The notes under the pieces were generated by a model. That model did not search any database and was not told the origin of the DNA. It worked only from the letters and a program-made list of their open reading frames with translations. The translations under genes were made by a program, and so were the position numbers. Below are positions 1 through 64,000 of a stretch of 64,000 bases of DNA, in pieces (the stretch's first letter is position 1; each line of letters opens with the position of its first letter). Source of the stretch: Mesaphorura yosii (taxonomy: Eukaryota > Arthropoda > Collembola > Poduromorpha > Tullbergiidae); contig WIXG01000391.1 of NCBI GenBank assembly GCA_009869945.1, positions 1 through 64,000 of the forward strand, written 5' to 3'.

Positions 1-625
1 GTTTGGAAGTCTTTGTATCTCCAAGTCGTCGACTGGGTCTACTCTGAGCGAGTGCGTAATCGTCAACGCCATTTCCATTATGATTGCATACAAAGATGTC
101 CATAGGTAATCGACTAATTACTCACAATTTCATAATTTAGGAACAAAAAGTCGCATTTAGTGACTCTAATATCAGAGCGTCATTACAAAAATAGGCTTAA
201 ATATACAATAATATCTGGTGATCAAATGAGCTGCTGCTGTAAAAAATATTGATTAGCCCTTGGGTGATCCGTTTGGACGTGTCTTCTCTCTTTTCGTGTA
301 CTTGTCGCCGCACTTCTTCAGTCTTCAATTCGAACGTTGCCAATTTGCATCATTTTTCGTTGCATCAAAGAACTTGAGCACACGTAAATCATTAGAATCA
401 GAATTGTCAAGGTGGCCGTAATTCAATTCAAAATGCCCAAAATGCAAGTAACTGTGTTTGTGTTCTGCCTTAATGATCAGCGGGGACGAGGCATTTCCGG
501 CATCAGCCAGGACTGCGGTCTCGGGCGGCAAAATGGATTCCAATGACAGTGACACGGAAACCCACACCGTATCGGAGGAAACGTAAGCTGGCTGCGCATA
601 CTTGCGATTGCACCGAGAACCGAGA
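1..625. other. AT-rich intergenic stretch, no gene recognised
   Basis: No convincing gene is seen. A possible short exon lies near 481-582: an AG-flanked start, an open frame with an acidic Ser/Thr-rich stretch, and a GTAAGC donor. Nothing supports it further. About 30 bases near 318-350 recur near 4410-4455, downstream of the second copy of direct repeat A. Confidence 0.4.
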
Positions 626-1237
626 AGTCTTGCAGTTGGCCAAGTACTAAACAATGAGCCATACGAACCAAACGCCATATGAACCATACGTGTTAGTGCA
701 ATTTGATAATTGTTATACTCCTTTCAAGATGGGCAATAATTCAATCCAAGAAGTATTCCATTCCTTCAAAACAGCTCTGACATTGATTTCAGTGCTTTTG
801 CTTTTGCCTCACACGCATAATAGTCTCTCATTCTCGTATCAAAATCATCAATCATGCATCGTCGTGTTGCACCTACGAAGATTATTGCAGAGGATACAAA
901 TGATTGAGAAAAAATTTCGCATCTTTATTACCAGAAGAATCCAGGTACGGGTCCACTGTTCGTAGCTCGTAATATGCGTATCAGGCTTCGGCGGTGCGTA
1001 CTCGACGCGTGATTGGCGGATAAGATTTGTAACGAATGAACGGAATTTCATTCGCATCAGTACTTGCAATTGCAACAAGTGCATTGGCTGCATTTTACAG
1101 ATTGCATATGTATTATTAAATGATATTATTATTATTATTTTAATTCGTTACTGCCGCAAGAGCCAAGCATTGACGTCATTATATTATGCAAGGTAGAAAG
1201 AAGATCCTGCTTTTAGGTCATGATTTAAGGAAATGTG
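626..1237. repeat. Direct repeat A, copy 1
   Basis: This block of roughly 610 bases recurs in the same orientation at 3576-4218, with small indels and substitutions. It begins at GAGAACCGAGAAGTCTTGCA and ends near GATTTAAGGAAATGTG. Long shared runs include the segment around TTCAAAACAGCTCTGACATT. Only short open frames are present and they are not conserved between copies, so it looks noncoding. The two copies bracket the RING-LC8 gene, suggesting a segmental duplication or an insertion event. Confidence 0.85.
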
Positions 1238-1800
1238 ATTGTGAAATTGTCAAAACCTAATCAGGCAGGCATCAGTATATTGGCAGGTGAAAGTGTGCGA
1301 GATAGGATCCGGTTTTAATACACAGAAGTAAAACGTGGTCAAGGTTTTATTCACAAATTGTATCATTTTTCCTTTGGTGAGAGGAGCCGAGCGCCCCTGC
1401 CCGTGGAACGAGTGCCCCTGCCCGTACCTCTTAGTAAGGGTCCCGGGCCAAACAAACCAAAGGTCCCCCCCTCGGAAATCTATCGGACGGAATTTCAGCT
1501 AAACTAAGCCAGATATCGAAAAAGTGATACGACAAATCTTGTCTTGCGCTGTATATCTTATGTTAAGCTTTATGTTATGTTATTTACGTTATTTAAGAGC
1601 TGTTCATGCTGCTTCTGTGAGGTTTGGTGAATCATGCAGGTGAATCATCGTTGTGTGTGTTTTGAGAAATGCACGGAAGGAACGCAAAATGTTCGGATCG
1701 TGATTCTAGTGAAATGAATTCAGGCCAAAATTCACACCAAGTGATAAGAATATCCCAATTTATTTGTTCCAAAACCAAATATAAAAATGCATACACTGTA
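1238..1800. other. Intergenic, nothing recognised
   Basis: No coding signal or known element was seen. The stretch near 1380-1470 is unusually rich in C runs for this AT-rich neighbourhood. Confidence 0.4.
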
Positions 1801-1806
1801 AAGCTA

Positions 1807-1812
1807 TTTATT
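1807..1812 (-). terminator. Poly(A) signal of the RING-LC8 gene
   Basis: AATAAA on the minus strand about 155 bases past the stop codon of the gene at 1968-2843. It is the first canonical hexamer seen downstream. Confidence 0.5.
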
Positions 1813-1967
1813 TAATTACAATTAAGATTATAATGTGAAATGCACCAAATATAAAGATGATAATTTTACAAAATCAAGAGATCATAAAGTAATGTACTTT
1901 AAAGAAAGATAAGTAATGGATCGAACATCCGCGTGCAGAGTTCAACTGGCTCGCAATCAATTCCGAA

Positions 1968-2843
1968 CTATTTCTTAAACAACTGCAAGAAGCGACGTCG
2001 AAGAGACCGCTTTCTGTCTCGTCGTGGAACAGCTTCATGGTGAACTTCTTCGTCAGTGCGAACCACACGACCTTTCGCACACCAAATCAGTGCACTAATC
2101 CGACCAAGTCGAATCTCAAAATATTTGTCTACATTGATTAAAGTAGAATCCATACTGCTGCCTACGAGAACATTGTAAGCTCCAAAATCATACTCCTTTA
2201 CTTGCTGCCTTATCATTGTACGCATGGCACTCCAATCATTGCATTCAGCAATTACGTTCCTAACGATTCTAATAAACTCTTCCCGAATCTGCCTGCTGAA
2301 TCCCTCACATTGTACGATTGTCGGCGGCTCCATGCTTGCACGAGCATGAGCAATAAGCTGTAGCTCCAACTGGCTTTGCTGCTCACGCAAATAGTTGGCA
2401 CAATTGTGACTACGTCTGATTACCTCAGTGACAATTGCTCCACAACCAGTGCATTTGTTCTCTGGATTTGATGTGCAGTTCTCCAAATGACGTTGGTAGG
2501 CTTCAAGTTTGACCTCACACCCGCAGCCTTGTCCACAGCGAAGCTTCAAACCATTTATCAGGTTACTCAGCACCTTCGGCGCCGGCAACACGTCTTCGAT
2601 GGTGAACTCCCCACGACAGCATGGACAATCGACCACAACATCTTCGTCATAGTCACTCTCATCATCAGAACCCTCTCTGTTCATAGTGGCCCGTGAACGC
2701 CAATCCATGATACACAAGTCGCAAAAATAGTGCTGGCATTGTTGAATTTGAACAGGATTGCGCAGCACATCTGCACAAATCGGACAGATAAACTCGACCA
2801 ATTGTCCTTCCGATGCGAGAAACCACTCACGTGGATAACCCAT
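1968..2843 (-). CDS. RING + TRAF-type zinc finger protein with C-terminal dynein light chain (LC8-like) domain
   Basis: A 291-residue protein from one coding exon. Residues about 18-80 form a RING finger (CPIC, CQHYFCDLC, CPCC) with an acidic insert, as in NRDP1/RNF41 E3 ubiquitin ligases. Even the opening MGY matches that family. Residues about 90-155 hold Cys/His pairs of a TRAF-like or SIAH-like zinc finger. The NRDP1 substrate-binding domain is absent. Instead, residues about 190-265 align with dynein light chain LC8: a helical stretch, then a KEY-x-VGSS-x-F-x-LG-x-G pattern matching the LC8 beta core. The tail is very basic. The likely role is a ubiquitin ligase that dimerises or docks through an LC8-like module. 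The domain assignments are read by eye; ligase activity is inferred. A 5' UTR intron (about 2857-2914) and a TATA box precede the start. Confidence 0.75.
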   Translation of the reverse strand: MGYPREWFLASEGQLVEFICPICADVLRNPVQIQQCQHYFCDLCIMDWRSRATMNREGSDDESDYDEDVVVDCPCCRGEFTIEDVLPAPKVLSNLINGLKLRCGQGCGCEVKLEAYQRHLENCTSNPENKCTGCGAIVTEVIRRSHNCANYLREQQSQLELQLIAHARASMEPPTIVQCEGFSRQIREEFIRIVRNVIAECNDWSAMRTMIRQQVKEYDFGAYNVLVGSSMDSTLINVDKYFEIRLGRISALIWCAKGRVVRTDEEVHHEAVPRRDRKRSLRRRFLQLFKK

Positions 2844-3020
2844 TCGCTCGGCTTATCTGGAAAATCAAAATGATATTTTAGCAAATTTATGGTTTCCTAT
2901 TAAATGAATCTTACGTCCGAGATGGCGTCAGCGAAGAACGACACAAAACTCAAGCACAGAAAGGTACTTAGCAGAAGAAGCAGTACGAAAGTGTGATCAG
3001 AAACAGCAGAAGGGATTGCT

Positions 3021-3026
3021 TTTATA
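3021..3026 (-). promoter_or_regulatory. TATA box of the RING-LC8 gene
   Basis: TATAAA on the minus strand about 105 bases upstream of a GAC|GTAAG 5' UTR donor. The acceptor TTTTCCAG lies just before the coding exon. This suggests a focused, regulated promoter, unlike the TATA-less housekeeping genes of the central block. Confidence 0.6.
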
Positions 3027-3029
3027 CTG

Positions 3030-3575
3030 GCACAACCGCACGGATGACTCAAAACGTGGTGAGGACCTTCCTGACGTACACCTCTCGTCAAAACGTACAG
3101 TTGTAGGACGCAGCAAAACTCCTTAACTCATCCTCAAATATTGCAACGCCATATGAACCAAACGCCATACGAACCAACGGAGTTCAGCTTCTTCGAGAAA
3201 ACGAGCCAGTTCAACATCTTCATTCGCTTAGTCAATTTAATCCATCTCGTTTAATAATCCCATTCTAATCATATGTTATGTATATTATGTTATGGGTAGA
3301 CTTTCCTGGTTTGTTGAGCTGAAGTGTACGGGACTGTCTTGATCCACCGTCATCATGGCACATACACCATCACTATTTGGTAGAAATGTGGTAAATACGC
3401 AATTCCGCAATTACGGTAGTGCTGAGCCATATCCAAAATTTTTAGACCGAAAGCAATTAAAACGTGGAACCACTTCACACAGATATGCACATTTTCCTAA
3501 AGCACTCGCGCGATTCAGCCGTTCTTCGAGACTTGCAAATACTAATCCTATTTCTTCGAACAGATTGGTACTGGG
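3030..3575. other. Intergenic between promoter and repeat A copy 2
   Basis: No gene is seen. The GCCATATGAACCAAACGCCA region near 3150-3170 resembles a short string inside repeat A copy 1 (about 655-690), so repeat-derived sequence extends beyond the main copies. Confidence 0.4.
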
Positions 3576-4218
3576 AACCGAGAAGTCTTGCAGTTGGCCA
3601 AGTACTAAACAATGAACCATGAACCATATGCCATATGAACCATACGTGTTAGTGCAATTTGATTGACAGAAATAATTGTTATACTCCATTCAGAATTAAT
3701 TCCTCGGGCAATAATTCAATCCAAGAAGTATCGTGGCATTCCTTCAAAACAGCTCTGACATTGATTTCAGTACGATCCATGCTGCCCAAGCATTTCGATG
3801 CGTAACTTTTGCCTGACACGTATAATCTCTCATTCTCGTATCAAAATCATCATCATGCATCGTCATATTGCACCTACGAAGATTATTGCAGAGAATACAA
3901 ATGATTGAGAAAAAATTTCGCATCTTTACCACGATGATCCAGGCACGGGTCCATCGTTCGTAGCTGGTAATTAAATATGCGTATCAGGCTTCGGCTACTC
4001 GATGCGTGATTTGCGGATTTGTAACGAATGAATGGAATTTCATTCGCATCAGTACTTACAATTGCAACAAGTGCATTGGCTGCATTTTACAGATTGCATA
4101 TGTGTTATTACATGTTTGATTTTAATTCCTTACTGAAGCAAGAGCCAAACCACGCCATTGTATTACGCAAGGAAGAAAGAAGATCCAACTTTTAGGTCAT
4201 GATTTAAGGAAATGTGTT
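3576..4218. repeat. Direct repeat A, copy 2
   Basis: Second copy of the block at 626-1237, same orientation, diverged by substitutions and several small insertions of about 15-30 bases near 3660-3800. Its downstream flank (about 4400-4470) also resembles sequence upstream of copy 1 (about 318-350). Confidence 0.85.
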
Positions 4219-4705
4219 ATTGTTCTTATTGGCTATCGCACACAATCGCCGGCAGCCGCATGCGTGATCATCGCATCGCTCTGACTCATCAGGATTCAAA
4301 TTAGGAACTACCAATCTGCTAAGCAGATGAGCAGGCCATGGAAATGAAGTCAGCGCCTGCGTCTTCGTCCGCCGGAGGGCAACCCATCCGACAACGTTTC
4401 GTATCTCAGTCAGTCTTCAGTCTTCAATTCGAACGTATCGTTTGCCAATTTGCGCGTCAAAATTTCTGCACGTCATTCAGTGCATTTTCATTGCACTGTT
4501 ACGCAAACTTTTCCGGACCACAACCAAAGTCGTTACAGATTTTTTCCACGACACAGCACAGACGACGTTATAATTAATTTTCAGCCTGGTGTAGTATCAA
4601 ATCAAGTTCAAACCCCTTAAACTTAACAAGTGCCCAGAAATTCGTGAAGTGAACAAATTTCGACATCGGCACTCCATTCTCGTCGCAATTGGTCATGTCT
4701 TCTGA

Positions 4706-5308
4706 ACGTGTCTGCTTTGGCTGCTCCTCCTTGGGGTCTCCGCAACAGTCCACATCGCCAACTCTTGGCTCGGTGTTTCGACCGTGTACACAGGTCAGCA
4801 ACTTTACAACATCATTTTGGTCGCCACTGGCTCCAAAGCCAGCAAGGCGTCAATATTCGTCGCCCATTTACCAATTAAAGTGGTGGGTGCCATAAGAGAT
4901 TGGGAGAAAGTCCCGTTCGTCTTTCTGTTCGTGGTGACCTTTCTTCTGGGCCTGGTGCAAGTCATGCTGAGTGTGATGTGCTCGTATGGTGCCTGGTTCG
5001 AGAAGCCATCAATCGTTCGCCCATGGTTTTGGTTCAACCGTCGCGTCTTTTGGATGAACGTGAGCACTTTGGTCCCGCTGGCTGTGTATTCCCTTTTAGA
5101 CAACGACAGGCTCCCGTGGAACATTATTGTCAGCTTCTCCTTGGCCCTAATCTTCGTATGGCACTGGTACGTCATCAACGTGGTGAAAAAGTACATCAGG
5201 GCATTGGAGGCAGGGGCGAGGAAGATACGGAAATGCAAGTGCAACTGGCAAACCCCTGACCCGTTCTTGCAGTTCTTCTTGACCCGATTTCAAACGATCA
5301 CATATTAG
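4706..5308 (+). CDS. Small multi-pass membrane protein, start unresolved
   Basis: The frame is open with four hydrophobic segments: a Leu-rich stretch at about 4712-4760, then segments near 4910-4985, 5040-5100 and 5110-5175. A basic Cys-containing tail follows (KIRKCKCNW). This is the layout of a small tetraspan protein. No ATG precedes the first hydrophobic segment: a TGA lies at 4703-4705, and the nearest ATG (4695) is in another frame. Either an upstream exon supplies the start, or the copy carries a frame disruption. AATAAA at 5457-5462 marks the likely 3' end. I do not recognise the family. The stretch 4219-4700 holds no clear gene. Confidence 0.45.
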   Translation, partial: TCLLWLLLLGVSATVHIANSWLGVSTVYTGQQLYNIILVATGSKASKASIFVAHLPIKVVGAIRDWEKVPFVFLFVVTFLLGLVQVMLSVMCSYGAWFEKPSIVRPWFWFNRRVFWMNVSTLVPLAVYSLLDNDRLPWNIIVSFSLALIFVWHWYVINVVKKYIRALEAGARKIRKCKCNWQTPDPFLQFFLTRFQTITY

Positions 5309-5768
5309 TTTTAATTACAAAACGTGATTTGTTTTTACGTGTTCATATTTTAAAAAGCCTATATATAAGTTAGTTTAGTTAAGTTAAAAGTACGTAATTT
5401 ATAAAGTGTAGAATTGTAAAACAAATTCACTTGCAATTGTTGGCGGAGGTGATGGAAATAAAACGGAGGGTTTGTGTGTAGATTTGTTGGTATGACATGC
5501 TTATCAATTTAAAAGTTTATATCAGGAAACCCGATACAGTGAAATATGTGTGTCCTGTGCAAATTCTCGTAATGTATTTGCAACAAAATTTTGATAAAGT
5601 CAGAAGCAAATGTCCAAGATTCTTTTGCTTATTACATTTGCTTTCGTTATTTAAGATTCCAACGCGTTTGCCCTGAAGACGCGACTATGTTTAGAGTACC
5701 TTTAAGCTGGAAGCACACTGGTGGCTTAGCCGGTTTGACTTACGGTTGTTCACACTGAAAAGTCGACT

Positions 5769-6131
5769 TCAGTCAAATTGGCTCAGCCATTTTTGGCTCA
5801 ACCATTTTGTGTGCCATGCCGCCGTGTAGGAAATGACTTTGCCCACAATGCTCAAGCTCATGATCTGGTTGATACGCGACCAATTTCCGACATACATCGC
5901 CAACGGCCTGTATGACTTTGTATACTTAAGCACTAAAGCTCTGTCAAACTTACTTCGCACCCTCGCGCTTTTCCACGATCGTGTCCATGTAATTGAACCA
6001 GTCTCTATGCTTCCAACTTGGTGGTACATCGACTGCTGTACGATGTCACGAATACTGACAGCATAACAAAAAGTCATAAAACTCACGTGGAATTGCTCAA
6101 AGTAGAGGAGGATCGACGTGTTTGAAATCAT
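5769..6131 (-). pseudogene. Gustatory-receptor-like C-terminal fragment
   Basis: The minus-strand frame ends with a segment resembling the last transmembrane helix region of insect gustatory receptors (YVGNWSRINQIMSLSIVG then KVISYT), which usually precedes the TYxxxxxQF motif. That motif is not intact here. Upstream, another frame encodes a hydrophobic stretch (ITLIPLTIVLG), and a GTGAGT...CAG pair only about 32 nt apart could be a very short intron. It may be the 3' part of a second chemoreceptor or an unjoined exon of the gene at 6236-7490. The structure is unresolved. No gene is seen in 5311-5768 apart from the 3' UTR of the preceding gene. Confidence 0.4.
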
Positions 6132-6235
6132 TCACGGCCGTGCCGAGTACGATGGTCAGTGGAATTAGGGTTATGGTGTGATTAAAAAAGGATTAATTCC
6201 CTCGTAATCTGATTGAAACCGTTTGTACCAATTAC

Positions 6236-7490
6236 TTAAAGCTCAATTACAAGGAGATTGATGAGATTATTGAAGGTAACCTCCATAATGTTGGGGAATG
6301 TACTTGCGAGGACGGTAAACAAGTCAAACCTGTACACCAGCAGAGGAAGGGACTCTACAATACGTGCCTCGTATGGCCCCAGTCGCACATGCAGACAACC
6401 TCCCCGAAAAAGCAACGACTCGTGAGTCACCCAGCCGCAGAGGAATGCGGCGATAAAAATGTCACCAGCTGCTAGAATGGCCGCCAAGGTCATGACAAAT
6501 TTGAACACGACCAGCTTCGCACCGAGCTTGATCAGGGCGTACAATCCCACCGTAATGAGCAACGAGCTGTTGCACATGACGAGTGGAACCAACACGCGTA
6601 CAATTTCGACTCCCTCGTGCAGCAGTAGCTGAATTTGTCTGTATGTAGTGTAGGCCTGCAGTCGGGCCCGTAAATCTAGAGCTCCGCTTCCGCCCTCATC
6701 AAGCCAAGCTGACGACAGGCGCCTCATCCACAGTCGCTGAGAATTGCAGTGCATGAGGACAAAGCCGAGCATCAAACCCAACGCTGCACAGCCCGAAACC
6801 ATCCAAACGATCGCCACGGTCGCCGCCGACGCAACAACGACAACGTGGCAGAGGCTGCAGAGTCGTGCACCTAAGCCAAAGTAGGCGTGGTACAAGGGAA
6901 TCCGTGGCAAGAAAGCGATGGAAATTTGAAGGGCGGCCAGTGGAAAGGCGCACAGGAACACCGTGACCAGCTGCAGGTATCGCTCCAAGCCGTCTCCAGT
7001 GTTTGGCGGCACGTGAAAAGTTGTCACTGAAAAAACAAGCCCCACTGGTTAGGAAAGATTGATCTTGATAAGAGGATTGATAGCGTGCCCTACTTTGTTG
7101 CCAGTTGAACGCGGCCAGGCGGTTGACATGCACAGCGATTCGATTGCCGTAAATCGCCAATTCGAGCTCAACCGCGAGAAAGAGTGCGTGTGCTGCACCG
7201 AGCGAAATGGTAAAGACTGAGTCCAAGTTCCAGGAGGAGCCCGACTGCGACTGCGCCTCCAACAAGTTGCGGGCGCACACGCCGAGAGAAAAGGCCTCAA
7301 AGGAAATGTGCAATACCAATGCGAGGCGATGGCAAATGTAGGGGCGGCGATGCTTCCGGCGTTGCCATGTCAGCAACTCGAGTGGTTCCTTGGGGTTGCC
7401 GGCGCGGCTCCATCGGAACGGAAGGAGCCCAACGGCATGACCGAAATTGACGGTACGTTGAAAGAAGGTCCACGTAGTGGTAGAAATCAT
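6236..7490 (-). CDS. Insect-type chemoreceptor (gustatory receptor-like)
   Basis: Two exons (7490-7094 and 7026-6236) joined at CAACAAA|GTAGGG and TTTTTTCAG give 395 residues. The N terminus contains VGLLPFRWS, matching the GxxPF-W start of many insect gustatory receptors. About seven hydrophobic helices follow with short loops and no signal peptide, which fits this receptor superfamily with its inverted topology. The closing part runs through RFDLFTVLASTFPN and stops at LLVIEL. A canonical TYxxxxxQF C terminus is not seen, so the model may be short by one exon or the receptor may be divergent. It probably acts in contact chemosensation; the ligand cannot be guessed. A similar C-terminal fragment lies just downstream (5769-6131), suggesting tandem receptors. 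Confidence 0.65.
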
Positions 7491-7827
7491 TTTGGACTGC
7501 AGAAACTGGCCGGTCGGAGAATTAAGCGATCGATTCGGCGATAGCTTTCAGTGCCGAGTGTAAAAATACCGGTTTTGAGTGCTTTCGATAGCCACGGCCA
7601 TAGATTGGAAAGTGGCACTTAAATTCCAGTTCCTAAAGGAATTTAAAGTTCCGTGCTATTAAAACCAGTGCCATCATGCAACCAATGGATTTATCATGTT
7701 GGACTAATAGCAAATGATTGCATGATAAAAAAAGTTTCATCAATCACAGACATCCGAACAAACCGCCAAATGCTAAAAAACAAAGTCAGGAAATTCCGTT
7801 GCCATACAAACAAAAATCTTCAAAGTA
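7491..7827. other. Intergenic between chemoreceptor and masquerade
   Basis: About 340 bases with no gene seen. It contains the 5' side of the chemoreceptor and the 3' flank of the masquerade gene. A GTTGCCAT half-site lies near 7799. Confidence 0.4.
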
Positions 7828-7833
7828 TTTATT
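7828..7833 (-). terminator. Poly(A) signal [11 protein letters not shown] the masquerade stop codon
   Basis: The stop TGA (7835-7833) shares its last A with AATAAA (7833-7828). The 3' UTR is therefore only the distance to the cleavage site. Confidence 0.75.
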
Positions 7834-10373
7834 CAATTATTCACACTGATGATCTGGTTAATCCACCCTATGAAAGCCCCCACTCTAACATAAACCCCTG
7901 GCACATTCTCCCTCCCACACCCGAAACCCCATGACACTAACCCACTCAGTTCATAGTACCCCTCATTCAGGCAAACCAAAGGACCGCCCCCATCGCCCTG
8001 GCAGGCATCACTCGCCCTCTCTCCACCCGCACAAAAACTACTGGCAGGGAGTACGAATTGTTTAGCAGTCACGGCATTCACCTGCCTCAAACAATCTCCC
8101 TCAGAAACAATAGGCAGCATCGTGCTCCTAATACGCAGGGGGATAGGGCCCGCCTCACCCATGTACCCGTACCCTGTGACGGTGCAGCGGCGCCCGGGTT
8201 GTAGTGAACTCGTACGGGATGGTAGGCAGACGAGGCAGACCCCCTCCCTTAATTGGGCTGGCCCCTGGAGCTTCAATAGTGCTATATCGTTATCTAATGT
8301 TTGAGAATTATGGTTATGGTGGATGTATGTTGTTGATACTCTTAAAGTTTGCGCCCCCGGACTGCCGTATTTGGATGTTAGGTCATGGTCACCGAGGCGG
8401 ATGTAGATTGGTTCTCCGGAGCGAAGGATGCTGTGTGATTTGAATTAGAGATTTACATATAGAAGTATACATATAGCATATAGATATAGGTATCAAAACT
8501 CACTTGGTCACACAATGCGCCGCCGTCAGAACCCACTGACTACCAATCAAGGCCCCACCACACAAGTACTGATTCAAGCTATTAATCAGCGCCACCTGCC
8601 AGCACCACTCTCCTGGGACTGAATCTGATCCTCCAACTATCCTCTTCTGCCTATGCGAACCACCTTTCACGCCGCAAACGTAGCTGGGAGGGGGCACTGC
8701 ACTAGGTGCGATAGGGGGCGGCTGCATGTCGATTGGCTCTTGTAAAGGCTGCAGTACAGCTGATGGAGAGGGTTTAGTGTAGTGGCTCGGCTGCTGCACT
8801 GGGCGCTGTGTATTGTAAATTGGTGGTGGTGGGGGCCCTACAACAACAGCCGGTGGGCCTGGACGGGGCAGCTGGACCTTTTGAAGCTGCTGCTGTCCCC
8901 CAGTATCAAACTCGTCATCCCCTTCGCTAATGGTCCCATTCAACAACTCCCTTATCGCAGCTTTAGGAGCACAACACTTCGTCCCGGCCTTTTCACAATA
9001 GAATAATTCACTCAGTTCAGCGTTCCGGAAGCAGGTAAAAGAGAGTAGCTGTTGTATGCAAGTCCCAGGACAGGGTGGGGCCTCTTCTTGTATGGGCTCC
9101 TCCGTCGTTGTTGTTGTAGGGCGCCTGGTAGTAGTTGTAGTAGTAGTAGGCGGCTGGGGTCTCCTAACAGGAGGAGGAGGAGGCTCCCTCCCACAGCACC
9201 TCCATCCTTCCCTGCACTCGTACCCCTCTAATGGTTCTTGGCAGGGCACTGTATGATGGACACAATAGGCAGGGCACTTTTGGACTCGTTGGCAGCAGAC
9301 TCCACCTCCTGGGCAGTGGTAATTTGGATTAACTCCATCGCAGAAGAAGGTTAGTAGGGGGTTGGTGCAGTGACCGGGGCAGGGCAGCAATTGCGGAGGG
9401 GGCGATGGGGTGGTCTTTACAGGTGGGACCACCGGCTCCGATTTGTACAGCTCTTCCAGTTCGTCGTCTTCCTCATCGACCGCTGTTGTGGGGCTAGGCG
9501 CTGGGCTCGTTGCCATTGTTACGGGAGGCGACGCTTCCGTCCCATTCTCATGGTGGTCATGCGGGACACAGCAGCTGAGCCCCACGGTCTCACATTTAAC
9601 ATTATCAAGTATCACATCGCAGTACTCGAGCATGCGGGACGTGACGCAGAAGCCGCCAGACGCAACACAGTTTGCGGGCACTGTCTTTACTGTTTGAGCT
9701 GCTGTTGTCGTTGCGAGTGTAGCTGCGGGTGGTGGTTCCGTGACCTGTACTGGTGGTTGCTGTGGGGGCTTTACCACAGGTGCTGCAGGTGGCGGTCGCT
9801 GCTGCTGTGGGGGCTTCACAGTTGCTGCAGGTGGTGGTCGCTGCTGCTGCTGTGGGAACTGCAGCCCCTGCTGTGACGGGTACACAAAGTGTGCTGGTGG
9901 AGGGCCGTGTTGGATGTTCTGAGACGGTGGCGGGCCATGTTGAGGTGGCCTAAACTGTCCTGGAGGCCCACTCGGCCCCTGTACGGGCCTCTCTAAACAA
10001 CACCTCAGACTCCCCGGGCAACTTGCATCATCGTCAATACTATCGCACATCAGAGCTCTCAAAGTGTGAAGGCACTGCCCTCGGCAGTCGGAGGCGGTGG
10101 CTGTTTCGGTGAGGGTTTCCAGCAATCCTACGGGAGGAAACTGGAAGGTTAAGACGGGACCGAACTCTGACTTGAGTTTCGGTGGAGCCAGAGCTAAAAC
10201 CCAAAAGTACACTGTACTTGAAAGTGCTCACCAGAGAATAGACCGACGATGGAGGGCTCGTCCTCCTCCTCACTGCTACTTCCAGCAGCGGTCGAATTGT
10301 CCCCGTGCGCTGCCGCAGCGAAGAGAAATAGCAAGAGTAGGGTCGGCCCTACGATGAAGCTCCAACGCAGCAT
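7833..10373 (-). CDS. mas: Masquerade-like inactive serine protease homologue with five clip domains
   Basis: Exons 10373-10232, 10127-8504 and 8430-7833 give 787 residues. A signal peptide ([16 protein letters not shown]) is followed by an acidic stretch. Five six-Cys clip domains are visible, each ending in a CC pair (for example [12 protein letters not shown]...CC), separated by long Pro/Gln-rich and Thr-rich linkers. The trypsin-like domain starts at KRIVGG. His (TAAHC) and Asp (DNDIALL) are kept, but the catalytic Ser is Gly (GDGGGP), the hallmark substitution of Drosophila Masquerade. It should be a secreted non-catalytic adhesion or scaffolding protein; Masquerade is needed for muscle attachment in flies. 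It sits head-to-head with a second protease homologue 360 bases away. Confidence 0.93.
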
Positions 10374-10733
10374 TATTCCTAAACTCTGTTGGTGGACGAT
10401 GCCGGACTCCGGTTCAACTCACTTCCGTGTTTACATGACAGTGCTCAGGAGCAGAAGCAGCGGTGGCAAAAAAAAACACGAGTAACGGGTTTCGCCACTG
10501 CTGCTGCTGCAATGACGACGATGAGGAAGTCCATTGCACTCTGTCTTGTAAGCTGTGGCCTGGTCAGAGCACGACGGGGAAATGCCCGGAAGGGAATTTC
10601 CTCGTCGCCGCCGCTGTTCCGCAACGTCTCGAGGGAAGGACGAGAGGCTCGTGCCCGGGAGGCTGACGATTGTTGTGCTGCTGTTGTGATTGCTGCACGA
10701 GTGCATTGCCCCTGCTGTCCATTAACAGTAAGA
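10374..10733. promoter_or_regulatory. Shared divergent promoter region of two protease homologues
   Basis: Only 360 bases separate the start codons of the minus-strand masquerade gene and the plus-strand homologue. No TATA box was seen. Both 5' UTRs and any shared control sites must fit here. Confidence 0.55.
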
Positions 10734-12542
10734 ATGGACCTTTTCAGCACTTCTGGCTGCTGGACAACAGTCATTTTATTGTGCCTGCTGCAGCAGAGCA
10801 GCACCGCTCCAGGAGAACAACCAAAGCAGCAGCACCAAAGGCATCTGCCCTCCGTCGACAAGGGTGAGAGTCTTTGTTTCCTATTGCTATGCGAGTCTAA
10901 AATATAACAATTTCGCATTTAAATTGATTTAACGCACGTCCACCATGCACTGTCGCTATGGAAAAACTGACTTGCATCACTCTCTGTAGGAGTCTTTGTC
11001 ATAACCGGCGTCCGGTCCTGCCGCTCCGGCTCGGGCTACTGCATCCTCGGTGGGGAGTGCACAGTGGATAATGAGTTTAGAGAAGATAGTCTAGGAGGGC
11101 ACTGCGATGGATTAAAGAAAGCTTTCACACCCAGGGCGAGCTTTGTTTGCTGTGAGCTGGCAACAAATAATAGCGAGGTTGCCACGACGGAGACCTCCGC
11201 CCCATCAACAGAAGTACCCCCCACAACAACGATCATCTATGAGGAGCGGACAGAGATAAGTGTTGAGGAGTCGATTACACTGCTGGCTGGAGGGGGGAAT
11301 GAGTGTGGCCTGGGCAAGGTAAAGATAACAAGGTGGCGTTGTGAACGAATCGAGCGCCTCACGAAGGCGCGTCGTGGGGTGCTCGAATCTTTGCTCCGCG
11401 GTAGCGACCGCCTGCGGCGGAAGACACTAACCCCCGCCCGCCTCCACCCAAACCCCTTCTATCCCCGTCTTTATTAAAGGGGGTTTTGACCTCCCCCCCC
11501 GCGGGTAACGGGCGCCTCGCCCACACATTAGTGGGGAAGGAGTCAGAACCCCCTTTAATGAGGAAGAGGGGCAGGCGGTTTCCAGTGTCTTACCGCCGAG
11601 GGCAGTCTTTTATAGCGGCGGGCGACGCCGCTACCGCGGAGAGAAGGATTCGAGCGCCCCAGGACCCGCCTTCATGAGATCCTCGATGCGTTCGATTCGT
11701 TGAGGACGCCACTCCCAAAATCATTCGTAGGACCCCTGCTGGACCGCCGCCATCGTCCGCCGCCCCCCGCACCCACCCTCCACCCCCTACCCAGATCCCG
11801 GCTCCTTCATCTGCACCGGCGCCGTCATCCACCCCTCCGTAATCCTATCAACCAGTACCTGCCTCGCCCGCATCCACGACCCTGAGCAGTACCAAATACT
11901 ATACAATTACAAGCACATCCCCCACCCTTCCCATAGCAGCCAAGAATTTCTAGAGGGGGCAGCCATAAAGAAGATGGTACAGCATGATTTATACTCCGGA
12001 GTCGGCCGCGGTCACGACATCGGCTTGATATTGGTACAGCAGCCCCCCTCTAATGAGTATTGCAGTGTGTGCCTTGGGAAATTAAAGGATATTGAGCAGA
12101 AATGTGGTGTGTCGGGGTATTCCCATCCAAATGAGGGTGAGCCACCAATTGTGCATTTGAAAACTCCCGCCTAAACATCCACTTTGAATACTTCCATAGC
12201 GACCGACTCGGATGGTTTACTGCACGAAGCGAGTCAAGTGCTACTCCCAAACTGCAGCCAAGGATTGTTATGTGGAGCGGGGAAAGAGTCGGCGGAGGCG
12301 TGTTTCGTAAGATTTTATACTTTGAATTGTGCGATCCCGTGCTAAATGATTGCATTTCGCAGTCCCCCCGTGACTCGGGCTCCCCACTCGCCTGCGCATC
12401 ATCAAATGGCCCTTCGTATTTGCAAGGACTCTTCAGCCACGGCTTCCACTGCGGCTCTGTGAAGTCACCCGTTTATTACACCGATTTGAATCACTATGGC
12501 AGTTGGATAGCGAGTAGGTTACAAGAGTTGCTACAGCTGTAG
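10734..12542 (+). CDS. Clip-domain serine protease homologue (catalytic His lost)
   Basis: Five exons (10734-10863, 10990-11318, 11731-12136, 12200-12306, 12363-12542) give 383 residues. A signal peptide is followed by one clip-like domain (CRSGSGYCILGGEC to VCC), a Thr-rich linker, NECGLGK, then a protease domain lacking the IVGG activation site. The His position reads STSTC instead of AAHC. The Asp motif is kept (HDIGLILV) and the Ser motif is RDSGSP. The loss of His makes it inactive, by a different route from its divergent neighbour. It ends with AATAAA at 12563-12568, about 20 bases after the stop. Intron 2 (11319-11730) is almost completely filled by an introner-like element. A non-catalytic cofactor of proteolytic cascades or adhesion is the likely role. 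Confidence 0.85.
11332..11713 (+). mobile_element. Introner-like foldback element 1
   Basis: The element begins GGTGGCGTTGTGAACGA and ends with the inverted match TCGTTGAGGACGCCACT. The inverted arms extend inwards (GCTCGAATCTTTGCTCCGCG against CGCGGAGAGAAGGATTCGAG), so it should fold into a long hairpin. It starts 13 bases after the intron begins (GT at 11319) and ends 17 bases before the exon at 11731, leaving almost no other intron sequence. Confidence 0.85.
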
Positions 12543-13758
12543 TGCATAAGAGAGTAAACGCTAATAAAGAGATGACCGAATTCCGCCGTGTCAGCCTTTC
12601 TTCGGCGCCCACACCTGAAGCGCTTCTCACCAACGGAGGAGATTGTTTAGGCACTGTTTCCAAAGCGGGAGACTTGCCGAACCCACTCCAAATTGACAAC
12701 CACCTCAAGACGCTGGTATTTACTCTCTTGGGAATTTAAAGGGCATTGGACCAGCTCGCTCGCAATGCACCCTGGCAGCTAAATAACAGAGGAATTGTAG
12801 GATTCTGAGATTTGTGAGGAATTTGAGTTACAGGCCTTGTTAATTAGTTAAACAGGGTGAAATTACGGCAAAGAGAACTGGGAGTCAATGCGCGTAAAGT
12901 TCTGAACTTCAAAAAGAGTTAAATGTCATGTTGCCATGCCGCTGGCGCAAACTTAAGTCTTTTAAAAGGTCGAAAGGCTCACAAGACTTCGCCGCTCCCT
13001 CCAGTTATTATATTAGTTTATACCTCCATTGAAGTCATCACGCTCCATCACCACCCACCAGAGTCACAGCGCTCCGCGAACAAAAGTCGGGAATTCTTGT
13101 TGAATTCTTTTCTGTGTGGAAGCCAGGCCGCTGCAAATTCAAATCAGGTACAGTCTTCATTACTGCTGAGCAGCAGCTTCAAACCTGTCTCGTAGTTACG
13201 CAGGGATCCCATCATCACCGAATCACTGAAGGCCTCAGACGATGACTACTCCGCCCTTCAGGAGAGCCGTTCCTAGATTTCAGTGTTCTCGAGAGTTCTT
13301 CAAATCTCACTTGCCCCTAATCCCTGAATTTGGTTGACAACTTTGGACTGGCGGGGTCGAAACCCAACGGAAGCCACTTCAGCCCAATCTCGATTCCCCC
13401 TAAAGTCATCCGGAAGTCACGAACCGTCCCCCCATCATCCAGTCAAGGCCCCCCATCCAGTCACGACACGACCGCCATGGCCGCTCAGACGGCGCCTGCA
13501 ATTATCGCTCGAACCTTGAAACCTTGAAGCATTTCCTCATTACGCGAAACGAGTTTCTGAGAAGCAATTAAACGCTCACTCGTAATTTTGAAGATGCGCC
13601 AATAACAAATGATGATGCGTCGTCCACTGCGACAAGGACACTTTCACTTTTTCCTCATCTCTGCTGCTGCGATTGCAATTAATCGAGTCGTCTCGTTGCA
13701 TCACAGCAACACAACAAAGACGGACACTCAGTTGTTTTATTGCTTCGATCGAGGCAAG
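12543..13758. other. Intergenic, no gene recognised
   Basis: This stretch holds the 3' end of the protease homologue and the upstream region of the first lectin gene. Short open frames have low-complexity Pro/Ser composition and no splice support. No TATA box is evident near 13759. Confidence 0.4.
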
Positions 13759-15353
13759 ATGAAGCTCCTACTCGTACTCGTCGCCATCACAACTGCTGCC
13801 GTCATGGTGAACGGTGAGTTTCTTTCTTCTCCGCTCTCGGGTTTCCTAATTATTTTACGTGTCTCCTGCAGGCCAGCAGCCAAACACTTCGAACACGGAG
13901 CAGCCCCGCTTCTTGGCCCTTCCCGATCCAGGTAAATCTGGTTTTCCTTTAACGAGAGCTCGTGTCCTCAATTCCTTCACAATAAACACACACCGCAATC
14001 CTCACAATCCCCGTCAGCATGTGTCAATCAAAAGTCACTTTTGTTGTCTTGGCACAAGGCGCGCGTGAACGCGCGTTACGCAATCTCGAGATGCTGTACG
14101 ACGGCTGCACGCTGCAGTGACACGATTTTCTCAATCGCGAATTGAGGACACGACAACGCTCGTCAACAGCAGCAGCGAATGCTTGTTGATTCTGTTATTG
14201 TCATGACGGCGGCGGCGCTGCCTCTGCAGCACGTCAGAAGCGCACGCTGCCCATTGAGCATACGGGGTCGCCATGGAGGCAGCTCTCCATGGCAACCTGT
14301 TCAAGGCTGTTGCTTTTCTGCAGCGGGCAACCACCCATTGAATTTAGGGCGGTTAGTGCGAGCTTCCTTCAAATGAATTTAATTCCCCTCTCGATTCTCT
14401 CTAGTCAAATGCTCCCGCCGCCCAAAAGAGTTTTTTTTTGATGGGCACTGGTATTTCTTCAGTGGAAACATCACCCGCTTTCGTGGCCAGGAAGTTGATT
14501 GGCTAGAAGCACGGAATAACTGCAGGGAGTACTGCATGGACACCGTCTCAATAGAGGGACAGGAGGAGAATGACATTATGCTGGGTTTATTAAGGGACCA
14601 TAACTTGAAGTACATCTGGACGAGTGGGAGACTATGTGATTTTAAGGGTGAGTATGATTTCTTTTTGTGCAATTTTTTTAGACATAAAAGCTACCCTGCT
14701 CGAAACATTTATAACCCTTTTCCTCCATGGCAACCAATGTCATTTTTTTCCTACTTTGCCTGTGCTTGCTAAAAAAACCGCGACAATATTTAATATTTAA
14801 ATAATATATAATAATAATATCTAATATAATATTTTAAAAAGTTCAATTTCCAATACACCGTGTCCCATGCCAACAGATTGAATGCAATTTTGGAACCTCT
14901 TTTAGTTCTTTTAAAAAATTTGTTTTCTAATACACCGTTTCCATGACAAATTCACGCAGGCTGCGCTGAGCGCTCCGACCTCCAGCCCGTCCACGTGAAC
15001 GGGTGGTTCTGGAGCGGGAGCGGGACGAAGATGGCTCCAACGAATCAGAAGCCGAAGGGGTGGGATTACCAGGTGAGAATTTAACCTTTTCTACAAAAGG
15101 GTAACCTAACTTCGCCCTTTAAATCAAACAGCCCTGGTCCCACACCGGCAACAACAAGCGCCCACAACCCGACAACGCTGAAGTCGAGATTAATGGGACT
15201 CCGGAGTCTTGCATGGCCGTTTTAAACAACGTTTACAAAGACGGTTTAAATTGGCATGATGTAGCTTGCTACCACCCAAAGCCTTTTGTTTGCGAGGACT
15301 CTGATGAACTATTGAAGTATGTGAGGGCGACACGGCCAGAGTTGCCTGTTTGA
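13759..15353 (+). CDS. Secreted C-type lectin 1
   Basis: Five exons (13759-13813, 13872-13931, 14405-14647, 14960-15072, 15132-15353) give 230 residues. A signal peptide (MKLLLVLVAITTAAVMVNG) precedes a short linker and one C-type lectin domain. It has the conserved arthropod pattern IWTSGRLCDF, VNGWFWSGSG, a QPDN calcium/sugar site, and WHDVAC in place of WND, with a final FVCED. QPD usually indicates galactose-type specificity, though WHD replaces the second calcium motif, so binding is uncertain. It is closely paralogous to the gene at 54989-56085. The AATAAA signal is at 15407-15412. Introns contain CCATGGCAAC motifs near 14280 and 14736. Confidence 0.92.
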
Positions 15354-15901
15354 GATTGTGGTGGTCAAACTGGAAATGAAATTTTTGTACTCGTAATTTC
15401 TGACGGAATAAAAGATAAAAGAAACGGTGTGTTTTCGAAACGGTGGATTAAAAGTACAGCTTCCCATGGCAACTCGGATGGTCATTCTTAGTTTCTCAGC
15501 AACACATTCCTTTAAGAAAAAATGGCATGGTAACATTCGCGAACATTGTCGCATATTTCTCTCTGCTCCATTCTCCAAACTCTCTCAGACAGGGAGGGCC
15601 TAGTATCGATTTTCCCGGGTTGTGAGTCACGCTTTCAACCCCGACTCATGCGTAAGTTTGAGAGAGTCAACCCTCCCTTCAGCAGCAACAATTCTCCAGG
15701 AGAGGCAGCAGGCAGGGAGAAGTGTTTTCTCGGGTAGATCAGTCTCGTCTCGTATCTCGTCGCGTTCAGCAGCAGTGCTTTGTCCGTCTCTGCACTTTCA
15801 CCCTTCGTCTCCATCGTTTCGTGGCGTCTTTTGGAGTACTTTGTGTGTGTGTGTTTAGGGCCTGGTCTTTGCTCTTGGTCACCGTTTTGTCTCTACCGAA
15901 G

Positions 15902-18900
15902 ATGTACGACAAGATTGAACCCACTGCACCCCGTCTTAAACTCTTCATAGGCCAAATCCCCCGTCACCTACAGGAGCACGACATTCGGCCGCTATTTGAC
16001 CCCTACGGGGAGATACAAGAGTTGACTATACTGAAAGACAAGCTGACGGGGGTTCATAAGGGTTAGTCTCAGGTGATGACTTCTGAATTTCCCACTAATC
16101 TCAGCCAAATCTCTCTGCAGGTTGCGCCTTCTTAACCTATACTCATAATGAGTCCGCACTACAAGCCCAGTCCCAGCTCCATGATAAGATTGTTCTGCCG
16201 GGGGTGAGTGCTTTTCTTATTGCCATGTTTATTTGTGCAGTAGAATTGTTTACGTGAAGGTTGGAGAACTTTGCACCAAGTCTCGTTTCGCCCCGCCGCT
16301 TCTCCTCCGCACGCTTTAATCGTGTGCAATCGCTTTCCCCCTCTTCCGTCTCCATGACCACGCACGGCTTCTGCTTTCCCCTTCTCTCTCTCTCTCTGCT
16401 CGCTCGAGAACTGGCCCGAGAAATGCACGAGAGAACTCCAGGCACACGTAAATGTAAACAGCGACTCCCTACTCTTCTCCTTCTCCTTCCTGTTTATCGA
16501 TTCTCTCCGCTCTCCTTTGCGAAGCTTTGACTGGGAAAGCCCGTCGCACGCGCACTCAGAGACTCTCCGCACTTGTTGCTCTCCCGTCCGAAGCAGCGCC
16601 CAGCTTAGCACTCTCTCTTTATTAACAATTCTCACTAGTCCAGCTCCCCGACACAGTAAATCTGAGTTTCTCCTCACCTTGTTTAACTCCCGATTTTATC
16701 TCTGGTTTCTCGCACTCTTTCGTTGCCGTAGCAACCACCACAGTTTTCGCTTTTCTTCCTCCGTTCTTTTCTGCTGCTGTTGCCAAAGTAGTTTTTTTCG
16801 ATAAATGTCGATGATGCTCTCCAACTCGACCTCGACCCTCACTCAACCCGTTTCTGCATCGCAGATGAACCGTCCTTTACAAGTCAAGCCGGCCGACACG
16901 GAGCAGCACCATCGTGGGGGTGAGTCTGTCCCCGCCATTCGAATCACTCGAGTCACTCTAAAAAAAATATTCCCCTTTTTAAACAATAGAGGAGCGCAAG
17001 CTCTTCGTCGGGATGCTTAGTAAGCAGCAGAAGGAGGAGGACATTCGTGGACTCTTTGCCCCCTACGGAGCCATAGAGGAGTGTACTGTATTAAGGGGCC
17101 AGGACGGCGCCTCGAAAGGCTGCGCTTTCGTCAAGTTCAGCACGCATACAGAAGCCCAATCAGCTATTCAAGGGTTGCATGGGAGTCAGACGATGCAGGT
17201 GAGGTCTATTCACCCTCGAAACTTACATCGAAGACGGAGAACCTCGTTCCCATGAGAACTCATGGGCAGAATCCCTCTGAAACAAACTTTTTTTTACTGA
17301 CAATATTCTGGTATACGGCCCTGAAAAGCGATCGGCCATGGGAACCCGTGACCCCGAAACTTCTTAAAACTGAAGAACTTTTAAAATCGCAGGGCGCCTC
17401 TTCCTCTCTCGTCGTCAAGTTTGCTGATACAGAAAAGGAGAGACAACTCCGCCGGATGCAGCAAATGAGCTCGATGCTCAACCCATCAATGATTGGGCCG
17501 GGCACAACCCCCTGGCATCTCCACCCCGCAGCGCTCATGGCGGCCGCCGCTGCCGCAGCCGGGGGTGGTTACTACCAGCCGAATGGGGCGGCGGCAGCGG
17601 CTGCTGCAGCGGCGTTGGATTTGTATAGCAATGGAAGTGGAAGTGGCGGAGGGAGTGCGGGTGGACCGAGTAGTCAGGGTGAGTGTAGAATTTGGTTGGC
17701 ATGGAGCACTTTTATTTATCGATTGGCACGGGCATCGTTCCTTCACGTTGCCATGGTTTTTTTTAAAAATACTTTTTCGAATTAATTCCCTTGTTGCCAT
17801 TGTCGTTACCAATTACCATGGCAGCCAGGAAATATTTTTTAACATAAAGCCCGGGATACTTTAAATGTTTGCCTCACTTTTTTTTATGTTTTCTTGTTTT
17901 CTTTAAAGAGCCGGGGAAAAGTTTTAAAAGAGCACCGGAAAATTTAAAAATTGTCCATATTACGAAATCATGCCATGGAAGCCATTTTGAAGAGATTGTG
18001 AAATGTTAACCTCTATTTCTAAATTACAGCCTCCCCTGACCCCCGCCACGGCCACGGAGGAACCCCGCAGCATCACCACCCTACACACCATCACCATCCC
18101 GCTCCCGGTCACGAAATATTGTACGTCGACTTTCCCCCTCCTCCACAGAACCCGGCCGCGGCAGCAGCAGCAGCCGCAGCAGCAGCAGCTCTGCTAGACT
18201 ACCCATTCATATCTCCTCCAGGAGGGCCGATGATGCACGGACCAGGATTGAACGGGGGTAAGCCATGTGCTTTTAACAACAATCGTCATCGCTGTTTCCG
18301 TTGTCATGGTAACTCTCCGTTGTTCTCTCTCTCTTTTTTACACCGTTCTGTTTCCGCTCGATGTCGTTCGTTCGTCGTCGTCGTCGTTCTCTCTTTGGTG
18401 GTCACACGCATAAAATATACACGGTGGTCTTTTCCGCTTCTTTTTCTGCACTGGCTGGCGCTGCTTCGGTGGTTTTCGGTGTTGCTATGGCGTACTTTCT
18501 GTGGCTTTGCTCCGGCGGTCGAAGGCGCCTCGCTCTCCGGCCCGGACGGCTGCAACCTCTTCATCTATCATTTACCGCAGGAGTTCGGGGATGGTGAGCT
18601 GGCGGGGATGTTTCTTCCGTTTGGGAACGTACTTTCGGCGAAGGTGTTCATCGACCGGGCGACGAATCAGTCTAAATGCTTTGGTAAGAAGATAGCGAGG
18701 GAGCGTCGTGAACGAGTCGAGCGGCAGAGGACTGCCCGGGTACGATCCTCGGCCGCTCGAGTCCTTTGTTCCGCGGTAGCGGCGTGGCCCGCCGTTAGTA
18801 TAAACAGCCTTCGGTGGAGAAAACTACTGGCGCAAGCGCCGGAAATTCGCCGATCCCCTCACCCGCCCCCCCCCCCCCCGTCCATTCTGAAGGCATGGAC

Positions 18901-19406
18901 CAATGTGGGAACTCGTCAAATTCTGACCTCGCCCCCAATAATTTGTGGCCCTCGACCTCCGTTACGGAGCTCCAAAACTCTAGGCGGCCCGATAGTTTTC
19001 CTCAACAATTGTGGGCGAGGCGCGGAGGGAGCGAAGCGACCGAGTCCTCAACAGATGTGCGATTTAATAGAACTATGGTGGGAACGGTCGGCTCGCTCCG
19101 CGGACCTCCGGGCCCAAAAATCACGAAAAAATGAGATGCCCCAGAAAAAAATCGCCAAACAGCCCAAACCAAGCAAATCCCCCAATGATCAAGATTTCAT
19201 AGTCAGAATCTTAAAAGAAAGTCAAACCACCTAAAAAAATAATTGCGCCAAAATTTGAAATTTCTCCCACAGGCTTCGTTTCCTTCGACAATCCCACCTC
19301 CGCCCACTCCGCCATCCAATCGATGAACGGGTTCCAAATCGGGATGAAGCGTCTCAAAGTGCAGCTGAAACGTCCAAAGTGCGGTGGGGGGGAGAGGCCG
19401 TACTAA
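15902..19406 (+). CDS. CELF: CELF/Bruno-like RNA-binding protein
   Basis: Eight exons (15902-16061, 16121-16203, 16865-16919, 16990-17198, 17393-17678, 18030-18257, 18525-18683, 19273-19406) give 437 residues. RRM1 starts at [12 protein letters not shown] and RRM2 at [10 protein letters not shown]. After a linker with poly-Ala, Gly/Ser and His-rich runs comes RRM3 ([13 protein letters not shown], then GFVSFDN), ending in GERPY. This is the CELF3-6/Bruno architecture, a nuclear and cytoplasmic regulator of splicing and translation that binds GU-rich elements. The last intron (18684-19272) contains an introner-like element. The acceptor of exon 7 (GTCGAAG|GC) has a weak pyrimidine tract but is the one that keeps frame and homology. 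The upstream 15354-15901 holds the 3' end of the lectin gene and the 5' UTR. Confidence 0.92.
18300..18313. promoter_or_regulatory. RFX X-box-like palindrome in CELF intron
   Basis: GTTGTCATGGTAAC fits the X-box pattern (GTNRCC-AT-RGYAAC type), an inverted repeat of two RFX half-sites. It lies just inside an intron (from 18258). It is one of many related sites in the window. Confidence 0.55.
18697..19135 (+). mobile_element. Introner-like element 2 (CELF last intron)
   Basis: The 5' end reads GTAAGAAGATAGCGAGGGAG then GCGTCGTGAACGAGTCGAG, almost the same splice-site flank as the unrelated MFSD6 intron copy. The internal GGAGAAAACTACTGGCGCAA and GCGCGGAGGGAGCGAAG blocks are shared with other copies. 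No clean right-hand inverted repeat was found, so the right end is approximate. Confidence 0.7.
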
Positions 19407-20055
19407 ATTTTTTGAAAAATTGGAGCCAAAAACTACTTCTCATCCGATGCCAAAAAAATTCTATATCAACAGGAAACCAAAACAAGATACAATAATCACT
19501 TTTTCTACTACAAAACTTCTACAAAAAAAATACGCTGCTAAAATTGTGAGAGTAATTTTTACACAGATTCAAGAAAGAGAAAATTTCTAGTCATTCGTCA
19601 TTTGTCGTCGTCATAGAGAAACAAGAAGAGAAACTGATTCCGATGCCAAACAAAACGTATCCACTCTTTGTACACTGTTCATCGTCGCTGGTTGTTGTCA
19701 TGGTAGTCGAATTTGTAGCAGTGAAATAGTTTGTAGAATCTGTAGTTTATATCGTAATTTGTATATAAGAGAGTGAATTTAGAGAACTTAGCAGTCGTTA
19801 ATTTTACACAAATGCAAGATATAGACGTAGTTATAAAACAATTGTGAATACTAGTCGAAAATGACAAATCTGGATAACAAACACGGTGTCGTCGTCATAT
19901 CAACAGCGCGGCGCACGCGCCCCCAGAAACCAGTATAAAGTATTTGAAAAATGGGCGTGTCCAATAATTGTAAAATCTGTAGTATTTCGTAGTAGCCGCC
20001 ATGGAAACGAGCTTTAAGATGCAATTTTACGCGAGAAAATGTTTGCCAAAAATGG

Positions 20056-20117
20056 AATAAATAATGGGTAAAGTAATTTCGCACCATGGAAACTGTGAAT
20101 TTTCCCCACTCTTTATT
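20056..20117. terminator. Convergent poly(A) signals of CELF (+) and MFSD6-like (-)
   Basis: AATAAA at 20056-20061 on the plus strand and on the minus strand at 20117-20112 face each other about 50 bases apart. The transcripts' 3' ends are expected to overlap or abut. The plus-strand 3' UTR region 19407-20050 is AT-rich and otherwise featureless. Confidence 0.55.
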
Positions 20118-20228
20118 TACACCTTTGCATTACAGAGATTCAACAACTACTTTTATTCATCCAGCTTTACAATTGAGGGGGATTCTTGATATGTTTCCTT
20201 AACAATTCTTAGAACATTTCTAAGTCGA

Positions 20229-23108
20229 CTAACGAATGAAGTATTGCTGCTGATCCGGTCCTCCGCCCTGCTGCTGCGGCATGGATTGCTGACCGAAAGG
20301 ATTCGTCACCGGCTGTCCCTCATCTAATTTACTGTTGCTTGCCACACGTGATAGATTGCTTCCCCCTCCTGGAACCCCATGGGGGGCAAGGTGGGAGCCT
20401 TCTTCAGTAGCGTACTGGTGGGGGTCTTCAGGGAGGGTCATGTCGAACCCGGAGCCTGCAATGCATTTTACACACGATATAAAACACATCACCCTTCAAA
20501 GTTCTCATAACAACTCACCCTTATGGTAAAAGTTAAAGAAAGCAAACACTCCCAACCCAATCAAGCAGACGAAACCATAAAGCCTAAATGTTGACACCGT
20601 TCCCCATGCGGTGACGAATATCCCCCCGACAACTGCGCCGAACCCCCTCCCTAACCCGTGGTGAAGGAAGGAGAGGGTGGACTGGGCAGGGGCCCGGAGT
20701 TCTGGGGGTGTGTTGTGGGTGAGGTACGAACAGCAGGCGGCCCAGACGGTGGCGTGGGTGAGACCTGGAATGAGTTGGAGGAGGCGGGAGTTTGAAATTA
20801 GCGTGTGCATTTTTTCAATTTGGCAGAAACAGAATTTTTTTTGGACCGGTGGTACATTTTTAAAAAATGTGTGTATAATTTCTCGGAGAAATAAATCAAG
20901 TTTTTCACAGTTGGCGGGTCATTAAAAAAAACTCACCCTGCACAAACTCAAACGGCAGGACCCACCACGGGTTCTTTAGAACCGTAATGTACCAGAATCT
21001 CAGAACATTGCACCCGAGCCCTATACACAAGACCTTCACATGCCCCAACTGGGTTATGAAGGTGGGGGCGAAGAAGTAGGCGAATATCTCCGAGATGTGG
21101 TTGATGACGGAGGCGAGCCCAAATAGTATAGGGGAACCGCCAATGTCCTGCGGGCCAAAAACAAATCAAATTCCCGGAGGAGGAACCCCCTCAAAAAGCC
21201 CCCTCAAGTTTTCTCACCTGCAGATGCCAGAAGAGAAATGAGAAGATCAATCCCATCCCCGTTCCCATGATCCACGCAATGAATAAGAATGCAATACAAT
21301 TCGGGGTCTTGAAGTGCCTAAACACAGTCACCCACTCTGGTAGTCTTCTATTCGTCTGTGCAAAGACCGTCGCGTGTATTGCTCCTTCAGGAGGAGGTGC
21401 GCCATCTGCACCATAACTCTGCTGTTGTTGCTGTGGCTTCTCATCCAGCTCTATTGTGGGTAGATCATCTGGAAATTGAGGGGGAGGGGGTTCTTGAACG
21501 GGGAGCTGCCAGGCGAGGAGTGTGGCTAGGCCCATCAATACTACGAATATTGCAAAGCAGACCGTGTAGTTCTTTTCCTGTGTGCATAATAGAAATTGGG
21601 ATTAGATTCTCAGGGATATATACCCACCCTTGGAAACAAGGTTTGAGCCCTGACCAATATTCTTATCTCACCTGCTCCATCGCGATGCACTTCCTACTGG
21701 GAAAAGTGCTATGGTCGAGAGCGATCCCCATGAAGAACATTGCAATCCCCCACCCGACAGAGCCAAACATCCTCTGGTGTCCGTACCTTGTGGTTGCCTC
21801 GTCTCCTAGGAAACTTAGAACTGCCCCGTCCGCGAGGAGGATAGCGGGGGAAGCGAGACCTTCCCCCATTATGACGAGGAGGAGCATGAGGATGAAGGCC
21901 TGTGGGAGTAAACGGGGGAAAAAATTCAAAACTTGAAAAAAAGGGAACTAGAAAGGGTAGGAATGCCCATAACAGAATTTCCGATTTTTTGGGGGAAAAA
22001 GTCGGGGAAATGGGAAGAGATTAACCTGGTGAAAATGAAAAAAAAGTTAATCCCAGGGAAAATTTTAAAAAATCAACCCCCATGAAACGGAAGAAAACCC
22101 TTAAATTAAAAAAAAAGTTGGAAACCAACCTTTGCCACATCGTCCTTCCTGAAGACCATCGAACTTAAGACAGGATTCACCCAGTCCTTATTCTTTGCCT
22201 CGTAGCCAATCGCGTAGTCGACGCGGATGGGGGAAATGCCTTTGGGAATGCGGGGGATGGCCCGCTTTAACCTTCTTCCGGAGGGTTGCTGGTCAAAGAG
22301 TTGGTTTCCCTCAGTGTCCAGGTCTTCCAATGCTGTTTCTTCAAAATTTTCCATATTTGCAAATCCTCCAGGGGGCTTTTCCAGGTTTTCCATCGGTTCC
22401 TCGAAAACGACCTTAAAATCCTCATTCGTTTCCCTCCTCGTCCTCCCCCCATAAACAATCCCCACCGCCTCCGGAGCAACGAGCATAACGTGACTGTCAT
22501 TGACCCTCTTCAGGCAAGCCACCGGTTCGGGCATCAGACTTCCCAAAGGAAAAGTGAATAGGATCCATGACAACAGACTGCAGATTAGCAAAGTCTTCGT
22601 CCTCCTCCGCTGCTCGGCGAATTGTAGAATGAATGGAGCAGAGACGTACTCGACGAGAGGCCGGATGCCAGTTAGAATACCGGTTTGGGCGGGGGAGAAT
22701 CCGTGCTGCTTGAAGAAGACCCCCATGAGGGGGAAGAGGGAGCCGAAGGCGGAGAAGAAGAAGAAGTAGAAGCCCTGTAGAGAAGAGTGGGTTTTAGTGG
22801 GGGGATTCTTTTTGATGCTACTAACGGCGGGCCACGCCGCTACTGCGGAGCAAAGGATTCGAGCGGCAGAGAACCACCAGGGGTGGTTCACTGCCGCTCG
22901 TTCACGACGCCCTCATCCATCTTCTTACCTTGGCGACGACCAACTCCCTCTGCAACCCACCCACCGCCACCTCTAAAAACTCAGACTTCCCCCGTATCTT
23001 CCCCGTACTGTCGACAGGTGCAGGGTAATTAGAAGGATCCACCTCCCCGGTCGCGTTCGGGTCGACATACGGCCGGGATGAAGTTGTAGTCTCAGTGTAG
23101 ACGTTCAT
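20229..23108 (-). CDS. MFSD6: Major facilitator superfamily transporter, MFSD6-like
   Basis: Seven exons (23108-22929, 22774-22130, 21899-21672, 21577-21218, 21147-20937, 20764-20519, 20455-20229) give 698 residues. A cytosolic N terminus precedes about twelve hydrophobic helices. The first helix block ends in the motif GILTGIRPLVEYVSAPF, typical of the MFSD6/MFS_1-like family, followed by RTKTLLICS. A long acidic and basic loop sits between the early helices and DYAIGYEAKN. The tail is Gln/Gly-rich. The substrate of this orphan family is unknown; a plasma or vesicle membrane location is likely. Intron 1 contains a shortened introner-like copy. The gene shares a divergent promoter region with ILRUN. 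Confidence 0.9.
22800..22912 (-). mobile_element. Introner-like element 3, short copy (MFSD6 intron 1)
   Basis: The intron is only 154 bases. On the minus strand it begins GTAAGAAGATGGATGAGGGC then GTCGTGAACGAG, and contains CTCGAATCCTTTGCTCCGCA plus a GTAGCGGCGTGGCCCGCC block. Both blocks are shared with copies in other genes. The 5' splice site flank matches that of the CELF copy. Confidence 0.75.
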
Positions 23109-24108
23109 TCTGCTGCCCTTCCCAAGAAAACCTTATTTCTGATTCACTCGCTGAAATCTCCCCACCTGAAGACTTTGACTCTAAAATCACCGGACGCTGA
23201 TTTCCCCCTCTGGAAACTTGGGCGTCTTTGAAACCACTGGAAACTCGACAATTCACAACGCTTATATTCTGGCGCAGTGCCCCTCTCTCGAGAAACGCTC
23301 TCCAAAAATGTGCAAGGGAATGGCTGGGCGGGTGTTGCCTCGCTTTCTCCTGCACTGAAATCGATCGTGCTGGCGAGCTGTGTAGAAACACCGAGACACA
23401 CACTCCGTTGTCATGGAGAAAGCGTGGAGTACCCGAGAGAAAGCCAGAAACGAAGAGAAGGGAGAGTGAAAGCAGAAGTAGCAGCGAGTACTGCCCGCAG
23501 TAGTGACAAAGTCCCCAAATGCAAGAGCAGACGAGGAGAGCGCGCCGATTCGAAAATTCACAACTGCAGCAGCAGGAAACCACAGCAGCAGCAAAAGTAA
23601 AGCAAAGAGAGAAAGGAGCACAAACCAACAACTTGCAGCGCAAAACAGGTAAAACAGCTGACTCGAAATTTAATCACGCAGTTAAATCAGCGAACAAAAT
23701 TAAAATCGTTCGTGACCCTAATTAAATTAAAATCCAATCGCTATTTGTGCTAAATTGTGATCTGCGCACTTTGTAGTCGAGTCGAGGGGCTAATTTTCTC
23801 AAGTTTTTGCAGTTTCTTGCAGAAGATTTGGGTGTGGAGTCTCTTTTAAGAGGGTGTCCGCTCTTCGAAGCCATCTCCGAGGAGTCTCCCCAGCAACCAT
23901 ACAAAATTTAAATCCTTTCGTAAGTCGCGTGCTAATCTCTCCATTGAGAATTGCCTAAACTCGAGTGCCAACAACGTAATAAACGTAAAATAAATGTTCT
24001 AAATTCGCAGGTTTGAAGAGTCTTCGTACAGTCCTTCGCATTCAGCAAGCTCCGAGGAAGAGAGGAAGTCTCCACAGCAACCAACACCTCACATTCAAAT
24101 ACTCTGTA
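23109..24108. promoter_or_regulatory. Divergent promoter region of MFSD6-like and ILRUN
   Basis: One kilobase lies between two start codons facing apart. A likely ILRUN 5' UTR intron runs from CAG|GTAAAA (23649) to TTCGCAG (24010). No TATA box was seen. A GTTGTCATGG half-palindrome is at about 23408. Confidence 0.5.
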
Positions 24109-25394
24109 ATGGACACCACCCCACAACCCTCCTCTGCCCCCGAGGACCTCCTCGTCAACCAGTTCAATAGACTGGGGACAACGGACAAAGAAGTTTTGGT
24201 ACAACAACTCCAAAAATTAGTCGGGCCTGAGATGGGGGCGAATGGGGCGCACTTTTTCTTGGATATGAATAATTGGTGAGTTGATCGTCGATTTTGGTCG
24301 AATGGATATTTTAATTCTTGTATGGGAGCCTCCGGAAACGCTTTGAGGATAATTTGTCGTTTGCTACCCGCGCCGCGTGGCTGAGTCCCGCCTGGGAGAA
24401 GCCCCCCGCAATATTGAGACCACCAAGATCCTCCCCAGGCTAACCTAATCTCACATTCCTATGTGGATAACCACCGTCGACATAACCAAACCTCTACGCC
24501 ACGTTCCCCCCATAGCAACCAAGTAGAGCCCCTGGTTGGTTCCTATGGGGGGGACTCCTTTTAAAAACCCAGCCCAACGCGGTCAGCTCCCACAAACGAC
24601 CAAAATCCCTCCTAAAAATTAGTCTATTCTATTATAGAAGAAAATTAATCAAATTCTAATCTCTGTAGGAACCTCCAACTCGCACTCAACGCGTACTTTG
24701 ACCTAACAACCACTTCATCAGATCAAACCTCAAGACTACTACTAATCGAGTCGACCCAATCGACCCACTCGTCCTCGATACACACAGACCAACAGCCGTG
24801 CGAAGTGTTGCCAGGACAGTTATTCACTAGAAACCTAGCAGTGCTGAACAATGGAAATATAAGATGGGAACCTGGTGCTGTCCATTTACAGTTGAGAGAA
24901 GCCACAGGGGATTGGTGGGGTGCGAGTGGGGGGAGAGTCAGTGTGCAAGGGGCAGTGGAGGTGAGTATTAAATGTTCTTTAAAGCGTCACCCTTATTCAA
25001 CTTTGATCAAAGTGGGGGATATTGCCATGGGTGGGGGATTCAAAAATGTGGTTCAGACTGCGGGGGAGGGTGGCCTCTAAAGGGGCCCCCGGCGCGTAAT
25101 TCGCAGTTGCACTTTTCAAAATCTCCTCCAACTCCCCGTTTTCCCATGGCAACCGACCCCCAACAATTACAATCTCATCTCTTGATAATTAAATCTCCTT
25201 CCCGACAGCCCCACTCCACAACCCTCATCTCGCTCCAGTTCCAGGCGCCCCCCGCTCCTGGGCAGTACTCGTCCAGATGGCAAATGTCGACACAGGAAGG
25301 AATCTTGTTTGGGGAGGACGTCTGGCTCATATGCATCGTACTAGAAGGAGGGAATGAGTTGGCGGAGCAGTTTGGGTTACTAATGAGGGGCTAG
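24109..25394 (+). CDS. ILRUN: ILRUN homologue (UBA-like and NBR1-like domains)
   Basis: Three exons (24109-24275, 24669-24960, 25209-25394) give 214 residues. The N-terminal segment FNRLGTTDKEVLVQQLQKL followed by FFLDMNNWNLQLALNAYFD matches the UBA-like domain of human ILRUN (C6orf106). The central region with NGNIRWEPGAVHLQL and the closing SSRWQMSTQEGILFGEDVW match the NBR1-like (FW) domain. Human ILRUN lowers p300/CBP levels and dampens antiviral transcription; a similar nuclear-cytoplasmic adaptor role is inferred. The long disordered C terminus of the human protein is missing, so this copy is short. The poly(A) signal is at 25501-25506. Confidence 0.88.
24506..24552. repeat. Inverted repeat hairpin in ILRUN intron 1
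   Basis: CCCCCATAGCAACCAAG is followed, after about ten bases, by the near-complement CTGGTTGGTTCCTATGGGGG. Each arm contains an X-box-like half-site (CCATAGCAAC), so the motif is built into a hairpin. Confidence 0.65.
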
Positions 25395-26085
25395 TGCCAG
25401 GAGATTGAATACATATGGAAGTCGGAACGCTACCGAATTCGCAGAATTTTATTCGTACTCGTTCTTTTGTAATAAGCGTATGCAAAATGCTGAATCGCCG
25501 AATAAACAAAAGTGATGAATAATGAGCAATGTTCTTCTTGCTTTCCCCGTGTTTGCCCTGTCTTTGCTCTCGATTTCCACCGTCATCCCGTTGTCATCAC
25601 CACAACCCTCCCCCAGCTGAATCAACGTGGTGCTACGATAAACACACGTACTCCACCGACGGTTGATTCGGAGCTGGGCGAGGGTGGCCTTTTCTGCTGT
25701 CGTCTGCATTTCCGTCTGGGTGCCGACTTGGTCGCCTGGGTCCCCAAACTCTCCGCTGGACCAAACCGTTGAATAAAAACAAGGGCCAAGGTAACTCGAA
25801 CTGTGATACACGTAAGTGGCAAGTGAACCGGGGATTCGAGCAGTGTCGTCGCGAGTCAGAGTCACCATGGCCCCACCCCACTCTTTAAAAACTGCACTTT
25901 CAACTCTTAATTAACCTCGCAAAACCCACAAAAATTTACGATGACTGGGCAGCAGCTCTGGCTTTCCACGGCTCGGTCTCTCTCCCTCCAAATCGGAGAG
26001 CGTCACTCTTCACCGATGCTGCTATACAGAGAAGAGAATACGAAAGAGAGAGAGAGGGGGAACTCTGTTCGCGTCAGGTGGGAAG
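25395..26085. other. ILRUN 3' flank and gap before repeat B
   Basis: This holds the ILRUN 3' UTR with its AATAAA, a doubtful antisense frame (25449-25868), and about 200 bases with nothing recognised before repeat B copy 1. Confidence 0.35.
25449..25868 (-). CDS. Unrecognised antisense open frame, doubtful
   Basis: A 139-codon frame runs antisense across the 3' end of ILRUN and covers its poly(A) signal. It has no recognised motif, no signal peptide and no clear splice or promoter support. It may be chance. Confidence 0.2.
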   Translation of the reverse strand: MVTLTRDDTARIPGSLATYVYHSSSYLGPCFYSTVWSSGEFGDPGDQVGTQTEMQTTAEKATLAQLRINRRWSTCVYRSTTLIQLGEGCGDDNGMTVEIESKDRANTGKARRTLLIIHHFCLFGDSAFCIRLLQKNEYE

Positions 26086-26300
26086 GTTTGAAACTGTGCC
26101 TCCGCTCGCTGGCGGCTACAACGCCTCCGCTTCAATGCATTCATGTGTGCGGGATGCGCCTCCGTCTCAAAGACTGTACGTGCATAAGCTCTGGCTCTCG
26201 AGACAAAGAACAGTACGCTAAAAGCTTGCGATTCTCATCCACCCCGATTCTTGACGGCCCTGTCGTGTGTTTAACCACCCTCCAGAGACCCCTTCAGTGG
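26086..26300. repeat. Direct repeat B, copy 1
   Basis: About 215 bases beginning GTTTGAAACTGTGCCTCCGC and ending CCTTCAGTGG recur in the same orientation at 28025-28239. Copies differ by substitutions and small indels. GCCTCCGC occurs several times inside. Related fragments lie near 56350-56415. Confidence 0.85.
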
Positions 26301-26706
26301 CTCAGGCGAGTAGCAACAATAAATGTCTCACTCGTGCGATCTAATCACAACTTGATCCGATTTTTAATTTCCTCTTTCATCTTTCACCAACCAGGTAAAT
26401 ACATATTTGCTAAGACTTCAGGCCTAAAAAAATAATGCTTTGGGGGAATTTTCGTGTAGTATTTTATTGAAGTTCCAAAATTCGAATTTACAATACAAAT
26501 GCCATATTTTAACTTTAAGGACCAAGAAATTACTTAATTACATAAGCTTAACATTTTTCATACTTGACAATTAGAAAGAATTGAATGAATTATATTGAAA
26601 ATTAATGTATAATTAATTTAGTTTTTAGTACGAAGTAAGAAGTACGAACAACCACATTAATTTCTATCGGTTATCTGACCTCTGACCTGTCCTTGATGGC
26701 TTTGAT
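26301..26706. other. AT-rich 3' flank of the Cys-rich gene
   Basis: No gene is seen. A minus-strand AATAAA (26468-26463) is a candidate poly(A) signal for the gene at 26707-26985, about 240 bases past its stop. Confidence 0.4.
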
Positions 26707-26985
26707 TTATGGTGTAGGCAAAACAGTTGTTGCAGTACATGCTCCAACACATGCAGTATATGCAACGGTACACGCCACACCCGCAGCTGGAGCTGCTACT
26801 CCAACAGTGACAGCTGTAGCCCCAACACCACACGCAGTACATGCACCAAGTGCAACATTACAACCACCAATACAAATTGATGCAGCAATTGGACCAGACT
26901 CAACTTGATTTGGAGCACTTGCAGCCAGTAGAACAAGAATGACCAATACGATGGGGGAATAAGCTTTGCCAGTAGTCTTAACCAT
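26707..26985 (-). CDS. Small secreted Cys-rich protein
   Basis: A single exon encodes 92 residues. A signal peptide (SPIVLVILVLLAASA) leads to a mature part rich in Cys, Ala, Val and Gly, with CIGGCN, ACTACG and CVGACT arranged in three groups and an Ala/Pro-rich middle (VGVAAPAAGVAC). Small proteins with this GPxAxxxCxxGC start and PAAxxAC centre occur in nematodes, fungi and some arthropods and have no established function. It sits alone in an AT-rich island of about 1.7 kb between the two copies of direct repeat B, on the opposite strand to ILRUN. Its setting and composition differ from the surrounding housekeeping genes, so acquisition by duplication or transfer is possible but unproven. 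Confidence 0.75.
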   Translation of the reverse strand: MVKTTGKAYSPIVLVILVLLAASAPNQVESGPIAASICIGGCNVALGACTACGVGATAVTVGVAAPAAGVACTVAYTACVGACTATTVLPTP

Positions 26986-28024
26986 TTTGAGATTTTGACT
27001 CTTCGATAGTATCCAGAAACAGGGATTCTACTTTGAGTATGTAAAAATGCTTGGCTTGGCTTGTCTGAAATGTGGTCAGTGATCTGTATTGACAAGTGAC
27101 TGAAATCAGACTGTGAAAATGAGTGTCCACGGCTGTCGTATTTATGTGAAATCTGGAGCATGATTCGTCATCTTATTCTCTCTTATTAAGTCATTGATTT
27201 CCTTATTGAATCATTGATTCACTGCTGCGGCTACACTTTTGATTCAGTGTTACTGGGTACCATTAAATGATTCACGAAGCAAAAGGTTGTCTTGATAAGG
27301 GGTTCATGGCCTTTCATTTTTTACCTGATAATAAGTGTTAGCACGATCATAATTCTGAGTCATTCTGATAAATTCAGATTTAATACTACTTGAAGTGTGT
27401 TGTAATAATTGTTTTAATTGGTTTAAACTTGTTCAAGGAGTTAATTTAGCTTCTGCTGGTGAAGTCGTCGTGTTAATCGCGCTAAAAGAAGGTAACGTTG
27501 CACTTTGTCACCAAATGTATGAAGTGCGATAAATTGAGATTGAGGTACATACAAACTGGTGTCCACGTCAATGATCCTTATTGCTTTTTTATGCTAATTA
27601 GTGTTAACTTACTTCTCATGTGAGTTTGTTACAAGGCTGCAACATGGCCTCAGGCTCCCTCGCCCAGATTTAGCATCTGCTGAACTGTATGATGTCATGT
27701 ATACGTGCTGGAACCTGAGTAGAGGCCCACATTTAAGGAGCTCAGGCAGTTGTTGGAGAAAATGGGGAAAGAATGCAGCTCATGATAGTATTACGAAGAT
27801 TGACGCAGTCATCTGTCACCTTACGAATAATATATTACTATTAATTAAACTGTTGATGAAAAGGTTTTCTCAGGGATTCTGCTACAAAGAAGCGGCAACA
27901 GTGGAAGAATTGCTGACATTTTGGAAACCCACAAGGTTAGTTAGGTTAGTTCAAAAGTTCAACAATTTTATTAAACGTTCTCCCACTGTGTTGAGATTGT
28001 ACACAAAGCAAAAAGTACAAAAAA
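26986..28024. other. AT-rich stretch between Cys-rich gene and repeat B copy 2
   Basis: This holds the 5' flank of the Cys-rich gene and about 900 bases with no gene seen. A short GGTTAGTTAGGTTAG string lies near 27935-27949. Confidence 0.4.
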
Positions 28025-28239
28025 GTTTGAAACTGTGCCTCCGCTCGCTGGCAGCTACAGCGCCTCCGTCTCAATGCATTCATGTTTGCGGGACGCGCCT
28101 CCGCCTCAAAGACTGTACAGTCTCTGGCTCTCGAGACAAAGAAACGCTACGCTAAAAGCTCTCATCCACCCCGATTCTTGACCTGGCCTGGCCGTCCGCT
28201 GTAACCACCCAGAAAGTCCTCCAGAGATCCCTTCAGTGG
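28025..28239. repeat. Direct repeat B, copy 2
   Basis: Same orientation as the copy at 26086-26300, with diverged positions throughout. The two copies enclose the AT-rich island with the Cys-rich gene. Confidence 0.85.
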
Positions 28240-28467
28240 AGCCATACCTCAGAGGATTTTGAGGACTGCTTCCGCTTTTCACGGCGAACCTCAACCGAAA
28301 GTTTCAAAAGGGAGGATTTTGTAAAACACTCTCTTTATTTAATTCGCAACACACAGCTACACATCATCGTCGCCGCGCACTTATTTACAAGGGTTTTCTT
28401 AGGGTCTAAAGAAGGGACCATTTCGTGGGGGCAATTCGTGTTTGAGACGGAGGCTCCGAAAATCTCC

Positions 28468-28473
28468 TTTATT
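28468..28473 (-). terminator. Poly(A) signal [11 protein letters not shown] the TP53INP stop codon
   Basis: The stop TGA (28475-28473) and AATAAA (28473-28468) share one base, the same arrangement as in the masquerade gene. Confidence 0.75.
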
Positions 28474-29076
28474 CACCAGCACTTATTCCCACATCTCCTG
28501 TCGTTATTCACTCGCGAGTTTCTATTATGTCCTTGCTTGGAGCTTCGTCTCTTGTCCTGTTTCCTCGCCCTCTCCGATTTCGTATTATTGTAGTTGGCGG
28601 TGGCAGTCGTCGCCATGGCAGTTGACTGGTAGCATTTCTTCTCTGGTTTGTTGTTGACAGCTGTAGAGCGCCGAGTGGTTGCTGCGATTTCGACGCCAAC
28701 ACTCTCCTGGTGGGTAGGGCTCCTCCTGCAAGAGGAGAAGCTCGTTAGAAAAAACCTGTGCTAATGGTCCCCTGGCCACCCTGACTTTAAAAAGAGCTCA
28801 CCTCTGCACCACCTCCTCCAAACCGTCCGAGCTGCTGTCCTCCTCTGAGGTGAGCTGTTTACCATCATTTTTATCGTAGAATGGCTTCTCTATCAAACCA
28901 TTCTCGTGGGCCAGATCTTCCTCTCCAATTGACTTCCTGGGTGCTTGTTGCCATGTCTCCTCCTCGACATCAACGAGCTCCCAGTCCTCGTCTTCTCCTA
29001 TCCCTCCAATCGCAGCAGTTTCGTGTCCATGGCCAGAATTATTGTAGTTGAGGAGCCCCACCACCCATCCGAACAT
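28473..29076 (-). CDS. TP53INP: TP53INP/DOR-like autophagy and transcription cofactor
   Basis: Two exons (29076-28802, 28725-28473) give 175 residues. The N terminus holds an acidic LC3-interacting motif, DEDWELVDV, in the place where vertebrate TP53INP1/2 and fly DOR carry theirs. The region between is acidic and Ser-rich. The second exon has a basic C-terminal stretch (KSERARKQDKRRSSKQ) resembling the family's nuclear and Atg8-binding tail. TP53INP proteins shuttle between nucleus and autophagosome. The identification rests mainly on the LIR context, the length and the basic tail, because this family is poorly conserved. The first residues, MFGWVVGLL, resemble the MF start of vertebrate members. 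Confidence 0.72.
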
Positions 29077-29865
29077 TGTCCCACCACTGCCACTCGAAGG
29101 GGAGGAGATTTGGAGGATGCTGTTGCCACGGAGACTTCAAGACACTGGTAGCACTTGTCACGAATGGTTGGGAGTCTCTGGAATTCTCTCAGGAAAAGCT
29201 CTGTCAAGATGAAAATGACAAGAGAAGGATAACGGAGGATAAAAGAAGTGTTTTATAAATAGAGTTTGCAGTCAGCTGACGTGTTACAGACAAGAGAGTA
29301 GAACGAGTTGTTGTCAAGTCGAGTGTAGAGCACGTACATACGAGAAGGAAGAGAGTTGATGTTTGGTGGGGGAGAGTGAGTGTTCCCCGTTCCCATATGC
29401 AGAAGCAGAAGTGGTAGTGGCTGGGCGTTGTTTAGAGCTGGCTGGGCTTCGAGCGAGCAGTGGAGAGACTGCGCAGTTGAGCACCACAACAAACAGAGAA
29501 ATATTTTTGCTCCTCTTTCCTTTACCGCAGGCTGCCCATCGTATCGTTCCTTCAACGTCGTCGTTTCTTGTGGTTGATGGCCTCCCAAAATGATTGCAGA
29601 TACAAAATCACGACCATGGCAATTGAAGAAGATGGGGGGAAACAGAGCGAGGTACGCGTTGGGTCACCGATCGCTGAATTGCTACATTTCAATGTCGAAC
29701 TCGATGCACACTCGATCTGGTTCGGTGATGCGGGGGAATCGATGAACCGAATCGGTGATTGCTGATCAATGGGGGGATGTGGACCGGAACCAGGTCTATA
29801 AAGTACAGAGACTATTCTCGTGCACGACTCTTGTTGCTCAGACGACGGTGGTGGTGGAGATCACG
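29077..29865. other. Divergent intergenic region with a TATA box
   Basis: This is upstream of TP53INP on one side and the small membrane protein gene on the other. A TATAAA at 29797-29802 lies about 65 bases before the ATG of the plus-strand gene. No gene is seen within. Confidence 0.5.
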
Positions 29866-30444
29866 ATGACGATCACTATCAAAACCTCGATTCTTCTACT
29901 TGCGTCCATGGCGGTGGTGTTCCAGGAGGGCGTTGCTAGTTGGGGAAACTCCAGCACGAGCAGTGTCGGTGGTAGCCGAAAGTGGGCAAATACGGCTGTG
30001 AAGGCGGCCGGGTGAGACTCTACTCTCCTATTTATTACTAGACTCGCTGATTTTCCCGATTCTCTACCCTTCTGCAGGAGGTCCCTTCACACTTCAATCT
30101 CCCCCCGTGGATGGAGTTCTCATGAGAACTCACACCACCAAGTGCACTACTACCAGCAGCACGGGAATGGGAACATGGACCTTTATAGTCTATTAGCTGG
30201 ATTGTCGTTTGCCAGCCTATTAGGAGCGACAATCATCTTCCTAGCAAGGAGGAACAGTGAGTGCACTTCGTTTCTATCCCCCAACAGGATACTTAATAAC
30301 TGTTTGCTTGCAGACTCCGGTCGCCGTCGCAAACGCTCCATATTCGATGATGATAGCGAGGACCTATTCTCACCCCCTCCCGGAGTAGAGAACTGGAGCT
30401 GGAGTGGCGCTATAAATATGGAGCCCATCCAACTGAAATTCTAA
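29866..30444 (+). CDS. Small single-pass membrane protein with an RRRKR motif, family unknown
   Basis: Three exons (29866-30011, 30078-30256, 30314-30444) give 151 residues. A signal peptide (TSILLLASMAVVFQEGVAS) is followed by a Ser/His/Gln-rich segment, one transmembrane helix (LLAGLSFASLLGATIIFL), and then NNSGRRRKRSIFDDDSEDLF. A closing region ends in EPIQLKF. The RRRKR run is a perfect dibasic or furin-like sequence, but it follows the helix, so its side of the membrane decides whether it is a cleavage site or a stop-transfer anchor. I do not recognise the family. A TATA box 65 bases upstream suggests regulated expression. Confidence 0.65.
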
Positions 30445-30942
30445 ACAATCGATGGAGACGGGTGGGTGAGAACGCTCTCTGGAATACTTCTTATTCCCAA
30501 GCAATCCTCGTGGCAACAAAGAGTCAATCTCTTTCGTGTGTGGCGCACCGCTTTGAAGTCATGGATTAAAACTCCCATCCGCTGCTCGGCTGCTTTCTCA
30601 TTACAACACACCCTGGCCCTCTTTACGTGTGCACGTACTGCTGCTCCTACATTGCATAGAAAAAAACTTGACAACTCATAATCACATACACTGTGCATTT
30701 AATTTAAGTAAAAAATCACAATCGCTCCTGAATTTCGGATCGCAGTGAATAAAAGTCCAGTTTCCATAGAGAAACTCTAAGGTGCCTGTTTTTACTAGGC
30801 TCGGTTTTATTTATCGTTCCGCTGCTGCTGCTGCTACAACTTTGAACCTCGAAAAGAGCCGGACCGCAACCTTAAAGTCCTAATTTCACGTTGACTATCC
30901 ACGTTTCCAGAGCAACTGCAACCGCAGGACCGAACTTCAAAG
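30445..30942. other. Intergenic, Rab11 upstream
   Basis: No gene is seen. A GTTTCCATAGAGAAAC X-box-like inverted repeat is at 30760-30775, about 180 bases before the Rab11 start. Confidence 0.45.
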
Positions 30943-32579
<1,637 letters not shown>

Positions 32580-33565
32580 AAGTGTAGTTGCTATGGGGTA
32601 CTTCTCCGGGGGGACACCAATTTATATACATACATATACTAATATTTGTGAGAGTAATTTCTAATTTGAGAGAGTGGCTCGAGAGAGCACATCCGCGGGG
32701 TTGAAATAAATCAGTTTCAATTATTTTATGTTGTTGCCCAGACGACGGCGGGCATTTTTTCTCAGATCACTTTCCCATTTCTAACGTGCTGCATGCAAAT
32801 CGGCGGGGTTAAAAAAAACCATGCTTGTAGGAAATCGTTTCGTTATTTTTGTTGTTGCCCAGGCGACGGTGGAAATTTTTATCCAAAATCACTTTCGTAT
32901 CCTTCGCCGAGTTTTTTTTTACGCGCTTCGTCTCCAGGGCGCTCTTTCCATTTTTCTCGTTTCCAACGTTTCCGCTCCCAGCAGCCGTTTCCCGTCTCCC
33001 AACTCGCTCCATTCATTCACACTCATTTCTACCAGTCTCTTCTCCCATCTTTTTATTTATAGCCGCACACGTACGCTCGCTCGTAGCAGGCCTTGACCTC
33101 ACCATAACAACGGCAGCTCAGCTAGCGTGCGGACGGATCGATACTTTTTCCCGGAGAAAAGTGGCAGCGAGCTGGTGCTAAAGCAACAGGTTCACAATGT
33201 GCAGTGCAGAAGCCTGGAGAGCAACAGGTCCACCACACGCGTAGAGTGCTTCGCACGCAATTTCAGAAGAGATTTTCCAAAACGCACGTTTCCGCATCAG
33301 CAATTGCTCAGTGAATTCCGGATCTGTGCACCCTGCAACAATTTTCGACGCCGCGAAAATTCCTCTCAAGTCATTTCACCAGTCGAAACTTTTCGTGTTT
33401 ATCTGAATTTGTGATAGCCAGTGAAAGTTCATCATCCCGCAGAGATATTCATTACCACGCAAGAAAAGTCGTCAAAACGCAAAATCCACCACACGCAACC
33501 AGCTTGCTTCCTTCTGGGATTCTGCTTTCAAGAAACCCCCTCCATAAATCTTCCTCAATCAGAAA
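32580..33565. other. Rab11 3' flank and SCYL2 upstream region
   Basis: No gene is seen. Two related strings, GTTGTTGCCCAGACGACGG near 32731 and GTTGTTGCCCAGGCGACGG near 32852, sit about 120 bases apart in similar context and look like a local duplication. Confidence 0.45.
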
Positions 33566-36500
33566 ATGAATAGCACCCACCACCCCCCTCAGATGCCTCC
33601 TCCCCCTCTCCCAGATCCCTCCAACCCGATCCACAACAACTACGAAATCCACGCATACATTGGCTCCTGCGGCCCCGAACACTTATGGAAACTCTACGAC
33701 GGCTATAAAATTCAGCATCCCTCAACAATTTCCCACGGCCACCACCACCACCATCACCATCACCATGGGAAGATAGAAAAAAAACAAGTGACTATATTTA
33801 TTTATGAGAAGAGACTAGCTGAAAAGCTTCATAAACCGAAAAGAAAGGAAACCATAGCAGAGATCCTCCGCTCAAGCTACAGACAACTAGAAAGATTCAG
33901 GCACCCGAAAATCTTAAACATACAATCCAACTTAGAAGAGTCTCCCGACTCACTCGCCTTTGCCACCGAACCTCTGAGAGGCTGCTTGACACAGTTGACT
34001 GGGAGGGAGGAGTTTTTAGATTTAGAGTTGAAGTACGGATTATTGCAAGTGACTGAAGCATTGCAGTTTCTGCATTATAGCGGACATGTGATTCATAGGA
34101 ATGTTTGCCCCAACTCCGTTGTTGTGACGAAGAGGGGTGTTTGGAAATTGGCTGGGATGGAGTTTCTGGGTGAGTTTTTGATTTTTTTTTTCACCGACAG
34201 CAGTTTTTCTTTGCTCGCGTTTTGGTCTTGCGGTTTTTTCCCCGATGGTTTCCATGGAATTTGTTGCGAGCGGGCTTAAATATTCCCGCCTTTGAATTTC
34301 GTTTCCATGGTTTCTCCACAGTTTTCAGTTTTCCGGTCCGGAACTTTTTTTCGTAGTCGTGAGGCGTTTTCGAAATTTTCGCGCGGGGAAATCTGCAATT
34401 AAGAAACTCTAATTTCAGAGAAATCCCCCACCGACTCGTCATCAACGCCTCCCTCCACATCAAACATGATCGACCCGCTTACGGACCCCCTTCCAATAAC
34501 CCCTTGGTCGTCACGGCTCCCCAAAATGGGCCAACCGGATTTAGATTACATCGCCCCGGAGGTCCAACTGAATAGCAGCTGTTCTATTCTGAGTGATATG
34601 TACAGCCTGGGATTGTTAATCTGCTACATTTACAATGGGGGGCAGGGGCTGATTAGAGCCAAGAACTCGAGCTCGGCTTATATCAAGCAGGTGGAGCAGG
34701 TGGGTTTTTTCATTCCTTTGAAATGATTTTCACGCACGTTGCCATGCGGATGAATTGAAAAAATAAAGTAAAACAACGTAACGTCTAGTACTCTATTTGG
34801 AAAAAACGCAATTAAAACGGAAATGCACATGTGCGTGAAACTGAAAAAACCGTTGTCATGCGGATAAATTGAAAATCGAGAGAGATGACAATGTCCAGCA
34901 TTCTGAAAAAAACGAAAAGAAATGTTTGGAAAAAATTGATTCAAAACCTACTATAAATTTGAATTTTCAGAGGAACGTTGCCATATAAAAAAACTCATTG
35001 AAATTAAAGTTCATTTCTATTCCGCGTGGTTGCCATCGTGAATAAAAAAACTATAAAACTCGAAACGACCACTAATCTCTCTAAAAAAACAAATATTCCA
35101 GCTCGACTCTGAATTCGCAGCCCTCCTCCCCTCCATCCCACCGGGCCTCCAAGAAGCCGTCACCCGATTAATATCGAGGGAGCCTCGCCTCCGACCCACC
35201 TCACAACTATTGAGCTTGATCAAGTACTTTGCCGACCCGGTCGTCCACGCCCTGCAGTATTTGGACGTGATTGGGATGAAGGACCCGATCCAGAAGGCGG
35301 GATTTTACAGGAATGGGTTGAGGGAGGTTCTGCAGTATGTGCCGAGGGTGAGTGTTTTATTATGAAAATTTAAATTACTGCCCTGGTAACGGAGAAAAAT
35401 ATTTTTCAGCGCCAAAAGTTAAATTCTTGTCGTAGAAACACAAACAGAAAAACTAAAATCATTGCCAAAGAACCCCAAAAAACTAAATTAGGGTGACTGG
35501 CGGTTTTTTAAAAATAGCAAATATGAAGATTTGTTTTCATAGCAATAGAAAAAACAATTCTTGACAAAAAAATGATTCATTGCCATAGAAACACAAATAG
35601 CATAGAAACCCAAAATCATTGCCATATGAAAACACAAACAAAAAAGCAATCAGTTGCCATAGAAACATAGTAAAATATGCTAAAGTTACTACCGCATAAA
35701 CAGCGAAAATGAAAATAAAAAATGCATCCTTCCAATAGAAACTCTGGTTCGTGCACATCTGGCCCATCCTCCAGCTGGAGTTGCGGACGACCGAAGTGCT
35801 CGCAGCGGCCCTGCAACCCATCCTGTACATTATCCAAGAGTCGACCCAGGAAGAATTCGATAAATTACTTCTTCCAGCGTTCCGGTACATCACTACAACG
35901 CCTAAATCGATACAAGCTAGTGTTACATTGTTGGAGAATATGCACCTGGTGTTGGAGAAGTGCGGGGGGGATGAAGATTTAAGGAGGGAGTTGCTTCAAT
36001 TTGTGTATGGGTCGTTTGATAGTGGGACGGTGCAGGTTCAGGTGAGGATAGATGGAGGATGGCGTGAACGAGTCGAGCGCATCGAGGATCCCCCTTTTGG
36101 GGGGTCCTGGGGCGCTCGAATCCTTCGCTCCACTTACAGCGGAGAAAACTACCGGCGCCGAGCGCCCGACCATCCATTCTATTGCAGCCGGGGGAAGAGG
36201 TCTCCAACAATTTGTTGGCGAGACGCGGAAGGAACGAAGCGACCGACAGCCGAGTCTTCAACAGGCGTGAGATCTAATAGGATCCGGCTGCAGAAAAAAA
36301 TCGGTAGGCCCGCTTCGCGGCCCTCCCGCTCAAAAGTCACAACAACTTTACAAAGTCAGTGGATAAAATAAAAACGGCCCAAAACTGAACGAATCCCCGA
36401 TGATCACAAAAAAAGTCCCCAGCAACAAAAAAAACCACCAAGTCAAAATGTGTTTTATAAAAACGTTCATTAAACTTTTTGTAATCCCCCACAGAACGCC

Positions 36501-37951
36501 TCCCTTATCTCAACTACCCACTGCGCCCCCTTCATCCCGACCGCAACAATGCGCACAATCCTCCTACCAAAACATAAGCAAATCTTCGCCAAGCACGCGA
36601 CGGACGTGCGAATCCACTTAAACGTACTGAACTCGGTGGAGAAGAACATTGACAAATTAGAGCGGTGCATGATCGTTGAGGAGGTGCTCCCAATGCTCAT
36701 CGAGGCGAGGTTGCAGGACGCGGACGTTTGCTGGAGGGTCGTGCGTAAGTTGTTTTTTTCAAGTTTTTTAAAATGTTGTTGCCATGAGCAAATTCGATGT
36801 TTTTTCTAAAAAAAATCTTGTTCTGTTGGCGCCTTGGGGAACAGAAATTCAGTGTTTTTCAGTGTCAGTGTTCTCTCTAAAACTACTTTGCATTTGTTCC
36901 CATGGAAATCTGAAATTCTTTTCTACTTTTGTTCCCCCACAGAAATCTACCGACTCCTCCTCTCTTCGAAGCAGTACGGCCTCTCATTCAATCTTCTCGC
37001 CACCCGCGTAATCCCCTCCCTTACCCCACAAACAATCAACCCGAGCCTGAGCCTGGAGCAGTTCACATGCTTAGTAGAGACGATACAGGAGATGCTCGAC
37101 TGCATCGAGCGGAACCAGCGGAATAAACTTAAACTGGATTGTCTGAGCCCGAGCATGGGAGGGGGGCAGTCGAGGAGGGGATCGGAGGCTGTGCAGGCGG
37201 GTGGGAGGGATGGGCGCAAGGCGAGCAGTGCAGAGGACGTTGGAGCTAAAACGGGGTTGTTGGGGGCGGCTGGTGAGTGGAACTTTAAAAATTTCCATGG
37301 CAAATTACTGAAGTACCCCACATATTTTGCCGCAGAACACCCACCTCACTCTTTATCAACCTCCACCACTCCAACGTCAGAGAACTTTCTCCGCGTTACC
37401 CAGCAACCAGCTTACAGGAGACTCTCGGATAATGCTTTGTTACCAACTATAAAGCTATCGGTGGATGAATTGCCTATAAGGAGGCACTCGAGCACCGGTC
37501 CCGAGCAGCAGCGCAAAAGTTCGATGGCGGCGGCCGTGCAGGCGGCGGGGGTGCGGGTGAGTGAGGGTTTGCAAGTCGTTTCTAGGGTTTTGGGAGGGGA
37601 TTCAGGAGGGTGGGAATCCACTCAACTTTAACTCTCAACCCTCATGATGATGAGAACGCAAGTCCTGACCCGGTCCCGGTCTCTCCAGTTATGTTAGCGG
37701 GGGACCCACATTTGTTTGAGAATCTCGAAAAAATCTCTCTGGGACCCAGTTTCTTCCCCTCCAGAAATCGGTTACTCTCAATTGCTAAGACTCCTCTAAT
37801 TTCCACACAGCCCACCTCCTCTGCGTCCGCAGTCAACAGCAGCAGCGGCAGCTCGAGCCGGAGGCAGAGCACCGTCCTCCCCACTTCTAATCTATTAAGC
37901 CAGCTCGGGACGGGGATCGGAGCCTTCCTCCACAAGAACATTCCGCGATGA
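33566..37951 (+). CDS. SCYL2: SCYL2-like pseudokinase
   Basis: Eight exons (33566-34169, 34419-34699, 35102-35347, 35739-36041, 36495-36744, 36943-37272, 37336-37556, 37811-37951) give 791 residues. A Pro-rich start and a run of nine His precede a kinase-like fold. The catalytic loop reads HRNVCPNS, lacking the HRD Asp, so it is a pseudokinase as in human SCYL2. DYIAPEVQ and SDMYSLGLLICYIYN mark the C lobe. A HEAT-type helical region follows, then a Ser-rich tail ending in FLHKNIPR. SCYL2 is a clathrin-associated protein of Golgi-endosome traffic. The last intron (37557-37810) has a strong CACACAG acceptor, but the intervening frame is open, so retention is possible. Introns are rich in X-box-like motifs. 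Confidence 0.9.
34737..35080. repeat. Tandem repeats headed by X-box-like motif (SCYL2 intron 2)
   Basis: CGTTGCCATGCGGATGAATT (about 34738) and CGTTGTCATGCGGATAAATT (about 34852) begin two similar blocks about 115 bases apart. Two weaker motif copies, GTTGCCATATAAA and GTTGCCATCGTGA, follow near 34977 and 35028. Confidence 0.65.
35536..35675. repeat. Degenerate array of X-box-like units (SCYL2 intron 3)
   Basis: TTCATAGCAATAGAAAAAAC, ATTGCCATAGAAACAC, ATTGCCATATGAAAACAC and GTTGCCATAGAAACAT follow one another within 140 bases. They resemble the EF-C/RFX1 site GTTGCCATAGAAAC. Confidence 0.65.
36055..36345 (+). mobile_element. Introner-like element 5 (SCYL2 intron 4)
   Basis: The intron starts GTGAGGATAGATGGAGGATG then GCGTGAACGAGTCGAGCG. 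Inside are GCTCGAATCCTTCGCTCC, GGAGAAAACTACCGGCG and the GAGATCTAATAGGATCC and GCTTCGCGGCCCTCC blocks of the family. The left end sits about 19 bases from the 5' splice site; the right end is degraded. Confidence 0.75.
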
Positions 37952-38059
37952 GGCGGTGGCCGACGGCCAAAGAGATTCTACTTTATTCTGATTGTGAGAT
38001 TGTACCCGACTTTAACGTGTAATCCATTGTGATTTGTGATTGTGATGGCAACATTGAAC

Positions 38060-38196
38060 ATTAAATTGAATGCTCGTTTAAATAACACGTGTCATGTTGT
38101 GCATTTTGCTCTGCTTTTGGCACAGTCCTGACCAAATCCGGTAGTGGTTGAAAAAGAGTCTCATCTTTGAATGGAGGAGGAACGCTCTGTTTTATT
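38060..38196. terminator. Facing poly(A) signals of SCYL2 (+) and SPOP (-)
   Basis: An ATTAAA variant at about 38060-38065 on the plus strand and AATAAA on the minus strand at 38196-38191 serve the two convergent genes. The 275 bases between coding regions hold nothing else. Confidence 0.45.
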
Positions 38197-38226
38197 CACA
38201 ATTTATGTACAATTAGTAGAGATACT

Positions 38227-40002
<1,776 letters not shown>

Positions 40003-41264
40003 GGTGGAGTTTGGAGGTCACCACAGCAACACACAACTGCCCGTTCCGTTCGAGTTTCGTCAGCAGCCCACCAAAAACACTGTGGAAAAAGAAGTGCAGG
40101 GAACTCTTCGCCCCCCGCAAACTTTCCACGGATCTGTACAGTCAAATTTTTTCTAGTATTTCCTAATTTTGCTTGGGATGAACTTTCTCTCTCTTCACTG
40201 TTCACGATTTACTTGTGCTCGCTTCCTTGTGCAGTGTACTTTGTGTATTTGCAGCAGTGGCTGCCTTGAGCCCAGCAAATAAAGCAGCAGCAGCAGAAGT
40301 TTGGCATTGGCCCGTAAGTTGCTCGAGTCTGCTCACAGATGGCGTGGGGTGGTAGGCCTTGGAACAGCTTTATTGCAGTAGAGTGGTTGCCTTGACTCCA
40401 ACTTCCTCACTCAGACTACTGCTGCTTACAAGATTGCTCGACAGACCACGGAATAGAGATTACACTACAGTGTGTGATATTTTATGGTAGTAGAGAGTGG
40501 TGGGAGAGAGCTGCCACTGCAAAGTAATCTCTATTCGATAAATCTCTCCTCTGCTGCGCTGCTGCTCAAGCTGCAAGAGAGCACATGGCTTCTATCCCTT
40601 TCGTCTGCTCAGTCTTCCTCCTCGCTCCTTCGAGTGGAGTGCACAGAAACAATTCTCTTTGTCTGCGAGAAGATTTTCAGGGGCTCCACGCCAGCAAGGA
40701 CCCAGTCTGAGGTTCGTCAAAGCCAGAACCCTTCACCATAACCGTGACAACTCCCGGGCGAAAAAATACCCGAGCCTGTTGCCTAGAAGACGGCGCACGC
40801 CAACGCGTCACGTTTAGACTCTTATCGTCAGTGACTGTGCCCCGGTAATCCTGGAAACAGATTCTCCATAACAACCGACTGCAGCAGCAGCAGCAATTCC
40901 AATCTCCGTAACGACGCAATTCGCGCAATTTTTTTTCCCTGCACCGTGCTGAGCTCAAGGTTGAGGCAGCAGCGAGCGTATTTAGTGAGCAACGTCGAGT
41001 GGTGACCTTGTACTTCAATTCAGCTTCAGCAGAGTGTGTTTTTTTTACGAACCACCAACTTCCTTATATAACCACTCTCTATACTAGTTGATAGCTGAAC
41101 GTTATTGTTTGGAGAAGCACACGTAATTCAGTCTTCACCATCATCAGTCGCCTTTGTCTCTCCGGAGAGAAGAACGTGTTTGTACCAGGAAGATTTGCTG
41201 AGACACTTTTTCGACGGAGCCACGTGGAAACGGCCTCGATCCTTCTTGGAGACCGTACACGACG
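40003..41264. other. Divergent intergenic region SPOP / TIS11
   Basis: No gene is recognised. The 5' UTRs of both genes and their control regions are expected here. Confidence 0.4.
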
Positions 41265-41674
41265 ATGAAGGAGCAGCAGCAGAAGCAGCCTGGGAGCTCT
41301 TCCCGGTACAAGACAGAGCTGTGCAGGTGAGTTGCTCAAATCTCTCCATGGCAACACGTGAAATAAATTCTCTCTCTTTTTCTCTAAATCACAGACCCTT
41401 TGAGGAGTTTGGCTACTGCAAGTACGCCGAGAAGTGTCAATTTGCTCATGGCTCTTATGAGTTAAGGAAACTGTCTCGCCACCCAAAGTATAAAACTGAG
41501 CTCTGCAAAACCTATCATACGATGGGTTTATGCCCTTATGGGCACAGATGTCATTTCATACACAATCAGGAGGAGGCGAATTACAGGAGAGGGGCTGATG
41601 TGAGGCATGACAGTTCAAGCTCCAGTACCAGTTCGGATGGAGAGCAGGGAGTATTGAGGGGGATGTACCTTTGA
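41265..41674 (+). CDS. Tis11: Minimal TIS11/ZFP36-type tandem CCCH zinc finger protein
   Basis: Two exons (41265-41326, 41395-41674) give only 113 residues. Both zinc fingers are intact and canonical: [23 protein letters not shown] then [23 protein letters not shown], with the usual 18-residue spacer. The family binds AU-rich elements and drives mRNA decay. Known members have long flanks including a C-terminal CNOT1-binding motif; here only a Ser-rich tail ending GVLRGMYL follows, so deadenylase recruitment is uncertain. The intron splits the first finger at LCR|PFEE. The single in-frame ATG after an upstream stop fixes this start unless an upstream exon exists. The poly(A) signal is at 41928-41933. 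Confidence 0.85.
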
Positions 41675-42458
41675 ATTTGGGAGGCATGGAAACGCCAGGA
41701 TTCGTAGCAACCCGCGTGTGCCTTCATGTTATATTGAGTGTGATATTCGACGACGAGATAATTTATATACGCGCATAGATACTCAAATTATTCTTAGCTC
41801 TTTTCTATAGCAGATATTTTTATCATCCCATATATAAATTATATGCTAGTTGTTATGGAAACCCCCGTTTGAGACGGGAGATCCGCGATATTTTCGATAT
41901 TTATAACATCACGTTACGCAAATTTTGAATAAACTTGTTACTCCCTTGCTCTTCTGAGAGAAATTCTATACTCGTTATTTTTAAAGAAATGTCATGGCAA
42001 CGCAGTGTGTACCCGAGTTGTTACGACGATTCTCGCTACCATCCTGATTATACAACAATCGCGTAATCACACATGCAAAACTCTCACTTTCTACGAGAGC
42101 AGTCTTTTTTTTCCTTCTTGTAGACAGCTCAGCTTCAGCTCGTTTGGTCTTCGTCACGGTGCTGCGAACGACGAGCGAGAGCTGTGCTGCGGAGGGATGA
42201 AAGTGAAAATGTGAAATCTGCTGCACTGCAAACGAAGCGCGACAACGGGCAATGTGTTCACTATGCCAGTAGTACTACTCTCGCACTCATACAGAGGACG
42301 AATGTGCCCCGGGGCTAATTCACTGCTGCTGGAAGGTGTTCAAGGACAACAATATCTTTTTTTCCGTGGGTTTTTTCGCGAGGGTGAGAGCGTGTGCAGG
42401 AAAATGAGTCCCAACTCCATAGCAATGTAAATTCGCAACTCTCCAATAACAATGTATT
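41675..42458. other. TIS11 3' UTR and gap to the R3HDM 3' end
   Basis: The AT-rich 3' UTR contains TATTTTTAT-like stretches that could act as AU-rich elements. The rest (41934-42458) shows no gene; GTCATGGCAACGC sits at about 41992. Confidence 0.4.
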
Positions 42459-42464
42459 TTTATT
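42459..42464 (-). terminator. Poly(A) signal containing the R3HDM stop codon
   Basis: The stop TAA (42462-42460) lies inside AATAAA (42464-42459). This is the third gene in the window with stop and poly(A) signal merged. Confidence 0.75.
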
Positions 42465-44762
42465 TCGACTCTGGCTGCCGCAGACTGCTCGATTGCCCAG
42501 GCAACAGTTGCTGCTGCTGAACAAAGTATTGCTGTTGCTGTGGGAACCTCACAACCGCTGGCGGTGGCTGCTGCGTAGCATAAACGTATTGTGGCTGCTG
42601 GGTTCCATAAACAGGCTGCTGAAACCCCGCGGGGGCGTAATAGACTGGCTGGGGCTGTAACACGGGTGGGGGGTAAAAGAGAGGCTGTAGTGTGGGTGGA
42701 GCGGGTGGGAGGACTTCTGGGGGGCGAGCCGGGTCGAAATAGTATAATGAGCCGTCCTGGTTTCGGAGTGGTTGCCCGGTCTGCAAAAGAGAAGATGGAG
42801 TTTTTTTTAAATGTTGAGTTAGGTTAGGATGAAGGGTTTTTTAAAGGGGGGTTCTGAAACTGGAACTTTTAAACAGGGGGCTGGCTTTTTTCCATATACA
42901 TGGTTCTCAAGAGGGATAAATGCTTAATGGAGGTTTTTTTTTTAAAAACCAAGCTCGGGTTTTTTAATGGAGGTTTCTAAGCCGGCGTGTTTTCCAAGAG
43001 GGGGCCAAGGGGTTTTTTGCAGTCCCATAGTGGAAGCCAAGAATAAAAAGTAGCTCACCCCCGGCTCGATGATCATGACTCCGGCGGGGACTTGGCTAAG
43101 GTCCGTGACGGCCCAACAAACCACCTGCTGCGGCTGCTGCGGGGGCGGTGTGATGCAGTGCTCGAAACTGGTTGATTTGTAGCCGCTGGAGGCGGGGGAG
43201 ATTGAGGAGTTGTTCGTGGGGGTGCGGGCTGCAGTGATTAATGACTTGAATTGTTTGCACCCACCAAGGACAGTCCCAATAAAATTCTAGACTTACAAAA
43301 GGGACCCCTCCCGGGCACACCTCCACTAAAACTTCCCTGCTGAGACCAGCTCCTCTGGTAGCCCCCAAAAGAGTAGGACTTGGAGACGAAGGGGCGGGTG
43401 GTGACGGAGGAGGGCGCGTTGAACGACTCGACTTTTAGTAGGCGTGGGTTTGGGGAGAGTGTCGTCCAGGGAGGGGCGGCGCTCTGTCAAGAAGATTTGG
43501 GGGTGGCGTCGTGAACGAGTCGAGCGGCAGAGTACCGCCACGGGAGCGGTCTTTGGCCGCTCGAATCCTTCGCCCCGCCGCTAGAAAAGACCGCCTGCGG
43601 CGGAGAAAACTATTGGCGCAAGCGCCGGAGATCCCATTCCATACAGTCAGAGGAAGGGGCCGGACCCCGAGAGGGGGTCGGGTGAGGCGCTAGTTTTCTT
43701 CGCCGCAGACGGCCCGATCTGCATAACGGAGCACCGAAACTGAGCTGGATCCCATTAAAAAAACGGTCGGAGCGCTTCGCGGCCCTCCAGACCAAAAAAA
43801 ACATGAAAGTCACTATTTTATTTCTGGCCCTTCTGGCCTGTTTTCAAAATTTCCTCCGTGATTTTGAACTCGGGAAAATTGGATTCGGACTTGGCCTTCA
43901 TATTCAAGCAAAAAAGTGTTTGAGAAGCTCTATTTGGGGTTTCTGGTCGCCAAGTCCGAGTCCAAAGTCGGACATTTTGAAAATCCCGGGGGAAATCCCT
44001 CTTTAAACTGAAGGGAAACTCCATTGACATTCGAGTGTGAATGAGGCCTTTCTTTTCTGCATTGTTCCCTTTTTTAGAGTTCGGTTTGCCCCTTCATGTT
44101 ATTGAATTGTTTTCAAGATTTAATGCTTTGTCAATGGAAAAAGACAAAAAAACTAGGATTTTTCAAAGTCCCCCTATAAAAATAGCGCCAAGAAAAGAGT
44201 CGCCCAGAAATAAATGGCCAAACAGCCTAACCTAACCTAACCCAACCAAAGAAAATTTAATAAAGCCCCCATTAGAAAAGTCAAAAAAATGAGCCAAATC
44301 TCAAGGAATGATGGAAATTTCAAAAATTCATCTCACCTGTCCACCCACCCTCTCCAACTCCCTGAGCCCCCTCCCAGGCTGCACCGCCCCCTCTTTTTTC
44401 GCCACGACAACACTCGAATTCTCCAAATTATGTTCTAAACCATACCACCCCGCTATCCGATGGACGAGCATCCTCTGATACGAGGACATGGAGGGGAAGG
44501 CGAGTGATTGCTCGCTGTCTTTTAGAAACTGGTTCAAATCCGCTTCTATCCTCAGCATTAGATTTCTGTCTTTGGTGTTTTTAGATAGCGTTTGTAGCAA
44601 GAATTGTTCGAGGGGGGTCAGGGCTTCTGAATTGTCTTCTTGCTGTGGGGGTTCTGGTGTTGGTGCGGATGGTGGTGGGGTTGATGTGATTGCCGAGGAG
44701 CGGTGGAGGGAGGGGCGGCTCGGGGTTGGCGTGGCGACAATTGTTGATGCAGCGGTCGCCAT
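42460..44762 (-). CDS. R3HDM: R3H-domain protein, R3HDM/encore-like
   Basis: Four exons (44762-44337, 43483-43297, 43228-43059, 42780-42460) give 367 residues. The R3H domain covers LTPLEQFLLQTLSKN to the conserved RMLVHRIAGWYGLEHN, binding single-stranded nucleic acid. A Ser/Gly middle region (KSYSFGGYQRSW) follows. Then come VCWAVTDLSQVPAGVMII and TGQPLRNQDGSLYYFDP, a motif pair typical of R3HDM1/2 and Drosophila Encore. The C terminus is Gln/Pro/Tyr-rich. These proteins act in mRNA regulation; Encore controls germline mRNA localisation and proteolysis. At 367 residues it is much shorter than vertebrate members. Intron 1 (44336-43484) carries an introner-like element next to its acceptor. 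Confidence 0.88.
43502..43797. mobile_element. Introner-like element 6 (R3HDM intron 1)
   Basis: GGTGGCGTCGTGAACGAGTC at 43502 lies about 20 bases upstream of the gene's 3' splice site when read on the minus strand. Inner blocks GGAGAAAACTATTGGCGCAA and GCGCTTCGCGGCCCTCC match other copies. Here the conserved terminus abuts the acceptor rather than the donor, so the element is reversed relative to most copies. Confidence 0.8.
44226..44243. repeat. Interstitial telomere-like CCTAA string
   Basis: Three perfect CCTAA units plus a variant lie inside R3HDM intron 1. TTAGG is the ancestral arthropod telomere unit. Confidence 0.6.
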
Positions 44763-45561
44763 GTCTGTTTCAATTGCGGGGCGAGTCTGGCTTTTAAATT
44801 CGAGGAGTATTTTAAGTGTAGCACCAGTTTCTATAGTTTTCTCCTAGTCTCCTTCGTGCGAGTGACCCACATACAGAAAAAGTACAGTGCATTGGAATGG
44901 CCTCCGAGCTCGCTCATAGAAGAAAGCCAGTGCTGCTGCTCCGTTTCACGGATTCCCAGCTGATGAGAGCTGTGAAGTTTTTTAGAGTTGCCATGGCGCA
45001 TGCTCGCACTTTCTCGGGATCGGATCACTGTTTGTGAACACATCAGATCCGCGGTGCTGTGTTTATGAACGTGCAGTTTCTTTGTGAACTCTCGTCTCTC
45101 AGAAGAACATCTTTATTTTCGAATGAAGGCTCCCGAAATTTACACACTCATTACATTTAAGCATGTCTGTACAAATTTCCGGTTTGATATGTCAAATTTT
45201 TAAAGCCCGTGCATAGCGCCCTGGTTGCCATAGAGACTCGTCTTGCGTGTGTCATGAGGTTTGAACAATGTTGAGTATCTGCTAAATGGTGAATACTGCT
45301 ACCGAATTTCTTGTCATGATTAGAATACTTTTTTTTAAAGAATACTTTATATAGAGACCGTTGTTGTCATGCCGAAATACTATCGTGTGGCTCTAAATAC
45401 TCGTCGGGAAATACTGCTACTGCTGAGTGCAAGGGTTAAAATTAAAGCGAAAGTGGCTACGATTGTCTCCATGGTCATGGAGAAACACTGTAACGAAATA
45501 AGGCTATGGTGTCGTCCTAGGAACAGAATAATCCAAACACAACAACTAGAATAACAAACTA
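44763..45561. other. R3HDM upstream and aralar 3' region
   Basis: No gene is seen. Several X-box-like motifs occur: GGTTGCCATAGAGAC near 45226 and CTCCATGGTCATGGAGAAAC near 45467. Confidence 0.4.
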
Positions 45562-48500
45562 CTACAACTTTCCCACCGCGAATTTCGGCAATTTAAACCC
45601 GAATTTAGACTCGATCCCACTTAATATAGGGATTGCGACTTCATAGCCCCCAATGTGGTCTGGGTTGTGTGATTTGACGTCTGATAGCGTAGTAGCGGGG
45701 ACTTGGACCTCGGAACCGGTGGGGCGGCTGCAAACATGAAAATTGTTATGGCAACGAATTTTTGTAACTTGAAAAAATGTTTAAAAGACTCACGTCCCCC
45801 CAAAGTCCACATAGAAAAGTCTTTGTAAGATCTCGTAAGTTAGTAAAGTAACTCCAAATTGGGGTGATGATCTTAATACACGTGCACCTGCCCCCTTCCA
45901 GAACGCTTTCGGGCCCTCCTCCGCCATTATTTTTCTTGTGGCGTCCATGACTCCGGAGTAGGTTGTTTGCCCTGCGCGTGCGACGACCTGCGGGAGTTGT
46001 AAGGGGGATTTTTTTTTAAATTATTTTAAAATTATTATTCAAATTTAAAGAAAAAAATTAAAACCGGGGAACACCCCACCGGGAAACGGTTAACCTAACC
46101 CAACTCAAATAATCATTACAAAGTAATGAGAACGAAAGCACATCTCAAACTACGTGACTGAAAATTGCCACATTTAATATATGGTCGGTCACACAGCGGA
46201 GTAAATTTTGAAAAAGATCGGTAATTGTTCTAAGCTATAGGGGTATGTTGAAGCTCTATATTTCTCTGATCATGACCCATACAAAAAATTGTATGGAATC
46301 CATAAGCACATAAGATGTGCTAAAAAACCTAAACTAACCTGCAACCTCGTCTTGATAACATCCGCCGGGGTCACCAAACTCGCCGCCGGAACGCCTGCAA
46401 TCGCCCCGCTCACAAGAAGACTTATTGGGCTATTATACCCATTCTCATCCTGAAACTTGACTTTTGTATGGGCGTACGCTGGGAAGTAGATTGCGGAGAA
46501 GGGGACGTCCCTGAGGAAGCAGGCTTTCGCTCCCTGCAATTTTGAGGCTTATTAGAGGGGCCCCACTAAAAAGAGTAGCACTCACCTTGTAAAGCCCAAA
46601 GAACCCCAACTCCCTCACAACTCCCAGAGCACTAATCTTCCCGCCCGAACTCGCAATCTCCCCAGCAACCTGCAACCGGATCTTGACAATCTCCAGCGGG
46701 TTAGTGAAGACTACTTGGCTCGCCCCCGCGCAGCCCCCCGCAATCACTTCCCCGTACCACTTTATATTCCCATCTTGGTCCATTAATTTGTCTCTAACTA
46801 AATCGTTCATCGTCAATTTGATAGCTTTCTCGGGGGCCACTCCCATTAATTGGGGGAGCAAGCCTCTGTAGAGCCCAGTGAGTCCCTCGTGGCGGATGAC
46901 TTTGCGACAGCAATCCCAGCTGGATTTGTACATGAGTTCCCCTATGAAGGAGCCTGTCCGCTGGTTCTGCATGCGGGTTTTGACGAGGTCGATGGGGTAG
47001 ACGGCGGTGGCACCGACGGCTGTTGGGAAGATTCGTTGGCATGGTTAAGATTTGGGAAAAATGGGATCTTGGGATATTAACTCGTTTTGAAAAATAATTG
47101 TTATGGCAAAATCTCAGTCTTTTTAAAACGGCTGCCAGTGAAATTCAGAATGGTCGTTGTCTTGGTGAAATCTTTTTTAAAATCTTGGTTAAATGCAATT
47201 TTGGGGGTGAAATATTGTCATGACAACTCGTTTTGAAAAATTTGTTTGAAAATGAAGTGTATTTTTGAACTGATTTGGCTGTTCATCGCGATGTTTTGTC
47301 GTTTCCAGTATAAAAATAGAAAAATTGTCATGGTAAAAACTTGAAAAAATACGCGAGAAAACGTACCACCCGCCAGCGCCCCCAGCGTGAACCTGTACCC
47401 GGACTCGACGATCTGGATGAAGACCCCACGCTCTTCTGGGCTCTCGACTACTTTGAGGTCGGCGAGGCGGCGCGTGATCTGCTTAAAGTACTGCTCAGGG
47501 GCGATGACCTGCGATAGAACCGGGGATCAAAGAAAGGTGGACGGGCGGCTGAAAGTACTGCGCTCGAAGTTAACCTCACCTGTAAATCACTGTACACAAT
47601 CCTCCCCCCGGCCCCTCCATGGAGCAATCCAGCCAGGTGAAAGAGGATATCAACCTCGAGTGGAGTTACTTGGCTCATCATCTGCGCCGAATGGAGAAAC
47701 TCTTCTTTTGTGACCGGGGCAGAGCGAGAATTCGCCGTTGCTTGCAGGTAGATTTTCTTGACGAGCTCCATTTGATTAAGCAGGGAGTTGAAGGCGATGA
47801 AGAACGGGAAGGAGACGGTCGAGGAGGACGGGCAGGCCTATTTTGAAACAATTGTCGGTTTTGGACTTTTTTTTTCAAGATTCTGACTTTTGAAATTCTG
47901 ATGGGGGTTTCTTCGGGTTTGCTGGGGGCGAGGTCAGAACTCGATGAGTCCCCACATTGGTCCATACTTCCAGCATGGACTGTGGAGGCGGGTGAGGGGA
48001 TCGGTTGATCTCCGGCGCTTGCGCCAGTAGTTTTCGCCGCAGGCGGTCTTTTCTAGCGGCGGAGCGAAGGATTCGAGCGCCCGAGGACCGCTCCCCTGGC
48101 GGTTCTCTGCCGCTCGACTAATTTGCTCCGCCACCCTCGCTACACTTACCGCCACCAAATTATCCGCCACCGGCCTCGTAAGTAAATGTGACTTGATGTT
48201 CGTCATGATGTGGTAAAAGTCCATGGCCGAGATAAACCCCGTCCCGGTAGGGTCGTGGCGCCGGAACGCCTCCACCGCGTACTCCTCGTGGAAGTCCTGC
48301 GAGAGAAAGATGGTGTTATCAAACCCCGCAACTCATGTCGAAAACCCAATCTCGAGCATCTGCAAAATCCTGCCTTCAGTCCCCTCAACCCCTCTTACCT
48401 CGGCCTAGTCTAATCTAACCTAACGCACGTTTCTGTAGAGGAACCCCCTCCCTCGGCCCCCGCATACTCAACCTAACCTAACTTTGTCCAACTTGCCCAC

Positions 48501-49257
48501 AAAACCCTGCTGCCTAAGAAACAAACTTCAACCTTCGCAAAAACCCTCTACAAACGAGAACCCCCCAAAGATTAAAAAAAAAACTCACATGAAGAAACTG
48601 TGAAAACTCATTGTACCCAATCACCCTCCGCTTGTCCCTCCCAAAGTACAATCCAACAAACGCCCCATTCAAATCAAAGGGGATTTTAGCATGGAGCTCC
48701 GTATTCACTAAAACTTCAGCAAATTCCTCAAAGCTCACATGCCCCGTCCCCCTCGTGTCGAACAATTGAAAGGCAGTTTTATAAAGTGCATCCGGACTGC
48801 ATAGCAACCCTTCAAACGCTGCAAATTCAGGGAAAGAAATCAGCCCATCCTTCGAAGTGTCGATAATCCCGCCGAGGAGCTTAACAGATTTCTTATTGTA
48901 ATCCTCCGTAGAGAAGAGCCCGAGGAAGCGGCGAACGAAGTCTGAGGTTGTTATGAAATCCTCATTTTCTATGGTTACGGTGGCGTACTTGCGGAAGATG
49001 TCGTGGAGTTTCGAGGTGTTTGCTCTCTTCAGGTAGCCGGATTTCTGTTGGAGAAAATATTAATTTCAGAGGGTTGTCATGGCGATGGTGCACTCTAAAC
49101 AAGCTACCTCATACTCATGCTGGTTAACCGTTTTCGTTATCATTATTATTGTTACGGGCACACAAACACTCGGCTGCTAGTCAAACACTCAAATTACGAG
49201 GTTTCCGTGCTCGTCCGTAATCTGGTAGAACTCTTGCTTCTGGGTGGTTGTTGCCAT
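45562..49257 (-). CDS. aralar1: Aralar: calcium-regulated mitochondrial aspartate/glutamate carrier
   Basis: Nine exons (49257-49198, 49044-48589, 48296-48150, 47837-47580, 47508-47367, 47019-46586, 46533-46339, 45987-45794, 45727-45562) give 683 residues. The N-terminal half carries EF-hands ([39 protein letters not shown]) exposed to the intermembrane space. The C-terminal half has three mitochondrial carrier repeats with [18 protein letters not shown] and TPADVIKTR. It exchanges aspartate for glutamate in the malate-aspartate shuttle. Exon 1 encodes [20 protein letters not shown], and its ATG sits inside an X-box-like palindrome. The exon 1 donor (CTC|GTAATT) is the weakest join. Intron 3 contains an introner-like element. 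Confidence 0.95.
47930..48135 (-). mobile_element. Introner-like element 7 (aralar intron 3)
   Basis: On the minus strand the intron starts GTAAGTGTAGCGAGGGTGGC then GGAGCAAATTAGTCGAGCGG, placing the diverged terminus about 17 bases from the 5' splice site. The inner GATTCGAGCG..., TTTTCGCCGCAGGCGG and CGGCGCTTGCGCCAG blocks match the family. Confidence 0.7.
48410..48482. repeat. Two telomere-like CTAACCTAA strings (aralar intron 2)
   Basis: CTAATCTAACCTAACG at about 48410 and CAACCTAACCTAAC at about 48469 lie in the same intron. Confidence 0.5.
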
Positions 49258-49263
49258 GGCAGT
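49250..49263. promoter_or_regulatory. X-box-like palindrome [11 protein letters not shown] the aralar start codon
   Basis: GTTGCCATGGCAGT matches 12 of 14 positions of the X-box palindrome. Its central ATG (minus strand) is the aralar initiation codon. The stretch 49264-49602 holds no gene; the CCATGGCAAC type recurs near 49499 and 49584. Confidence 0.5.
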
Positions 49264-49602
49264 GGAGTAATTCGGAGGGCCGCTGCTGCAATTGTTGACC
49301 AGCAACAATTCCGGGGAGATTCCAGCAGCGAGAGAGTACGCACACAGCTGACTACCGATTCAAAGAGTGGGTCCTCGGGTGAGAGTCACGTGCGAGTGGC
49401 GTGTTCGCTGCTTTGTGTGCATGCCTGCTGCAACTCGGAACAGCACCAGACCAACAACCAAAGTCGGGATTCGGGTGCAATTGTAAAATGAGAAAATACT
49501 CATGGCAACATGCTCATTTTATTTAAACTCTCTCAGCTCGGGGGCCGACGGAGTTTGCAAAATGAATCCAGTCCTTTCATCTTCATGGCAACAAAGACAA
49601 AT

Positions 49603-49608
49603 TTTATT
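49603..49608 (-). terminator. STAT poly(A) signal
   Basis: AATAAA lies only about 13 bases past the STAT stop codon, another very short 3' end. Confidence 0.65.
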
Positions 49609-49620
49609 TATTTAAGCTCT

Positions 49621-52600
49621 TTACTGCTTCTCCTGCTTAAAACCCCCGCTCCCAGCATCACCAGCCGACGCCCAGCTCTCAATCTGAAAGTTGAGGTCAA
49701 AGTCCTCGAGCCCAAAGTCGTCGTAGTTGGCCTCCATCGTCTCCATCGTCGAGAGAAGGTCACTGCGGAGCAGTAAAGAGTCCCCAATTTTTTCCCGCGT
49801 AAAATCATAAAAGCCGAAAAAGAATAGGATTTTTTTTCATTAAGTAAAGTCAAGTGTACTGGAAAAAATTGGGAGCCTCTCTCTCACTGCGCACCTTCTC
49901 TCGACGAGGCGGATTTTACAGTAAAAATCATCAAAGGAAAAAAACCGAAACGCTGCTTTATTCACATGAGTTGGAAAGGTTGTTTTAAAAAATCCTATTC
50001 TTTACGCCTCTCCCTAATAAGTAGAGTCTACCTTGGGACAAAGTCACCCATCGCAACGGCGGCCTGTTGGAGTACGTCCCCTGGGCTGGCTGGGTAGTTG
50101 CTGGCTGGCGTTGAGGGGGATGAGTAGGTGACGTCGGCGAGTCTGCGTATCAAAAAAAGTGTTTACCCTGGCGAGTCATGGTTTCTGAATGCCAACTGCT
50201 GCTAAAAGCTACAGCCATAGAAACCTTGAAATGGTGCTCACCCCGGAATGTGCGTCACGAGCATCGGCTTCACGTAGCCCTTCCCACTCGTCGGTTGAGA
50301 GTCGGGCAGTGGAGTGTAGTACTTGACGAAAGCAAGGTCCTTCTCCTTAGTAGGGTAGAGGTAGTGGAGATGGGAGATGTCGTGGATGCGGTCGGCGAGG
50401 GAGCGGGTTGCTAGGTCTTTTGCGGTGAAGGGGGCGAGGGAGTACACTTTTTGGTCTGCGAGATAGTTAGGTTAGGTTAGCTAAACCGTTTGTGGGGGTT
50501 TTCATAGTAAAAATACTTCCCGGCCCCCGCAAAGGAATCCCCCATTAAAAGGAAACGTACTCACCATTGTGAACCCACGCTATGGTAACCCCGCCCAACT
50601 CCGAGTCGCTGAACCTCAGCATAAAAGTCCCCGGAGGGCTCAAACTCAGCATATCCTCAGCTTGCTGCCTCCCAACGAACCCGAGAATGGACCCGTCAAC
50701 CCACGGCCCCCTCAAATGCTCCCTCGTCAGCTTCATTATGGCGTAGAACCACTCCCAGAAAGTGAACGTTTTGTCCGGGAGCGGGTCCTTGCAGAACTGT
50801 GACCAGGGGAGGAGGTCGTTTTGCGTTGAAGAGGGGGATCTGTTGATTTAGAAAAAAGTTTTTCTTTAGAAATTTTAGTTGCCATGATGATTTTTGGTCA
50901 GTTGTTTGGGTTTTGGGTGCCTTGCGGATGTTTTTTACACCGCCTTTTTAAAAAAATTGGGTCTCTGGAACTTTGAAATTTTCATCATTGAGTGCATTTC
51001 TTTCGTTTTGGGCTGTTTTTTCCTGGAACTTTGAATTTTTTTGCATTCTGGAACTTTGTTTTTTTTTCATAGGAAGTTTAATTTGGGCGATTTTGTTTCT
51101 GGGACTTCCCAGCTGTAACGGAGTGGAAGATCCGGCACTTGCGCCGGTAGTCTTTTATGGCGACGGGCTCCCCGTATATCCTCACCTGAACCCCTTCTCC
51201 CCCAAAAACCTCAAATTCTCCTCCGTCAACGCCCGCCCCGTCATCGCCTTGAACTTAACATTGAGAGCAGCTCCCACCCTGTACCACTGCACCCTCTCCG
51301 GAACCTGGAACGGCATCCTCCCCGGCTCCCCGAAAGCGTTGTCCCAAGTAACCGTAGCCCACGCATGAGGCTCCTGATTCCCATGCACTATGACAACAAC
51401 TGGGAGGGAGAGCGTCCAGATCTTGAAAATCAACTCTTTTTCCCCCACGGTGAACTGACACTGAAAGTGGAGACAGAATTTCTCGTCCATGACGGACTCG
51501 GTGCCTTTCTTCTCTGTTCGCTTGATTCTCTTGAGTTGCATGTTTCTGCGGGATTTAAAAATGGTCAATAGTAGTAGAGAAGCCTATGAAAAAGGTGATC
51601 CACTTACCTAAAGTGCACGCTCAGATGCTTAGTCCCCTGGTGGTACTCCATCGTCCCAGTATTATTCAGAATCTCCCCACTCGTCTCGCAGGGTTTCTCT
51701 CCTTTATCGTTCCTTAGTAGAGAATTTGCTTGGGACTCTGATATAATCGCTACTCTCACTTGAGGAGGAGTCATGTGGACATTCAACCTCCCTCCTACGA
51801 GAAGGCGGACGGTGGAGACGAAGCGGGTGTTTGTCTTCATCACTTGTGGGGGTTGTTTTTCCACTATGAAGGTTGAGGTGACGAGGGAGGAGAGGAGTTG
51901 GGTGACCTGGAAGATAGATGGGGGGCGTCGTGAACGAGTCGAGCGACTTGGGGCTAGGCCACTCGACTCCTTCGCTCTGCGGTAGCGGTGTGGCCCGCCT
52001 TTGGCGATACTGAAAACCGCCAAGACACTAACCCCCTCCCCCCGCGGGGAAGGAGCGCCGGTAGTTTTCTCCGCCGAAGGCCAAGCGGTGGGCCACGCCG
52101 CTACCAGCGGAGGTGGCGAGGCCCCGAGCCCCCGCTTTAGTGGGGCTTGAGGTCCTCGGTCTCCGTTACGGGCCCACAAAAGTCGGATGGGAAAATTAGT
52201 CAAACAAATCTTAGATTCCCAATGAAAAAAAGCAAGCCCTAGGGCATAAAACAAGTTTCCATGTCACTTCAAAAAATTACGCAAACAGCACAAATCAAAG
52301 GAATCCCCAATAATCGAACCAAGTCCCAAATTTGAAAAAAAAATTCAAATTTCCCAGAATAAATCCCAACAAAAAAACTCACCTTCTCCTGCAACCCCCT
52401 AAGCCCATCCTGAACTCCGCCCTCTCCAAACCCTGGAATCCCGCCCCTCAACCTCTCCGCCTCTTTCAATTGATGTCTATTGTGCCAAATCAATTCAGCC
52501 AGGTCTTCGCACCAGCACTGGAGTGTGTCAAGGTTGTTGTTGAGGGGGGCTCCGTTCCCAGCGAGTTGTTGCTCTCGTTTCCACCTGCGGGAGAGATTTG

Positions 52601-53741
52601 AAGTGTTTTTCAGGGAAAAATTGAAAAAAGGTTCCAGACGGAGATTTAAAGTGTTTTTCAAAATAGAAGTCTCCGAAAATTGAAAATAGAAAAACCCCGC
52701 CAAAAATTAAAATTAAATCTTCACCTCGTCAACTCCTCATCCAGAATCTTAACCTGGAGTTTACTCAACTCCACAACCGTCCCCCCAATCTTCTCCTCCA
52801 ATTCATGCTTGATCCTCATCAAATCCGTGACTTTTGATTTCAATTCCGACTCCAACCTCGCAGTCTGCTGCTGCAAATTGACGCTCAGCTGCTGCTGCTG
52901 TGCTGTGGCTCCTTGCTGCTGTGTTTGCAGACGGTGCAAGTGCAAAATTCCTTCTAGTTTCTGCCTCTCATGGCATTTGATTGCGAATGCTTCCTGGTCG
53001 CCTTCCATGCGGCGTAATAACTCTCCAGTTTCCATAGTTCTACGTTTGATTGATTCGAGGGTGTTGTTGATTAACTCCGACTCGGAATTTGTTGAATGGT
53101 GGAGGGAGGAGGCGTAGCCAAGCTCCATCGAGAGGGCGTGCTTGAGGAATCTATTTAAGAAAAAATATGTTGTCATGGTCAAATTCATTCAGAATTATTC
53201 AGGCAGTTTTAAAGTAATTAAAAAAAATTCGTTGCCATGGCAAATTCACTTAGATTACTCGAGAAAATTTAATTTTCGCATGGTGGGTGCAGACTTGTCA
53301 AAGTACTCACCTAAACAGCTGAAACGGATCCAAACTGTATCTCTGCCTCAAATTCCCAACAGCGTTCAGGAGACGAACCCTCAAAAAGTAGGGATCGTCC
53401 TCTAACTGATTGGCTTTCGTCTCCAACTGTAATAACAGCTCAGCCAGAAAGGATTTGATGTAGTTCTCATGGGCCGGGTTGTCGGGGTCGATTTCCGTTA
53501 GTTGGGGTTGTGTAGAGGGAGTCCTGCAGGGAGATAAGAAAGTTGAGACCCAATTTTAAAGCGTCCCAAAAAGTAAATACTCTCACCCCACCACCGCCCC
53601 TCCACCCCCCACGATAATCTTCTCCTCGATCCAAACAGCCAGCATGGACCTGACTTCGATGGGGAAGTGCTCCCCATACAAAGAGTGGATCCGCTGGACG
53701 GAGGGCTGCGCCAGAGTTTGCACTTTTGTCCAGAGGCTCAT
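49621..53741 (-). CDS. Stat: STAT transcription factor (STAT5/6-like)
   Basis: Ten exons (53741-53587, 53523-53311, 53150-52725, 52584-52383, 51906-51608, 51545-51186, 50839-50565, 50455-50242, 50142-50032, 49762-49621) give 798 residues. The order is an N-terminal oligomerisation domain ([12 protein letters not shown]), a Gln-rich coiled coil (about 125-330), a DNA-binding domain, a linker, and an SH2 domain (about 570-650). The SH2 has the phosphotyrosine pocket [13 protein letters not shown]. Tyr at about 703 in GYVKP matches the STAT5 activation site. An acidic activation tail follows. Cytokine/JAK-driven phosphorylation, dimerisation and nuclear entry are expected. Two introns carry introner-family sequence. 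Confidence 0.96.
50466..50480. repeat. Interstitial telomere-like TTAGG string (STAT intron)
   Basis: GTTAGGTTAGGTTAG lies just inside a STAT intron, about 10 bases upstream of an exon on the minus strand. Confidence 0.6.
51118..51185 (-). mobile_element. Introner-family remnant (STAT intron before SH2 exon)
   Basis: On the minus strand the intron starts GTGAGGATATACGGGGAGCC, the same first nine bases as the SCYL2 copy, and retains AAAGACTACCGGCGCAAGTG from the family core. The remainder of the intron is unrelated, so this looks like an old, decayed copy. Confidence 0.55.
51920..52185. mobile_element. Introner-like element 8 (STAT intron 4)
   Basis: GGCGTCGTGAACGAGTCGAG at about 51924 is 17-19 bases from the intron's 3' splice site (minus strand). 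Inside are GCTCTGCGGTAGCGGTGTGG and the opposed CGCCGCTACCAGCGGA block, again able to fold back. The far side of the intron shows no conserved terminus. Confidence 0.8.
53231..53244. promoter_or_regulatory. Near-perfect RFX X-box palindrome in STAT intron 2
   Basis: GTTGCCATGGCAAA matches 13 of 14 positions of the palindrome GTTGCCATGGCAAC. A second site, TTGTCATGGTCAAA, lies about 60 bases away in the same intron. Confidence 0.55.
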
Positions 53742-54988
53742 CGCTGCAGGTGTTGCGTTCTTGTCGTGGCGATGGCTAAAATTGTTCCTTATGCTGGGAA
53801 TTCAGGATGGAATAAAATGTCTGTGGAAAACACGGGAGAATCCACTGCCGGAATACTAAACTGAAGAACACTAATCGAGGAATTAACTGGCTATAAATCT
53901 GCTATCGAATTTAACTTCTGGCTGCTGGCTTCCACTTCCCCTGAACTGCCTTCGTCCACTTCTCGGAATTCTCCGCTTTTGTATACACTCTTTAGTTGTA
54001 AACAGGCTCTGCTATAGCAACGTGTTGCGCTCAGTTCCCAGAATCACAGCTGACGTCACGGGAGTTCTGAGAATTTGCGAATCGAGGGTGGAGCCGCCGT
54101 GCTTGTGTATACTGCTTGTGCAGTGTGTTTGTATGGGAGTTCTTTGTCTCCACGAGTTTTTCAGCTTGTCCAGTGACAGTTCAGGTAGCGTATTTGATGT
54201 TGAATCGTCTAGTCGTTCCTCCCGTTAGCATTTCCTGACTCTCGCCTTTTTCTTTCTTGACGAGCCTCCCGGAAATCATTGCAAAAACCGAGTACCGGTC
54301 TCCATGGCAACCGAGAAACATTGGTCATTTGGATTGAGTGCCAGTCTCTACTGGAGTCTAGAACCACTCCGTTATGAAAATCTATGTTACTATGTCAACA
54401 GAAAACCCCAAACCAGCAATCAACATTAAGGCGAGAGAAGAAGAAGAGTGAGAGTTAACCTTAAAACCTTAAAGCGGTGTTATGCAATTCTGACTCGTTT
54501 ACATTCCTCTAAAAACACGATCGCCGCCAGCGGCAGGAGCCCCGTCACTTTTCTCATCTCTCGTGCCTTACCAGCTTACATTTTCGCGAACCGCGTACAA
54601 AAGCGACTCACCATCGTCGTTTGTGGGCCAAAAACTTTCTATGCAAACAGCGCGTCTTAACCTGGTTTACTACGAATTCCCCTTTCCTTTTCAGGCACGA
54701 GCACTGCAATCGAGCTGCAGGCAGGTTGTGAAGACGCTCGCTGATTTGATGAGCGTGTTTGGTTGAAACGAGATTTTCTCACCAAGGCAACAATCAACCA
54801 TGTAACGAGAGTTGATCATCTCGATTCTCTTGGCTCATCTGCGACCGTGCAGTATTCGTAAGCTTAATTGAGAGGGAAACGGGGTCGCCGTATAAAAGCG
54901 GGGAGAGTGGATGGGGACCCAGTTTCAGTCTTCGAACATCGATTGTTCGTTCGTGTGGTGTCATTACACTACTGCTGCTGCCGTTACC
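53742..54988. other. Divergent intergenic region STAT / C-type lectin 2
   Basis: No gene is seen. TCCATGGCAACCGAG is near 54301. The lectin TATA box lies at the right end. Confidence 0.4.
54891..54896 (+). promoter_or_regulatory. TATA box of C-type lectin 2
   Basis: TATAAA about 95 bases before the start codon. An arthropod-type initiator TCAGTC (54925-54930) follows roughly 35 bases downstream. Confidence 0.7.
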
Positions 54989-56085
54989 ATGAGAACCGTT
55001 CTCCCGCTCCTGCTCCTCGCCGCTGTCGTTGCCGGGCAACGACAGCTCGCCCTTCCCGACCCTCGCTCGTGCGCTAACCGTAAGTTTGAAGGGAGGGGTC
55101 ATGTCTCTTTTAAGGGGGCGCTCTAGAAAGCTCGAGAATTTTTTAGAAAGTTGTGCCCCGGGAAAATATGAAAAGGGAAAGTATTTGCTCTGCAGTTCTG
55201 AAAATTTGACCCGCTTCGTGATTCCCAAAATTCCCCATGGTAATCACAAACTATAACCTCTATAGGCGTTCGCCACGCCTCCTGGCGCGACCCGCGCGGC
55301 GTGACCCACAACTACTTTTTCAGCTGGGAGCACGGGCCCACCCGCAATCTAGAAGTTGACTGGCTGGACGCGAGGAACATTTGCAGGCGGCACTGCATGG
55401 ACGCCGTCTCCATAGAAACACCAGCTGAGAACGACTTTATCAAGCAGAGGATAGCGAGGGGGCGTGTGAGGTACATCTGGACGAGTGGGAGGAAGTGTAA
55501 CTTTTCGGGGTGCAATCGACCGGGTGAGATTTTTAGGGTTTTTTATGCTCTTTTATTTTTGACTTATGGGCGGTAATTTTTGAATTTTTTTCCCACAGAC
55601 CTTCAACCTAACCTAGTGAATGGCTGGTTCTGGAGTGGTTCGGGAGCGCGTGTCGGGCCGACAAACAACAGGGCGAACGGGGACTGGTCGCACACGGGAG
55701 GGTTTGGGCGTGCTCAGCCTGACAACAGGGAGATTGCGCAGGTGAGTGCTTTCAGGGACGGTTGCCATGGAGACAGCGGTGAGAAAAAAAAGAGCGTTGG
55801 GGCCCGGATGGGTTTTCCGAATCGGAAGAGGGATTTTCCCGCCCTATTCCGTCTCCCGCGTCCCCCATGGCAACCAGCTGCAAAACCACCTCATTTCCCC
55901 AACCCAAAATCTAAATATTTTTACAGGGCAACGACGAGGCCTGCCTCTCAATCTTGAACAACTTTTATAATGACGGGATCAAATGGCACGACGTCGCCTG
56001 CCACCACCTTAAACCTTTCGTTTGCGAGGACTCGGAGGAGCTCGTTAACTTTGTGCGAAGCAGAAATCCGGGGACGAGGGTGTAG
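54989..56085 (+). CDS. Secreted C-type lectin 2
   Basis: Four exons (54989-55079, 55266-55523, 55599-55741, 55927-56085) give 216 residues. A signal peptide (MRTVLPLLLLAAVVAG) is followed by RQLALPDPRSC and a C-type lectin domain. It has VDWLDARNICRRHCMDAVSI, IWTSGRKCNF, VNGWFWSGSG, the QPDN motif, and WHDVACHHLKPFVCED. It is a paralogue of the gene at 13759-15353, about 40 kb away, with equivalent intron positions around the WSGS exon. Highly similar single-domain lectins are widespread in arthropods; most are untested but are expected to act in immunity or matrix. The poly(A) signal is at 56171-56176. Confidence 0.92.
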
Positions 56086-56655
56086 ATCAAGTGCGGACAG
56101 GAGGTAGTCAGAAGAGAGTAGCCATACATATAGAGCCATACGTGGAGAGTATATTTATTTTTGTAGGAGGAATAAAAAAAATGTTTTTCTGCATGTGTTT
56201 TTCGCCCATGGCAACCCGTTTCTTTTTCATCAGAAATTAATGAAGACCGTTTTTTCCACTTTGCTTCCTGAGAGAGACTGCTGGAAGAGAGCGTGTGCAA
56301 TGCATGCAAATGACAGAACGGGGCACGTTGCGAAACGAGCAAGTTCATTGACGCCTCCGCACGCCTGGCAACGCCTCCGCTCCATCGCCGAACAACTAGC
56401 GCCTCCGCTTCCTCGCTCCTCTTACACGTTCGCCTCTCATTGGTGGAACGCTTGCATCGCATTCGTACAGCCAATGGGAGAATGACAATTCACGAGTTGA
56501 AGCGAGGAGCAGCAGAGACGTGCCGGACGGATATTTATACGTTCTCCAGCCATTCGCCTCAGAAGACTTGAGAGTGTCAGTGTTCAGATTGTTGCCGTGG
56601 AGTGATCAAGTTTAAAGTCACTACTCCAACTCGAAAATCACACAACCACCCAACA
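56086..56655. promoter_or_regulatory. Calreticulin upstream region with CCAAT boxes and repeat B remnant
   Basis: ATTGG (about 56440) and CCAAT (about 56471) boxes and a TATTTATA (56532-56539) precede the gene. GACGCCTCCGC, GCCTCCGCTCC and GCGCCTCCGCTTCC at 56350-56415 echo direct repeat B. ER-chaperone promoters often use CCAAT-containing stress elements, but no full ERSE was found here. Confidence 0.45.
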
Positions 56656-58257
56656 ATGAAGTTCTTAATCCTCCTCCTGGCCGTCACTGTGGCCACCGCC
56701 AAGATCCACTTTCATGAGCAGTTCACGGACGACTGGGAGTCGCGGTGGACGAATTCGAAGCACGACGGGAAGAATTTCGGAAAGTTTGAATTAAGCTCAG
56801 GAAAGTTTGCGGCTGATGAGGCGGACAAGGGTGAGTATTATCCATTGCGAAAACTGGCGTTCTTGAATTGACCAACTGGGTGGTCCCATAGCAACGATTC
56901 TAAACAATTCTCTTCGCAGGTATCAAAACAACGCAGGACGCCCACTTTTACGCCACGTCCACCAAATTCAGTCCCTTCTCAAACGCCAAGTCCCCATTAG
57001 TAATCCAGTTCAGCGTGAAGCACGAGCAGAACATTGACTGCGGAGGAGGGTATCTGAAAGTGTTCGACTGTAATTTAGAGCCTGAAAGCTTACATGGAGA
57101 AACCCCATACCTAATCATGTTTGGACCGGACATCTGCGGTCCAGGGACTAAAAAAGTCCACGTCATATTTAACTACAAGGGGAAGAATCATTTGATCAAG
57201 AAGTAGGTTCATCTTTGATACTTTTTGTCAATCTCGGGTTTCTAATGAATCTTTTCTTAAAATCAAGGGACATCCGCTGCAAGGACGACGTCTTCACTCA
57301 CGTCTACACTTTAATAGTAGAACCAGACCAGACCTACCAAGTCCTTATTGATGGTGAGAAGGTGCAGAGTGGCTCATTGGAGGACGATTGGGACTTTTTG
57401 GAGCCGAAGAAGGTGGGTTATTAAAATGAGATTTAAAATTGGAATCTTTTAAACTTGACTCCAATCTCTAATCTGGACTTAATTTCCGCAGATCAAAGAC
57501 CCCGCCGCCTCGAAACCCTCCGATTGGGATGACAACCCAACAATTGCGGATGAGACGGATACTAAGCCTGAGGACTGGGACCAGCCTGAGCACATTTCCG
57601 ACCCAGAAGCTACCAAGCCTGAGGATTGGGATGACGAGATGGACGGAGAGTGGGAGGCTCCCCAAATAGACAACCCTGCTTACAAGGGTGAGTAAAGGGG
57701 GGTTTGAAAATCGTGCCATATGGCGTAATGAAAAACTCGGGAGGGAAAACCAAAACTACGAGTCTTGTCATTAAAAAATCTAATCACATTTAAATTCTTG
57801 TTGCAGGAGAGTGGAAACCAAAGCAGATCGAGAACCCCGCCTACAAGGGTCCCTGGGTCCATCCCGAGATTGAGAACCCCGACTACAAACCAGACTCGGA
57901 GATTTACCGCTATCCTGAGATTTGCGGAGTGGGATTAGACTTATGGCAGGTCAAGGCAGGGACGATCTTCGACAATATACTCATTGGAGATGATTTGGCT
58001 GAGGCGGAGAAGGAGAGGGGGAAGATTATCGGGAACCAGGTGAGTTTTGCTTAAAGTTTTGTGGGAGTCTCCATAGGGATTATCCGACCCCCTGCAATAT
58101 ATTCTCACTCTCTCTGTAGGAGGCGGAGAAGAAAGCTAAAGAATTATTAGACGAAGAGGAGAAGAAGAAGGCCGACGCGGAGAAGCCCCCTCCAGCTGAT
58201 GATGACAATGAGGATGAGGATGAGGAGAAGGAGGATGAGGGGCATGATGAGCTGTGA
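56656..58257 (+). CDS. Calr: Calreticulin
   Basis: Six exons (56656-56830, 56920-57202, 57268-57412, 57492-57687, 57807-58039, 58120-58257) give 389 residues. A signal peptide is followed by [12 protein letters not shown], the lectin-site stretch [11 protein letters not shown] and [15 protein letters not shown]. The P-domain has three KPSDWDD/KPEDWD type repeats and three GEWxxxxIxNPxY type repeats. The acidic calcium-binding C domain ends in the ER retrieval signal HDEL. It acts in the ER lumen as a calcium-binding chaperone for N-glycoproteins. All family features are intact. HDEL rather than KDEL is usual in insects. The poly(A) signal is at 58353-58358. Confidence 0.97.
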
Positions 58258-58794
58258 GGCGGCTCTTTAGACTATTTAAGGATTCCTACTTTATCGTAAT
58301 TAGAGTGTGTCTGCCTACAGTCATTAACTTCTCTCCTTGTGCGTCGCGTGTCAATAAATGCTGATGAGTAATGTGTGTGTGAAAAAGAAAATGGGTTAGG
58401 AAACCGGCCATGGAAACTAACGGAAACTTTTGTGCGTTGTCTTTCTGAATATCTTTGTCTCGGATTTGGTGTGTAGTCGCCTTGGCATCTGCATTAAAAG
58501 GGCCGATGGGGAAACGAGTTCGTTCCCATACCGATGACGACCGTCGTCTGCTGATGGGCTGTTTTGGCGAGAGAGTAACAACAGTCATAAACGGGTTTCG
58601 CAACCTTGGACGAGTTTTGCATTTGCAACCGTCGTCGTCAGTCGCTGTCACTGTAGCAGCCTTCGCCCTGGGAAGAGAAAACAGCCGAGTAAGATTGGCG
58701 TGAGACGAGAAATCTTCGCTCGAAATGTGGAGCAGCAACGGTCAGTCTTTCTTCTTCACTGAGCGAGTGCAGTCACTCGAAGTTATACTTGGTC
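58258..58794. other. Intergenic between calreticulin and the alternative-tail gene
   Basis: No gene is seen beyond the calreticulin 3' UTR. No TATA box was identified upstream of 58795. Confidence 0.4.
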
Positions 58795-61327
58795 ATGAAG
58801 TTCCTACTCCTGCTAGTATTAACGGCCTGCGTGGCGATTGGCGGGGCGGAGAGATTCTACCTGCATGGAAAGCGTCCAGTCTACATTCTCCCTCCGCTGG
58901 AGTCTGCTGAAGATGGTCCGGCAGCCCGGATGGACCTCAGCTCGGAAGAATTAGCGGAAGAGGCTGCAGAGGAGGCTGCGGAGGAAATCATCACAGAGGA
59001 GAGCAAATTCCGACCCCGCGACGGACGGCCGCCCGCATCACTCGAACCCTCAAACAGCACGACGGAGGAAGACGACGAGATTGAGGTACTGGCCTAGTAA
59101 CGGTGAACGCGTTGTTGGTACGCTGTTGTTCGACACGAGAGAAAAGTGGCAGCAAACGAGTTTCTCGAGACGAGCTTTCACAACGGTAGCGGATGGACGA
59201 GTGAAAAAAAAATGCAAACACGCAAGGGCAGACGGCAACCGAGTTCAAAGCAATTATGACCCGTAGTGTTTGTTAAAATTATTGTTTGTTGAGGTTGGAT
59301 GCACGGTTGCCATGCCAGAAATTTTTCAAACATTTTTCGAATGCACCCCATCGCCATACCGACTCTAAATTCTCTCTTTTTCATTTTCCTGCAGGAGTAC
59401 GCCCGTGAACTCGCCGCCATGATCCGAGAGAACAAACGCAAACAGAAATTGGAGGAGGAGAAGAGGAAAAAGAAGTCTCAAAAGAGGAGACCCGCCCCTG
59501 TGCAGAAGCACAAGTACAGCGCGGAGGAGGAGGACGACGAGGAGGAAGTTATAAGGCCGAGGGTGCTGTGGCCATTCACGTTTTCCATAAGTAAAGGAGA
59601 TGATCACGAGAACAGGAAACACGGTGGCCCGCCAGCGGAGTTTGGGTGAGTTTGCAGCTTCTGAAGTTTATTTTCTTCTCGAGACTGTCCCTTTTAAACT
59701 TTCAAATTTCAAAGTTTTAAAATAGAAAAACCATGACAACAAACACAAAACAAACACTTCTCTCTGTTCTGTTCTCTTATACTCCTGCTTGGTGCAGGTA
59801 CCCCTACGAAGACTCCCCGCACGTCCCCGACCACGACCCCCCCGAGCCGCTCCCCCCGCACGGGTTCGACCCGGACCAGGACCCCGAAGTGCAGAAGCTC
59901 CGTATAGAACTCTACAAGGCCATTGTGAGGGCGAAAAAGTGGGGCAAGATTGTCAAGCACGATCTGAGTGAGGTCGCGAGCCAGTATCTTATAAGGGGGA
60001 TCGAGTTTTTGGAGTTTATATAGAAGAGTTGCGGATGCTGGAATTTCTGTTTTCGCTGTTGCCATAGGGCTTTTCGAAATTATTTTCGAGCGCTTGTTGC
60101 CATCGTTCTCTATATTCACATTTTTTACCGCGTGTGTGCGTGTTTGTTGTCATGGTTTTCTTTACTTCAAAATCTATCAAAAATCCTCACTTCACTATTC
60201 TATAAAAATCTAATAAAACAGCGGCCCCTTCCACTCCCGCCCTCCCGGCGTCCACTTCATGTCGCACGGGCAGGTGGAGCAGCAATACGGCGGTCATGGT
60301 CAACATGGATGGGGCCATGGGATCGAGTACGAGAAGATGAAGCTCAAGTACGACATTTATAAGCTAAAAGCAAAGAAGAAGATTGCCATGCTCCAGAACA
60401 AGATTGAGCTCAAGAAAATACTCAGTTTGTTACTGCATCACAAGATTAAGGCGTTGGAGTGGTTGGCTTGAAGCTTTTAAATCCCTGTACTCTTTGTTGA
60501 TTTAATTTTATGTGTACTATGCTGTTGCTATGAGAATAAAAAAAATTTTATTTGTTTGTTATTATGATGCTTTTTTTTCTTCCCTGTTGCTATGGTCAGG
60601 ATTTTTTTTATTCTCTTCCACTTTCAGAATTTTCTCGAGTCTTGTTTCTAAACTGTCTTTAGTCTATTCATCGGTTTTCTAACAATGTTTGGTCGGAAAG
60701 GCTCCATTGCCATGGGAATCTGTGATTAAATTTTTTTTTCGTGAAAACGACATAACGTCACAATTTATTTCATTGATTCATAATCACACAAATTCTGAAT
60801 AAAGTACAAAATCTTAATGAAAAGAAAACAATTCGGTTCACTGAACGTTATTATTGATTAAATTTACTGTTGCTCAGGTTCTACGACCACTACCCCGTAC
60901 ACGGAGCGCAGCAGGGAGGCCAGCAGGGGGATTACTACACGGGCTGGGACCTGACCTCTCCCTTTAAGGGGCTGAGCGAGAAGGACATTGCCATCCTGCA
61001 CTCGAAGGGTGAGCGTCGATATGAAATTTTTGTTGGTTGCCATGAGAAAATCATGGAATAAGTGTCGCCGGAAGTACGGAAACACGGAAAACGACCTGGA
61101 AAAATTAGTTGCCGTGGAAAAAAAAACAATTCCGGTCTGTCTGTTGCCATGGGAAAACTGTAATCGAGTCCATTCTCTCTACTACAGGCTACAAGAAGTA
61201 CAAGAAGAAGAAGAAGAACCTGAAGAAGAAGCTCAAGAAGAAGCTTAAATTGAAGCGAGTGCTGCAAAAGATTTTAGAGAAGAAGATCCAAAAGATTGAC
61301 GAGAAGTTCCTGGGAGGGTGGAATTGA
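58795..61327 (+). CDS. Secreted acidic protein with three alternative cationic C-terminal exons, family unknown
   Basis: Common exons 58795-59085 and 59395-59645 encode a signal peptide (MKFLLLLVLTACVAIGG), acidic Glu/Ala repeats (EELAEEAAEEAAEE), and a mixed Lys/Arg/Glu helix (KRKQKLEEEKRKKKSQKRR). Three downstream exons then begin with a good acceptor in the same phase, and each closes with a stop. 59798-60023 gives 255 residues in total. 60222-60471 gives 263. 60878-61008 plus 61188-61327 gives 270. Each tail ends in a Lys/Leu/Ile-rich helical segment (such as LKKKLKKKLKLKRVLQKILE). AATAAA follows each (60212, 60535, 61386). This fits alternative last exons. An acidic propiece with a cationic tail recalls antimicrobial precursors, but structural matrix roles are equally possible. 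I do not recognise the family. Confidence 0.75.
60212..60217 (+). terminator. Poly(A) signal fused with a splice acceptor
   Basis: AATAAA at 60212-60217 runs directly into the acceptor of the second alternative exon (AATAAAACAG|CGG). Use of the signal for the first tail and of the acceptor for the second tail should be mutually exclusive. Confidence 0.6.
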
Positions 61328-62160
61328 AGGGGGACGGCGGCAGATTTTTAAAATGATTGAATGAATTATGAAAGGTGATCGAATGAATAAAGCGTGAGAT
61401 TGGGGTGATAGCAGTTTGAAAATTTGATGACTGGGAAAGCCTTAACTTTTGGCCTTTTGGTGAAATTTTTTCGGGGACTTTGATTTTTTTTCAGTTATAT
61501 ATTCAAAATATATAAATTAATAAATATTAGAAAATTCTGCAGTGCAAAGGTGAAGCCAACGTTGTAGCCAGACGTGTTCGCTCGCAGCAGCCAGACAATG
61601 TGCGGGCACTGGAGACTTCTCATTATCTTGAGCTTCTTCAGCAGGCCTTGCAGGAATAATTCGGGACAGAATCGCATCGGGACCGCGACTGCGACCTTGG
61701 ACTCGGTGCCCATGTCTGGACTGAGGTCCAGTTTCGCCGTTCCCGCGTACACTTTCCACTACTCACCTTGTCCGAGTTTGCAATTAACAAGATGGCAAAA
61801 AATTAATTTGCAACTTTATTCGTGCATAATAATGGAGAACCACGACCAGGAGAACTCAGGAGCCCCAACAAGCAAATGGAGATCCTCCTGTGAAACATGA
61901 CGGTGATGGTGAGAAGCGGTTGATGCGATATCGGTTGATTGGTGTCTTCTCCGCCGCAGTACACGACCCGTTGACTCAGAGCGGCGCACGATTTCGAAAC
62001 GTTTAACAATGCGTCGTAATTCAATGGAAAATCGAGCCGTGATTCATGATTAAAATTATCGATTTGACTGACTATCAAGATTTCGTGCGAAAAGTTGGAC
62101 TGTTTTTCGTATTTGACACCGCAAACAACAACAAAAATTCGTATTCTAGCCATATTGATT
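61328..62160. other. Intergenic, AT-rich; doubtful minus-strand frame
   Basis: A minus-strand open frame (about 61752-61495, with LQGLLKKLKIMRSL and NVGFTFALQNF) begins without an ATG beside a GTGAGTAG string. It has a protein-like composition but no recognised family. The rest holds nothing identified. Confidence 0.3.
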
Positions 62161-62203
62161 GAAGTTGGCTGCTTTAGAATCGAAAGAAAACTGCCACTCG
62201 GTC

Positions 62204-62209
62204 TATAAA
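62204..62209 (+). promoter_or_regulatory. TATA box upstream of a knottin-like exon
   Basis: TATAAA about 280 bases before the Cys-rich exon at 62483. It suggests a regulated gene starts here, though its first exon is unresolved. Confidence 0.45.
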
Positions 62210-62482
62210 AGGAACATCCAAATCGCTAACCGATCCACACTCACTCACTTTGTCTTTCCTCGCCAGCTTTCAACGAGGTTTGAAGTGGTGCTCAAAGGTA
62301 CTGAAAAATCATGCAATTTTACTAGAAAGAAGCTCCTAACCGCTAATTGTTCACCATGGTTACATTTGGTGCAACAAACTTGTTGGTTGTCGGCTGGTCT
62401 CAATGATCGACGGGGTAATTGCCAACATTTTCCAAGTTTCAAATATTTAGTTGAATTACACTTACAATTGTCCAAATTACAG

Positions 62483-62563
62483 CAATGCATGCGAGGTGGT
62501 TCGCCCTGCTTCAATGGCGGCGCATGCTGCTCTGGAGAATGCAGTGGACTGGCCCCTAATTAG
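62483..62563 (+). other. Knottin-like Cys-rich exon or relic
   Basis: After an ATTACAG acceptor the frame encodes a 26-residue end with the Cys pattern C-x6-C-x5-CC-x3-C (CMRGGSPCFNGGACCSGEC). This is the spacing of inhibitor cystine knot peptides. No signal peptide exon could be assigned, and one Cys of a full knot is not seen, so this is a fragment or a gene whose other parts I cannot place. The flanking 62564-63220 shows no clear gene. Confidence 0.35.
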
Positions 62564-63223
62564 GATTGGGTCCCGGGTGGGGTCAAGAGTTTTCTTGGCG
62601 AAGGTGTACAGATTTACAATGTGGACAGGAGTTACCCGATTAGCACACTTTATGGGGATACCGGATTTCACCCGCACCCTCGGAGATCAATTGCGGGATA
62701 TTCGGATAGACATTGGGCGTCAGTTGAAGACATTTCAGGTTCAAGTACTAGATTCCAGCCAATACTTTAAATATTTGGAGAAAATTAATCCTCATTTGAT
62801 TTTCCTTGCACTTGTGACCAATTTTCATTCGGAAACAACGCTGAAGGTTGGACACTGGACACAACAGCTGTCCACCGTTCGGTGAGTTTGGGAGAAATTT
62901 CACCTTCATCAAAAGCTTCAGAGTTAAGCAGAAATGGAGATTCGGTCTCGAATGCTGACTCCGAATGAATTATTTTTTTGCACTCCATCGATACGTCATC
63001 GTGTACGCACAATGTGCAAACTTATTCAAATGTCATTTCAGATGGGCTATAATTGGCACAGTCAAACGTTTCGTCTTTCGTCAGACGAAATGATGCGTCA
63101 GAGTCTTCGCTAAACCCAAGCAGCAAAAAAATGCAGCAAAAAATCATATGGCGATTCGTGAGTTAGGACGAAGACAATCGGAATCCCAGGATTCTTTCAG
63201 TTCCAGAGAATTTATAGTCGCTA

Positions 63224-63229
63224 TATAAA
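63224..63229 (+). promoter_or_regulatory. TATA box of the trypsin-like protease
   Basis: TATAAA within CTATATAAACC about 55 bases before the start codon, a very short 5' leader typical of highly expressed digestive or secreted enzymes. Confidence 0.65.
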
Positions 63230-63281
63230 CCCTGTCCGCGCGATCGGAGTTTATCATTTACAAAAATCAAAGATTAAGAAA

Positions 63282-64000
63282 ATGTACTTCTCGTGGCTAC
63301 TTGAATTGTCTGTACTGGCCGCCGTGTCTGCGGCTGCCGCTCCTAAATACCCTTACGTACCCCCGCACCGGGGCACTGATAACCTCTTAAAAATCGCTTC
63401 AGGTATTGTGCGGACTTTTCCTTGTAAATGGCTCATCATTAAACTTTGTATCGCTTCGCAGGTGTCGCCGTCCAATCCATGAACCAATTTCCGTACACTG
63501 TTCAACTCTACGGTAGAACACTGGACATGATTCTCGAATGCGGCGGGTCCATCATCGCTCCGAATCTTGTGCTGACTGCCGCACACTGTGTACAAAATCC
63601 CAGCGCCGGCACCCTGCTCGGAGGTTTCCTTCTCCAGCGGTCCGACAACAAAATCTGGTTTAGTGTGGTTGCTGGCAAACTCGCCAAAAGCGAATTGGAC
63701 GCGGACGAGCAAGACCCGAAAACTCAGACTCGTATGGTCGCAGAGGTCATCACCCACCCAGCCTATGACTCTATGACGGAAGCGAACGATTTGGCATTGC
63801 TTGTGCTGGTGGAACCGTTTCAGTTCAACGATCACGTGGCGGCCATCGAGTTGCCCCAGGCGGGAGAAATTTTCAAGGGAATGGCAACAATTGTCGGATG
63901 GGGACGCACGATGAGGAAGACTGAGACTGAAACAGAGGCTGGAGACGGGGGACAGGAGGCCGAGGCTGTCTCAATCACGCCCAATTTGCGTTCAGGCGTC
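63282..64000 (+). CDS. Trypsin-like serine protease, 3' part beyond the window
   Basis: Exon 1 (63282-63402) encodes a signal peptide (LLELSVLAAVSAAAAP) and a short pro-region. Exon 2 starts at 63462 and runs off the right edge. The chymotrypsin fold is clear: CGGSIIAPNLVLTAAHC carries the catalytic His, NDLALLVL the Asp, and VGWGRT follows. The catalytic Ser lies outside the window. The usual R-IVGG activation site is replaced by ASGVAVQSMNQFPYTVQL, so zymogen activation would be atypical. It could be a divergent protease or a pseudoprotease; the missing Ser region decides. The last visible part (TETETEAGDGGQEAEAVSIT) is an acidic insert not usual for trypsins. Confidence 0.8.

Follow-up and report, generated by a model that had tools for sequence, protein, structure and literature searches.

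A splice-anchored family of foldback repeats in ten introns of a springtail contig, one of them at an intron position shared with human SLC25A13

One repeat family occupies ten introns in eight genes of different families within a 64-kb window (the whole stretch of DNA analysed, 64,000 nucleotides). Its copies lie in introns, in either orientation, with an end anchored at a splice site; four introns are almost completely filled, and the copy in the aralar gene stands at an intron position shared with human. The explanation we favour, tentatively and with a probability of about 0.48, is a foldback transposon, non-autonomous, whose insertions would fall on splice junctions and supply a splice signal, at least sometimes taking over introns that already existed.

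Introns were predicted from continuity of the protein in three-frame translations, each predicted junction then being placed to the base. Altogether 31 introns were modelled (10 with an element, 21 without), amounting to 12.7% of the window, and further ones exist, CELF having some towards its 5′ end, for instance. The family's hosts are a protease homologue, CELF, MFSD6, Rab11, SCYL2, R3HDM, aralar and STAT, with Rab11 and STAT carrying it in two introns each. Matches to solved structures back the identities of the aralar, Rab11, CELF and STAT5-like genes, and the Pfam domains found comprise trypsin, R3H, mitochondrial carrier, MFS, STAT coiled-coil and RRM. The protein kinase score of the SCYL2 stretch fell slightly under the curated Pfam cut-off, and six of ten stretches gave no match in one Pfam run. 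The names MFSD6, SCYL2 and R3HDM were taken from a first-pass annotation of this DNA; the genes are referred to below as the MFS gene, the kinase-like gene and the R3H-domain gene. That annotation spoke of seven genes and listed eight, and the family is indeed present in an intron of all eight; two degenerate copies, in Rab11 (31868-32424) and STAT (51185-50840), come in addition to its list.

Both ends of the element lie at splice sites in E1, a foldback in the intron of the serine-protease homologue (11319-11730, plus strand, 412 nt), and in E4, in the Rab11 intron that separates ITSA from YY in phase 2 (31290-31592, plus strand, 303 nt). The head is at the donor in six introns. Four of these hold better-preserved copies: E2 in CELF, inside the G of KCFGF, phase 1 (18684-19272, plus strand, 589 nt); E3, a truncated element in the MFS gene (22775-22928, minus strand, 154 nt); E5 in the kinase-like gene (36042-36494, plus strand, 453 nt); and E7 in aralar, between LVA and A, phase 0 (47838-48149, minus strand, 312 nt). 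The other two hold the degenerate copies, whose head side is at the donor: E4b, a long copy in the next Rab11 intron (31868-32424, plus strand; nhmmer 48.0 bits, E 3.1e-14, from 31868), and E9 in the next STAT intron (50840-51185, minus strand; 23.3 bits, E 1.2e-6, from 51185). Finally, E6 in the R3H-domain gene (43484-44336, minus strand, 853 nt) and E8 in STAT (51907-52382, minus strand, 476 nt) contain antisense elements with the head at the acceptor.

A search with GGTGGCGTCGTGAACGAG, allowing up to three mismatches, gave seven matches in the window against a mean of 0.02 in 100 shuffles. An nhmmer profile was built from 12 heads of the family copies themselves. All 18 matches above the inclusion threshold were inside the ten introns, as were seven of the ten matches below it, the other three having E values of 0.95, 3.8 and 9.2. 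Because the profile derives from these very copies, only the absence of matches elsewhere is informative, not their presence in the introns. When complete element introns were used in BLAST, 160 of 163 matches at E <=0.05 fell in the ten introns; the three outside matches (at 23821-23841 and 61466-61493) were 21-26 nt long, with E values of 0.018-0.045. The earlier claim that the family occurs in introns only is therefore borne out in the window, neither nhmmer nor BLAST revealing a significant copy outside. Both orientations relative to the host genes occur. Beyond the window, an exact 22-base head motif had no match in viral contigs and one in prokaryote genomes, in a Rhodocyclaceae genome. 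The latter comprises 25 bases identical to E6 and overlaps open reading frames as long as 507 codons, and no other stretch of the 8,000-base locus matched the elements at E <=1. We take it as a probable chance match.

The window holds other repeats as well. The palindrome GTTGCCATGGCAAC, which resembles the RFX X-box, occurs at 12 sites with up to two mismatches, where 0.23 are expected; the sites include 53231-53244, 18300-18313, 35653-35666 and 61143-61156, and modelled introns contain at least two of them (35653 and 53231). A direct repeat some 650 nt long (606-1242 and 3563-4223, 81% identical) and a second dispersed repeat of about 220 nt (26083-26300 and 28022-28239, 80% identical) are both unlike the element. 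Two further similar pairs lie 40 kb apart, 14491-14650 with 55352-55512 and 15204-15323 with 55936-56055; the first is within reading frames of similar protein text, and the sequences suggest that these pairs may be duplicated genes.

The anchoring at splice sites is tight in the eight better-preserved copies, in which family sequence at the head end begins 0-7 nt from the splice site, with E4 as the exception (11 nt from the donor, 0 from the acceptor). As measured by BLAST, the family starts 3 nt from the donor in E1, 0 in E2 and E3, 2 in E5 and 7 in E7; in the antisense copies E6 and E8 its distance from the acceptor is 5 and 3 nt. In the degenerate E4b and E9 it starts 49 and 17 nt from the donor; these two reach the donor only through the nhmmer profile, which was built from them, and not by BLAST. 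The distance between the far end and the other splice site is 0 nt in E1 and E4, 19 in E8, 23 in E7, 44 in E3, 46 in E2, 60 in E4b, 93 in E6, 99 in E9 and 152 in E5. Of the E1, E4, E7 and E8 introns, some 30 nt at most thus lie beyond the family span (7 + 23 nt in E7), whereas the shortest modelled intron has 52 nt; inside that span these four are 60-84% covered. If similarity is required within 10 intronic bases of the boundary, the cut-off of PMC9860276, both ends qualify in one of the ten introns (E1), the acceptor alone in E4, whose donor misses by 1 nt, one end in E2, E3, E5, E6, E7 and E8, and neither in E4b and E9; our count uses BLAST coverage and approximates the pairwise rule of that study. 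The first-pass annotation had placed the conserved terminus 16-20 nt from the 5′ splice site or about 20 nt from the 3′ one. Proximity holds, with slightly smaller figures: the GGTGGCG core lies 13-15 nt from the donor GT and 14-18 nt away on the acceptor side (measured partly by eye). Most of the stretch between splice site and core also belongs to the family, being GAAGATAG-like, which means that removing E1 or E4 leaves less than the 30 nt or so that had been claimed. Both ends of these two elements are kept, as had been stated, coverage starting 3 and 11 nt from the donor and reaching the acceptor.

Head-side donors begin with GTAA in 5 of 8 cases, against 2 of the 21 element-less introns (one-sided Fisher p 0.008, for a comparison chosen post hoc). 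This excess suggests that the splice donor belongs to the element. A donor score for GAAGATAG (p 0.0006) was rejected as evidence on grounds of circularity, the motif having been picked from these copies; at acceptors the same score fell short of significance (p 0.09).

The head has the approximate form (GT)AAGAAGATAG-nn-GGTGGCGTCGTGAACGAGTCGAGCG and is followed by nested hairpins. Read one way it is GTAAGAAGATAG-like; read the other way it is a pyrimidine tract, CTATCTTC. It can thereby serve either as a donor or as the sequence leading up to an acceptor. Longer copies continue past the hairpins into a middle part and then an A-rich tail. The tails are part of the family: compared in head-to-tail orientation they give a mean z of 3.2 (21 pairs) against 0.7 in the opposite orientation, and a mean z of 0.13 against 10 of the 21 element-less introns in both orientations (140 comparisons, best z 4.0). 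Several of the pairs taken individually, E8-E6 and E7-E9 among them, show no match. Terminal inverted repeats are present in E1 (28-nt arms, 82%) and E4 (23-nt arms, 96%) and absent from E2, E6 and E8, the other copies examined for them. The predicted fold of E1 (412 nt) has -246.7 kcal/mol and a z of -17.0 (-13.4 with fewer shuffles), that of E4 (303 nt) -159.5 kcal/mol and a z of -6.3 (-8.6 with fewer shuffles). In the run with fewer shuffles the element introns range from -13.4 (E1) to -0.1 (E9), with E2 at -0.8; the 14 of 21 element-less introns that were folded range from -2.0 to 0.9. End-to-end pairing was discarded as a general feature of the introns, being strong in E1 and E4 and absent from E2, E5, E7 and E9, while ordinary introns of short length often show much of it. 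Identity as a SINE was likewise rejected: an A-rich tail is present, but the head appears not to derive from a small RNA, as ARAGORN (bacterial code) found no tRNA and Rfam gave no match at the gathering score.

The age of one element intron can be assessed. The available text of PMC12041640 gives Ala206 as the first residue altered by two variants of SLC25A13 (citrin), c.615+5G>A and c.615+1G>C, which places the end of human exon 6 after codon 205. Five other variants from the same text (at Arg184, Gln214, Ser225, Asn229 and Glu252) land on the right residues of the aligned citrin sequence and so fix its numbering. The window's aralar gene reads NLVA before the intron and ACPSSS after it; the intron follows the codon aligned to Ala205, in phase 0, and the alignment before it is free of gaps. 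E7 therefore occupies the position of human SLC25A13 intron 6, in identical codon and phase. The element-less aralar intron upstream (48297-48588, minus strand), between QFLH and D, aligns without gaps to human residues 156 and 157, that is, to the c.468/469 junction found in the same source. With four human junctions seen there (c.468, 615, 754 and 848) and about 400 sites, a random coincidence would have a likelihood of roughly 1 in 100, a rough estimate. A third aralar intron, 47579-47509, is 71 nt long and has neither an element nor a human counterpart among the SLC25A13 junctions seen; the nearest of those junctions below its position are c.754/755 and c.848/849, at both of which the window gene has no intron. 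It is possibly lineage-specific. E7 is either an ancient intron that was taken over or a place where an introner landed by parallel gain; the fungal introner-like elements of PMC4457414 raise an equivalent question.

The neighbouring protease-like gene, which according to Pfam has masquerade-type CLIP domains, as befits an arthropod, has no break in its coding sequence at the site of E1; since this is a distant paralogue, its empty site is a weak point in favour of intron creation. Human RAB11A probably has an intron between ITSA and YY too; no human intron positions for Rab11 or STAT were found in the literature searched. In seven other Rab subfamilies, 87% of 400 introns are at conserved positions according to the part of PMC3504004 that was available, which hints, by analogy only, that E4 and E4b may be old. 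The first-pass annotation had held that insertion created the introns and had named the same positions held by unrelated introns in distant arthropods as the finding to look for against this. The one copy that can be dated (E7; one of ten introns was comparable) is at a human position, and this single comparison, with SLC25A13, goes against creation in the spirit of that proposal.

On the reading that we favour, a DNA-transposon-like, non-autonomous element with inverted repeats would spread by DNA transposition. Insertion at or beside splice junctions would be favoured, or would simply be what survives; the element end would then act as a splice signal and, once the former sequence was lost, the intron would become the element. 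E7 would exemplify the takeover of an old intron position. It is almost wholly element yet stands at a human position, as does its element-less aralar neighbour. Takeover would require an extra step in which the former intron was lost almost entirely, and no remnant of a native intron or target duplication marking insertion into an old one was identified. E1 and E4 also speak against it: with a splice site at each end and hardly any other sequence remaining, they resemble plain introners. The close rival, which has a sizeable chance of being right, is that of classical introners, whose insertion into exons would each time have made a new intron, E7 being a parallel gain at a position also used in human. 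Splice-site ends in both orientations, inverted repeats, unrelated hosts, the near-complete occupancy of E1, E4, E7 and E8 and the uninterrupted E1 site of the distant paralogue are all consistent with it, and parallel gains are reported for fungal introner-like elements in the available text of PMC4457414. The agreement of E7 with the human position and phase, estimated at about 1 in 100 by chance, argues against it. So does the lack of a convincing target-site duplication at the ten element introns, although many introner families are without one: 49 of 130 assessed had them, according to the available text of PMC9860276. Direct repeats across the junctions average 3.0 nt in the ten element introns and 2.3 nt in the 21 others; the longest, 5 nt at E6, is equalled in 3 of the 21 ordinary introns.

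The remaining probability is shared by ordinary insertion, spread at the RNA level and something else. An ordinary miniature transposon might have inserted at random and survived only in the introns of a compact genome, short introns accounting for the proximity to splice sites. Six of the 21 element-less introns are indeed only 52-71 nt, so that an insertion into one of them would lie near an edge, and E2 and E3 retain 46 and 44 nt on the acceptor side. Against this, the eight better-preserved copies, whichever way they are oriented, adjoin the splice site with the head rather than the tail; their other end lies at least 19 nt off except in the double-headed E1 and E4; the remainders of E1, E4, E7 and E8 are too small for an intron; and the head-side donors are unlike those of other introns. 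We regard random insertion as improbable. Spread at the RNA level would mean that an excised intron is reverse-spliced into transcripts and then copied back. The several copies that start or end at a splice site would suit it, but reverse splicing is not expected to give copies antisense to their genes, such as E6 and E8, and this route is very improbable indeed.

A stronger form of the takeover reading, which we consider less likely than not, is that a transposon targeting splice junctions re-seeds ancient introns, keeping the position, swapping the sequence and bringing ends with splice signals for both directions. If so, such intron turnover would be invisible to comparisons of position alone, and studies of intron history would have to separate parallel gain from replacement. 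More generally, if a mobile element were replacing old introns, a shared position would no longer imply that the intron itself is conserved. A family anchored in this way in a compact arthropod-like genome would offer a clean setting for asking whether elements make introns or take over old ones.

Foldback transposons and MITEs are short and have inverted repeats with nested hairpins and several truncated forms, as does the family described here; the latter differs from them in being found in introns only, in its splice anchoring and in showing no convincing target duplication. A 2025 study is said to describe horizontally transmitted introners. Much of what the first-pass annotation took as introner-like stands, namely dispersal over unrelated genes, the inverted-repeat ends of E1 and E4, occurrence in either orientation, termini lying at splice sites and several nearly filled introns; the creation of introns is not supported. 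The anatomy is introner-like, and yet we do not file the family as an introner, because the term claims that insertion makes the intron, which was not borne out in the one case tested. Introners as described in the available text of PMC9860276 share with the family similar introns dispersed in unrelated genes, similarity extending to the splice boundaries, either orientation, inverted repeats in part of the families and a genic bias (here, in the window). They differ from it in that here the far end is 19-152 nt from the other splice site, except in E1 and E4, one position (E7) is ancient, and there is no convincing target duplication. Among animals and land plants, the same text finds introners in just two groups, each of which is animal (Gozashti et al. 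2022, PMC9860276). Fungal introner-like elements resemble the family in that members are found at positions of unrelated regular introns in distant species (PMC4457414, as far as available); foldbacks, inverted ends and both orientations are features of the window family. We also count as a likeness the idiosyncratic introns of the copepod Eurytemora affinis, many of which are unique to one crustacean lineage according to the available text of PMC5714493; GA and GG donors make up about 12% of introns there, whereas the ten modelled donors of the window family are GT.
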